Positions 1 to 64,000 of a stretch of 64,000 bases of DNA are shown in pieces. Numbering within the stretch: the first letter of the stretch is position 1; every line of letters begins with the position of its first letter. A program made the position numbers and the translations under genes. The stretch spans positions 35,543,042 to 35,607,041 of the forward strand of contig OX421966.1 of assembly GCA_949128115.1 (NCBI GenBank), given 5' to 3'. Under the pieces are notes generated by a model. The model did no database searches. It was not told the origin of the DNA and worked only from the letters and a program-made list of their open reading frames with translations. Source of the DNA: Anaspis maculata. Lineage: Eukaryota > Arthropoda > Insecta > Coleoptera > Scraptiidae.

Positions 1-1189
1 GTCGCTTGAAGCAGGTTGCCGGCATATTATTATTGGTTGCGTATTCCCATTCTATTTAGATCTTGGTAGTCAAGGTCGAGTTTATCCTAAGTTACTACGG
101 CAATTTAGCTTGATTACAACAGTTGATAATACGATGCCGAGTCACCCGTCAAATCAGCTATCCAGAAAGAAAGAAAGCACTGGTGGCTCATCTAGCTCTT
201 TGCCCTCAAGAACACCATTGGAGGGTTAATGACCGTAATCGAATAGCACAACCCAATTACTATCACCACGGCGACATGACAAACGTGCTGTCACACCACG
301 GAGCAGAGTACAAGCGTACAGCTACTGCAACCGTTAATCGGTTTACCCACTTTGATTGAGTTAGGGAACTCTGTTGCAATGTCCATTTACCCTCTGACCC
401 TAATTCTCGTCATATCTAATCCACAGTGGTCGGAACGTAGCAGCGAAAAATACATGAGGGTTCGAAAAGGAGCGCTCGCATGGTGAGCCACTGAAACAGT
501 GAAACGATTACGTAGAAAGGTAGTCTAGAAAGGTCTTTGCCGGATAAAACCGTCGTCGTAGGGTGAAACGTGAGTAACGTCGAGGAAGAAGACCTCTTCG
601 GTAAAACTTTCTACTGTATTCTATAGGTTCTAGAACGGTGCGTTACTGTCAATGCGTGTCGATCACCACTGGACTTCGTTGACTTTCTTGTCACCAGAAG
701 AGCTTTTCAAATGTCCGTTCGAAGGAATCACATTGCTGATATTCTGATACACTGTTGATTCAACCAGAACTGCCATCCTGTCTGCCGAGAGAAATCTAGG
801 CGAAGTGAAAGCCACTGCAAAGTAAATCTTTCCCATGACTCCATGCGCATCACTTGAACTCACTGAAAACAGTGATCAATTAAGGTACTCAGTGTCAACT
901 CTCAAGTGATACGGAAAATTAAAAGCGTCATTCAAGACTTCAAAAGAAAATCTCAAATGAATGGAAACAGGAAACAGGAGATGAATATAAGACTTTTCGA
1001 AACAAGGGAGCTTGAGCGAGCGTAAACACTTATGCGGCATTACTTCAGCCCTTCACTCAACACAATTTAGGAGACATCAGCCCTTTTAATCCGCAAATAA
1101 TTGGTTAAAATAATGATAGGAAATTAGTAAGATTTCGTCTCATTGCCTTCGTTGTACCAAGGACGCAGTGTAGCTGGGCATGGTGACGG
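1..1189. other. intron or flank, nothing recognised
   Basis: No family-like coding segment, RNA or clear repeat was seen. If the GALNT gene continues past the window, this is part of the intron downstream of exon C. Confidence 0.4.
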
Positions 1190-1985
1190 AACGATTGACG
1201 GGAGTTGTATTGGCATAGATGCGTAGTCAGTGAGTGAGGTCTGGTCAATTGGAATTGATTGAAGGACGTAAGTGTCTGATGATATAGAGGCTGCAATCTG
1301 AATCGGTCAGATATGGCAAGGCACATTTTAAACTATAAGGTCTGGTAACTTGCTGGTCAAACGACAGAGGGCAGTCTAAAACAACACTGCCGAATACAAC
1401 CTAGTTGACAAGAATGGTATGTTGGTGACAAGGCACATGTCAATCCATGCGGTCTGGTCAGTTGAAGAAGGACAGCGAGCAGCTTGATAATGCAAGGACT
1501 GTAAGGTGGCAAATGAAATTGCCAGATGATGACGTTTTCGTGTGTTTTGGAAGTACTATACTGAGTGTGGTATTTAAGCTGCTGAGGGCATCACAGTCAT
1601 TGAGGTCCGGTCAGTTGGAGTTGATCAATAGACAGCAGTTTGATAATGTAAGGTTGCTATTGGAATCTGCCTGGTAATAGCGTTTTTGTGTGCTTTGGAA
1701 TTACTTCTTCCAAGCGTGGTGGGTATGCTGGTGACAACGCAGTGCACATGTAAATCGATGAGGTCTGGTCAGTTGAAGTTGATTGAACAGAACAGTTTGA
1801 TAATGTAGAAGTGCAGTCGGAATCTGCTCGATAATGGCGTTTTCGTGAATTTTAAGAATATTGCTTGACATTGGTGGTTATTTGGTTGTCAATGTGCAGC
1901 CAATCGATGCGGTCTGATCTGGTAAAGTTTTTGATCAAGGAGCATTTTGAATGTGGAAAGGTTGCAATTTGATGCTCAGATGACA
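1190..1985. repeat. degenerate tandem repeat, unit about 100-160 bp
   Basis: The phrase GGTCTGGTCARTTG recurs at about 1238, 1339 (diverged), 1451, 1614, 1762 and 1911. It is usually followed by a stretch like CAGTTTGATAATGTAAGG, then GGAATCTGC, GATAATGGCGTTTTCGTG and a GGTGACAA-type segment before the next copy. The last four copies are spaced 148-163 bp apart and the first three about 101-112 bp apart. The copies differ by substitutions and indels, so this is an old satellite-like array. Weak open frames across it are by-products of the repeat. Confidence 0.7.
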
Positions 1986-3085
1986 GTCTTTCTACTGTTC
2001 AAGCGATAATTATTAGTTGATATGTCAGACCTTTCTTTCTTCACGGCGGCCAAGGAAACCACAAGTCAAATTAACATTGGATCCGATTTTCAATGGAAAT
2101 TTAGGCCCCGTTTCCCTTGATAAAATGACAACCTGGTGTTTATTTCTTCCAGTTCCCAGCCATGAGAAGAGGCTAATTTGACTTGATGGCCGTGATGCAA
2201 GATTCATGTTATTAGCGAATGAAGCGGATAAAATGCCCTTCTACTGTCTAGAAGAAAGAAAAAGCCAAAACTCATGACTTTGGGAACTTTGATGTGCAGA
2301 TTTATGCAAACTCGGCAAGTAACACCCGCCCGCTGCACTGCATAACAAATCCTTTGTCCTCCGCATCGTTATGGAGATCGCACAACATCGGGGTTCCGTG
2401 TCAAATGTCTCTCAAGCGACGCGCCTGTAGGTCGGGCGACCTATTACAATCCCGGACCTGATCTCTGCAAATTTCGTTATACATAACGGACGTTTCCCGG
2501 CTAAACCAATTTCCTCCTTTCGAGTTTGAAAGAATTAGTTCAGCGCCTCGATCCCTTTCATGTATTATTTATCAATCACGGTGCTCCTCCGGCTTTTGGC
2601 CGCTACTTTTCCAGCATCATCCCATCCCTTCGCTCTCCACCAGCCGGATGAGCTGCAAGCATCAACCGCAACATCATCATCGTCGTCCCCGGAGGCATCA
2701 CCCAGTGCCTAATAATTAATTTGCTCTTTCTGACTCCGCAAGTTGTACTGGTACCAGCTCAAACCTCCAATACGGGGTGGGTGATTCATAATTATACCGA
2801 GAAGGACTTCGAATATCGACGAATAACCGACGAATAGTCGGAAGGAAGGAAGGAAGGAAGTTTGCATGAATATGAAACTGAACTGACCCCCCACCACCTT
2901 CAAGTGACAATCTTCAAGTGTCTACAAATGTCATTTGGGATCTGCGATTGAGCCATCCTCGATTGCACTTTCATCAGTCTTATTCCTACACCCTCGTACA
3001 CCAATGGTGTTTCTTCAAATTTTGAGCACTATTACTTTCAATCTAGGCACTCTTCCCAAGAAAAAGAATAGGTGCTATACCTACA
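1986..3085. other. unique-looking intron DNA
   Basis: No gene was recognised. It contains a GAAG microsatellite near 2842-2860 and a more GC-rich segment at about 2310-2700 with no coding similarity that I can see. Confidence 0.35.
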
Positions 3086-3086
3086 G

Positions 3087-3455
3087 GGTGAGTCATAAAT
3101 TTTGTAAATCCGTTTCTTCAAAAACACCCGTAAAAAGTTCCAGGGGGTCTTGGAACTGATGGCGAATTCACTTGGCTGCTCTAGTGCTGCTCGGCCGCAC
3201 TCGTTGCCAAATTAACTCCAATAGGATAGGCTCTTCCTTGACAACGAGTGCGGCTGAAACGTTCTGCGTGTATTTCGAAGAAAACTGGACTTTCGAATTT
3301 ATAACTTTTCAAAAAACATTCAATAGTTCAAAAATGACGCTTTTCGTTTGTCTTGATAAGTTCACAAAAATGGGTACAGATCAGAAAAATAAAGGGGCCC
3401 AAAGCTCCGCCCTTTGATAAACGGATTTTTTTTAAATATTTTTCTGGAACTCTTG
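3087..3455. mobile_element. partial CAGGGTG-ended element
   Basis: A TA-flanked CAGGGTGAGTCATAAATTT terminus starts near 3087. Inside are inverted segments: AAATCCGTTT followed by GTTCCAG near 3110-3145, answered by an inverse copy at about 3417-3455, and a shorter pair around GGCCGCACTCGTTG (3191) and its complement near 3246. No matching CACCCTG end was found, so the copy is truncated or rearranged. TA flanks with CAGG ends are typical of Tc1/mariner-type elements. Confidence 0.45.
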
Positions 3456-4546
3456 AAGCATTTCCCTAAACTGCGAAGGACATTTTCATGGTCGGTTCGG
3501 AACATTCTCTGCTGTTTTAATTTTTTAAAGAGGGACTAGAGAGAACAAGACAGAGTCTTGTTTTCCGATAATCCCGTTCGATTTACCTTCGTGTCTGCTA
3601 CCGCTGCTGCTGTAACCAGACGTAATCCCGTTTCTGACGAGGGAAAGATTAGTGAAAGAAGACTGGGAGACACGCACAAAAAAAGCGCCACGCTTGCTTC
3701 TGTTTTATTGTAAATCTCCCGGTAAGAAATTATTTTCAATTTACCGGAACGCCGCCGTCGTCGTCTGTCGTTCGTTCGTTTCCACCAGTCTTGGAGTTTT
3801 CTACTTTACTTCGTTAGCTTGTTAATCAAGGCGATCGGCGGCGTGCTGCTTTGATCGCTCGGCGTTGTTTTGCAGCGACATGATGGAGAGACGGTCGTCG
3901 GAAAAACCGTTTTCTTATTTTTTTTTCTTGAAAAAAAAAATTGGAACGAGGCTTAAAGTTATGTAATATTTATAACGCCAAATCGGTCCGAAACTGAAGG
4001 GGATTGTTTTTACCATTACTTGATCGGATTTGTTTCGTATTTTTTGCCGATATCTAATGTAGACGCTGTGAGAGGCTCAACTGTAGCCGATTGGAGGATT
4101 TGAAGTTCAGTTCCAGATATATATAAGTAGGTTGCAGGTGTACATAATACCTACAATATACCCCAAGCGATGGAAGTTTTCCTCTTTTCAAAGCTAACAC
4201 GAAGACCCTGTATCTACTCTCGCCGAAATTCACCTCTACCTTTCTAACAATTGATCTTATTTCGTACGAATATCGTGAGAAAAAAAAGCCTCATATGAAC
4301 TGAAGCTGCAAGAACGTGATCGACAGCGACGAATGTCTGAGCCAATGATAGCGCTAAAATTTGCTCTCAACCGGAGGTTGGAATCCAACCGGAGAATGAA
4401 ATCCGTCATGATACTGGGTCTGAGAAGGTGTAAGTGTGATGACGACGTTCAAAATAAAAACTCATCAAAAAGTCAAAGGACTGCGTTTTTATCAGCTTGC
4501 CTACTTCAAGGGGAAATTTACTTGAAGGCTGGACACATATGGTGAA
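3456..4546. other. AT-rich intron DNA, nothing recognised
   Basis: Short open frames occur (for example 4333-4545) but have no recognisable domain. Nothing else is seen up to the foldback element at 4550. Confidence 0.35.
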
Positions 4547-4549
4547 GTA

Positions 4550-6740
4550 TAGTGCAGTAAAGATAGTCAAAAAAGACCCCAAACCTTGAAAAAATTAATT
4601 CATGAAATTTTATAGCAGATATCGATTCAGAATTTCATTCTTTACCACATACTCAAAATCCCCGAAAATCCCAGTTGAGCATTCTTCTTGCGGCGCTGTC
4701 AAAGTATATCATGTTTGCTGCAACTAGTCCGAAAATGGTATTCTTGTTTTTGTCACACTAGAGCTACATTGTCGGCTTAGAACTATTGGTATATACTGCA
4801 GAGCATGACCAGACCTTCGTTTAAACCTCTAACTCGTATTTCCCCCCCAAAAAAACACGGAAGTCGCTTTAATTTCCAATTAACAGTGTTGATTAAGTAT
4901 AATCCGAGAGTTAGTAACCAAGTTTATTACAATCTGTTTGATTTGTGATAGAGACATGAAATTTGGTATGAGTGGTCTTCATGGTCTTTTTTCCAAATGT
5001 AAACATGACGCCTCGCCTTATTTTGAGTAGGGGGGCCTAAAGACCCCCTTGAAAATTTGAAGTCTCAGGAATCTCAGGAATAACTCTCACAAACCACCGG
5101 TAAATATCGTCACACATTTCAAAAAGTAATCATTTGACTCTACACCAAACCTTGACAAGAGACACAATAGTTGTCGCCATGTACGCATTGTTCTTCGTGT
5201 TAAAAAAAAATTCTTTGGAGTGTCAAAGAAAAACACAGTTTCCAATGATTTTTCAATCTAAGAAACGGTAAGTTAATCTGCTGTGTATCATTATTCACTA
5301 ATTTGTATTTGCCGAAGCTATTCATAGAGTCTGTTTTTTGATATTGTCATTCTAGGGATAACAGCTCCCGAAGAAATGAGCCAATTCAAGTGTGAAGTTC
5401 AACAGCGTTTTTTGATTGTTCCAAATCAATATGATCGACAATTTATGAATGGATGGATAGCTGGAACTGTTTTGTGACCTAATTTTATATGACTACACGT
5501 GGAACCAAGCGCAAAAGCATAGGAGAATTTTTTTTTGCGTCGCTCACCATTATAAAATTTGTGCCCCTAGGGTGTGTTGAAAATATTTCTATACCGTGTA
5601 TTCACTCGAACTGAGTGCTTTGAAGTATTCCACGCCTCAATCCTTATTCTTTGTGCCTTCTACTTGACAACTGCAGATCGTATTGACGTTTGTCTATACT
5701 CTTTAGTCTGTATTCGCTGTTGTTTCGCCAAAGTAGCATGAAATTTGGTGCAATTCTAACAATGATAGGTGGCGGTAAAAAAAAAAAATTCGGGGCTTTT
5801 GCGCATCACTCCTCATCTAGTTATACTCAATAAAATTATAAAACAGTTGAAGCTATCCACCCAATAATAAATTGTCATTCATATCAATTGGTAACATCGA
5901 AAAAAACGCTGCTGAACTGAGAACTTGAATTGGCTAGTTTCATCTGGAATTGAAGCTTCTAGATGTCAATATGAAGAAATGGACTTCATCAATGGCTTCG
6001 GCAGATACGAATTAGTGGATAATGATATGCGGAAGATAAATTTATTCATCTATTACATGAAAAAATTATAAAAACCTGTTTTTTTTTGACATTCCGAAGA
6101 TTTTTTTTTATTATGAAGAACAGTGCGCACATGATGACAACTGGTGTGTCTCTTGTAGAGATTTAACGTAGAGTCAAATGATTACTTTTTGAGATGCGTG
6201 ACAATTATTTTAATGGTGGTTTGCATGAGTTTCTGCAACTTCAATTTTCAAGGGGGTCCCTAAGCCCCCCTAACCAAAATGTGGCGAGACACAATGTCTA
6301 CATTTGAAAATGGGGCCATGAAGACCACTTATACCAAATTCCATGCCTTCATCACAAAAATAACAGATTTTATTAAATTTGGTCACTAATCCCCGAACTA
6401 CACTCGATTACCACTGGTAATTGCAGAATAAAGCGAGTACGTCTTTTCTTTTGCGGGAAATAGGATTTCAGCGGTTCAGATGACGTTCTGGTCATGCCCT
6501 GGAGTATATACCAACAGCTCTGAGCTAACAATATAGCTCTAATGTGACAAAAGCGAGAATACAATTTTCGGACTTGTTGCAGCAAACATGATATACTTTG
6601 ACAGCGCCGCAAGAAAAATGCTCACATGGGATTTTCGGGGATTTTGAGTACATGGTAGAGGATGAAATTCTGAATCGATAAGAGCTTAAAAATTTCATGA
6701 ATTGATTTTTTCAACCCCAAAACCTATCTTTACTGCACTA
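4550..6740. mobile_element. foldback element with ~1-kb inverted arms (E1)
   Basis: The two halves are inverted copies. The left end TAGTGCAGTAAAGATAG is the exact complement of the right end at 6724-6740. Arms run to about 5545 and from about 5765, leaving a ~220-bp loop. Direct GTA trinucleotides at 4547-4549 and 6741-6743 look like a 3-bp target duplication. Segments such as the one around CAAAGTATATCATGTTTGCT (4697) and its complement near 6580-6600 show the arms are similar but diverged. No long open frame exists, so it is non-autonomous. A second terminus-like pair inside (about 4900 and 6401, TAGTTCGGGGATTAGTGACC on the minus strand) suggests one foldback nested in another. Confidence 0.85.
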
Positions 6741-6743
6741 GTA

Positions 6744-7245
6744 CCAGAATGGTTTGGAAACTGAGACTTGATTCTGATAATAAGTTTTTGGAGCCTATAA
6801 ATTGTAAACAAGAAGTATTCTAGGTATTGTAGAGCCAATGCTACCCAAATAGCCTACCCGATGCTGATATCCACGTGCCCAAGTCAAGTCCTAGTGAAGG
6901 CGAGTGACCTTCAGTAACAACCATCACTAACGGTTATCCAGGGAGTAACATTAGAAAAAGCTCGTAAAACTGAAGAAGTTGAGGGATGATTTTGCGCTCT
7001 AAAGATTAAGAACAGTTAGGGCAGTTCTATAGAGCGACATAAAGAACGTCAAGTATTTGTCCCAGGTCGATACATGAGCTTGGTAAAGGGCAAAGTCAGG
7101 AGATTCTCAAGAGGGTGACCCTGTATTGGCTTTTACATTTTCCAGAGAAGGCGAACCCGCCTGTGTTTCAAACTCCATGCGTGAAGCTATCCTCGCTCAT
7201 AAAAAAAAATTACTTCATAAGATCCAAAGACCACGTAGAGTAATT
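6744..7245. other. AT-rich intron DNA
   Basis: No coding signal or clear repeat is visible between the foldback element and the next inverted pair. Confidence 0.35.
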
Positions 7246-7251
7246 ATGAGA

Positions 7252-7707
7252 GTTGAAAGTAGAGGTAGATAGTTCCTTCTGGAACAATTGAGGAGGGTTT
7301 CAACTGCACATTTGCGGAATAAGAGGGAGGGGGAACTATGATAACATCTCTCATAATAATGTTACGAGCGGCGATTCCCGTGCATTCTGGTAAACACGCG
7401 ATCTTTCTGGACTCTTTCATTGAGTTGCAGCGTACAAATGCGGAGCTCCGGACATTTCTAGAGCATACGTGATGGCTTGGCATTGGAATACATGGGGGGA
7501 CTCCAACGCTCGATCAAGACACATCTGTCCATTTGGTGGCGGCACCGGCTCTAGGGCACGGCAGAATTACACGCGAAATACGTAACAATAATAATCGAAT
7601 CTTATTGCTTTGAGATGTTATCGTACCTCCCCTTTATTCCGCATATGCGCAGTTGAAACCCCCCTCAATTGTTCCAGAAGGAACCATTTACCTCTACTGT
7701 TGAAAGG
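7252..7707. repeat. inverted repeat pair, arms about 105 bp
   Basis: The left arm (7252-7360) contains GTTGAAAGTAGAGGTAGAT and TTCCTTCTGGAACAATTGAG. The complement is at about 7603-7707. The arms are roughly 80-90% alike by eye and separated by ~240 bp. This is probably a degraded palindromic DNA transposon. Its nearest edge is ~220 bp from GALNT exon C. Confidence 0.65.
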
Positions 7708-7925
7708 CTTTTCGCGCAACTGAACTTACTCTAACTTCCAATAGTCGAGCTGTGAGAACCCAGTTCATAATATTTTGGCATTACAGGAACATTCTACTCT
7801 TATGCTACGCACTCCAATGCACTCACGAAGCCAATGGACTGACGAAACTGCGCTTCTTATAGCAGAAACTCGCCTCTGCGAGCTGTGGCAATATTACTAA
7901 GACCTGACACTCTTGATAGACGCAC

Positions 7926-8242
7926 CTTATCGATACTGAAGAGACCGCCTGCCATCGTCGGGCTGTACACCGGTTCGGCGGTATTTTTGTGCCGCTTCTT
8001 TTCGTGTTCGGGAACGGCGTGCCAGTTGAACTGCAAGTTCCAATCGAAACCGCCGACCATCACGCCGGTGCTGTCGTGGTAGTGGAACTCCAGTGTCGTG
8101 TCGTCGATGACATCTATGACGGGACACACCACTGTGGTCGGATCTCTGGCTATCCTGTCCAGCAGCGGTTCCAGCCATCCGATGGAGCATTCACAGTGCG
8201 AATCGAGATAGGTCAGCACTTCCCCGGTGGCATGGGCGGCGC
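7926..8242 (-). CDS. Pgant: GALNT/Pgant internal exon C (GT-A domain with DxH metal site)
   Basis: This 317-nt internal exon on the minus strand begins after TATTTACAG and ends AAG before GTGCGT. Two bases complete a Gly from exon B, followed by 105 codons ending in phase 0. It holds AAHATGEVLTYLDSHCEC. DSH here is the DxH motif that coordinates Mn2+ and the UDP-GalNAc diphosphate. It continues with GWLEPLLDRI, TTVVCPVIDVID, VGGFDWNLQFNWHAVPE and PTMAGGLFSIDK, all in family order. The next family block (YDPGFDIWGGEN, the Gal/GalNAc-T motif) would be in the following exon. I did not find it between 7925 and 1, so it is probably beyond the window edge. The catalytic residues visible here are intact, which suggests a functional enzyme. 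Confidence 0.96.
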
Positions 8243-11200
8243 CTGTAAATACAGCAGCGAATTAAATTAGAAAATCGGGTCCTGTATGCGAATTATACAT
8301 AGATCCCGTACCCACCCACCCACGTTCTAAATTTGCAACCCGAAGCAATCAAGCCTGTCCAAATAACAAACAAAAACAAAATAAACACTGCAGGACTGAC
8401 GAGGAGACTATTGTACCTAATCGATTAAATGGAGCGAAAACGGTATAACCGCCACCTGGTCGTGCGCGCTACGCTCAATTGAGAATTATCATATTGTCAG
8501 GTGGAATTGGAACATTAGCGTTGCCTCATTGCACGCGGAATTCATGCCACAGTTTTCTGGATGATGGTACACTTTGGCATTGCGAAAGACGAGAATAATA
8601 GCAATCTACAACGATGGGAATCTATTAAGATTTATGTGGAGTACAGCTTCACGATATGAGTGTTTCAGTTTCGGTTTTGTTTTTGTTATTGCACCTAAAT
8701 AGCACTTGCGGCAGAGAAGAGCTTGAGGATTTTATTGTTGCTGACGGAATGATGAAGAAAATTACATGGATAGAATATGAAAACATCTTTTCAGAAGATT
8801 CTTCATTACAGTCCATGGAGCAACAGAGGCAAGAAGCAAATATAGTGTGATCAAATAAATTCGCTATTTAAACAGACTGTGTTCTAGATAGCCAAAAGAA
8901 GCTTCACGCCTCGAAATTTGACCAGATCACATCAGCCTGTCTATATGAGATATAGCAATGATAATAGATATTTGCACTTTCCAGTTCCATTATTAGTGAT
9001 TTGTGCAATAGGTATATTCCTGGACGCAGGCGCACTGCAGTCGATAAAAGAGTGAATCTCACGCACACAAGTGAGATATATGAGAGTTTCCATGGAGATT
9101 CAAGGAGCAAGCGATTGTTTCTCTCCCCGATCTGCGCCTGCGCTTTGAACTTTCAATATAGTCTGTAGAATGACAGATGCCAGTTTTGGTAACAACTCAA
9201 TGGTAAATGTTGAGAGGGGCAAGGCAAATTAGATAGAAATATAACTTTTTTAAAAGGGGGTGTGGCGGCTTTTGGAATTTGTTTCTATTGGTGGAGTTGC
9301 TTTCATTCAACAGCACAACCAAAAAAAAACTTCATGCGAAAATCGCGGCAGATGAGAACTTCCAAGTACCGTTACCTACAATCCAAAGACTATTCAGAGT
9401 CAGTTTTTTTATCTTCAGATAACTTTACCTGAAAGTTTAATACCATAGTTACTATAATCGTTTCCATGGTGTTAGCCTTTCAATTTAGGGATTACCGTCC
9501 CTAGAATGAACAAAAAGACGTGAACATAGTGAACAGGCTTCCCGGGGGTGTCCCTCTTTGCGCCCCCTCCCCTCAAATGGCGCCTATGGTACCTATCAAC
9601 AGTGGGACAGAGTTGTTAGATTGACGGAACATCTGATAGAGCATAATCTTGGACGTGTTATTATATGTTCGATAATAGTTCGAGATACGCCTTGACAAGC
9701 CATGCAGTGTAATTCATCATATCCTTCGGGGCTTCGAGCTTGCTCATGCTGTCTATGTTGTTATATACTACGAGTAGGAGGTACATGCCCGACAGAACTT
9801 GGAATATCTTTCATCACGTTATCACGTAATTATTAGGAGGTTACTATACCTACCAAAAGTCTACTGTCTGATGATTCCCTGCTAGTTTTAGTTTGATTCT
9901 TTACGTTGACGTTATCCAGTGAATATATTTCATTCATGGTGCAGGTAGGTGCTTTGGTGCTTCCTTTGTTTTTTCTTTCGCTTTGCCAAAGATTTTGTTC
10001 AATATTCGCTGGAGATTCCGATTCCGGGATTAGCGACAAACCTGGAGATTTCGATCTAGGAATGAGACACAAACCCGTACAAAATTGGTGGAGGAGCCGT
10101 TCAAAGGCTTACCACATTCATCAGCTGAACTGCTGGACTTTCCCAGAGCTCTCCTAAACTTAGATCAAATTAGGGGACTTGACTCCCGAAAAGCTACCAA
10201 GATGTAAACAAAATATCGAAGAATTACAAAGAAAAAGCGTTCCGTATAGTATGGCAAAGCTTGAAAACCGTTGAAGAAAAAACAAAAAAGGACAATCGAC
10301 TCAACTAAACTGCGCAACATTGAAGTTGTCGGGGTCCAAAAAGTCGCTCCACTCTGAAACCCAGTATCTAACTTGTGACTGCCACAAACGATTTAGATTT
10401 TGTCTTCAGAATTTGTTTGTTAACTCAACATTTCGTGATCCATCATGTAAAATTGAACATAAATAGATCGCAAAAAATTATACAACGTATTTAGCCAGAT
10501 CTCAGCAGCTGAAACGAAGGTGTGAAGATGGATCCATAATTCTGGAAACGGTTTTTTAATTATCCTGCTACTCTTGCTGTTTTTTCCTACTGTTTTTTCC
10601 TAGCGATGTTTTATTCTGGATTAACATGGATACTAAATATTTTTTCTCTTCGTGAAATAGGTATAATTTGCGCTTTTATTGGAAAACAAATATTTGAAAG
10701 TTACCAAGATCATGATGATAATCTGTATATTTCATTTGAGGGTGCTGCAATTTTACATCTGACTTATGCAGCCAGTAAACAGCGGTGAATTACTGATTGC
10801 CTGATGCTTACCGACTACAACGTTGCCATATTAGGACATAAATAGAGCGGCTCTGATACCGATTTATAATTGTTAAGAGTCGCGATTTACATGAAATGTA
10901 TTGTTGTTCACATTAAATTAAAAAAAATTATAGACAAACTAGTTTAGTTAAAAAAAAAAAAAATTGCGTGACAAGCAAACAGATTCAAGCCATTCCGTGT
11001 CAAAAACTGTACGCGTTTTTAAAGGGCAATCACTGTACTTTCCTCACAAACTCTTCATTTTTCATGGAGACCACAGTGAGGAGCCAATAAAACCAAGTAA
11101 CACAACTTCATAATGGCGGCAACAACTTCCTTCTACCTCTCGTTCTGCCCGATTATGGATTTGACAGATGACAGTCATAAAACTAATTAGCCCATTTTAC

Positions 11201-12801
11201 AGCAAGACCCTAGTCTTTTTCGAGCGAGTAACCGTTCATGACCGGTTACACTTGTTTATAGAATTTGACGTTTGAGCGAGGATTGGTTATAAGCATAGAC
11301 AAGGACAAAAGTAGAAGAAGGAAGAACCACTGCGCATCCATTTCAGCCGATATCGCATGGGGTCCGCCATTTTTTGGTCATAACGGCTTTTCCAAGGCGG
11401 CAATTTAAATGCGGGGAGTACGCGCGAGTCAAAATCATAGACAGACGACAAAACAGATGACAGTCATGAGAAAATTTGTAGGTTATACTTTGTAAACGAA
11501 ACAAATAACTCAAGAATTTCTGCTCACGGCCTTGACTGATCCTCATACTCATAGTCAATACTTCGCTCGATCTCCGACTTCGCATGTCTCAAGTCCTTGG
11601 GACAATTATAACAATTGTTGCCATAGTCGGATTGTGCTTAAATCGGAGACCGACTGTGAGTATGGGCCATAGACGTATGGGCATAAGGCCCACGACATGT
11701 GCTTAATTTGAGCTACAGAATAAAATTTCAAGAAAAATATTCAATGTTTTACTTGAGATAAAATAATACAAGTTTGGAAAGTGTTTGTTGAACATTACAC
11801 TTAATCAGCTCTTCGCTTTACGTTTTTGCTAGATTGTGCACCTAATCTTATTTTCAAATAGCATCTTACGAGCACTTTCCATTAAGATACAATTGTGGTG
11901 TTCCAAAATGTCATTGTCCAAAACGAGGTTCTGACTCGGGTCCTGGGAGTAGTGTGGAGAAAATTTTATTTACATCACTTCGAAATGCCTCGAACAAATC
12001 AGCAGCACTGAGCCTTTCTCATAAGACGTTTCCAAGTTATTCCTTCATCATAGCACATTTCGTGGAACTTATGCGCAAGCGTGATATCGAACATTGACGG
12101 ATAAGCGAGTCTGCCGTCAACTGTCAACTGTCGAATTTTGCGCGAGTTCCGTTCTCTCAGACTCTCACCTGCTCTCTGTTTCGTGATGCGTGATGGCTTC
12201 ATCCTCCAAGAAAGTGCGAATTCGCTCAAGTGAACATGATGTGCAGCCCCCAAAAGCGCACCAATTTGTAGCGCCTTGTTTTAAACGATGCACGTTCATT
12301 TCCATGTGGAAATTAGCACGTTGGAATTTCACGCTTTGTTGGTTATGTCGGTTTGTTATTGTTATTGACTCGCAGAACTGTCATTTTCTGCCAAAAATCT
12401 CGTGCATGCGCTCAGCTCCGTGCAAAAAGTGTGACCTTGAAAATTCCATGAAATGACCTATTCCAATTGTCTCGAGCCACAATCGAAGCCCATCACCTCG
12501 TGGATAACTAAAAACAAAACTTAGTTACCGGAGTGAAATTTGATTATTTAAATTCAGCGTTACGTATGAAAGGATATCTTCTCATCTCTGGGTTCATCAA
12601 TCGCTTGAGGTTCTTGCAAATTTCGATAGGTATAACAAGACTTCCTGTATTGATACATTTGCTGAGTTCGATCAGGTTCGATCAAACTTTATTACACAGG
12701 GAAAATCGCAAACGAACACTTCACACAGAGGCCTCGATATCTGTTTCACAGCTTCTAAGTGGAGATGAAACTGCGGACCCCATTCTCCATTTCTTGACAA
12801 T

Positions 12802-13334
12802 AGCTGCGTTCGGTTATTACGTCAGATGCCCGATTTACATCTACATCGTTCGGTTATTGCATCTCAAGCAAATCGACGCAGATCTGAAGCGTTCGGATAT
12901 TCCCTGCCAGACGCGTCAGATGTACATCCGTTTGCTCGGAGGTTTTTGGCCGAGGTCCCAGATCTTTTTTTGACGTATGTCAACTTGTCATTCCGCGTTG
13001 CTCGTTTGAGGTTAGGGATTAGGCATATTTCCGCATTTGAGTGAGCAACAAGTGTGACACTGCTGGCTGGGGCTGGTTATTTGACGTAAAAATGGCAGAA
13101 GGAGCGAAAGCGAAAGCGAAGTGGCGATTCATGGTAAACAAATTCGACTAAGCGGGAGCGCACGCCGTCAGCTGTCAACTGCTGTCAACTTCACTTATTG
13201 TTTTACCTGTCATCTGTCATTATTTTATCTGCATCGTTCGGTTTTGTCAAATCATATTTTGGTCACGTGACTAACAACCAACACATATCAGACGCATCTG
13301 CATCGCCTCTCAAATGTAATTACCGAACGCAGCT
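12802..13334. mobile_element. MITE-like element with AGCTGCGTTCGGT termini
   Basis: AGCTGCGTTCGGT at 12802 is answered by its complement ending at 13334. AAT at 12799-12801 and 13335-13337 fits a 3-bp target duplication, as in PIF/Harbinger-type elements. Subterminal CAGATGC/GCATCTG words are also inverted. The interior has no transposase; a 146-codon open frame that overlaps the left end has no recognisable domain. Confidence 0.6.
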
Positions 13335-14084
13335 AATAATTCATCAAGTACAATGCACTCGACAATGCAATATTTATGCAATGCATCCCAGGAATATAAT
13401 ATCCGGTCATAAAGTAGAATTCGTGGAAACGAACACTGAATAACACTCAACATTCAATTCTATTGTTATGTTTTACACAAAACCAAATATTGGCGCCGAG
13501 AAAAGTTCGATCACAACGTCTATGATCACAACAAATCAGTCTAACCTAAAACTTCGTAGCTGTCATCAAGTACACTGTCAGTACTGTCACCTACCTGTCA
13601 TAATTAAAATTGCCGCCAGGAAAAACCGTTATGTAATCAAAATGGCCGGCCTACAAATTACACAGCCGCGCAGGTATCTTGCCTCTTCTACTTTCGTCCT
13701 TGTCTATGGTTATAAGCGGTAAAGGAAGTGCCGCCATTTTGATATCATCACCGGTTATACATTTCAAAACCTGGTCATGAGGCTGGTTAATGTTATGGTG
13801 GGGGAACAAATTGTGGCGGCAACAAATTTGAATTTGAAACAAGCAGCGGTACAGAATTTCAAAACGTGAAACGTACCTAACCTAACCTCAAAACTTGACA
13901 ACTTGACTTGGCGACAAGAAGAATCGAAGACGATGGACTCATCTGCGATAGACCCACAAGAACATCGGGTATCTAATCCAGATTCCCGATGGCCGCCTGA
14001 TGGTGGTTTAATCCTGAAAGTACTTGTCATACCTCCTATTTACCTATATAGAAGCGTTGATAGAAGAAATATGAATAGTTGATT

Positions 14085-14150
14085 TTCAATTCAATTCAAT
14101 TCAATATAACTATTTATTGTTCCTCCGGTATTACACCATGAACAAGAAAA
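14085..14150 (-). repeat. CAATT microsatellite, possible LINE 3' tail
   Basis: About four copies of the 5-mer CAATT are followed by ATAACTATTTATTG. On the minus strand this reads CAATAAATAGTT then an ATTGA repeat, the usual look of a non-LTR retrotransposon 3' end. No target duplication was identified. Confidence 0.35.
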
Positions 14151-15365
14151 CAAACAGGATTTCACAGAAATTGTATGTGTGATGTGATCACGATACACGT
14201 GTGATCCACAAAATTCGTAATCAGGGCCCTGATTGGAGTCCACCCGGGTGACTTCGGAAACGCGATGTTCATCGATTCAAGTGACTAGATTGGTTAAATG
14301 ACTGAATTTTTCACCTTCAAAGCTATCCTAGATTACGAATGGTTCAATAAGTACACGGTATGTAAGAGAGACAAGTACAAGTAGGTACGTAACTATCTGA
14401 AGCTATCAGTCCCTCTTTTCCCGCCAAATGCTGAAACCAAAGTTAACCGCAACGTTTTAGCGAGAAATGTCAGATGTCAAAAAAATTACAGTATATTCTG
14501 TCAATCTAATATCAACCGCTAATAACTAACCGGTTACAAAAAGTTACTCGCTCGAAAAAGACTCCTGTCTGTAAAGCAGATTTCAAGTCGATCAGATCAA
14601 CGGTTTGGCAGCTATCATGTCAAAACGTTCTCCATGCATCCTGAATCATTACATAACTTTCCTTTGGACGGGCCGGGAAAGTAAAATGCCAAGATACAGC
14701 AAATTATGTCCGGTTCCACCATATACTGGTTCCACCAAATTATTATTCAAAGTAACGCGACGTTGAATGGTATTTCCGAGGGTATTTTTTCTAGTTAATT
14801 GACAATGGAAATTCCTGACAGTGCGAGTGCCCAAAACACAAAGGTGGATCATCTGTCTATTTATTATCTGGCGATATTATGGACTACCCGTGGTTGAAAT
14901 TAAATACAGCATTGGCCAGAAAAAACAACTCAAAGGTACGAATTGTATAATCTTCAGCTATAGCGTAACATCAAGAGACAAGGTGCAATGAACTTCAATG
15001 ATAAAACTATTGCCTATAGGAAAGGTGGGTATCGTGGATTTTTTGCCATTAAAGGCCAATGACGTTGTGGTAATTGTTTTCTTTGACAGCAATACATTAG
15101 CTATGACAAATTGATAATCAATGTATGCCGTATTTGAGGACTTTATACCCACCTACCACCTAGGGCGGTTACATACAATCATCAGATACCTTATGCTACT
15201 TAGGTGCTGAGGTCACAATCAATCCATTTGTCGACCTAGTTGTTGTTTAGCCTGCTTATACAATATACAGCATCATGCAGGATTTATCTGGTCTAATCAC
15301 CAAGTAACTACGGTCCTCAGGGGCCAAGAATGCTTCTCGAGATCCTTCTATACGCGAAGACTCAC

Positions 15366-15637
15366 CTAACAACCTGGCTCTGATGAGTCCTTCGCGCTTC
15401 TTGGCCCTCACGATCTTGACCTTCGAATAGTCCTTGAAGTACGAGACCAGCTGTCCCTTCAGATGGTCCATGTCGGAGAAATCGTCCACCAGGATGATCT
15501 CGTGGATCAGATGTTCCGGCGATCGGTCCAGAATCGAATGGACCGTCCGCAGCAGCACGGACCATGCTTCGTTGTGGAAGCACACTATCACGGAGGTCGA
15601 CGGCAGGTCTTCCAAGTGGCGACCCGGTTTCTTGCAC
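15366..15637 (-). CDS. Pgant: GALNT/Pgant internal exon B (GT-A domain, nucleotide-binding half)
   Basis: This 272-nt internal exon on the minus strand follows a TTGGTTGCAG acceptor and precedes a GTGAGT donor. One base completes the Trp codon from exon A, then come 90 codons, then one base (G) that joins GC of exon C to make Gly. The reading contains [20 protein letters not shown], the first conserved GT-A block that helps bind UDP-GalNAc. It then has [20 protein letters not shown] with the conserved VDD, and [12 protein letters not shown] at the end. Length and order match the family with no gap between exons A and B, so no exon is missing in the 43-kb intron. No stop or frameshift is seen. 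An open frame continues past the donor but loses family similarity there, which supports the junction. Confidence 0.96.
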
Positions 15638-15638
15638 C

Positions 15639-18601
15639 TGCAACCAAGAAATAACCGATTATCCATCGATTACGAGTAATGTCCATCAAGAGACCATGGA
15701 TGATGACAAAAATAATTTCACAACACCGTAATACATTGATGTTTTAGGTGTTCGGTACGTCATAATTACAATGTAACATTATTATATTGCACGTCGCAAC
15801 AACGCGCGTAAAAGTTCAAAGTAAATGAAGCGGAAAGGCAGTTTTACACAATGGTTCAATGGTATTATCAAGATTCCCAGTAAAGTAAAAGTACGGTAAG
15901 ACTTTTTCTTAAGAATCTTTTCCGAGAACACCAAATCGAAGCTTATATTGAGAGAATCTTTGATAATAATATAGCGCTGATGATGGGATGGGAGCGACTG
16001 GATATGAGATTCAGCGATCTCGGAACTTCTGCAACATTGGCCCAAGTTCTGTCATCAAACATAACGGTTTGAATTGACTCAATTTGGGGCGTAGAGGTAC
16101 TTAATTATGATACGAAATTGGGGTGCCGCAGACCATTACAATCAGGGTAATTGGTAATTGCATCGAGAGAAAGCAATTACCGTATAAGCGATTCGTCAAG
16201 GGCAAGGTGGCACGTACCGTGAGATTTGGCGAATTAAAATCAGAGTTCATGAAACTCTGCTTGCAGTCATTCTGTCAACAACAATAATGATAATAATAAT
16301 GATAATGATTCAGGTATATATGTAGCGAGATCAGGCACTAGGTTTAGGTATTTCATTTGTAGCACAAAATGTCGAAAGGCATTTATTACCTATCCATAAA
16401 ATTTTGATGACGCTACGGGATGTTATTTTCATGGCAATATAAATGAAAACACATAATTATTACGTTTAATGTATAGGCAAGGTCTGAATAAAATATATGC
16501 ATCAGAAAAAAATGATTATCGGTTTTACATCGTGTGGTTTCAAGAGAGAAGTTCATGGTTGTGATATTGACTTTTTTGTGTCTATTATTGCGTAACCTTT
16601 CGGGTCGTGACTCGTAATCAACAACTACTGTGATTTCAATTTCGCGAGGTTTTTAAGAGTAATATTAGTATGCAATTAGTTTAGGTGCATCGGCTTATAG
16701 CATGAAGCTTACAGATGAGAATGCAAACGTTTCTGCCTACAGTTTGGCGGGATACGAATTAGATGGTCGGAAACGACACCAAACGAGTCAATTTAAGATT
16801 TGTTCGCATAAGAAATGGAATATACCAGCTCACTAATATTTCTGATTTGCCATTTTTTGTTCAGATCCTACGCTACGTTTCACATTTTCCTTCCACTCTT
16901 CCATACAGCGCAGCGACGGGGTGTTGAGGATAAAGTGTTTATGCTGTCTTCCCAGAAGTGTTGTTGAATATTGTTCGATCCCTCGTGATCTCGCTTCTGG
17001 TATGGATTATGCGATTCTCCGATAACGAAATGTGGCGGTGTCAATAGCAACATGTCATTAGGATCATTTCGAATATAGAATGGGAGTTTGATGCCGCTCC
17101 AATGCCACGTCACAATATAATATACCTTTCTCATTACTTGTAAGTCGGTTATCACCAATTCAACTACTCGAGCATTTTAAATAATATCTTCAAAGTTTTC
17201 TGTCAATTAAGGGCCAATTTTTTAGAATAGGCAGCTAGTCTGCACTTGTGTATAATGTGTTGCATAAGAGAGTAGTTAGTTTGCTCTAATGGTGTTATGT
17301 TGATTATTTTGAAAAGCAGCAGTTATCGTTCTTTGGCCGTTGCCAGAACAGTTTGCACTTTCTAGAGAAATGGAGATTCGAGAATAAAAGCTGTGTTTGT
17401 GAAAAAAAGAAGAGCAAGTGTTTTTTGAAGAGTTCTTATAACTATTTGGCGCCCAGCTTGGAGCCAAAATCTAGTGTTTTTGAGGTTGTAATTTTTGTCG
17501 TATCTGAACCAGCGACATAAGCTGAAAAAATTAATCCTCGTGACGTCACGAGCAGCCGCCATTATACGAACCATCGAACCAAAACAAAGTGACAAGTCTA
17601 CTAGCTGAATAACCACCTCTCTGTGAATAACAACTACTATCCGCTGTAATATCAGTAATGTCACTAGTAGTTTGACAGCATGTGATGAAAACAGCGTGCA
17701 CAGTCCCGGAATAAGGAAGGGGCCTTGGCTGCTAAAACTCGGGCTAATGAGTTGTAAAGTTGTATTCTATTGAGTAAGTGTAAAACATTTTAAAAGCATC
17801 AATAATCGAATTCCAACCAAGCAAGTACAAATACAGTCCTTTTAGTCTTATGAATAATTCGTAGGCCAAAAAAATATTTCAATCGGGTCTGTTCTCTGAC
17901 CAATCTCAAAGTCATGAATCATGATGTTCCAAGGTCAAGCCAAAATGGTTCGTGTGTTGTGGATTGCATACACAATTCATTGGCATACCCCTTCTCATTC
18001 GCAGCTTCAAGCTACACCACCCAGAAGTTGGGTTGTGCCCCCTCCTACTATAATTATAACCTCCTTGGTGCTTCACTGTTTGTGCTTTATGCTTTCTCGT
18101 CGCGAATTCGTGAATTCCCATGACTTTTGTACTGTTTCGTCGCGTTTATAGCCGAAGCGGATTTTGAAGCCCTAGGATGTATTTGAAACTACGTCGTTTC
18201 TGCAAAAACACCACAAATCATATTTTCTTAATTAGGCGGAGTTTTTTAAAATTGACAAGTGAGATTTTCCCAAAAAACGCCTACATTTTTTGGAAAATAA
18301 CATTAAACCAAAGTAGGTAGGTAGGTGAAGAAAAGATGGCATTGGCATTATTTCACAGTTTTTGCAATTTGTGAATTTGTGAGAACGAGCCGATTTGGCG
18401 AATTAACAATCAACGATATCATTGACAAAAAATGTCCCTGCGAATGCTGTTAGATTATAAGTTGAAAAATTACGTGTGAAAACAATTCCGTGTATTTAGC
18501 GTCAAGCAGGACATCTGTCAGGTAACACTACACCAACAACGCTGGCAGCCAACCGAACAAAGAAATATTTTTGAATTTCTGAATTTAGCGCTGAAAAGAC
18601 C
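15639..18601. other. unique-looking AT-rich intron DNA
   Basis: I see no gene, RNA or strong repeat here. A short ATA/ATG-rich simple repeat lies at about 16283-16310. Confidence 0.35.
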
Positions 18602-18786
18602 CCTGGGTAGGTATTCTTGAAAGTGTGGGAGAAACTCCCTGGGAGTAAAATACATTCCGCAGTACACTGATGTAGCGAATGTTGCCTAAAATCGTTTTTT
18701 AGACAACTTTTGCTACAACAGTGTAGTACGGATTATATAAAACTCCCAGGGAGTTTCTCCCACGCTTTCAAGAATAGCTACCCAGC
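18602..18786. mobile_element. 185-bp palindromic MITE-like element
   Basis: CTGGGTAGGTATTCTTGAAAG at the left end pairs with CTTTCAAGAATAGCTACCCAG at the right. The next block, GTGGGAGAAACTCCCTGGGA, is also fully answered by its complement. The short loop holds TTGCCTAAAATCG. It has no coding capacity. Confidence 0.7.
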
Positions 18787-20529
18787 TATCTTTTTGAGCC
18801 CCTGAATGGGTAGACAACCCATTATACTTCAATTTAATTAAACTTATTTGAATTAAATCCCGTTTCCCGCTTTTAGAACCGCTTTGCCGATGATCATCTA
18901 GTATCAGGACGACATCCTGTTGTGCCTTTCTTCTTGTTGTTCGAGGATAGAACTCTTGAGCTTGTTGAGACACGTCTGACTACGAGTTTGAACACAATAA
19001 GACACAGTATAAATTTGTAACACAACATCAATCTATTGACCTCTATGTACAAGTCAAAGTGTTCAAATAATGGCTCGCTTCTACACCTAGTCCTACTTTC
19101 ACATCGCAGGCTAAATCATCTAAAAGATCTAAGCTATTCCCGAAGAGATAAGATTCCCCTAATTATTTCAGACGTCCAACACCCCAGCCCTCCGACGAAC
19201 ACCTGATTCTACACCTTGATCGACATTTAATTCTGACTGGTTTTCGCGGTTCAAAGTTCTTTTTGAGGTTCAATCGGATCCAACATTTATGTTAGTGTTA
19301 GAGGTTATGTTAGGGTTAGGCCCGGCTTCTAGACACTGAAAAGGAAAGAGTGACTTCGACCACGAATGCAATCTAAGATTTGTAGGCCGGTGCCGGTGGT
19401 GCGGTGGCCCCCTCTTTGTGGAGCCTCTTTTCAAAGGCTAACGCTCTTTTTGGGCTATGGTTCTCTTTTGCCCGTTTGAAAGGGATTGGATATGGCTGGC
19501 TTTTGTGGAGGCTTAAACCTGTTTTTGCCGTGAATTGCCCCCAATGCTCAGAAAGACTCCCGTTATCAAGAGTGCCTATAACCGGAAATGTTGAGCCAAA
19601 TTTCACCCTTCCAAAAACTTTCGAACCGATGGTGTGCGCGAAACAATTATTCAAGTCAAGGTACAAATTTAATTGTCGAAAACTTCTCGAGCACGCCTCG
19701 TATACGCACTATTTCGTTGTTGTTTACCAGTTTGAGAGAGAATGCCGCAGTCAGGAGAAACAAACGCAGATAATAATTGACTACACAGGCTGTTCGCCGA
19801 AAAGCCGATGTGGGGAGGCGTCGAAATAATCTTTTCCCTAACGCTAAATATTCGTCGTCTACACTATACCTGGTTGAGCCCTAATAACAATTCATTTTAC
19901 AGAATCCCTATCTGAACGTGGCGTCGTTGGGTACAGGATTGAATTCATCAGTTTCGAATAAGAACGTCTTCATTCCCGTGACAAGCTGTACACGGAGTCG
20001 TGGCGCTAAAACAAAATTATTAGTTTCAAGGCGGGGGGTTCATCAATCCGGTTAAAAGTTACGACTCTACGGCAGGGTCCGAACCCCAATACAAAGGCGA
20101 TTCTATTTCATCTCAATTACTTGATTTTTCACGCAGTTCTCAAAAATTTACATTTTCCGAATAACTAGGAGTTTCAGAAACGCAGAGGAGTCTCACCCGC
20201 GAGTTTCCAGATCTAACCGACTAGGTCCGGTGCTCTGAGTACCGCAGTCACAACGCCAAGTCCAAGGGGGCCAAGGGCTCGAATACCATCCTATGGAGGT
20301 ATCCAACAAAGGACGAGACTTAATAGTGGCTGTACCGATGGCAGACAGTAGTGCAGATACCAGCACGTGCAGGCAGATTCAAAACGCACGCGTAAGCCCC
20401 ATCATACATTCTTCACGACAAAGCTCAATCGTAAGTACCAATCCCAACTCACCAAGACTAACCTTCCGCCCGCCGAGGTCATCACTCCGCCGCAAGAGAT
20501 ACCGAAACGAGAGAACTCGTTTCTATCAT
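18787..20529. other. intron DNA without recognised genes
   Basis: Two overlapping frames on opposite strands at 19373-19829 are open for ~97 and ~141 codons. They lack domains, and because they mask each other neither is called. Confidence 0.3.
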
Positions 20530-21092
20530 CATTTAGAGGTTTCAACTCTGCATCCTCGAGGTGGGTTAAAACTCCGTCGAAAGATCGCGACTCAGTTTCG
20601 TGGAGGAGGATCTAAACGCATCATCAACGGATCTCAACTGTACGACTTGGAGATGGATCGAAACTCAACACCGGAAGGGTCTTAGCACAACTACCTGACG
20701 AAGGATTGGAACTCGTCGTCGGAGGGTTCTGACTCAACTCCCGGAGGCGGATCGGGACACAACATCCAAGGGCTTTGACACTACATCCTAGAGGTGGGTT
20801 GCAACTCAAAGAGTAGCAACTCATCAGCCTCTGGGGGGGTCAAAACTCTTCCTGGAAGGATCTCAACTCAACTTCCCCAATGAGATCAAAACGCATCTCC
20901 GAAGGATTCCAACTCTACATTCTCCGGGTGGACCAAGGCGCATCAGCCGGGGCTTCGACTCAGCATCGTTCAAGTGGGCTGGGACTCATCATGGAAGGGC
21001 TTCGACTCTACGGCTTCTAGGTGGGTCGCGACGCAACATCAACGGGTTCTAGCTCAGCTTCCTCGAAGTGGATCAAAACTCTTCACCAACAG
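20530..21092. repeat. degenerate ~23-bp minisatellite, about 25 units
   Basis: Roughly 25 units of 21-26 bp follow one another. A consensus by eye is GGRTYNNRACTCAWCATC plus a few variable bases ending in GAA or GAG. Clear examples are the runs around 20680-20760, 20860-20910 and 20985-21080. No two units are identical, yet GG, ACTC (or ACGC) and the following C-A-C rhythm are kept. The array also opens a spurious 130-codon frame (20293-20685). It is unusually GC-rich for this intron. Confidence 0.75.
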
Positions 21093-21774
21093 ACCCGCAG
21101 AAGCACTCTGCAACGGACGTGACAAGTCGGGAGCGGACCGCAGCCCAGGTGGATTGGTCCAGCTACAATGGTCAATCTCCATCGATATACCTCCATTCTT
21201 AGTAATTCGGAATATTTTATCGCATCCGAATCGACCGCGAACGGCTATAGTCATAAATTCCACAATAGGTAACTTGATATAGCACACTGGAGTGCGGTGC
21301 TGGGGCAGCGGGTGAGCGAAGCGTCGAAACTGCAGGCTGGCGCGCTGGCGGACTAACTAGCTGCATAATGCGGGTGTGCTTTACTTTGATCGCACATTGA
21401 TTTCACCATATTATAGGAGGTCGTGCAGGGACGGTTGTTGAATATCGAGGTGTAGCAAGCGAATCATGTTGTGGAACTTCGGGGGATTCACACGTATGAA
21501 TTAAATAACTAGCGACATCTTTTATTGATTCCTTGACTTTGAATATTCACATATACCTCGATTTCACGGCTTCAGTTTATTTTCCTTTGGATTATTTTCG
21601 GCCCGCCAAATGCGGGTGGCTTCAGCGCTGAAACCAGATTTCATTTTGTAATTTCAATACTGAAACTGTTTTCGATTAACTGTCGTAACCGGCTTCGAGG
21701 ATACATGGTGAAACAGCGAAGCACATAAGCTAAAGCGACATTCATGTCGTCTCGTGAAAGAGGATTTATTTTTA
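21093..21774. other. intron DNA, nothing recognised
   Basis: No gene, RNA or repeat was recognised between the minisatellite and the MITE at 21778. Confidence 0.35.
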
Positions 21775-21777
21775 TAA

Positions 21778-21947
21778 CGGCCGCTCTATAAAATGCGCAA
21801 CGCAGCCGCAACGCAAGGTGCAACGTTCCTGATTGGCTCGCAAGGGATTTGCTGCGTTGCGATAGTTTTGTGATTACCTTGCGAGCCAATCAGAAAAGCT
21901 GCGTCTTATTGCTTGCGACTGCGTTGCGTATTTTCATACAGCGGCCA
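21778..21947. mobile_element. 170-bp PIF/Harbinger-type MITE
   Basis: The ends CGGCCGCTCTATAAAATGCG and its near-complement at 21920-21947 are inverted. An internal pair around GATTGGCTCGCAAGG is also inverted. TAA at 21775-21777 and 21948-21950 is the target duplication expected for PIF/Harbinger. It has no coding capacity. Confidence 0.75.
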
Positions 21948-22027
21948 TAATTACCAAATAGTACTCCAAAACTGGAAACTTCTCTGAAGATCAAATCATA
22001 ATAAAAAAAATACAGCAGGTCTCTATA

Positions 22028-22102
22028 GAATAGAATAGAATAGAATAGAATAGAATAGAATAGAATAGGTTTATTGCTTTCATGATACACAAAAGAATCC
22101 TA
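22028..22102 (-). mobile_element. 75-bp 5'-truncated retroposon with TTCTA tail
   Basis: The insert is flanked by identical 14-bp direct repeats AGCAGGTCTCTATA at 22014-22027 and 22103-22116. On the minus strand it ends in CAATAAACC followed by eight or so TTCTA pentamers. Microsatellite tail plus target duplication is the signature of a non-LTR retrotransposon inserted as a severely truncated copy. Confidence 0.8.
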
Positions 22103-22116
22103 AGCAGGTCTCTATA

Positions 22117-24699
22117 TAGATCGGGATTCAGCCAACGCGAAATATCAACCCACGCAATCATTTCCATTTCCATCGGAGTCCTTGGAAATAAAGAAAACTT
22201 CTGCTGCCGCTCAACCCGGCCATAATTTATGCGGTTTTAATTGGCGAAAGGGTCTCTCTACTGCTACCACCACCACCACCTCCTCCTCCATAAAGGAGAG
22301 AGATCTACACTTCTATACACAAACGGAAGATGTGCGTGTGTATGGAGAGGGCTCGTTCCTGTGCGTTTCTCACAGCCAGCCGCCTCCTCATCCATTCCTT
22401 CTCCCCAGTCCCCGTTCCATCCCACAATCTCTGCCCCCTCTTTCCTGCCGGAATCCAGCACCGGATTCGAGATGCGTAATTTTCGGTAAGCGCGCAATAT
22501 ACCGCCTCAGAACTTCTTGATGCCGGCATTAATTTCGCAGCCCCCGAGCCAACATTCCGCGAGAGATAGACAGACACATCAGGCTTCCATATATGTACCT
22601 AGATCCACACACACACATATAGGTACACTTATTCCGACCCTCAAATCTCCTTTCCGATATTGTCTCAAACACTCAAACTCCTCATTCGCTAACGAATGTT
22701 TCCCGCGCGTACCTACCATAATAATACTGGAGCAATGCTCGGGACGATTACGAAACGACGGCGTCGGAGGCGAAGAGTAGACGCCCCCGAGGTATGTGTT
22801 TAGGTATACAGAGTGAAAACTTCAACTTGAGTACATTTTATAGATTCATGTCGACACTACAGAGACAAGTGTTGCGAAATACTGTGAGTTGTCAGATTCA
22901 GACTTGAATAAATAAATGCAGTAGATGCCTTTTGTCGACTTATCATTAAAAATGCAATACGTGATACGTACAAGTGTGACCTTGCGATTGACAGTCTTCG
23001 ACGCAATCAATCTCAAGCTCGGCTATTGAAATTTAATGAATGGTGAAGACGAGACCTACCTAAACGCACATATTATGTATGTCTGATCCCACGGCGTTTT
23101 TCCATAATGGGGAATTCGTTCAAGTATAAGTATTCGCTCTGTATAATATGGAATGCGGCGATGTGTTCGAGGCGTCAAACTAGGGTGACTTTTTCGCACC
23201 TCGGTAATCTCGCACCCGAGGCGAATCCGCCGCGCGCCTGATGTGCGATGCTTCCTGACATCGTTTCGTCGTCTTACGGCTGATATCATGTTCCTTGAGA
23301 AATTATAATCGCGTAAAAGCCAAATTCGTTCGTGCCACCACACACACAAAAGAGACACGACAAAAGATATAAAGTCCCAAGAGTTAATGGGACACGTATT
23401 CGTGAACATCATATCATAAATCCTTTCACCTCTCGTAACCTTGGCGTCGCTGCGATCAGTTGGGGATTTTATTCAACCGGAAAGAAGAAAGTTCAAGTAG
23501 ATACATGACCAGTTCTATCAATCCCAAAGATGTCCTACACTGCATTCTGACACCTTTGTCACATTTTCAGTCATGTAGTATATCCTGGTCACGGCACCAT
23601 TTCTGTAGCATATCCTGGTCACGGCACCACTTCTGTAGTGTAACCCCGTTTTCGATGTTGGCAGTGATCGTCGTTGTTTCTTCCCTTCCCCACGTCGTTT
23701 ATATCTTACCTACGTTGTGTTGAGTTCTTACTCGAGATGAGAATGTGTCGTTGGGGATGAGGTTTGATTCTTGAATGAAACGCGAATGAAATGCTAGCAA
23801 AATGAATGTTTTATTGAAAATCAATAAGCAAAGTTTTGAATGAATTTGTTTCTTTTCTCAAAAGACCTCACAAGAAGAGATTAACAGTGATAAAATTACA
23901 CCACATGAATAAAGAACAACAAAACACAAACAAATGAAACAAGAACAATCATTACACATTATTTAGACAATGCAGGAATTTACAACAATTAAATGAACAG
24001 AAAATCAGAATAACAAAACTAAACAAGAAATCATGAAACATGTCAAACTGTCAATTTGATCGCAAAAGAAAAGTGACGTATTCGCTGACAGGCACACATG
24101 GGAAAAACACGTCAAAGAAACCCATGCGTATTGCCTGGTTGATTGCTGAAAAATCCCGCCCCAAATGATCTGAACAAAAGTCAAGTGTGAATGAGTTCTG
24201 ATGGAATGACAGAGAAGTCACTCCAGTGATGCATTGATCAAGTCAGCGTGAATCGGTGCTTGAACCTTTTTGAAACGTTTGCTTCGTTTACAAGTTATTT
24301 ACGTAACAACAAAACAACAGACTCTCTCGCTTATGCTTTGGAAAAAACTTTACGCTCAGCAATTGATCTAACATTTTACAAACAAAAGAGTTCAAATTGA
24401 TAGAAAAGTAAACAAATAATAAATGATCGGTGGACAAGTGCATAGATCAGAAAGAAACAAATGATAAGTAAACAAGTAGATAAATCAGCAAGAAACAAAT
24501 GATAAGTACCCAATTGTGTAAGTAAATAAACAAGAAACAAACAAGAGATAAATAGGTAGATAAATGAAAACAAGAGACAGGTGAGAGATAAATGAGAAGC
24601 TGGAGTTTGTCATACTCTTTGTAAGCAAACGGAAGGAAGAAGTATCTATAGCGCATTCGCCCGAAATTCCCCAGAAGTTACCCATTACAAACCCCACAG
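22117..24699. other. intron DNA with CT-rich and tandem segments
   Basis: A pyrimidine-rich stretch with CCA/CCT repeats lies at 22262-22300 and 22380-22450. A 30-bp tandem duplication around TCCTGGTCACGGCACCA lies at 23583-23640. From 24400 to 24590 there is a loose AAACAAGAAACAAATGATAAG-type repeat. No gene was recognised. Confidence 0.4.
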
Positions 24700-24706
24700 A
24701 TACATA

Positions 24707-24860
24707 CGATCGCACGCAAAATAAACGGAGACAGTGTTTCGCGCGGAGTGTACTGATTCAATGAATTTTAGCCTTCTTGTCACTGTGACACCAAGCCAAA
24801 ATTCAGTAAATCGGTACACTCCGCGCGAAACACTGTCTTCGTTTATTTTGCGTGCGATCG
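24707..24860. mobile_element. 154-bp near-perfect palindromic element
   Basis: Arms of 48 bp (24707-24754 and 24813-24860) begin CGATCGCACGCAAAATAAAC and contain TTTCGCGCGGAGTGTAC. They match with about one difference. TACATA directly flanks both sides (24701-24706, 24861-24866), a possible 6-bp target duplication. The high arm identity suggests recent activity. Confidence 0.75.
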
Positions 24861-24866
24861 TACATA

Positions 24867-26489
24867 CAAAACAAAAGAAGAATTAGTAAACAGTACAGGC
24901 AAAGGTGCGACGAGTCAAGCCAACCTGTGGCCCTCTCTTCGTCGCCGTCTTATTTGGAATTTAAACCCCAACGTGAATTGTAGAGGTAAATTTGGAGTCA
25001 GATGTACTTTAGGGATATCCTGATGGGATGGACAAAGACCTCTCAAGAAGCCTATGTTCGATGAGGCCCCACGTGGGATCTACCCACTCAGGTGCTTGCC
25101 GGTGAGAGTGCCGACAAGACCGCCCAAGGTACTGATCAGAGCGGGTAAAAGCAAAAGAAGTGAGACCAAATAGGAAAACACTCCTGCAAAATTGAGTGTG
25201 TCTACATTCGTTCCCGAAGGTAAACACTTATTTTCGTTGAATGCGAGATAAGTGACATTTACAGTTGAGTTTGTGAATGGGACATTGTCGGTATTATCGA
25301 GGAACGAGAGTTGCAACCACAATTAATGAGCACTGACACCACCTTCATACTTCATTCGAGCTCCAACATTCAACGTACGCATTCTTGGTGAGGAGATTCC
25401 GTGATACTACCGGATATGTTTATAAATAAATATGCCCGTCGAATCAGGGCAGTAAAAAGTAACAATCCCGAGTCTGAAGCAGCGGCAAAAGGATTGGAAA
25501 CAAACGTGGCGATTCCCAAAAAACAACATTCCACAAACGCTCCGTTACACTAGGCAAACCAATAGCCGACAGGATTTCTTTAAATAACAGAGTATCTACA
25601 GAATGCCATCCTTTACAGAATTGCATCATAAGTAGGAACAGCAAGGGATCACGTTTAACATTTTGAAAAAGAGATCATAATTCCCCCCAAATAATAAAAG
25701 GTTAGTACTGTTAGTAGACTCAACAAGGCAGATTCATACAAGCAGGTGGACCCCCCCCAGACACGGAGAATCATGCTAGTCCCTTTTCCTTCCTTTACTT
25801 TCATGTATAACCCATCCATTTTCCATTTTCATGTAAACAATGAAATGTGAATGAATCATGAAAAGCACTGCTCTCTACTTAGCGGCTGATTTTGGGCGTA
25901 GGAGTTTATTTTTGTCGTCTTACTGTTTGTGACGTAACTTGTGGAAAAGAAACAATTAATGAAACCTCGAAATACGCGCGGCAGCGCGGCTCGGAGGCCA
26001 CGTCATGAGTGCACAAAGTGCACACCCACTAGATTACGGCCTTTGCAGTCAACATTGAGATCATTTGGGAGTAGATAAATCACACAAAATTCAAAGCAGT
26101 GCAAAGCACCTTGATTTCAAAAGGAAAAAATTGCGGGTTATGCAAGCCCGTTGAGAACAAAGAGAGCAAAGAATTTCGTGTTATGTACAATAATTTTGCG
26201 GACAAAATAGGTATCGAAATGCATGATTTGGTAAGTGGGTGGAAGCCAAAATTACGGTACAATAATCAAAGAAAGACCGACCTTAAAATGGTAAAAACGA
26301 CGCACTCTCGATGCACTGAAAACACGTGTTCTTCACCACAGCTGATTCTCTTCTCTGCCTGCGGCTGCCGCTCGCGCGCCCAGCGCCATCTCCCTCTCCC
26401 ATCGGCAAACGCTACGAACGTCGAACGTCAACGACCGTACCTACTTCAGGTACCAACGTACAAACAAAACAAAGGGGGAATACCACAGT
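24867..26489. other. intron DNA
   Basis: Apart from the uncertain hydrophobic frame at 25080-25322, nothing is recognised. Confidence 0.3.
25080..25322 (-). other. unrecognised open frame with a hydrophobic segment
   Basis: An 80-codon frame on the minus strand has several N-glycosylation-type sequons (NSTVNVTY) and then a strong hydrophobic stretch, AGVFSYLVSLLLLLPALIST. It ends TGKHLSG and a stop. It lacks an ATG (a stop codon precedes the first TTG), so if coding it would be an exon or a fragment of a membrane protein. No family was recognised. Chance is a serious alternative. Confidence 0.2.
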
Positions 26490-26555
26490 CAGAAAGAGCT
26501 TATAGGTTAGCGCGGCAGACTGCCGTGGGTTCGATCCCCACAAGTGACGTTTCAC
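26490..26555 (+). repeat. tRNA-like segment with A- and B-box words
   Basis: AGCTTATAGGTTAGCGCG resembles an internal A box, and GTGGGTTCGATCCCCAC is a good T-arm/B box with a 5-bp stem. The spacing between them is too short for a functional tRNA, so this is a SINE head or a decayed tRNA-derived repeat. Confidence 0.45.
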
Positions 26556-26671
26556 GTTTCTTGATTTAGTTGAAATGCTTGCTAAATTCAAAGACATTAT
26601 CGTGTTTCCCATAGCATGAAGAGCACCCAGGAGAAGTAAAGAAAGTCCACTACTATCACTTTAAATCGTTG

Positions 26672-27010
26672 AAGAGACAGAAGCGGAAATGGTCAACGGT
26701 CGAGAAGGAATGCTATGCGGTGCTATGGGCGATCAAAAATTTGAGATCGCACAGAAAGGGGACCCATGATATATTCGAGAAACAATTGTTGCTGGTTTTT
26801 GCGGTCAACCCAAGGTGCTGATAACAAGCAATGAACTGAACTTCGGAAGGGGAGAGTTTCAGAAGCTACTATCAATCGTATGGCATTCGACAGTTTTTCG
26901 CGGCCGACTACCATCCGCAGGCAAACCCCACGAAGCGGATTAGCAAAACGTTGGGGACCATGAGATGTTATATCATCGACATCTACTACAGCTTAAGCAA
27001 TCGGAAGGAT
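26672..27010 (+). pseudogene. broken Ty3/gypsy-type pol remnant (RNase H joined to integrase)
   Basis: From 26672 the reading has WSTVEKECYAVLWAIKNLR, the start of an LTR-retrotransposon RNase H. Within 50 bp it jumps to integrase-core words. PKVLITSNELNFG starts at about 26809, where the family usually has ITDNG, so the catalytic Asp is lost. YGIRQFFAADYHPQANPTKR starts at 26879 in another frame. The tether and the rest of RNase H are missing, and at least one frameshift separates the two integrase parts. This is a dead, internally deleted fragment. No LTRs were identified around it. Confidence 0.75.
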
Positions 27011-28071
27011 AGAAAAGCATGTTTATATTATAGGGGTGATGTGAAAGATAAACCTGATCTCAGGACGTATCTGCTGCAAGCCCCAGATTTTCTTGCAACC
27101 TCAAGACTGGGTACCGCGGCAGAGTGGGGGCATACTTTAATCTTGTCCTTGTCTCCCTTTATTTTAGGCCGCTTTTAATCGTACAGCGGCGGACGCAGGT
27201 CGTAGACGTCAGCACGCCATGTCGCAGGCACCCTTGAGCTCAACCCTTACTATTATATTACCGAAAAGAGCTCTGACGTCCATTGTGCCCACTAACTTGG
27301 AAGCAAAGCCAAAGACATCCATTAGACATTGTGACTGTGATACGTTCAAAAGCGCCCGCAAAAGTGAAGGAGCATACAGAGAGAAGAAAAACACGGAACG
27401 TCGATCATTGTGTGGCGCCCATTCAACCGGTAAAGTTCCTTAATTGACGGCGTGTATCCTGGCCGGCGAGCACAGGAGAGAGGCAAGGCAATAATCGTTC
27501 ATGAGCCGCTCGCTGCTGATGCCGATGCAGTCGCTTGACGTGCTGGCTGTTGGCTGCCCTCGCGGTTCAGCCTTTGCCATCGCAGGCTTCAAGGAGCACG
27601 AGGAAGGAAGAGATCGACCAGCTGGCCTGCAGTTCCGGCGTGGTGCGGTGCGGTGTGCGGTTATTGTCTCGAGCGTGTCTGATTGATAGTCGTTCGATGA
27701 ATTTCACGTTTCCGCGATTAATTCCCTCTCTGCGACCGACCGGGCCCGCGTTGTTGCTCCGAGAAGCGTGGCACACGGTGGCGCGGCGCGGCGTGGTGTG
27801 ATCTATCGCTATGGACGATTGGAGTTGATTGTGGGAGACAGAGAGTTGAAAAGCTGCAAAAACTCACACACGAAGTGTTGGAAATTATAGTCTTGTGTGC
27901 TTGGAATGCACAAAGGTGTTGAAGATGCACACAGGTGTTGGTAAATTCGTCCAGCAATTTGAAGGCACGCTTCCCGTAGGTACCTACGAGTACATACAGC
28001 AACAAAAAAGTTTTCTTGCAATTGGACCAGATAATCAGTGAAACTATGTCTACTTTTCATTGGTTCACTTT
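27011..28071. other. intron DNA with a GC-rich stretch
   Basis: The segment 27180-27800 is noticeably richer in GC and CpG than its surroundings and has open frames on both strands, none recognised. It could be a regulatory segment, an unrecognised exon or an old insertion. Confidence 0.3.
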
Positions 28072-30851
28072 TAGTCCTAGCGGTATAAGTAAAATTTCAT
28101 AAAAATGGCTCTAATTGTGACAAAAGTGTGAAATTTGGTGTGTGGACTCCTTAAAGCATTTGAAAGGTTTTTAGAAGGGGAGCCAAGAAAAATTTTGATT
28201 TTGATTTTTTAATTTTTTGTGACGTCATTTTTTTCATTTTTTTTTTCATTTTTGCAACTATTCAAGATGTTTTACTTTTGCTTTTGTATTATGGTGAGTA
28301 ACTGCTTAATCCAAGAAACGGAAGAGAAAATTTGCGAAAAAAATTAACTGAACTGAAATGATAGCGTTTTTTGTAAAAATCAATTTTTTCCATTTTTTTC
28401 AAAAAATACTGTGAATATGTGAAAAATTAAAAAAGGAAATATCCCTCAAAACAAGCCCTATCAGAAGTTATGAAAGTGTTTTAAAAATTCCAAGCCGTTT
28501 TTGAGATATTTGGAAATATGTTATTTCTTGCGACTGTTTCTTCGTATTAGCTTCTATTTCATTAAACATATAACAGGGTTCTTTGTTCTTGAAAATATAC
28601 TTCAGAATGATCAGACCGAAGATTTCTCAGAAGTTCATTGTAAATTGTAATTTTTCCAGTGGCGTAGATCATAAAAATTCAAATCGTTTCTACCCTCTCA
28701 CCATACTTTCTACACCACTCGATTATTTGAAAAATACATGACATTTTGGCATTATGATGATCATCCAAGATCACTTAGCATGACACTTCATTTGAAAAGC
28801 ACACAATTTTTCCGCTGATCAGACCGGCTGCGAAACAATGTATAAAAACCCGAGTATTTTACATCACTGAATTATAGTCCTAGCGGTATAAGTAAAATTT
28901 CATAAAAATGGCTCTAATTGTGACAAAAGTGTGAAATTTGGTGTGTGGACTCCTGAAAGCATTTAAAAGGTTTTCAGAAGGGGAGCCAAGAAAAATTTCG
29001 ATTTTGATTTTTCAATTCTTTGTGACGTCATTTTTTTTTCTTTTTTTTTTCTTTTTGAAACTATCCGAGATTTTTGACTTTTGTCTTTGTACTATGGTGA
29101 GTAATTGCTTATTCCAAGAAACGGAAGAGAAAATTTTTGAAAAAAATCAATTGAACTGAAATGATGACGTTTTTTGTAAAAATCAAACTTTTCAATTTTG
29201 TGTGAAATGTGAATATGTGAAAAATAGAAAATGCAACTATTCCTCAAAAAAGCCCTATCAGAAGTTCTTGAAGTGTGTCTCCAAATTCCAAGCCGTTCTC
29301 AAGATATTTGGAAAAATGTTATTTCTTGCAATTGTTCCTTCGTATTAGCTCCTATTACATCAAACACATCACAGGGTTCTTTTTTCTTAGAAATATACTT
29401 AAGAATGATCAGACCGGAGATTTCTTAGTAGTTTATTGTAAATTGTAGTTTTTCCAGTGGCGTAGATCGTGGAAATTCGAACCATTTGTACCCTCCCAAC
29501 GTACTTTCTACACCACTCGATTATTTAGAAAATATATGACATTTTGGCATCATGATCATCTAAGTTCACCTAGTATGACACTTCTTTTGAAAACAAGATG
29601 AGATCGACGATCTTGAGCACACAATTTTTCCACTGATCAGATCGACTACTAAATATTACTTTTTTTTTAAGTATATTAAGTAACATTTATTAATAGGTAA
29701 ATTTTACAAAGATAATATAGTAATAAAAACGGACATTACATTTTGTATCACCTCCTCGATCATCTCCATCATGACTGTTTTAGATACATAATAGTTTATT
29801 GTTCCCCCAAACTGAAAATTCTGCACTTTATCAACAGTAAAGTTGGTTGAGTGGCTATCACTGGCGTCGAAGGCATACATGTCATCGCATCTATTTTGTA
29901 ATTATTGCGGTTTGGAACATAGGAACATACCTACCTATTTGTTTGTAAATATTTGTATTTTATTTGACAAGATGATCATCAAAAGCCACCTGTTATGACA
30001 TCCTATTCAAAAACTCTAGGGGGGGGACAATCAACTATAATTTATCTGAAACAGTCTTGATGGAGATGATCGAGGAGATGATACAAGATGCATTGTTTCG
30101 CAGTCGATCTGATCAGCGGAAAAATGGTGTGCTTTTTAAATGAAGTGTCATGCTAAGTGATCTCGGATGATCATCATAATGCCAAAATGTCATGTATTTT
30201 TCAAATAATCGAGTGGTGTAGAAAGTATGGTGAGAGGGTAGAAACGATTTGAATTTTTATGATCTACGCCACTGGAAAAATTACAATTTACAATGAACTT
30301 CTAAGAAATCCTCGGTCTGATCATTCTGAAGTATATTTTCAAGAAAAAAGAGCCCTGTTATATGTTTGATGAAATAGGAGCTAATACGAAGAAACAGTCG
30401 CAAGAAATAACATATTTCCAAATATCTCGAAAACGGCTTGGAATTTTGAAAAACACTTCAATAACTTCTGATAGGGCTTGTTTTGAGGGATAATTGCCTT
30501 TCTTAATTTTTCACATATTCACAGTATTTTTTGAAAAAAATGGAAGAAATTGATTTTTACAAAAAACGCCATCATTTCAGTTCAGTTAATTTTTTTTGCA
30601 AATTTCCTCTTCCGTTTCTTGGATTAAGCAGTTACTCACCATAATACAAAAGCAAAAGTAAAAAATCTTGAATAGTTGCAAAAATGAAAAAAAAAATAAA
30701 AAAAATGACGTCACAAAAAATTAAAAAATCAAAATCAAAATTTTTCTTGGCTCCCCTTCTGAAAACCTTTTAAATGCTTTAAGGAGTCCACACACCAAAT
30801 TTCACACTTTTGTCACAATTAGAGCCATTTTTACGTGTACCGCTAGGACTA
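28072..30851. mobile_element. foldback element with three arm copies (E2)
   Basis: The left end is TAGTCCTAGCGGTA and the right end its exact complement at 30838-30851. TTT flanks both sides (28069-28071, 30852-30854), fitting a 3-bp target duplication. The ~785-bp arm occurs three times: direct at 28072-28858, direct again at 28875-29658, and inverted at 30067-30851. The middle copy carries an extra ~90-bp AT-rich insertion after 29655. A shared stretch around CCTCGATCATCTCCATCA (29750, inverted near 30070) shows that the second and third copies form the foldback and the first is an additional truncated arm. It has no transposase. Confidence 0.85.
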
Positions 30852-30880
30852 TTTACCCGTGCTTGAACACAGACGCTTTA

Positions 30881-32503
30881 TAGTCCAGTCAAATTAAGCA
30901 AAAATCTGGCCAAACCGGAAATAAATTCGGAAGTTGACGAAATTTGGTGGATCGATGCAGAATTCAACGTGGAATAACATACTGAAATTCCCGAAAATTC
31001 CAACGCTTGGCTTTTTTCTGGGACCAATAAAAGAGCGCCATCCTTGTAAATTTTCGATTTTTTCTGAATAACTTGTAAACTATCACATTAAGAACCCAAA
31101 AACCAGCGAAGCAAATGTAGCCCGTTAAATTCTCAAGAGATCAGTGTTAAATTCATCACTTTGTGGTTAATAGGCTCTAAGATACAGCGCCTACTAGAAC
31201 GCAGTGAAAATGACTCAAAATTTATTTCCGGATTTTACGTAACAATTTGCATAGTGTCAGTTCAGGGGCTGTAACGTGGACTGAAAATGTGCGGATTTCA
31301 ACGTGTTTCACAGTTTTGGAAAGCCAATTCAACATTCGTTATCACACTTTTGTCCAGAAGTCGCCAACTTCAAAATGGTACTTTCCCTCAACCTTTGAAA
31401 TCGATACTTGAAGTCCCGAAGAATCCCCAAAGATCGATTGTTTTGATACCATGCCATCCGCCTACTTTTCCAAGTAGAGAAAAACCATCCAGGGAATATG
31501 TGAAGAATTGGATACCAAAACCATAGGATGTTTCAGAATGTTTTTCCCAGTGATGGTTCCTGAGTTGAATGGGTTGAAAGACTAAAACGACCTATTTGGA
31601 GAAAAAGATAGGTAGTCCGGACACTAACTGCTGAATACTGTACGGATCTTGCATTTGATGATACAGAATGGCACTCAGCAGACGTAGTGAATATACTTAT
31701 GTACTTTCCACGTCTGCCAAGTGGCATCTTACACCTAAAATGCAAGGTTCGTACAGTATTCAGCAGTTAGTGTCCGAACTACCAAATTTTTTTCCAAGTA
31801 GGTCGGTTTAGTCTTTTAACCCATATACCTCAGGAACCATCATTAGGAAAAAGATTCTGAAACATGTTATTTTTTTGGTATTTAATCTTTCACATATTCT
31901 CCAGATGGTTTTTCCATACTTGGAAAATGAAGCAAATGGTATGGTATGAAAATAATCGATTTTTGGGGATTCTTCGGAACTTCAAGTATAAATTTGAAAG
32001 GTCGAGGAAAAGTACCATTTTGAAGTTGGCGACTTCTAGACAAAAGTGTGATACCAAATGTTGAATTGGCTTTCCAAGATTGTAAAACACACTGAAATCC
32101 GCACATTTGCTGTCCACGTTACAGCCCTTGAACTGACACTATGCAAATTGTTACGTAAAATCCGGAAATAAATTTTGAGTCATTTTCACTGCGTTCTAGC
32201 AGACGCTGTATCTCGTAGACTATCAACCACAAAGTGATGAATTTGATACTGATCTCTTGATAATTTAACGCGCTACATTTGCTTCGCTGGTTTTTGTATT
32301 CTCAAGGTGATAGTTTACAAGTTATTCAGAAAAAATCGAAAATTTACAAGGATGGCGCTCTTTTATTGGTCCTAGAAAAAAAGCCAATCATTGAAATTTT
32401 CGGGAATTTCAGTATGTTATTCCACGTTAAATTCTGCATCGATCCACCAAATTTCGTCAACTTCCGAATTTCTTTCCGGTCAAAACCTATTTTGACTGGA
32501 CTA
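30881..32503. mobile_element. foldback element with TTA target duplication (E4)
   Basis: TAGTCCAGTCAAA at 30881 is answered by TTTGACTGGACTA ending at 32503. TTA is duplicated at 30878-30880 and 32504-32506. The arms are ~800 bp and highly similar, for example around ATCGATGCAGAATTCAACGT (30953) and its complement near 32440. The central part includes a further hairpin around GTACAGTATTCAGCAGTTAG (31747). The element starts only 30 bp after the end of the preceding foldback. Short frames within it are unsupported. Confidence 0.85.
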
Positions 32504-33161
32504 TTACACCTGTCTTTTCACAATTGTTCAATGAACTTTTACAAAAGTAGTTTACACTCACACCTTGAAGGACTGGATATGGCATTTCTATATTTAAATC
32601 TGGAGCTGCTTTTATGTCAGTTTGGTCAAAACATAATGAAATAAACAAAATAATTATGTCGCAAAACTTTTGGAAAATCACGACTTCGTCTCCAAAAAAA
32701 AAAAACGACAAAGTTTCGAAACTGAAGATTTTGAGCTGCTTTTGGTTCAGGACTTTGAGAACCACCAAAATTCAACAGTTTACAGTTTGAAAATACATAT
32801 ATCCATAGATTCTCATTTTCTTACTAGAGAAAAGTGCTCGAAATTTTCGAAACTTCTCGCAACGATTCATGAAAGTTTTTCAAACGTCTTTTGAATAGCT
32901 TATCGCTTAATATTGTATACAGAAAACAGAAACTGAGCAACAGTTTTATTTGAGGTGCCCTTGTTCTAGAAGTTTTAGTATGGACAGGGAGCTGGTGCCT
33001 CAAAACTTACGTCATAAAGTACATGATTTTAACCCTGTAGGTCTAATGTGCGTCGATCAGGTTGTTAAAAATGTGTATGTCTCACATGTCAAACCAGGGG
33101 CTTTCGGCTGGTATAGACTTGTCAATTTTCGAAAAATAGCCAAAATTTACGTCCTAAGGTA

Positions 33162-33374
33162 CAGTTTGGAGCGAAATGATTCATACGGCACCGCTAAGAA
33201 GTCGGCTGGATTTCAGAAATGTTAGCTGCTTGGATTGTTCTTGAATGCCAGTTTTGATTAGAGATTGGTCGTAATCAAAACGGCCATTCAAGAACGATCC
33301 AAGGAGCTAACATTTCTGAAATCCAGCCGACTTCCTAGCGGTGCCGTATGGAATCATTATTTCGCTCCCAACTG
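33162..33374. mobile_element. 213-bp TA-flanked MITE nested in a foldback arm
   Basis: CAGTTTGGAGCGAAATGATT and its near-complement at about 33353-33374 are terminal inverted repeats, with TA on both sides (33160-33161 and 33375-33376). Most of the ~100-bp arms match closely, with a loop around TTGATTAGAGATTGGTCG. The opposite arm of the surrounding foldback (near 38110-38125) still has the uninterrupted site reading AAGGTACATGAATG on the complementary strand, which shows the exact insertion point. TA duplication suggests Tc1/mariner mobilisation. Confidence 0.8.
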
Positions 33375-33604
33375 TACATGAATGAAACCAACGGGCTTTT
33401 GTGTGGGGACATTTCCTTAATCAAAAGATGAAATTTTTGGGGGCTTTCGGTCCAGAAGACAAGTTTAAATTTTCAAAACGGGCCAAAATACATTCCCTCC
33501 TGGAGACTTCCCTTAGACATAATTTTAAGAATGAACAACGATTCTGACATGATTTTTTACGTAGGTTTTGAATTTGTTTACAAAATTTCTAAATTGTATA
33601 TCAC

Positions 33605-34957
33605 TAGTCCGGGGGTTAGTGACATGAACCTTGCACTTTGTGACAAAAGCACAAAAATTGGTAGGATAGTTCACAACCTTAACAGCATCAGTCACCATGT
33701 CGCTATCGTTCTTCACTGTTGAGAAAAATAAAGTCTTTGGCTGGTACGAAAAATTTGTTTTAATTTTTTTTTTCACCTACAAGAACATGAAAAATTGGCG
33801 CGTTTGATCTTTTTTCCCACATTTCCGCATCAGCTCATTCCATGTATGAAGTCGAAAATGCGAGAGACCAATTTTCGGGAGAACGCCAAGCAAAGAAGTG
33901 AGCAATTTTCACTGCCCAGTTCAACAGCGGTTTTTTTTAATATTCCCAGTCGATATTACTGATACCATTACCAGAGAAAAATAGGTTGGACTATCCTCTA
34001 ACGATATTTCAAAACTTCAAATGGGGACCCACACGTAAAAATCTCGTGGAATTTTTTTTATCAAGAGCGGTAAGAAGGTTTTCAGCTCTCAGTTGTACCC
34101 ATTCCGGGGAAAATGGAGCAGGTAGCTGCAAAAGTTTTCTGCACAACTGGTTTTCACGGCAAGCAGTGCTATTATTATTTTGGACCGGGATCCTCTTCTT
34201 CAACTTTACTCGAGTAGACCCTTTTATGAGGTCCTGGTCCTTGACAATGAGTGTTTAAGCCGCATGTTCTGAGCAAAGTACTTTTGGCAGTCCCTATCAC
34301 GCACTTGCACAGTCCTAGAGGCATTTTACCGCCCTCAATAAAAATTAGTCTACGGGATTTTTGCGTGCGGTTCCGCATTTAAAATCTTGAAATATTGTTA
34401 GAGGATAGTCCAACCTATTTTTCCCTAGTAATGGTATCAGTAATATCGATTAGGAATATTAAAAAAACCGCTGTTGAACTGGGCAGTGAAAATTGCTCAC
34501 TTCTTTGTTTGGCATTCTCCCGAAAATAGGTTCCTCACATTTTAGACTTTATACATGGAATAAGCTGATGCGGAAATGTGGGAAAAAACATCAGACGCGC
34601 CAATTTTTCATGTTCTTGTAGGTGGAAAAAAATTAAAACAAATTTTTCGTACTAGCCGAAGACTTTATTTTTTTTTAACAGTGACGAATGACAGCGCCAT
34701 GGTGACTGATGCTGTTAAGGTTTATAGTGGAGTCATACGTTTACTTTTTATTGGATATAGCGATATTAATAAGTGGTTCCGTAGGAGCCCCACCCCTTTC
34801 AAATTTCAGGGGCCCTTTGGCAACCCCCCGAGAAAAAATCTGCGTGGCGCTTCGACTCAATCGAAAGAGCAAGGTCTTGTGGACTGTCCTACCAATTTTT
34901 GTGCTTTATCAACAAATGCAAGGTTCACTTGATTTTTGGTCACTAACCTCCGGACTA
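33605..34957. mobile_element. foldback element with TAGTCCGGGGGTTAGTGAC ends (E9)
   Basis: The left end TAGTCCGGGGGTTAGTGAC is answered by GTCACTAACCTCCGGACTA ending at 34957. Arms of ~420-560 bp match, for example around CGCATCAGCTCATTCCATGT (33826) and its complement near 34554-34573. Flanks are CAC and CAA, a weak or mutated 3-bp duplication. The loop (about 34026-34394) has no transposase. A similar terminus is found inside E1 near 6382-6401. Confidence 0.75.
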
Positions 34958-35055
34958 CAATTACAGGGTGCAACATCGAAATTTTTTCTCAAATCGGACA
35001 CCTGTATTTTAAAATGGAAATCGATTCCGCTTTTCATCCTGATTATAAATATATA

Positions 35056-37921
35056 CAGGGTGTTTTAAAAGTAAGTGCCATCCTTCCCGCCCTAGATTCA
35101 GATTTTCAGATATGAAGATTGTGCTATTTTTTATTTTTCAAAAGTGCCCCTGGAAAAAGTTACTGGCCTTCAAAGTTCAATTTTTTAATTCGTTATTTAT
35201 TCATAACTTCAATACGGCTGAGCCGATTTTATCCAAATTTTAACCAGGATGTCCTGAAATACGTCTCTATTGAACAATGATGGCGTATTTGAACAAAAAT
35301 GCCCAGTGGCGTAGATAGTGGGGGGTAGCCCCTTTTCCCCCCCACTTTCTACGCCTCTCAAGATTTTCCAAAACTGACTACATTTCTAGATTCCTTGTTC
35401 AATTTGCAAAAAAAAGTTCCAGTTGTAAAATTTTGATTAAGAGGGCGCATACACGTGACGTTTATAATTTTTCAAAGGCATTTTCAGGCGTATTTCTCAA
35501 CTGAACGCAAAACTATTTGGCACGAACACGGCAGCAATCATCCTCCAGGGTATGAAACAATGATCCCATCAGTTTCTTCACTGCTTTTTGAATAAATCGC
35601 TAATAAGCAAAAACTGAATTCTTTTTTTCCTGGGTCGGGATTTAACGTTTAGCGAATGAACAGTATTTCAATCCCTAGGTCACTTTTTGCTGAAACTTAC
35701 AGTAAAAGGTCATCAAACGAAATTGCTTGGTTTTTGAGATCATGCCTTTGCAAAAAGTAGATGCACTCCGAAATTTTTTCACCACTCAACAGTTTGGCTA
35801 CTGTCTGACAGGTGTCGCTGCATCAGGACATCCCTGAGGTAACTCGGATATTCCTTGCTGGCAAGTTTTATTTACCTCGATTGACAGGTATTGTCAAAAT
35901 TTAAGGTTAAGAGCGACTGTCATTGTCATTAAGGTTAAGAACGATTGTCAATGTCAATTATACCTTGAAATAAAAGCAAGAAGACCATAATACATCGGTT
36001 TTATTAGGTACCTACAAAAATTCATTCAGAGGTGTCGTACTCGTAAGTATCCTGGTCAACACAGGGTAAAAGGTTGTCCATGAATGAGAATAATTCTCAC
36101 AGTGCGTGACATTGTCCCACTGACCGTCACGTTTAATTACAGGGCATCTCCCTACTACACTTTCTGATTTCTTGTTTTGCGTTTATAATAATAGATACCA
36201 AACACAACACAATACCACACCACAATCCACACCAGTCACAACACATCTTTGCCGGTCCAAAAGTAGCTCCAAAATTAAGCAATAAATTAGCTCTCATTTC
36301 AGATTTCTAGCATTCGAAATTTACCTGCAACTTTAATAATTGGAATATCTATAATTTTCTTGAAATGCGGCAACAAGCTGAGCAGGGAGCACCCTTGTTG
36401 AGTTGAGAGCCTTTGTTGAGGGCAAAACACGACGCGACTGTGACACAAATTGGAAATTTCAGGGGTTCAGCTGACGCCTGACGACTCTGACGTGTATGTG
36501 TCAACTGACTGCGATCACTCGATGTCGATGATAGCCACACTTGTGAGCAAGCTCGTGGCAAGCTCCTAGGCTTTGACATGGCTTCTGATGGCCTTTGAGG
36601 CCTTCTTCGTTTTTTGAGACGCTCTCTTTGTCTCCGTCGTCGACAAAGTTGTCGGTGCTGAGATCGTTGTCGGGTGACGAGATGGTGCTGGTTTGCTGCA
36701 AAACGTCATGCCATCCATGGCTTCGATGCTTGCGGGGCTCTGCCTTTCTCCAGCGACAGGTCAGATTTCGCCTCCCTCGGCTTGGATCGAGGCTTGGATT
36801 CAGGCCCGGTGGCCCGGCAGGGGTGGTAGTGGCCGCTGTAACGAGCCGCAGAGATCGTCGAGCGGTTCCAGCTATCGCTGTAGTTGTCACTGTTGCCTTT
36901 CAAACGGAGTTGCAAAACGATGCCTTGTGTGCTTTGCGAAGTGCGGATTCTATTAAGGCAAGACTTGTGACTCCTTGGACTTGTGGCGCTGAGATGAGAG
37001 AGAGTTTGCTTGAAATCATCTGTTTTGGGAGAGTGATAAAGAAACTGTGTCACTCTTAAATGACAGACGCAACAGACTGAATTCTAACCAAAATCACTAC
37101 ACTGTCGGAATCGAAATATCAAAAAAACGCCCTCTCACTGTTGGTAGCTTACTATACACTATCTTCTAGTAGAAAACTGCACTTTCGATTGTTTCCAAAT
37201 TATAATTTTATCAAATTAATTCAGCTACTTGCGGAAAGATGACTCTTCAATGCCCCCTCTTAAAGGCTCATTCTTGAAATATCTGGATTTGAAACTTTGA
37301 AACATTTCGGAACCGCCACTTTCCAGGGCACAATTTTTTTTTAGAAAATTAAAAATTGAAATTCAAGAAAACTCAAGATTTCTCAACTGAAATAAGTTTT
37401 TTAGGTGTTTTAAGTTGATAAACTACCATTTTTGCTGTGAGACATGGGTTTTTCAGGAAAAAACAATTTGAGCTCTGGAAAGTGGCGATTCCGAGATGTT
37501 GTTCAAAGTTTCAAACCCAAATATCTCAAAAACAAAGCCCCTGATCAAAATTTTGCAGGAGTAACTTTTTTTGAAAATTAAACAAGGAATCTAAAAATGT
37601 AATCAGTTTTGGAAAATCCTCAGGGGCGTAGAAAGTGGGGGGGAAAAAGGAGCTACCCCCACTTACTACGCTACTAGGAGCTTTTGTTTAAATACGACAT
37701 CACTGTTCAATAAAGACGTATTTCAGCACACTCTGGTTGAAATTTGAGCAAAATAGGCCCAGCCGTATAAAAGTTAGGAATGAAAAACGAATTGAAAAAT
37801 TGAAATTTGAAGGCCTGTAACTTTTTTCAGGGGAACTTTAAAAAAAAAATAGCACAATCTTCATATTTTGGAAATCTAAATCTGGGGTGGAAAGGATGGC
37901 ACTTATTTTTAAAACACCCTG
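35056..37921. mobile_element. CAGGGTG-ended TA-flanked foldback with GC-rich cargo (E6)
   Basis: CAGGGTGTTTTAAAAGTAAG starts at 35056 and its complement ends at 37921, with TA on both sides (35054-35055, 37922-37923). Inverted arms of ~370 bp are clear. The 2.1-kb middle includes a GC-rich region at about 36350-37060 unlike any other element here. It has open frames of 129 and 115 codons on the minus strand and 154 on the plus strand, none of a recognised family. TA flanks suggest Tc1/mariner-type movement, but there is no transposase. Confidence 0.7.
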
Positions 37922-38297
37922 TACAGTATTACACTTGATGGGTGAGTCAGCAAAAACCTCTGAAAAAATTGATGAATGGACGTAAATTTTGGTCCTTTTT
38001 TTTTGAAAATTTTCAACTTATCTTATGGACCAAAAGCCCCCAAAAATTTTATTATCTTACGACCACATTTTCGATTAAGAGGATGTTTCCACACAAAATC
38101 CCGTTGGTTTCATTCATGTACCTTATGACTTAGATTTTTGCCCCTTTTTTCAAAAATTGACTAACCCTTACCAGCCTAAAGCCCCTGGTCAGACATGCGT
38201 AAGACAAAGAAATTTCAACAACCTTATCAACACACATTTGACCTTTACTATCATGTACCTTATGACGAAAGTTCTGAGGCACCAGCTCCCTGTCCAG

Positions 38298-41200
38298 TAG
38301 GACAATTATACTTTGTACTTACGTATGAAATCTAGGTAAAAAAATTAGTGAATTTACAGTGTTCAATCGTCAATGGTTTTAGAGGAGAATGGGAAATTGG
38401 TTATCACCCTCTATACCTAAGTGTATAACTGGAAGCACATTTCCCTAGTAAAACAGCTATTACCGGAAAAAATGTTGGAACAATATTATTGAAAAACATT
38501 CAGACGGCGCTAGCGGCCAGTTTATCAAAGTGCGGACACTTTGCCAATCGATATAGAATCGAAAAAGAAGTAGAGTGCACCCAGAAGTTTCAGCACATGA
38601 ACTTCGGACACTCTGTATACACAGTGTAGGTATATTTTTGTATTAAGGTAGTTTTAGGCCAGATGTAAATATTATCTAAGTGGATATAGGAACGCATACT
38701 TTCAGCGTGAATGAAATGTACGGGAAGAAATGTCAAAAAAATTTAGTGAGCAGGAAGAATTACACAATTCAATAAACTGCTAGTCAAAAGTTGAAGATGG
38801 ACCAAAATTTACTTCGGTTTCAAGCGAGGATATCTACAGGGTGATTCAAAAGTGTCCAGCCACCTTGAAGCTGCGTAGTATGAAGATATAGTAGAGTGCT
38901 GGAAAATTGTTAGAAAATTCTATCTCTCTTAATTTTGAAGTTATGAAGGAACAAAAGTTGGTCCTTCGATCGCTTCTATTTTCGTTGGTTCAAAAGATTA
39001 TAGTAAACTGTTTACGATAAGTACAAAAAATCAACCTCTGAAGCTGTATTAAATTTCTGTTTTCTATACAGGGTGAGTCATAAACTACAAAAATTTAGTT
39101 TTCTAAGAAAAACAGCAGCAAAATAATTGGGAAAAAGTTGAGATTTCCTTCGGCTTTTCATTGAACCATGGTATCAAATGAACCATGGTATCATTGACTC
39201 GTGCATATGGCAACCTGATAAATTAAAAATTCACGTACCTACAAAAAAAAAACGTGACAACGTGGGATTTGCTGCAAGCGAAAAGGTATAGATTGTAAAA
39301 TACCAGAGAATAAAGTCAAATCTGAACATGTGTGTGGATGCAGGAAAAACGCCAATAACTACCGCTGATATCGCACTCTACGCCTACGTTTTCGTCATTG
39401 TAAAACTGTGATGAAAAATGCGAAAATAAATTTCGGACCAAAGCAAAGCACAATATAAAATTATGGGTCCGATGAACGTGGAAAATTTATGCAACTATAC
39501 TTTCGATCTATTCCCCTGACTCGTAAAAATCGACATCGGTGCTCCCTCTTTGAATAGAGCATACCGTAAAGACGCGCCCCGGCACCTATCAGCGGTAATT
39601 TGCATTTAATAACAGCGTCGTCAAAATGCGTGCCGAAACATGCGATGTTCAAGATATTATTATTGTACCATATCTGGCTATCGCTTCGCAGGCTCCTTCT
39701 CATGTGAAAATCGAACGTTTTCCGGATGTGTTATCGATACTTACAAGCGGATTGCGGAGCTTCGTTGCGGCAAAATAGATTCCATATAAAAAGGAAAAGC
39801 TGAGCATCGCTCGCTCGAAATATACATGTATTTTTAGCGCATTTTCGAAGAAAGTGCTCCATTGTGGCCGGCTTGTCTGTCTGGTACGCAGATTTTTGCA
39901 GTTCAACTCCTCTGTTTTACTCTGATTTATCAATCGAAAATGCAGTAAATCATCTTGTTCAGTGATGTTTGAAGCTCCAAGCAATAATAGCTGAGATCAG
40001 ACAAGCTGTCATTCACGTCAGGTTTTGGGAAAATACTAATTCTATCTAAATATTGATAAAAGCCAAACTTGAGCTGTGGCAAACAAGCCCCTGATTTGGA
40101 TATTCTGACGCTTGAATAACGGAGCAAAAGTGTTTGGCGCTAGTTCATGATATAAATAATCGCAGCGTATTAAATTAAGATCAGGATGTTTCTTGCAATT
40201 GTTACACTATGACATTTTTATGTCATGCGACTCGAGATTTTCCGTGTCCACTCTAAGCTATAGCTCAATGGAGATCGGAATTTTCATTTGAAATGTTCCG
40301 ATGATCAAACAGAACGCCATCGAAACCTGTAAGGTACAGTGCGACCGGGAATTAATTTCCGCTTTTGGCGAGCCCTTCCAGCGCATCAAGTTCTCCCTAA
40401 TCTATCCAGTCAACACCAGCGTAAGCCGCAACTCTTTACCTATACCTACTACACGAGTGATCGTGATATCAATGATATTGTCATACGAGCGGCGATTCAA
40501 GAGAACACTAATCGGAGGCATATATAAAGCACCGATCGTCGCCTAGGCAGTAGTATTGAATCCGAAGAGGTAGCGAGCGGATAAAAAAACGATAGTCCCA
40601 GCGATATTTACAAGCGTAAATAATTGTTGTCGTGTATTTATTGTAGTAAGCAGTAATAAACAGTGTGTGTTTTAAAACGGTGGTCTCAATTATAATCGAA
40701 CCCGTACGCGAAATACGTAACAATATCATCGTGCTTACACTTCAAGACTGCACTTTTCCATTAGGCAGCAAAGGTTTGGGGAATTCAAATCGGAGACATA
40801 CCCTCCAAATTATTAGCTGTTTTACACGACCCTGATTTTAGGTTTGAATAGTATTAGTATTGCTAGTATTAGTGTTAAAATTAGTCAATTTAGCAGAAGT
40901 AACCTGATTCTTTGGCCTGCATGAGGCGTATGTAACCTGACGTAGTGGCGTATCTGCAAATTTGTTTTTTTTTTGTAGATTCTCAAAAGTTTTAAGCTCT
41001 AGACACTGGCACTGGGTGTCGTACAAATTTCAAGTTACGTCAAACTAAACCTATAACATGGATTACAATGAATACAAAATTAAGTTACCAATTTTGTCAA
41101 GTGATAATTTATATCGTCAGGGAGCGATTATGGCGGCATCAACTCTATTTCAAAATTATTGTTAGTTAATAGTGGCAAGAATCTTGATTCGCCTGCAAAA

Positions 41201-41804
41201 AACTGGGCATTTCAGCCGCCTAGCCGAAACAGGTGGACCAGCTGACAACCGAAAAGACAGCGAAGCGAACGTCAAGTGTCAGTCTAATGTCAGTTGTAAA
41301 CGTTTCAACAAAAAATCTGAAAATTTCCAGCGTCAGTGCGCAGAATAGCACTGATAATAAGCTTCTATCAAGACGCCAGGATCTTAGCGCTACTTTGACT
41401 TCGCTGACGGCGTTGCCGCCGCAACAAGAATACAATTACGTCATCATGCTAATGGAGCAGCAATAAGAAAACGAGCGCGACTCTTGCGCCTTTGTGCCGT
41501 CACCATTACCACCACCACCTCCGGAGATGTCGAATTAATTGTTCTTTGCGCAATTGCATTAAAAGCTTCTCTTGCCTTGCGAGATAAAAGCGCATCTCGT
41601 GGCTCCATCGCCGCGGCTAATGTGGTTTGAGAGTTCAGAGTTTGACGAAGATCTTCCGGAGGGAAATTTTCATGGCATGCGAGTAATGCACCCGCGCGCC
41701 AAAGTTCCAGTCGCTGTTTGGAATTCACAGTGTCAATATGATTATATCGGAATGTCGTTTGGTAACCCCGAAGCCGAACCGCAGGAAAGCTCTGCCTTAC
41801 CGAG
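38298..41804. other. intron DNA with two solitary CAGGGTG ends
   Basis: TA-flanked CAGGGTGATTCAAAAG occurs at 38836 and CAGGGTGAGTCATAAAC near 39070, without partners. Two adjacent copies of GAACCATGGTATCA lie at about 39165-39192. No gene was recognised. Confidence 0.4.
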
Positions 41805-42163
41805 TGAGGGAAAATCACAAATAGGATGTTTTCACTGTATCAAAGATCCCCCAAAATCACACATAATTATGTAGGTACTAATACATATACCTACGTGAAA
41901 GCTTGAATAAGTTATTACTGCATACAAAATACTAATTGGTCAAATATTTGAGAAATAAAATCACTTGAAATTCAAAGATTTCAAATTCATTTGAGGGAAA
42001 ATCACAAATAGGATGTTTTCACTGTATCAAAGATCCCCCAAAATCACACATAATTATGTAGGTACTAATACATATACCTACGTGAAAGCTTGAATAAGTT
42101 ATTACTGCATACAAAATACTAATTGGTCAAATATTTGAGAAATAAAATCACTTGAAATTCAAA
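41805..42163. repeat. near-identical tandem duplication, 187-bp unit
   Basis: TGAGGGAAAATCACAAATAG begins copies at 41805 and 41992. Over the next ~170 bp I see no differences, after which the second copy diverges. This is a very young duplication, or an assembly duplication. Confidence 0.85.
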
Positions 42164-42252
42164 TTTTTAAATTACTTTCAAAACACAGTTTTAGTCAAGT
42201 TCCGGTGATCATGACGTTATGGCGCGATGTGGCGGAAAAAAAGTGGTGTCTT

Positions 42253-42322
42253 GCCCCGAGCGGGAATCGAACCTGCGTCTTCCATTTGCCGGATGGGTAC
42301 TCTACTACTAAGCTACCGAGGA
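42253..42322 (-). tRNA. tRNA-like gene or tRNA-derived repeat, anticodon GGC if folded
   Basis: On the minus strand 70 nt fold as a cloverleaf. The acceptor TCCTCGG pairs with TCGGGGC (6 of 7). The D arm is GCTTAGTAGTAGAGT, the anticodon arm has loop CCGGCAA, and the T arm has loop TTCGATT with B box GGTTCGATTCC. The anticodon would be GGC (Ala), rare in eukaryotes, and position 33 is C rather than the near-invariant U. A pseudogene or SINE head is therefore more likely than a working tRNA. Confidence 0.5.
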
Positions 42323-42619
42323 GACAACAGTTCCTCCGCCACATGCCCATTTGAGAGCCGCCACAACATCATGAGTTTTATTCAAGTTATGACAAACATA
42401 AAATGTCATGTTAACGTCGTCAACTTCTTGTGTATTTGTGTTATGAATTTCGTTTATATCCATTAGAAATGTATTCGAATGGCTTTAGTAAAGCTTCAAC
42501 CAACAAATGCTCCACTGAATTTATCAAAAACTAAGTACAACCGTTTCAACTCGGCCGAATTTCAAGACGTCAAAGCTGCAGCGTAATAGAAAAATGTAGG
42601 TAGGTACTTGCCCATTAGT

Positions 42620-42735
42620 TATAGGCTGTCTGATTTCTATACATGATTCGAGTGGGCTGTGTTTCTGGTCGCCATCGGCCGATCGCGGCCTGAATCGCAA
42701 CTCGCTAGAATCATGTAGAGATCAGACAGCCTATA
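42620..42735. mobile_element. 116-bp palindromic MITE-like element
   Basis: TATAGGCTGTCTGATTTCTA at the left is matched by the complement ending CAGACAGCCTATA at the right. The stem continues through ATGATTCGAG with a few differences. The loop is GC-rich with GCCATCGGCCGATCGCGGCC, itself palindromic. The terminal TA may be the target site. Confidence 0.65.
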
Positions 42736-43703
42736 CTTGTGATGAGGAACCTCCACTCATCGGACTTGTTGAACGCACATTGTGGGCGTCTAAGCAAAGT
42801 ATCCTCCGCGCAGTAATTTATCCTGAAGCCAGCCAGTGTTCCTCGCAACACGGTAATTGACAAAGAAAAATCACGGTGAAGGGGTGTGAATTATTGTATT
42901 TTCGCAACTGATCAACTTTCGGGAATATTCAGGAACAATTTTGATGGGGCACTTTTCGAGGTGTTTCTACACCGAGGCACAAATTACCACCTATTTCTTC
43001 GAGTTTTATGTCGAAGTTTGATGACAACATCTAGCGTCGGGCTGACATTCAAAGACTAACATTCAAAGACTGACATGAGACTAATGACGTCACATGTTGT
43101 TTTTGCCGGGAAAAATTTAGTTCCGTGTTGTATTATCTTCAAGATTATTGTGAAGAATTTTTTGGCAAAACAAAATTTACTAGTGGAATACAGGTCCCAA
43201 GTAGGTACTTCCTATTTTTCGATTAATAAAAAATTGTGGAAACACCCTATTACCGTTCCTCAAAAAAATTACCTATACAATATCATTTGTTTATTATTTT
43301 TTTGGTTTTAGAATTTTTCGATTTCTTTGTACTTCGTATTTTTTACTTCTCATCAGTTAGTCACTGTTCAACATGAAGTAATTCAAGATAACCTAACTGC
43401 ATCAACAAAAATCTAACAGAAAATTAAGCTTCTAGGCTATTTGGTAGTTACCTTATATCGTCTTTGTGCCCGAGCAAGAGCATTGTTCAATAAATTGTGA
43501 CGTCCTTGTCGAAAATTGACAATACTCGAGTACGGAGGCATTGTCGTGTATGTTTAACGATGTTTTGTTTATGTTTTCCTCGATGTTTTCATTCTTTCGG
43601 GCGATTGCTGATGCCAAGAATATGTGCGTCTACGAAATGCAGAGGTGTTGAACTGTTGAAGGTGATTTTCTGACTCATAGGTTCAGTTGAGAAAACGCCA
43701 TAC
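42736..43703. other. intron DNA, nothing recognised
   Basis: No gene or strong repeat is seen apart from a short direct repeat of ACATTCAAAGACT near 43045-43075. Confidence 0.35.
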
Positions 43704-43707
43704 TTAA

Positions 43708-44031
43708 GGACGGAGTCATATTGGTGAAATAAGCGTTGCGAAATCAATCCGTGTGGGTTTATTCCTTGACGGATTCTTACCATTTTGGTCTCTTTCGGAA
43801 CCTACAAGGATGTACTTTGGTTTGAGCCCATTGGCATTTCCGAAATAAAAAAATAAAAATTAAATTTTATCATTTGAAAAAATTATTTTTGGATTTTGGA
43901 AATGCCAATGGGCTCAAACCAAAGTACATCTTTGTAGCTTTCGAAAGAGACCAAAATGGTGAGAATACGTCAAGGAATAAACCCAGACGGATTGATTTCG
44001 CAACGCTTATTTTACCCATTGAACTCCGTCC
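43708..44031. mobile_element. 324-bp MITE flanked by TTAA
   Basis: TTAA at 43704-43707 and 44032-44035 flanks GGACGGAGTCATATTGG and its near-complement. Arms of ~140 bp match well, for example around TGCCAATGGGCTCAAACC (43901) and its complement near 43825. TTAA targets are typical of piggyBac and Kolobok elements. GCCATACTTAA is also directly repeated just outside (43697-43707 and 44049-44059). Confidence 0.7.
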
Positions 44032-44059
44032 TTAAAGCAAGTGGATAAGCCATACTTAA

Positions 44060-44853
44060 TAATAGTAGTACATAGCTGGACTCCTTTCCACCTGATAAAG
44101 ATTCACCATGAACAACAACACCCCATTGGAAATTGGAACGCTTCGCTCGGATGAAACGAAACCAAATCCGTAAATCAAGTTGTCTAGCTTTGAGACTCTG
44201 AATAGAGGTGTGATACATACATCCAATTTTCCCACTGCATAACTTTCCCCGGATGAACCACCACACAACCTCAGACACCTCAATTAGGAGGATGAAACGC
44301 GGGACGCGGGACTTTTGTTTATAGTGTCAATCAACTCGCAAACTGGGAACTGTGCCTGTTGCCGCCGTATACGTGCCTAATCCAAAATGACAATGAAATA
44401 CTGCACAACTGGAACTATAGTCGCCTCAGATGTCAGCTGCCCAAAAACGCAGAAAACATAACCCTAAGAGAACTGCTTGTTTAGTTTATTATCAATCTGG
44501 GGTGGAGGTATCAAGATTAAAGTAAAGATGCTTGTGCAATGTGCAAAGGAACCTGATAAATCCGCATTTTCATTCATGAATGGAAAGGAAGAGAAAGAAA
44601 AAGGGTAACGCTGACAGTGGAAAAACTGCGACCCTAAGGGGGGAGCTTTGACCTATCTTAAGGTTGTTAGATGGCATTATAGACCGTGAGCTAGCGGCCT
44701 TTGAGATCATGTCATTTCTGACCGCACCATACTTCTTGTGGTGATAGCCACCCACATGATAGTTGCTGAAACGCCAGTCTGTCTCCCCAAAGCGAGTTGT
44801 CTTGGGGGCTGCCAGTTGTCAAAAGCCCCCAAAAAACCCAATTTTGCACCGTT
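44060..44853. other. intron DNA, nothing recognised
   Basis: Short open frames on the minus strand have no recognisable domain. Confidence 0.3.
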
Positions 44854-45897
44854 AATCCGATCGACTTGAAATTTGATATACAGACAAGGTCTTGCTGTCA
44901 AATGAGCCAATTAGTTTTTGGCTGTCATCTGTCAAGGAGAAGTGTCATTATCAGAAAATGACAGGAGTTTTATTCCACAAAACTTGACTTGCAATATGTT
45001 ATTCGAAACCCCTAAAAAAACTGTATCCAGAACAGTTTGAAGTACTCTTCTAACAGTCATTTGTGAGTTAAAAAAAAATATCAAAGGTGAAAACTTTGAC
45101 ATTCATTTCTTCAAAATCTATCTGATGGACTGGCATCAAATCCGGCATAAAGCAGCAAACCAAAATGATCTAATCAAATCTGCAGTTGGAGTTTCTCACC
45201 ATTTCCCAACACGGCACCGGCGTTACGAATTTTTTATTTTCTCCTGGCCGTTGCCACCCGAGAAGATCGCTCACCCGGATTTTGACGAGGACGACACACG
45301 TTTAGTGTGGAACTCAACTCAGACGGTCTTTCCTGCTCGGGGATTGACTTTTTTTTTTAAATTCCAACTGATATCAAAAGCAGATTGGATTGGGCGTCAT
45401 GTATGCCTATTTTCAATTGCGACGCGTCTCCGGTCTTCCGGCGTATAATAATTACGGAATGTGCAATTGCTTTTTGAAAAAATAGCCGCCGGAAAACCAC
45501 GTCGCGTTTGAAAATAGGCCTACATTACACCCAATCCAATCTACTTTTGATATCAGTTGAAATTTGTCGGAGAAAGTCAATCTCCGAGCAGAAAAGACTA
45601 TCTAAGTTGAGTTCTACACTAAACGTGTGTCGTCCTGGTCAGAATCCGGTTGAGCGGCCCTCTCGGGTGGCAACGGCCAAGAGGAATTTAAAAATTCGTA
45701 ACGCCTTGTTGGGAAATGGTGAAAAACTCCAACTGCAGATTTAACTAGATTATTTTAGTTTGTTGCTTTATGCTGAATTTGATCTCAGTCTATCGGATAG
45801 ATTTTGAAGAATAAAATGTCAAAGTTTTGAACTTTGATATTTTTTAATTATTGACGATTGAGAGTTGGAGTATACCAAATTTCAAGTCGATCGGATT
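44854..45897. mobile_element. foldback element, arms about 480 bp (E11)
   Basis: AATCCGATCGACTTGAAATT at the left is answered at 45878-45897. The arms continue through GACATTCATTTCTTCAAAAT, CTCACCATTTCCCAACAAGG-like and ATCAAAAGCAGATTGGATTG segments with inverted partners. The loop is short (~90 bp, about 45420-45510). A 107-codon frame at 45125-45448 is arm sequence and is not called. No target duplication was identified. Confidence 0.75.
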
Positions 45898-46800
45898 ATT
45901 GGGTACGTACCGACATACTACCGGTAGATATGTGAGCTGCTGAACGGCTTGTCGAATCGCTCTCCATTTTCCCACTCATTTCCACCGAAAAACTGACATG
46001 AACTGCCATAAACACCTCATCACCATTCCACCTCTACCGCATTCCGCACATGCGTTATCCAGCGGTAGCACTCACCAGAGAGCCTGCTGAACGCGCTCAT
46101 TATTACCAAAGGTGGCTGTGACTACAAATAGAAGACTGAAGTTGAAAGTTTCTTTATTGTTTCTGTCGATTTCAACCGGCAACGCTTTTTGACATAAATT
46201 TTCAAATTTCAATAATTTCAATTTAAATTTCAAATTTGGCAAATTTTCTGATTTAGCGCTGTAGACGCCGTAGCCTTCTTACATGGTGTAAAACTGGCTT
46301 CATCGTGTCATGCGTGGAAATGCGACTCGATGGCCGCCGATGCTACCGTCGTTCAGACGCCAAAACGGCACGAGAGCCGTTCGAATAATACAGCATTCGG
46401 GATTCGTCTTGACGGCCAGGCATAGTGCCGACACATGAAAAAAAATCGCAATACAATTAGGAAACAACTGAAACAAAATCTCTCAGGTCAGTCAAAACAC
46501 GGTTACGCTGGACGTACTGTAGTGTGATAGTGATTGTACATTTACCGTCTCAATTAGAATTTCAAAATCAAGCTGAATAAGGTACCTAAGCATATCATAT
46601 CATATCATGCAACCAAGATTCCTTGTTGCTACGCACTGTTGAATCTGAGGTGGATGTTTGAATTCTGAAGTTCTCAAATTTTTGACATTGATATTGGAAA
46701 AACATATTCGACGACCATTTTTTAGAAATCTTGTAAATTTTGATATTCTTGATGAACAATGAATTCAAATGACAAAAATGCAATTTAGGAGCGAGGCATA
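45898..46800. other. intron DNA, nothing recognised
   Basis: A short CATAT repeat lies at 46593-46608. Otherwise no feature is seen. Confidence 0.35.
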
Positions 46801-48372
46801 CATAGGTATGTAAACTGATGGACAACGAAGTTGTCGGTATATCGTAAAAATGGTTCGACTTTGAAGACCAATAACTTCCGATTGCCGAATGCGATTTTCA
46901 TTTTGTTTATTGTGTTGATTAGCCCATAGTGCGGGCGCTAAGAGCCATAATCGGGATGAACCTTGCAAATGGTGATGAAAGCATGAAATTTGGTACACGT
47001 ACTCAGAATAAGCCCCTCTTTCAGATAAGAGGTGGAGCCACGCCAAATTTTCACCGAAAGGGGGCTCGGGGGGCTCCTGAAAGTTGAAGGTGCTAGGGCT
47101 CCCTCTAAACGGCTTATCAGTTCGTTTTGACAATTGAAAAGGAAACTTATGAATATATTGTAAACATTGACGGCGTTTATCGTATTGTCCCGGAAATTTT
47201 TATTATGAAAAAAAAAGTTCTTCGGCAGAACACACAAATTGGTTTTATTTAATTTTCACCCACAAAGAATTAAGAAGGAGATGTGCAACACGCTCATTCC
47301 CACAAATTCGTATATCCTCTGAATTTGTTTGTGGAGTCAAAATTTTGATGGTGTATCTTCTTGAAGAGGGGCATTCCAAAGAGTAAGCTAGTTTCAACCC
47401 TAAGTTCAAACAGAATTTTTCCAATGTTCGGAATCGAAATTACTGAATTCTTTCCAGCAATGCATACCCTGGACCCTTCTTTGGAAGTACCGCGTGCGAT
47501 TGAACGTGAAGTAAGTCCTTAACGAGGTCCTGAAACACTATTAGAATTTTTCTTCTGTGATGCTACTATCCACCCTCGACCGGTGAATTAGGTTTCTACA
47601 CAGCATGCGCGGAGTGTATACACGATGCAGGGTATTTTCTCGGTTCAGTCAAATTTTTTATGATTGAAATTGTGTCATAATATTGAAATAACGTGTATAC
47701 ACTCCGCGCATGCTGTGTAGGAACCTAATTGCCCCGGTCGAGAGTGGATAGTAGCATCACAGAAGAAAAATTCTGATAGTGTTTCAGGACTTACTCCACG
47801 TTCAATCGCACGCGGTACTTCCGAAGAAGGGTTCAGGGTATGCATTGCTGGAAGGAATTCAGTAATTTCGATTGATAACATTGAAGAAATTCTGTTTGAA
47901 CTTAGTGTTGAAAATAGCATACTCTTTGGAATGCCCCTCTTCAAGAAGATACACCATCAAAATTTTGACTCCACAAACGAATTCAGAGGATACGAATTTG
48001 GGGGAAACAACGTGTTGCACATCTCCTCATCGATTCTTTGTAGGTAAAAATTAAATAAAACCAATTTGTGTGTTTTGCGGAAGAACTTATTTTTTTCATC
48101 ATGAAAAATTTTCGGGACAAGACGATAAACGTCGTCAATTTTTACGATATATTCATAAGTTTCCTTTTTAATTGATAAAACGAACTGATGAGCGGTTTGG
48201 TGGGACCCCTAGCACCTTCAACTTTTAGGAGCCCCCGGAGCCCCCTTCCGGTGAAAATTCGGCGTGGCTCCACCTCTTCTCTAAAAGAAGTGCTCATTCT
48301 GAGTATGTGTACCGAATTTCACGCTTCCATCACCATTTGCAAGGTTCATTCACCTAGTGCCCCCACTACTAA

Positions 48373-49196
48373 TGCTCCTGTAACCTATCCTGTTAGAGTG
48401 AATGTTGAGAAACTCCCTGTAAAATTTCTACAGGGTGAATCGTAAAATACTGCAAAATTGCAGCGACTTCATCGTACCCCCATTTGTCAAAAAAAACTTT
48501 TTGATGTATTCCAATACGAAAATCATGAAATGTGGTGTCTTATCTCAAAACAGTTTTGGAATTACCCAGATTGGAAGTCTAACATTGAAGATACAAATTT
48601 TTATGTTGAATGTTACAGATTTGCTTTGTTGGCACGCGTAATTAAGTCACTTTTGATGAATGGATGTTGGTATTGAGCAATATTGTTCGTACAACAATCC
48701 AGGACAATTTTACTTTCAACACAACTTGAATATTTGATGTGGGGGCAAGCAGGGGGCACTTTTTTGAGTGGTTGTCAGTGTCACTGCCTGTTTTCTTGTA
48801 CGTTGAATTTCACCAGAATTTCATCAGAATTTCAGATGTAGAACATCTTCTATTTGCAAGTTAAAGCCCCTAAACATGGTAACGATGTAAAACTACAGTT
48901 TCCAAGTGAAGTAAAGCCCCCCTGGATGTTATACATTTTGTGCAACAAATCTGCAACATTCAACATACAAATTTATATCTTCGATGTTAGACTTCCAATC
49001 TGGGTAGTTCCAAAACCGTTTTGAGAGAAGACATCACACTTTATGATTTTTGTGTTGAAATGATGAAAAAATATTTTTTTGAAAAATGGGGGTACGATGA
49101 AGTTGTTGCAATTTTGTACCATTTTACGTATCACCCTGTAGAAAATTCACATGAAGTTTCTCAACATTCACTATTACAGGATGGGTTACGGAAAGA
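48373..49196. mobile_element. short foldback with GTAACC ends inside E7
   Basis: CTGTAACCTATCCTGTTAGA is answered by a stretch ending ACAGGATGGGTTACGG, with GTGAATGTTGAGAAACT inverted inside. The CAGGGTG element sits at its centre. Its boundaries are defined by comparison with the intact opposite arm of E7 near 46935. Confidence 0.6.
48431..49138. mobile_element. 708-bp CAGGGTG-ended TA-flanked element
   Basis: CAGGGTGAATCGTAAAATAC begins at 48431 and its near-complement ends at 49138. TA flanks both sides (48429-48430, 49139-49140). Arms match through a GGGGGTACGATGAAGT-type segment and a central ATTGGAAGTCTAACATTGAA pair. It is non-autonomous and probably Tc1/mariner-mobilised. Confidence 0.75.
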
Positions 49197-49318
49197 TTAA
49201 GCTAGTTATCGCAACAAACAAAATGGAAATCGCAATCGGCAATCGGGAGATATTGGCCTCCAAAGTTGGACCATTTTTCCGATACCGACAACTCAACTAC
49301 GTTGTCCAGCAGTTTATA

Positions 49319-52300
49319 TCTTGATTAAAATAACAAGGGACTAAACACGTCGTGATTGTATATTGACAATATACACACGGCCGGCAAAATCACACGGATT
49401 AAAACCCAGTGAGCATGGTGGCCGTGTCACCTAAGCATCTATTGCACCGAAGTTTCAATCAAGCCAATTACGAGCGAGCTGGTAACTACAGATTAGGAAG
49501 CGTCAAAATTAAATACCTCCATATCTAATCTGTTTTGAAGGATAAACTGGAATGCGGAATCTGGCTTTTGCAGATTTCGCACCAGAGAACACCGCAGAAC
49601 CTACACCAACGCTCACGCTACATAATAATAAGTCTTGTTAAGAGAGCCACGCATTGAAATACACATTTAAATATTGAATATTTGCTCTGAAAACAAGCCT
49701 GCGCGCCCGCCGTCAAATTTCTAAGAGCGAAAACACGTTTCAATTCAAATCCGCGTGAGAGCCACAAAATCTTCTATAGCAGCACTACCTTATAAATTCA
49801 CTTTGTGTCCCACATCCTCTCCATTTCGCAGCGTGAAGGAATTAAATCGGAATAATTCACAGATTAATTAATCCGGTTGTGAAACGGAGAGACTGATGCT
49901 CCACTGAGAAGCGACCGAGATGAACATGTTGACTTTACATCCATAGGTGGGTGCCTAATACCTATCCATCTGAACATTGGTACAGCAGGTTCGAACGCAG
50001 CGAAAGCCAATTATTCCGCCATCATTTCAGACAAAAGCGAGGATTGTGCGTCCCAAATTCATTAACGTCGATAATAATTGCCCGGTAATCTCTCTCTTGA
50101 GTGCGCTGGTGGAGTGTAACGTGGGATCATACGTTAAGCACTCTTATGAGTACGCGTTTCCTTTGATATATTGGAACAAAAAATATGACGGAAAATGAGA
50201 TAACAATGATATGTATGAATCGTGAGTATGCAGCTAGTTATGTATAGGATTTCTATGAACAACTGCTAGCGAAGTGTGCTAATCAAGCGAACATTATGAT
50301 AAAATTAGTATAAGATCTGCTCAATTTTTGCAATACGAATGTGAGTACTGTTGTGTGCAATCTGCTTTAGGAGTATATGTTTGCATTTTGTAGCAATGTT
50401 TAAACACAATATCGTAAAACCGAAAAATCGTTATCGTCAACAGAAAAGTTTGTGTGCAAAACTAGCACAGAACACCGCACAACTGCAATGTGCTCGCGAA
50501 ACACGTGCAACTAGGTAATCGGGCGATTTACTTTTACGTTGCCACTGTTTTAATGTTGAGTTTTATTTCTGTTCTTTTTGCATGATGCCTACATAATGCA
50601 TATCCCAGACGCAAACGAGCAACCATTTGCTGCAGAAAATGAATGTGTTCGTGTTATACCCGGTATACCAAAAAGAGCCAGAAACCAATATACTCCAGCT
50701 CATATAAGATGAGCTGGAAATGCTGGAATACAGTCGAGGCGATACAGGCCCAGTGGCGCACTGTGAATTCAACATCAAACTTGGTTTGGTCGTTATGGTT
50801 CTAAATGTTGCAACAACTATTTCCACAGTGACCAAACTGAGTTTAAAGTGAACTAGAAGTTGACAATTGGCGACCACCACGGAGCTTATTTGACAATGAA
50901 TACTAGATTTTTCAGGCTGAGCTAGAATGTTCAACGGGAGCTAGGTTTTTTTAGTTGTAATTACGCAACGAACACCCTTCATTCAGCTCCGCAGTTTTTC
51001 CATACCACAAATTGCTACTAGGCATTCCTTTTCGGTGGATGTGTAGTTATGACCCTATACGCCTTGAGCTAGACGTAAGAGCAAGGGGCAAGCAAATCAT
51101 CTATCTGGTTGAAGATACACTGTACCTTGATGATAAACTTGAATAATTCATATTTTCAAAGTGTCTCCTGATTTTTTGTGATTTTGCATGGAAGTTACCT
51201 ACACTCGTCTGCAACACAGTCCAACGAAATCGTGAATAAAAGCGTTAGATTGTTGCAGAGACACCAAGTGCTTTGCTCGAAACGACGTACCTGCACGTCT
51301 CAACACGTTCTCATATAATCAGGAAGTGGTGGTTTTGCATCGACCCGCCGGCGGTGGTAATTTAATTGAAAGGAAGAGCAATTAAATTCCGTTTTCCACT
51401 TCCATTAAGATATTGCCTCATGAGTTTGACACGAGGCACGCTTCAGGTACGCACACAATGAAAAGAAAACAACGTCGTGGATACAGATTATAAGGTTGGT
51501 GATGTAGAATAGTGTACATTTTCATACGAGGTCGGTAAGACGGCATATTGTTGTACCGAGAGTTCATAAATTAAATGGGTATAGCATCGTTCTTGTCAAA
51601 GTTTGACAAATTTATTACAAAAGGTGTAAAGATTACAGTTTCGACAGACGTTTTCTAATTCACAGGCACCCTTGACCCATCTAATTTATGAACAACTCTC
51701 GGTATAAGTTGTTATTGGGTTAAGCCCAACCAGCGGGATGTTGAAAAAAGTCTAAGCTCGCCTTGAAAACCCCGCTGACAGTGGCTGTCATGTCACACTG
51801 TCTTTGGACTTCTGTCTTTCATCTAGTGAATACCAAGAAGACTAGAAAAAGGGGGCGTAATTCCTCTTATCAGAAAGAGTTCTGTAGACAAACCAATTTC
51901 TGTCGCCGCATCATGATGCTGTAAACAGTTGTGGATTTACACGTCAGGCGAAACACGTATAATCAAATCAATTTTCATTGACAAATGAGAGATGCCAAAT
52001 ACGAATGTCAAATGAATAGGTAAAATTTGAAAGCTGCTTTTAATAAAATGCCTCCATTATCAAGGATTCTATTCCAGTAGTTATCATCGTTTTATGGAAG
52101 CAGAAGTCCCGCGAACCCATTGAAAGTGTACTAAATTGAAATAGTGGCTTCTCCTATGTTACAGCGGAAAAAAATATAAAAATATGTTAGAAATACCTAT
52201 TATTCAGGTTGTCTCAAAAGTATTGCATTCCGAGTTTAGAACAGTATAATTATGGAATCCCACTCACAAACACGAAAAACAAAATTGATAACCTTTATTT

Positions 52301-53844
52301 TTGAAGATGCGGGGACTTCGCCCCCTCTATTTTCGCTATTTAAAGTCATTTCGTGGAACTAAACTGCTCAACAACTACTGGAATGACGGTATCGAAAATT
52401 TTGCTCTGTTTCAAAATGACGTAACTTTTGATTGACACAACCGATTTTGAATTTGTTTTCACAGTTCTTTAGATCCATGTTTCAGAAATCCATCCCATTG
52501 ACGAGATGTTGTTTTCAATTTCTATCACTTTTTTTACAGGGTGGAATGTAAAACATTGCAAAAGAGTGCTGAGTTCCACCGATCCCCGTTTCTGTGGATT
52601 TTTTTTTTCAAATTCTAATGAATTATTCATGAAGCCTGATGTCTAATCTCGAAACGGTTTTTGAATTTTCCAGATCAGATGTCCAACAATGACGATATAA
52701 TTTTTTTTACTTTCAGTCGTCAGATACTCTTGGTGGTTTGTACACTAAAACACAAGACTTATGCATATTTCTGAGTATAGCAATCATCCATTTCCGTCCC
52801 TGGGTTCACTCAGTGCAGCGCAACAAACTTGAAGTTAGTTTTTCAACTTCTTCGCATTCGAGAGAGCCTGATGGCGTTAGCGTGATTCAAATTCTTGAAT
52901 AGTGATGGCAAATGATCAATCAAGGTTGTCACTCATCGTTTTTGCGCTTGGCCTCTTGGCGACACCCCGTAAATGTCTTTTCCCCAAAAGAACTGAAGAA
53001 ATTCACCATTTCTTCTTTGGTCACTGTAGAGGTGTTTTATCGGCATGTGATAAAAATTATGACTTATTTCTTGTCAATGCTCAAGATTTTGACATTTTTG
53101 TGAGATTTTTTCTCTTGTTTTTGTTCTTTAGTAACAGTCTGCATAAAGGATTTATTGTTTTTGAGGCTCAAGAGTGGTCAAAATCACAAAACGTTGACGC
53201 AAAATCACAAGAAATACACGACTGAACTGTATGCAACCAAAATCACGCAGAGTAGTGCCTCACACATTGTTCAAGCCATAAGAAGAGATTGATGGTCAAA
53301 ATTTGAAGATAAAAGATGTCAATGAACAAACTTAGCATGGTACTTGCTTAAGAACATTGTAGCAAAGCAAACTAGACGTTTTTTATTCGATGAACCTCCA
53401 TTTTGTCCAGAATCCAATGCTTTGATTTCACTAAAAATTACGCATTTCTGCAAAGCAACAGTCGAAGACCTCTCTACCATACAAACCTATGGATTGGTGA
53501 GTGCGCCACTTCACACTTGTCTTTACAACACATAAGACCACCTCTGTGCGAAAATTCGTCAAAATCAAAAAAAGCGTTTGTGAGTTATTCACATTTGAAA
53601 AAGTGGCCCTTAACTTTTGCTCAGAAGTTAGGTCAGAAGTGTAATAGACCTATTTCTTATGGGGAACAGAGACGTTCAGACAAGGATGAACAATTTTAAG
53701 CCACACCCCTGGCCAATTAAAGGCCTTCAATTATTAGGCGCGAAATTCGAGGAAGGCGATACTGTCACAATGAATTAGAATTGTCACTGTCACTTATGAC
53801 TGCAACCTGTGTCGTGTCGCTACACTGATCGAATAATTCGAAAA
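49319..53844. other. mostly unique-looking intron DNA
   Basis: A solitary TA-flanked CAGGGTGGAATGTAAAAC occurs near 52540. Frames at 50563-50934 and 52902-53225 are open by ~120 and ~107 codons but lack domains. No RNA or tandem repeat was recognised. Confidence 0.35.
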
Positions 53845-54210
53845 ATGCCCGTATATTGTGTGAAAAGTTGTCCGCACTAGTCCAAGGGAATATTTCCCTC
53901 AAATGTTTCGTCCTACGGTTTTCCTGCCGACGAAAATAAGCGAAATAAATGGATGGCCGCCACTGGAAGACACCGGCACCAGGAAGAATTTGAAGGCGAA
54001 CGAAACAATTTCAGCTGTTTTACAAGTTGCACAAAGCCAAAAGCGGGGTCACCCAAATTACCGTTCAAAGTGCTGGGAATGCTATCTCACCTTCCTATTT
54101 GGCGATTACCCACTACAACTTCACAACAAAACCTCAATATTTTGCTTCAGTTTTGGTGTGCTCACGGCACTTCAGAGTGGAAGATTTCTATTCATCCAGT
54201 GATAGGTACA
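53845..54210 (+). pseudogene. broken THAP-domain sequence
   Basis: From an ATG at 53845 the reading is MPVYCVKSCPH, then TAG, then SKGIFPSNVSSYGFPADENK and RNKWMAATGR. This fits the start of a THAP (C2CH zinc, DNA-binding) domain: Cys pair, FP and Trp. The end of the domain, VCSRHFRVEDFYSSS, is in another frame at about 54156-54200 and supplies the C-x2-H pair. A stop at codon 12 and a frame change (or a short intron ending TTTTGCTTCAG at 54148) separate the parts. THAP domains occur in P-element-type transposases and in host regulators. This copy looks dead. Confidence 0.65.
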
Positions 54211-54940
54211 AAGATCACGCTGAAAACAAATGCTGTTCCGGACATTTTCTTGAGAAGCTTGTTTCTTTTTCTGGCTCCTGTAGCACTCCGCTTTTACCTC
54301 CAGGTTATTCACAAGTACGTCTTCAAAATATCCTTTCACACTATACTTCATCCCCTTATCACGCTGGTTCCCCTTCATTTGATGCTTACACTACACTTTT
54401 GTAAAGAAGTAAAGCGTTGTCGAGTCTGTAGGTTGCAGGTTGCAGCGTGGCAAGACTTTTGGTTCTGTTCTACTGACAACTGATGACAAATTGTAACATA
54501 TCGTTGTCGGGGGTAATGACAAGGAGAAAGTCAGTGGCACTGACAGAGTTGCTACGAGAGATTGTGAGGCAAATCTAGCCAATGAGCGGCGATAGGAGGC
54601 AAAAGGGGCGTGAAAAAGAAATAGGTCCATTGCGAATAAATTGAAAATTCTAGCTACTAAAAATATAAATAATGTTTAACAAAGGACACTTCGCGAGTGA
54701 CCATCGCCTACTTGCTAGTGGCGATAAATTGTTTCTATTGGCTGGAAAGTGGTTTAACAAAATGCTTTTTTTCGACGCCGCTTTCAGTATTGAAGTATGC
54801 ACTCTTAAGCCAAAGAAGAGAGATAAAGTTTGTATCTTGTTGTCAGAAGTGAAACGTACACGAAGTCTCTCGGTAAAAGTTCGTGCACTTGACTTTCAAA
54901 GTAGGTGTTTTGAAGTGAATTTGACTAAGCGAAGTAAGTG
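54211..54940. other. intron DNA, nothing recognised
   Basis: The region follows the THAP remnant. Frames in it have no known domain. It may be the decayed rest of the same element. Confidence 0.3.
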
Positions 54941-54944
54941 CGTG

Positions 54945-55135
54945 ATGGAAACGAATTTCGCCGGATCAAATTTACTGGGAATAATTTTCCTTGGGAAAAT
55001 GTCTCCGGAAAGAGCTTTACCGGAACGAGTTTCCCTTGAAACATTTATTCCTGGAGATAATTTCGCTGAGAATTTCTTTTTTCCGAAACGAGATTTCCTT
55101 GTAAATAAAATCTCTGGAAATAAATTTGACGATCT
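54945..55135. repeat. degenerate ~16-bp tandem repeat
   Basis: About 11 units of 14-19 bp repeat a TTTNCYKGGAAAYAA-like word: TTTACTGGGAATAA, TTTCCTTGGGAAAA, TTTACCGGAACGAG, TTTCCCTTGAAACA, TTATTCCTGGAGATAA and ATCTCTGGAAATAA are examples. The repeat keeps long frames open on both strands (54672-55193 plus, 54896-55186 minus), which is why neither is called as a gene. Confidence 0.65.
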
Positions 55136-55435
55136 GAGTATTACTCGATCCAGTTTGAGTCCTAAGAGCTCAAAGGTTGGAACCATTGATTAAAATAAAT
55201 TCCACTGGTCCTCAAATGTCACTGAACGCTTAGCTTGAAACGTCTCTCCGATCTAACGAAAACGTCTGCTTGTAAACGGATTACGTCTCAGGTAAGTCGT
55301 TTCACTGCCGCTTTTCTTGAAGAAAATTTTTGCGGTATTTTGCTGAAGCTGAATGCAAAACATCACACGCACAGCCTGGGGCTCTGATTGCTCGAGCATT
55401 GAGACCCGAGCGTTTTTCCGCCGCCTACTCTACTA

Positions 55436-55918
55436 CTATAGGCCTCCATCAAGACTTTTTTTTTCATAAAAACCGGATATGAGAAGGGGTGGCGCGCTAG
55501 TCCGGAATTCACTTCCTTCCACCATCGCACTGATTGGAATGTTCAACTTCAATTTGGCGACTCTTGATGTGTAACATTTTGACGTTACATTTCCGCGCAG
55601 GGGAATGTGTAATGAAACGTCCACGAAAAAAATTCTCTCATCCGATTTCCAAATCGATATAGACCGACGCCTCCACCTCCGAAAAAAAATTGTTTGAGTA
55701 AATAATGGAACGCTATTATTTATAAGTGGTGCAAACAAGAGTGTCAGGAAGCTCGTGACAAGATAAATATGAACCAGCTCAGCTCGCCTCCAAAAGAAAG
55801 AAATTGGGTGGTAATGATGATTGATGGGGGAGGGTTGATTTTGCATTATCCACTGGGAGAACCTTGATAAGGGGGTTTGAGCGGAGTTGTGCGTGAAGGT
55901 CAAGACTTGATATACCAA
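55436..55918 (-). other. unrecognised 160-codon open frame
   Basis: This is among the longest frames in the window outside GALNT and the repeats. It is rich in aromatic and hydrophobic residues and ends SGFYEKKSLDGGL. No domain is recognised. Composition and lack of splice context suggest chance or repeat sequence. Confidence 0.15.
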
Positions 55919-56134
55919 TAGATTGTGTTAGTGTTGTTGACGAGGAAATGAGATGGGAAAAAGAAAAACAAACTTATATGGCAGAAACGCTTAAGGAAAT
56001 CTGCTCGTCTCAATGCAGTTATCTCGATTTGGTGAGTGATAAATCGATAATGATGAGGCTAAAACGAGAACTGAAACGCCATTGACCTGGATTATGTTAT
56101 CTCCATTTTAGGTAGGTCGTTGCAAAAATGGAGA

Positions 56135-56425
56135 TTACTTTGTTCGGTAAGCATCGCTAGAACTGGAAGTGGCTAATTTAAATATTTCCTGGGCTATTTT
56201 AATGGATAATAGTTTATCGTGGATTCCATCAAAATATTTACAGTAGATAGCTAACCCGAGCTTTCTTTTGATAGATTCTGGCCAAATGATCAATGTAAAT
56301 TCAGGTTTCACGCTGAGTTGCTGAGTAATTAACGAAAGGGTGGTGTACTTGCGATTTAACGTATTTTTCATAATGAATCTACCAGCATTGAGCAGAAAAA
56401 AACCTCGGCTTAGCTTAAACCGCAT
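56135..56425 (-). other. unrecognised 96-codon open frame beside the GGTGGTATGATT element
   Basis: The frame begins with ATG at 56425, the last base before the inverted-repeat element at 56426, and has a fairly protein-like composition (FTLIIWPESIKRKLGLAIYC). No family was recognised. It could be an interrupted older gene or a remnant. Confidence 0.2.
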
Positions 56426-57576
56426 TGGGTGGTATGATTAAAAGAAGTATTTACTTTTACTTCAAGTAGAAGCTTTTACTTCGTAGTATTTTGTGAAGCA
56501 TAATCCTATACATGAAGTAAATACTTCGCCTAGAAGTTGTTACTACAGTGACAAACTTCAACGTTAACGTCACCTGAGAAGTCTTTCGTTCTGAACGTGA
56601 TCCTGGCTTTGAATCCATTTTGTGGCCAGTATGAGTTTGAGTAGAGACAAAGAAAGTGCCAGCGAAAACGGTGTAGCAAAAAGCGAGGAAGATAAGGATC
56701 TGCAGATGGCCCTTGTGATGCTCTTGCAGAACCGCAAAATCTTGCGGGACAAGGGGAAGGCCCCAGCAATAAAAGCAAAAAAGATAATGCAGCCACTGAA
56801 ATTGTAGAAATGTATAGTGGAAACATCAAAAATAAGAATTTCGATGCAAAAAGGGTGGGTTTCAAACAATTTTATTTGCGACCTCTTTGATAATTTTTCA
56901 AATCAAACACTTTTTTTTGGACTACCAAGTCTGCAAGTCTGCCTCAAGCCAACTTGAAAACCGGGATTGCCTAGCGTCTGAGGAAAATCTCCATTTTGGT
57001 TTTGTTGCCTGGGAGCTGCTCCTCCTCTTTTGACGTGAGTCCCCAAAAATATGGACATACTCTGCATCCACTGCACGTTGTCTTTGTTTAATCTAAGTAT
57101 GCATCTTTTTCACAATTCCTCCTCTTGGCTTTGGACAAGTAACATCAATTTACTTCCTCAGCGCTGAAAAGTTGAAAATGAAAGAGAACTGACCGATACT
57201 TTCTATATTGCGCTCCTCCATAACGCCCCTGTTTTCCAAACTTCTCTACAGTTTATTCCGAGACTAACAAACATGGCCATTTGACCACTCTTGAATTGAA
57301 TTTCAAATGCGAAGTTGCTTCTTGATCAACTCCAGCAATACTATAGTATTTACTTCACTTCGAAGTAAATACTACACAAAATTAGCATAAGCTGTAGTAT
57401 TACCTTCTATTTACTCGAGTACATAGAGTGGAGTATGAAGTAAAAGCTTCTACTTCTTACTTTAGTTTTTCTTCAAGTAGAAGGTGAAGTAAATACTACG
57501 GGATTCGAAGCACTTACTACTGAGTGAAGTATTTACTTGAAGTAAAAGTAAATACTTCTTTTAATCATACCACCCA
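56426..57576. mobile_element. 1.15-kb element with 43-bp perfect inverted ends (hAT-like)
   Basis: TGGGTGGTATGATTAAAAGA and the following AGTATTTACTTTTACTTCAAG are perfectly answered at 57534-57576. Subterminal AAGTATTTACTT-type words are repeated on both sides, as in hAT-type non-autonomous elements. No convincing 8-bp target duplication is visible, so the superfamily is uncertain. The interior carries a small lysine/glutamate-rich frame at 56631-56807. Confidence 0.65.
56631..56807 (+). other. small charged open frame inside the hAT-like element
   Basis: The frame begins MSLSRDKESASENG, continues through ALVMLLQNRKILRDKGK and ends with a stop after QPLKL. The region is GC-richer than the rest of the element. 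It could be a captured exon or a decayed transposase N-terminus. No family was recognised. Confidence 0.25.
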
Positions 57577-57818
57577 GCTCATGCTTATTCTACAATGAGT
57601 TGTACATTCATATCTTTTAGCCAGGGCCGGCAACAATAGTGGTGCTGACGTGCTCGAGCACCACACGTAACCCGAAGAGCATGCACCATGCACCACATGT
57701 TGAAAATGCAAAAATTGAAATTAGCGCTCCAATTCACCAATTTCGGGAATTTTTGTTTTATTTTGAAAGTTTCATTTAGGTATGTATTATTACATGTGAT
57801 TATTACCCCTATATTATA

Positions 57819-58182
57819 CAGGTGTTCCAGAATAAAGTAGCCAACGGTCAATGGGAGTCCAGAAGACACTAGAAGACCTCTAGATTATTTTTTTGCGAAA
57901 GCTCAATTTTAACCGAGATACAGCTCTTCATAATTTGACTTTTTCATTGGTTTTTCATGAATAATTCATAAACGGGTCTAAGTGTTCGGCTTAAATTTGC
58001 CAGAGACTTGTGTTGAATGATTCCCTACCTATTGGCATGATTTTACTTAAATCCAACCAGTAGTAAAACAAATAAAAATTGAAATAAAAAAGTTCGAATC
58101 CCGAAAAAACTATGTAGGGGCCTCTAATTTCTTTCGGGCTATCTCCCATGGGCGTTTTGCTATTTTATTCTGGGACAGCCTG
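57819..58182. mobile_element. 364-bp TA-flanked element with CAGG ends
   Basis: CAGGTGTTCCAGAATAAAGT at 57819 is answered by the near-complement ending at 58182, with TA on both sides (57817-57818, 58183-58184). It has ~24-bp terminal inverted repeats and no coding capacity. It is consistent with a Tc1/mariner-type MITE. Confidence 0.7.
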
Positions 58183-58802
58183 TATAGTATATTTCATTTA
58201 AATATGACGTGTGCCTGAATAATTTTTTTTCAAGTTTTAATAAAACTTAAAAAAAAATCGCCCCCCCCCAGTTCTTTTTCTGGAATATTCAACAGTCAGC
58301 ACCACACGTATAAATCCAAAGTTGCCGGCCCTGCTTTTAGCTATAGTAAGCTTCCGATGACGTTCAACTTCTAGGCAGGAATGGAAAACAGGCCTGAAGT
58401 TGACGTCAAGTTTGCAACTTGACCAAAAAAAAAAACATCACCGAATCCACAAAGGGATTCCGGAGGCTTTAGATTCAAAATTTATGCAAAGAATTGATTG
58501 AAAAAATCTTGTCCAAATCCTACACGACGCCAGAGAAAAACGATCGCATTACCCGGAATCGGATCTGGGTCGGCGACGACGCGAAAACTTTTAATTATTG
58601 CCGTCGATTTTGGATTTACATCCCTCCGAGGAGCACACGGGCCGAGGCCGTTCGCGTTATATTTATGATAAGAACTAAAAGTGGGAGTACACGAGAACTT
58701 TTTCTGTTTTCGCGGGCGGGTGTTCGCGAATTCGATATAAATGCTAAACACACTTTTAAAAGAGAAAAGCAGGAGCAAAAGGGCAGGAACCACGAAACTC
58801 AC

Positions 58803-58911
58803 CATTCGTCCCTGGGATCTGGCAGACTCCGATGAACGCTGATCATGTCGCTGGCATACTGGTTGAAGGCGTTGTTCTTCCATCCTTCGTCCACCAACTT
58901 TTTCACGTCCT
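58803..58911 (-). CDS. Pgant: GALNT/Pgant internal exon A (start of catalytic region)
   Basis: This 109-nt internal exon belongs to a polypeptide N-acetylgalactosaminyltransferase, a Golgi type II membrane enzyme that transfers GalNAc from UDP-GalNAc to Ser/Thr to start mucin-type O-glycosylation. Read on the minus strand it runs from a TTTGCAG acceptor to a GTGAGT donor and encodes 35 full codons. Its core, NQYASDMISVHRSLPD followed by PRDEW, matches the family block just before the catalytic domain (family form close to NQYASDLISLHRSLPD). It starts with two bases of a split codon. It ends with TG, completed to Trp by the first base of the exon at 15637. It is moderately GC-rich compared with the flanking intron. 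The upstream exons for tail, membrane anchor and stem were not recognised up to position 64000. The paralogue cannot be assigned from this part alone. Confidence 0.93.
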
Positions 58912-60779
58912 CTGCAAACAACAAAAGAAACAATCTTGATGATGGATCTGCCCCGTTTAACATGATAAAAAGCTCTGGATATAGAGCTGAAGCTGCAGAG
59001 AGACATCATAGTTAAAATTCACCCGGTACAACAGAACGCCACTCACACAGATAATGGTGTTGTGAAAATTGCGTAAAACTCTGGGGATGGCGCGAGTGGC
59101 GTGGGGACGACGGCATGCGATGTGTGCAGCTTGATATGGGGTCGGAATGATACGTGTGCGGGTGGGTTGAGTGGGTGGTCTGTTTAGGGCTGTGAAGTGG
59201 GAGGGAATGGTATGGATGAGAACCTGGACGGTATTCCCAGGTGGAAGTTGTTTCTCTATCCGAGGCATGCCAATTCAGACATACCGAGAGAGAGGAGTGC
59301 CGTTACACCGAAGAAAGGAGAATGGACGACGAAAAAGGTAAAGTCACCGGGAAATGTGTTTATCTTTAACCCGATTCTGCGATGCATCCGTTTTGCGGAT
59401 AACGCCTGAACTCTAAAGTGGTGATGGAAGCCGAGCTTCCACCAAATGGAGTGCACCGACGATGGACCAAAGAGAAGCTTCGTCAATTTTGAGATGTGCC
59501 CAAGTATATTCTGATGAACGTGTCATCCTGATGCATGTGGGTTTTCAAATAGACCTGAAATATTTAAACATGGAACACATTTTTATTGTAAACAACGAGA
59601 AATTGGGATATCAAAAAATTCGTTTCAATTTCAAATACCAATAATAATAGTTGGGCGCTTGATAAAACAAATGTCGTGTCCAAAATGACATGTAAAATAA
59701 GCCTTCGAGCTCATCAGAAAGGTAGGTACCGAACGGTACGTGACAGCACAAGAGCCCTGAAAACTAAAAAAGAGAAGTAGTCTCAACGGGGCTTCAAGAG
59801 ATACACAAAAATACCAGGACCAGGAGACCAATTGCGGGCTTCAATCAACCCAAGAAGAAACAAGGGCGCTCGATTTGGCCTCAAACGGCAAAAGCAAACC
59901 CAAAAGTCACACAAGATGTCTGACGGCTACAAAACGACAAGAGTGGGGGCCTCTTCAGGCCTTCAAGCGATAGGAAGACAACATGGGGCCCTGGTACCGG
60001 ACCGCACAAGAAAACCACACACAATAGAGTTTGCAAGAATACGCCAAAGGGAGCATGCTGATGGAGTTCCAAAAGCTACAGAAAACACAACGGGCTTATC
60101 GGATTCTCAAACAACACTTGAAGAAACAATGGATCGGGGCCCACTGTTGCCTTAAACGGCACAAAAAAAAAACAAAAAAAAGACACACTGCTATCTGCAT
60201 CACTTGTGCAGTCGTCATTTTGGAACAGATACCTACGAAATTTCCAGGCCATGTAACCAAATCATGGATCTGTAACCAAATCCACAGATTTGCTGGGCTG
60301 GGCTGGGCAAAAAGTTGGGAGAAAAGACCTCAGCCTATGGGACGTCTCCCCTAAAACACGTTGAAATTATTCTTTCTTAATTCAAAACCGCTTTACTGAA
60401 AATGGCCCACGGCATATTATGATGCAATACGTAAGCTAGCCAGGAAACAAAAAATCATTCAAAATAGTCCACTTCTTGGGATGGCCCAATTTAATTTTAT
60501 GTTGTTAAATCAAATATTTGTTTATTCAATTAAATAAAATGTTCAATTTTGATGTTCGAAAACTTAATAGTCAAAGATTTGCTGCCTCTGTCAAAAGTTG
60601 GCTGTTGGAAAACGCATTTTATTCCACACGAGAGTTCCTTAACACAAGATGTTCGCCTGTGATATAAATGTGGTCTTTGTTTCTTGTTGTTTGTGAATTC
60701 CTCTGTCCATTCGAGATTGATATGTCATTTACATTTATATTATTTACTGTTATTACCTAATTTATTCAATACGCTTTAT
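58912..60779. other. intron upstream of GALNT exon A, including an AC-rich stretch
   Basis: From about 59780 to 60180 the sequence is A/C-rich with loosely repeating GGGCCTCAA and GGGGCC words followed by AAACNACA-type stretches, perhaps a decayed tandem array. Frames there are open on both strands but not protein-like. No upstream GALNT exon was recognised. Confidence 0.35.
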
Positions 60780-60832
60780 TTTGACTATACCATGTAGCTA
60801 TTGATGGTAAATAAAATTGAACTTGAACTTAA
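60780..60832 (+). repeat. possible LINE 3' end
   Basis: ATTGATGGTAAATAAAATTG followed by AACTTGAACTT resembles the 3' terminus of Jockey-like non-LTR elements. There is no body and no clear target duplication. Confidence 0.3.
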
Positions 60833-60969
60833 TTGGTGAGCAGATTATACTTCCGGAGAACACTATTCGCAGATGTAGAAAACATCTTGAATTCAAAACC
60901 GGCAACAAAAAAATATCGATAGATCTGATAATACGTATAAGAATAATCATGGGTATAACAAGGGGACTC

Positions 60970-61140
60970 GGACAATTCATCGACAGGACGACTCATCGAC
61001 AGGACAAATCGCCGACAGGAAAATTCGCCGACAAGACAACTCACCGACAGGAAAATTCACCGACAGGACAATTCATCGACAGGACGACTTATCGACAGGA
61101 CGAATCAACGACAGGTCAATTCATCAACAAGAGAACTTAT
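60970..61140 (+). repeat. 16-bp minisatellite, about 10 units
   Basis: Units follow ATTCATCGACAGGACA with variation at a few positions (ACTCACCGACAGGAAA, ATTCGCCGACAAGACA and similar). The period is 16 bp, so the translated frame repeats every 16 residues; the 117-codon frame that spans it (60817-61170) is a by-product. The same 16-mer family is present in the opposite orientation at 63841-64000. Confidence 0.85.
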
Positions 61141-61455
61141 ACGATGACACTGAACAACTTACAAAAATAATCAAAATATTGTAGCATGGTTTGAAAAAAT
61201 TCTTGCACCTCCAACTTTCAGAGACCCCCGCGCCCTACACAGGGTGCAAATTCGGCTAGAAAGCTGATTTGGTATGTCTGAGTCCATACTACAACTCTGT
61301 CATGTTGCATTTCTTAAACACAAAATGCAAGGTGAATCGCCTCAAAGACAACTTGGACATGTTAAAGCCGTGTACATGGACCTCGTCAGGTTCCAGTTGT
61401 ATTTTTTTGTAGACCCGGTCAGATCAAGTCAGGCAATCAAGTTCTTTGATTCGAA

Positions 61456-61658
61456 GACAGCTTGGACATGGTAAAGCCATGTAACATCGCATGGGGTCGG
61501 CACCATTGTTCGTACTATGCAACACACGTGCGTCTTGCACTCAGCAATCATTATTTGATATTGTTTTCAAGACGAGAATCTGAGCGCCCACAGTGGAACT
61601 TGAACCCACGATCTCTTGTGTAGTAGTCGAACGCGCTGATCACCACACCACAAGCTCC
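61456..61658 (-). mobile_element. 203-bp tRNA-derived SINE-like insertion
   Basis: The insert is bounded by 32-bp direct repeats beginning TCAAGTCAGGCAATYAAGTT (61424-61455 and 61659-61690) that differ at one position. On the minus strand it starts at the right-hand repeat with GAGGAGCTTGTGGTGTGG. It contains an A-box-like TGGTGTGGTGATCAGCGCG and a T arm with GTGGGTTCAAGTTCCAC (B box GGTTCAAGT). A tRNA-like head next to one flank fits a SINE. The flanking repeats are longer than usual for a retroposon target duplication. Confidence 0.6.
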
Positions 61659-61723
61659 TCAAGTCAGGCAATTAAGTTCTTTGATTCGAAAACAACAGGG
61701 ACAGGGTCAGGTGTTGTCGGTAA

Positions 61724-63823
61724 TAGTCGTCGCGGTACGAGCCTAAAATCGTCCAAGTTCTGCACTTCTAACGATTTCGATTATTTTTGGCACAGATGAT
61801 CATTGGACCTATTCAAGCGTTTTGACCCGCAGCACCACCAAATTTGCCCCTCAGGAACGGAGGGGTGGAGGACTCTTCAGAATTTGAAGCTCCAGGTCTG
61901 GTATGGTCCAATGAAGACCCACAAAGGCAAGTGAGTAGTCATTTCCAAATGATTCTCATCCGCTGATGTCGATTCTCACGTGAAAAATGAGTTGCGCAGT
62001 CATTTGACAAAGATAATTGGTAATAGTAAGAGATAAAGATGAAATCAAGTGGTCATCTAACTGAACTCTGTAGGGACTTGTTTTTTTGTGATAAATACAT
62101 GAAACTTGGTAGGGCTGTTCATTATTACTTACTTTCCAAATATGGAGGGAGCACTACGCGTTTTGACGCATGACGTCGCGACGCAATGTCAAAAAACATA
62201 GTGGTCGTCATTTCCAAAATAGTCGATATATTATCATAGTTCATTTGATTTCTTTCATCAAACCATATGCTTTCGAGATTCAATAACATATTTCTGTCGA
62301 CTTGAGGAAACGGTGGGCTACCAGTGGTGAGTCAGGTGTCTGCTAGAGGGAACTGTGAGGATTCTTTACCTCCAAATTTTCACGGTCAACATCTTTGGAT
62401 AAAACTATTTTCAAGTTTGTCGATACAAATAATTATGTCATCTGGTCAACATTCTCCATGTTTCGTCCTTCTAAGGACTCCTCAGTATGGTTTATACAGA
62501 TTTTGCAACCGCGCGAGATCATTCAGACTACCTAGTGAAGTGACCGATTCTGGGATACCGTTTTGTTTAAAATGGGTGAAGAAGGAATAAATGCAATTTC
62601 TGTGATTCTAGTGTTAGGGTATGAATAAAGTCTCGGATATGGATGAAGTAAATACGTCTGAAAAAAGCACCAATGTCAAAATCTTGAATTCTTGAATTCG
62701 ATTCCCGGCACAGTGCTTTGTGCTATAGAAACAAAGTTTCTCAGCTTGTGATATTTGAGAATCAAATTCAGCAAACTCCTATGACATAAGAAATGCCGAT
62801 AAGGATAAAAACAAACAAATAAACAAACAATAATGGTTCAATTATTTTATACGGTCTCATACAAAGCGGTTTCTTTATTTCAGTACGGTGGCATCGATAT
62901 TAACAGGCGATTAATCGTTGTAATAATTTATAGTTTAGTTTGTAAGAGTTGTGTAACCAAGTATGTACCTAATATGGTACAACATTAAAGATCACTTTTT
63001 TCCAGTAATCAAAAGTACCTTTCTGTGTGCCTTTCATTTGATCGCTAGATCTGTATAAACATACTGAGGAATCCCTAGAAGGACGAAACACGAGAAATGT
63101 TAACCAGATAACATATTCGTATGCACAGACTTCAAAATAGTTAATTTTATCCTCGGTTTTATCCGAAGATGTTGACCGCGGTGATTTGGGGGTGAAGAAA
63201 CCTCACAGTTCCCCTTACAGGCACCTGGTTCACCACTGGTAGCCCACCGTTTCCCCAAATCGACAAAAATATGTTACTGAATCTTGAAAGCATATGGCTT
63301 GATGGAAGAAATCAAAGAAATTATAATATTTCTATTGACTGTTCTGGAAATGGCGACCACTATTTTTCGATATTGCGTCGCAACGTCATCCGTCGGAACG
63401 CATGGTGCTCCCTCCATATTTGGGAAGTAAGTAATAATGAACAGTCACACCAAGTTTCATGTATTTATCGCAAAAAACAAGTTCCTACAGAGCTCAATAG
63501 ATGACCACTTGATTTCATCTTTATCTCTTATTATTACCAATTATCTTTGTCAAATGATTGCGCAACTCATTTTTCACATCAGAATCGACATCAGCGGATG
63601 AAAATCATTCGAAAATGACTACTCACTTGCCTTTGTTGATCTTCATTGGACCATACCAGACCTGGAGCTTCAAATTCTGAAGATACCCCCACCCCTCCAT
63701 TCCTGAAGGGCAAATTTGGTGGTGCTGCGGGTCAAAACGCTTGAATAGGTCCAATGATCATCTGTGCCAAAAATAATCGAAATCGTTAGAAGTGCAGAAT
63801 AATTTGGTGTACCGCTACGACTA
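61724..63823. mobile_element. 2.1-kb foldback element with TAA target duplication (E3)
   Basis: TAGTCGTCGCGGTA at the left is answered by TACCGCTACGACTA at the right, and TAA is duplicated (61721-61723, 63824-63826). Arms of ~790 bp run to about 62520 and from about 63040, for example around GGACGAAACAYGRAGAATG (complement near 62450-62468). The loop of ~500 bp has no transposase. It shares its terminal 14 bp, with two or so differences, with the element at 28072. Confidence 0.85.
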
Positions 63824-63840
63824 TAAGTTTTCTTTGTTAC

Positions 63841-64000
63841 TCTGTCGATGAGTAGGGTGTCGGCAGGTTATCCTGGCGATGTGTAGGGTGTCGGCAGGTT
63901 ATCTTGGCGATGAGTTGAGTGTCGGCAAGTTATCCTGTCGATGAGTTGGGTGTCGGCAATTTATCCTGTCGATGAATTGTCCTGTCGGTGAGTTGTCTTG
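63841..64000 (-). repeat. 16-bp minisatellite, inverted relative to the array at 60970
   Basis: On the minus strand the units read ACTCACCGACAGGACA, ATTCATCGACAGGATA, ACTTGCCGACACTCA and so on. They alternate 16- and 15-bp forms in the part nearest the foldback. The array begins 14 bp after the TAA duplication of the foldback and runs off the window end. Confidence 0.8.

Follow-up and report, generated by a model that had tools for sequence, protein, structure and literature searches.

Foldback elements in the window

The window, the whole 64,000-nucleotide stretch of Anaspis maculata DNA analysed here, contains six TAGT foldback elements, E1 to E6 (Table 1). E1, E2, E3 and E5 start with TAGT and finish with ACTA, with 14 to 16 of 16 terminal bases matching, and lie between exact 3-bp repeats, which bears out an earlier note that had listed four such foldbacks from the letters of the window; the fifth on its list (E4), said to have imperfect flanks, indeed lies between CAC and CAA. 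E6 was absent from that note and sits inside an older foldback (46808-49319). All six elements share an end layout in which a terminal repeat of 15-19 bp is followed by a spacer and then the arm, and the arms of the TAGT foldbacks measure about 0.4-1 kb, the size previously given. Likewise, a transposase had been said to be missing from every element, and we found no stop-to-stop frame of at least 180 aa within any of them and no match in a domain search on two interior pieces.

Within an element, arm-to-arm identity was about 95% in E2, 87-88% in E3 and E5, and 77% in E1. The interiors had been said to differ, but they are not fully unrelated: the arms of every family weakly match those of one or more of the others, at 57-80% identity (E-value 1.9e-31 for E4/E6 and just 0.003-0.008 for E2 and E3). 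The tips relate E1 with E3 and E2 with E5.

Table 1. Foldback elements of the window and their parts. The box is a motif like GAAATTTGGT, and its positions are counted in bp from the element tip (left / right for foldbacks).
Feature	Position	Strand	Details
E1 foldback	4550..6740	.	ends TAGTGCAGTAAAGATAG; target duplication GTA/GTA; arm starts 37 from left tip, 27 from right tip; weak box 55 / 45
Decayed E4-like ends within E1	4900..6400	.	TAATCCGAGAGTTAGTAACC / TAGTTCGGGGATTAGTGACC
E2 foldback	28072..30851	.	ends TAGTCCTAGCGGTA; target duplication TTT/TTT; box 59 / 49
E2 box GAAATTTGGT, long end	28130..28139	+	position 59
E2 second, internal left-type end	28875..28942	+	TTA, then TAGTCCTAGCGG...; box 59
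E2 box GAAATTTGGT, short end	30794..30803	-	position 49
E3 foldback	30881..32503	.	ends TAGTCCAGTCAAAWTA; target duplication TTA/TTA; box 59 / 49
E3 box, long end	30939..30948	+	position 59
E3 box, short end	32446..32455	-	position 49
E4 foldback	33605..34957	.	ends TAGTCCGGRGGTTAGTGAC; flanks CAC/CAA, one mismatch; long end right; box (2 mismatches) 49 / 58
E6 foldback	46927..48368	.	ends TAGTGSGGGCRCTARG; flanks CCA/CTA, one mismatch; box 59 / 49
E6 box, long end	46985..46994	+	position 59
E6 box, short end	48311..48320	-	position 49, one mismatch
E5 foldback	61724..63823	.	ends TAGTCGTMGCGGTAC; target duplication TAA/TAA; degenerate box TATTTTTGGC, 4 mismatches, 59 / 49

The inserted unit and its target duplications

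We compared the flanks of 60 insertions for which both ends had been read, comprising E1, E2 and E3 sampled genome-wide and single copies of E4, E5 and E6, window copies included. An exact 3-bp duplication was found in 53 of them (E1 18/18, E2 17/20, E3 17/19, E5 1/1, E4 0/1, E6 0/1), the chance of an equal triplet being about 0.018 per site. Among copies elsewhere in the genome with both ends, the duplication was exact in 17/17 for E1 (20 fetched), 16/19 for E2 and 16/18 for E3 (19 examined besides the window copy). Empty sites were obtained for seven insertions and agree with a 3-bp duplication; the cleanest, that of E3 copy L090, holds the target triplet once and no element remnant. Two rows were left out of this comparison: E3 copy L083, where the match was read as a further E3 end adjoining that flank, and E1 copy L027, where the match is to the copy's own left flank. 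Neither conserved ends lying further in or out nor duplications of another length, the outcomes named in the earlier note as fatal to its proposal, were found when E1, E2 and E3 were checked. For E1, E2 and E3, these results show that a unit running from TAGT to ACTA is inserted and that it duplicates 3 bp of target. The targets are of mixed sequence, as had been claimed, with 23 different triplets among the 53 exact duplications, T being favoured in the first place and A in the last (TWA 16, CWG 3, ANT 3, TNA 19; a mild TNA preference).

When all 256 tetramers were treated alike, TAGT gave 4 equal-flank pairs of 24 pairs; ten other tetramers exceeded it (5-24 equal-flank pairs), but from 104-1019 pairs each. 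Genome-wide, a 16-base short end of E2/E5 was counted 656 times and its reversed control once. In 350 kb of fetched sequence no TAGT families were found besides E1, E2, E3 and E5, and the E1 end had 0 matches in viral contigs.

Unequal spacing at the two ends

In 6/6 window families the stretch from terminal repeat to arm is 10 bp longer at one end than at the other, the long end lying on the opposite side in E4. In four families the distance from tip to box is 49 bp for the short end and 59 bp for the long one; the other two have 49/58 (E4) and 45/55 (E1). The box reads GAAATTTGGT in E2, E3 and E6 and is degenerate in E1, E4 and E5, being weak in E1 and E5; the E1 box has 2-3 mismatches and is shifted by 4, and the E4 boxes differ by 9, not 10. 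This 10-bp inequality of the ends is a new observation in these foldbacks.

Copies elsewhere were compared in the same respect. E3 copies with both ends, that of the window included, had the box at 59/49 in 19/19 cases; in E2 copies elsewhere the right ends were short-type (19/19) and the left ends long-type (30/30), and in E1 copies the arms started at 37/27 in 17/18, with one unclear. Outside the window, box positions were taken from E3 copies. Copies within one family are not independent of one another. The second, internal left-type end of E2 was present in 28 of the 30 E2 copies examined.

We also located arm edges in 18 foldbacks blindly, that is, without using the tips, and searched outward from them for the best match over 14 bases. 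In 5/6 TAGT elements this match sat at an offset of exactly 10 and agreed in 12-14 of 14 bases; E4 failed because its arm edge was placed too far inward. None of the 12 other foldbacks showed a 10-bp offset, and their best match was 8-10 of 14 in 12/12, a value also typical of random pairs, 1/300 of which reached 12 or more. Cutting these 12 foldbacks at their alignment edges gave small offsets of 0-6 and none of 10, a control that is biased because such edges are not known tips. Nine control pairs from the 350 kb of fetched sequence had no 10-bp offset either. Box matches numbered 12 for TAGT vs 0-4 for eight control words, a count that is partly circular because the box was derived from these same elements.

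Candidate families and the pairing of ends

Taken together, the data favour, with a probability of roughly 0.6, non-autonomous cut-and-paste DNA transposon families built on a common end design and mobilised in trans through the pairing of a short and a long end. A single transposase or several sister enzymes would serve all families in trans, probably binding both tip and box and assembling on one short and one long end, as in the 12/23 rule, with the two boxes set one helical turn (10 bp) apart. Such a pairing rule would keep the ends unequal despite otherwise near-perfect inverted-repeat arms, and the long arms, tolerated as passengers, would not serve as the recognition signal. Of the earlier proposal that one transposase recognising only a short terminus moves all the elements, one kind of element, presumably moved in trans, is retained; the short terminus is not, as the conserved part extends about 60 bp inward (terminal repeat plus box at 49 or 59) and differs between ends. 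No transposase-encoding element with TAGT tips was found, one P element and one CACTA-type copy having been read, so the pairing rule is drawn from anatomy alone. Because the families are partly related by arms or tips, they may amount to perhaps 3 to 6 independent tests. The decayed ends inside E1, which lie between unequal flanks (GTA/CAC, read from sequence), both carry the box at 59; both being of the long type, they count against the pairing rule.

Real 3-bp-duplicating transposons could also show this anatomy if the 10-bp difference were merely inherited from one ancestor and had no role in pairing, a possibility to which we give odds well short of even. The weak arm matches that link every family to at least one other make common descent possible, and three families have a degenerate box. 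However, arm identity within E2, E3 and E5 exceeds the identity between families, suggesting that the families diverged first and had their arms re-made or homogenised later, and the tip difference remained 10 bp in all six, on the other side in E4. The 77% identity of the E1 arms has no bearing on the argument from re-made arms.

Either account of the offset is compatible with mobilisation by an element of the CACTA type (Transposase_21) whose termini are unusual, a mobilisation that we consider doubtful. CACTA (En/Spm) elements make 2-3 bp duplications of mixed sequence and have the termini CACTA...TAGTG; the foldbacks share the 3-bp mixed-sequence duplications but differ in their TAGT...ACTA tips, kilobase palindromic arms and unequal ends. 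The CACTA transposase family is present in this genome, with 15 Transposase_21 matches (30 candidates scored), open frames reaching 828 codons and a group of several copies that has a frame of 429 codons; the 429-codon piece itself gives a marginal match (27 bits vs a cut-off of 28.6). In the CACTA-type copy read, eight repeats spaced about 64 bp apart precede the gene on its 5' side; a foldback interrupts this copy, and its ends were not located along the 9 kb followed. Within the 7.3 kb of sequence L100, no TAGT end could be paired with an ACTA end so as to give equal flanks and a match in 10 or more of 16 bases.

Derivation from the P superfamily, as Galileo-like long-arm foldbacks, is likewise compatible with the other readings and is unlikely. 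P-type transposase domains are plentiful in this genome (147 matches), and Galileo is a P relative. The Drosophila P element also combines a terminal repeat with an internal transposase site at unequal spacing, 9 vs 21 bp, a difference likened to the 12/23 rule in PMC7776569, which also gives P elements 8-bp duplications. The foldbacks have comparably unequal spacing (49/59 or near), if the box is a transposase site, and differ from the Drosophila P element, which duplicates 8 bp, has other termini with terminal repeats of 31 bp and carries its own transposase gene. The single P element read here (L099) has other ends and the 8-bp duplication GCTTAAAT, and on this group, one of several P groups in the genome, the P superfamily was rejected against the 3 bp of the foldbacks. 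The duplication of Galileo is 7 bp. RAG recombination signals under the 12/23 rule similarly consist of two motifs with two spacer classes, one of each per pair; RAG/Transib transposition differs in its 5-bp duplications, and its signals have CAC heptamer tips. The offset resembles both the 9/21 spacing of P and the 12/23 rule, but duplication length and termini fit neither.

An assignment to Tc1/mariner-type palindromic elements with TA duplications is very improbable. TA is present at both edges of the elements, and in the seed beetle Callosobruchus maculatus large non-autonomous palindromic elements, 0.65-2.2 kb long (654-2199 bp) and often fully palindromic, form 13 families that PMC10849321 files as Tc1-Mariner. 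By description they resemble the foldbacks in size, non-autonomy and palindromic form, and they are placed in a TA superfamily. However, the three bases outside the TA are also duplicated in 53/60 insertions, whereas with a TA duplication the outer flanks should differ, and the clean empty sites have no extra TA; on these grounds a TA-only duplication was rejected. Some large palindromic elements may have been filed as Tc1/mariner because of a TA at the edge.

Other families were also compared. PIF/Harbinger and PHIS duplicate TWA, CWG, ANT or TNA (PMC4482050), and the 23 triplets are too varied for them. As defined in PMC10045372, IS3EU has TA..TA termini, which TAGT...ACTA provides, and usually a 6-bp duplication as opposed to the 3 bp here; the 3-bp duplication of Zator is found in the foldbacks. 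Coral MITEs that match TAGT are piggyBac-like and were rejected. Zator is linked to Pfam family PF07592; a transposase of this type had no match in the genome, but 14 control genomes were equally without one. None of the families tested fits all features, in line with the earlier impression that no standard family applies, and the titles and abstract openings surveyed contained no description of TAGT-ended palindromes with 3-bp duplications.

More tentatively, the foldbacks may represent an undescribed lineage, neither P nor RAG, that independently evolved a rule of one short and one long end (boxes at about 49 and 59, TAGT tip, 3-bp duplications) and seeded the genome with kilobase palindromes of conserved asymmetry. 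P elements and V(D)J recombination are known to work by unequal, helically phased ends; if this reading is true, a third case with a different duplication length and different termini would suggest that such logic evolves repeatedly. Its many natural copies would allow unequal and symmetric ends to be compared.

MULE/Foldback elements were rejected because the expected 9-11 bp duplication is absent and 3 bp is seen. Some plant MULEs carry their long terminal inverted repeats in tandem, and in these an extra end on one side amplifies with the element, as in E2 (PMC3310237); they differ by their 9-11 bp duplications and their MULE superfamily.

Unequal ends and the box

Left ends of the six window elements were aligned to the reverse complements of their right ends. 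In all six, the first 15-19 bases are alike at both ends (0-3 mismatches), and beyond this terminal match one end is longer by 10 bases before the arms align, the arms of E1 starting at 37 and 27. The 10-base excess in E3 and E5 is the sum of several gaps, and E4, whose right end is the long one, has an extra single-base gap and an alignment that breaks up past position 71. We also used a tip-blind test, in which the arm edges were taken without the tips and the best 14-base match was sought further out. The offset was exactly 10 in E1, E2, E3, E5, and E6, with 14, 14, 14, 13, and 12 of 14 bases matched, respectively; no match was found in E4 because the alignment edge lies too far inside. In twelve other foldbacks of the window, the best match covered 8-10 of 14 bases and the offsets were scattered, as in random pairs, which reach at least 12 of 14 bases in 1/300. 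This control supports the unequal-end reading.

E2, E3, and E6 carry a short motif near the ends, the box (GAAATTTGGT), with 0-1 mismatches, at position 49 in the short end and position 59 in the long one. It is found at 49/58 in E4 (two mismatches) and at 45/55 in E1 (3 and 2 mismatches), while the box of E5 reads TATTTTTGGC at 49/59 (4 mismatches). Among copies elsewhere in the genome, which count as consistency and not as independent trials because they are related, the box stands at 59/49 in 19/19 E3 copies with both ends (window copy included); E2 copies have a long-type left end in 30/30 and a short-type right end in 19/19; and the arms of E1 copies start at 37/27 in 17/18, with L024 obscured by substitutions.

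The source assembly, probably that of an insect and perhaps of a beetle, comprises 758 Mb in 50 contigs (window, G000:C6:35543042-35607041). The bounds of E1, E2, E3, and E5 are exactly those of the four foldbacks that the earlier note had described with TAGT ends and equal 3-bp flanks, and the imperfect flanks it reported for a fifth, E4, amount to one mismatch.

Foldback elements and other features of the window
Feature	Position	Description
E1	4550-6740	foldback, equal 3-bp flanks
E2	28072-30851	foldback, equal 3-bp flanks
E3	30881-32503	foldback, equal 3-bp flanks
E4	33605-34957	foldback, flanks CAC/CAA
E5	61724-63823	foldback, equal 3-bp flanks
E6	46927-48368	foldback, flanks CCA/CTA; absent from the earlier note
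Foldback nest	46808-49319	older foldback in which E6 is nested
Inverted pair	48380-49189	further pair in the same nest
Glycosyltransferase family-2 domain, two pieces	7860-8261 (-) and 15259-15669 (-)	
Foldback	35054-37923	TACAGGGTGTTT-like tips
Tandem pair	41805-42163	near-perfect, 187-bp unit
tRNA-like match	42252-42322 (-)	adjoins the tandem pair
Broken remnant	53881-54480	weak THAP-domain similarity, E 0.0018 (under cut-off)

Copies, target duplications, and empty sites

DNA searches of the genome covered the E1, E2, and E3 families and returned 1825 (pieces of E1), 941 (E2), and 2665 (E3) first-look candidates. The best 40 of each were scored, at identities to the query of 94-100%, 97-100%, and 96-100%, respectively, ranges that overstate the identity of a typical copy because only the best 40 were scored. 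For E1, 20 copies were fetched, and all 17 with both ends within the stretch have an exact 3-bp duplication (18/18 with the window copy). All 30 E2 loci, window copy included, begin exactly at TAGT; right ends were found for 18 of the 20 loci sought in further stretches, and the duplication is exact in 16 of these 18 (the exceptions being L066 and L067). L049, a shorter E2 variant of about 1.2 kb with both ends present and unmatched flanks (CGC/CTT), is perhaps a recombinant; with it and the window copy, the E2 total is 17/20. Both ends are present in 19 of 20 E3 loci (window copy included), with an exact duplication in 17 and none in L082 and L095. Adding E5, which is exact, and E4 and E6, which each have one mismatch, brings the exact duplications to 53/60 insertions. 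These comprise 23 different triplets, in which the most frequent base is T at the first position and A at the last (TNA 19/53, TWA 16/53) and G is scarce at positions 1 and 2.

Since the elements often land in the arms of other foldbacks, the pre-insertion site can be read from the opposite arm, where this is uninterrupted, or from a paralogue. Comparison of 42 joined-flank sites (window E3 counted twice) with the sequence in hand gave 13 empty-site alignments for 8 sites; one site (L083) was discarded. The best is that of the E3 copy L090, for which three paralogous stretches (two in L086, one in L090; 89-97% identity) have CTA once and no TAGT...ACTA sequence, and the site of the E1 copy L028 is as clear, at 85%. 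Alignments at 76-83% are ungapped at the junction for the E1 copy L014 (three stretches), E4, E6 (against the window), and the E3 copy L088, with the triplet itself substituted in most. In the alignment of the E3 copy L080 (74%), 2 bp are gapped at the junction; for E6 against L058, a gap of 1 bp lies near it. The E4 target reads CGC in the paralogue, which fits a decayed duplication in the flanks of E4.

Kinship and stacking of ends

The match between E4 and E6 extends over 400-500 bp, with about 60% identity and E values down to 1.9e-31. E1 resembles E4 (7.8e-12), E6 (1.6e-8), and E5 (1.3e-6) and has marginal matches to E2 and E3 (E 0.003-0.008). The tips group differently from the arms, E2 with E5 and E1 with E3: the short end shares TAGTC[CG]TAGCGGTACA in the former pair and TAGT[CG]CAGT.AA.ATAG in the latter. 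Across the genome, the short end of E2/E5 was counted 315+341 times and its reversed control once. Arm-to-arm identity is 77% in E1 and about 72-79% in four other E1 copies examined, which are 94-97% identical to E1 over the longest matches; the foldback shape therefore predates amplification in this family.

Decayed E4-like ends lie within E1 at 4900 and 6400; each has its box at 59, and they are flanked by GTA and CAC. E2 has a second left-type end at 28875, which is present in 28 of 30 copies examined (its tip is damaged in L052) and was not found in L049 and L053. Ends were therefore stacked more than once, and the duplication-flanked pair is the outermost.

Placement, proposed mechanism, and candidate transposases

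The TAGT foldbacks are classed as non-autonomous long-arm DNA transposons with a common, unequal end design, and they could be matched to no tested superfamily in all of its defining features. Palindromic elements of a seed beetle, similar by description, are filed as Tc1-Mariner (PMC10849321). As TAGT elements have TA at both edges, that filing could stem from TA mistaken for a duplication.

The anatomy and the duplications are direct observations; we infer a pairing rule, box binding, and an enzyme. The transposase would bind tip and box, would need one short and one long end with boxes one helical turn apart, and would cut the target with a 3-base stagger. Symmetric elements would arise easily between near-alike arms (95% in E2) yet would not spread. 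The 10-bp difference resembles the unequal spacing of the P element, in which 9 and 21 bp separate the terminal repeat from the transposase site at the two ends, values that its reviewers liken to the spacings of 12 and 23 bp in V(D)J signals (PMC7776569).

In profile searches of the genome, the Zator type (PF07592) gave no match, and neither did its control. For the P type (PF21787), scoring 150 of 201 candidates gave 147 matches; many of them lie within long open frames, and several groups of similar P-type frames are present. The place read, one of a group of at least 5 with similar scores, is a canonical P element (L099 584-4036; G000:C4:28190583-28194035) with terminal repeat CTTAGAATATAAAGATGACAGG, an 8-bp duplication (GCTTAAAT), an 801-codon open frame, and five P/THAP9-type Pfam domains. 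The THAP-like remnant in the window may be what is left of a P-type or other THAP gene.

In view of the 3-bp duplication, a CACTA-type enzyme is the leading named candidate for moving the TAGT foldbacks, itself an unlikely one. This type (PF02992) gave 15 matches among 30 candidates scored, with open frames of up to 828 codons. One copy of a 429-codon group was read over 9 kb, within which neither of its ends was found. Its domain piece (L100 2579-3865) reaches 27 bits, below the cut-off of 28.6; 4209-4811 and 6663-7301, separated by a foldback insertion, matched no Pfam family and look like the rest of a transposase of this type. Upstream of the gene (L100 1218-1713), a 47-base repeat recurs eight times with a spacing of about 64 bp, and its copies are candidate subterminal transposase sites. 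The foldback that breaks up this gene (L100 about 4780-6690) has TACAGGGTGTTT-like tips. In a CACTA-type copy, the 5' repeats are interrupted by a foldback (L102, G000:C9:12928600-12929900) with TAGGGTGGGCC tips and an 8-bp duplication (CTGTATAC), which we take to be hAT-like.

Among the other features of the window, the first glycosyltransferase piece has polypeptide GalNAc-transferases as named relatives in a protein search that returns only proteins of similar length, and its best organism-named match is from the seed beetle Callosobruchus analis (81%).
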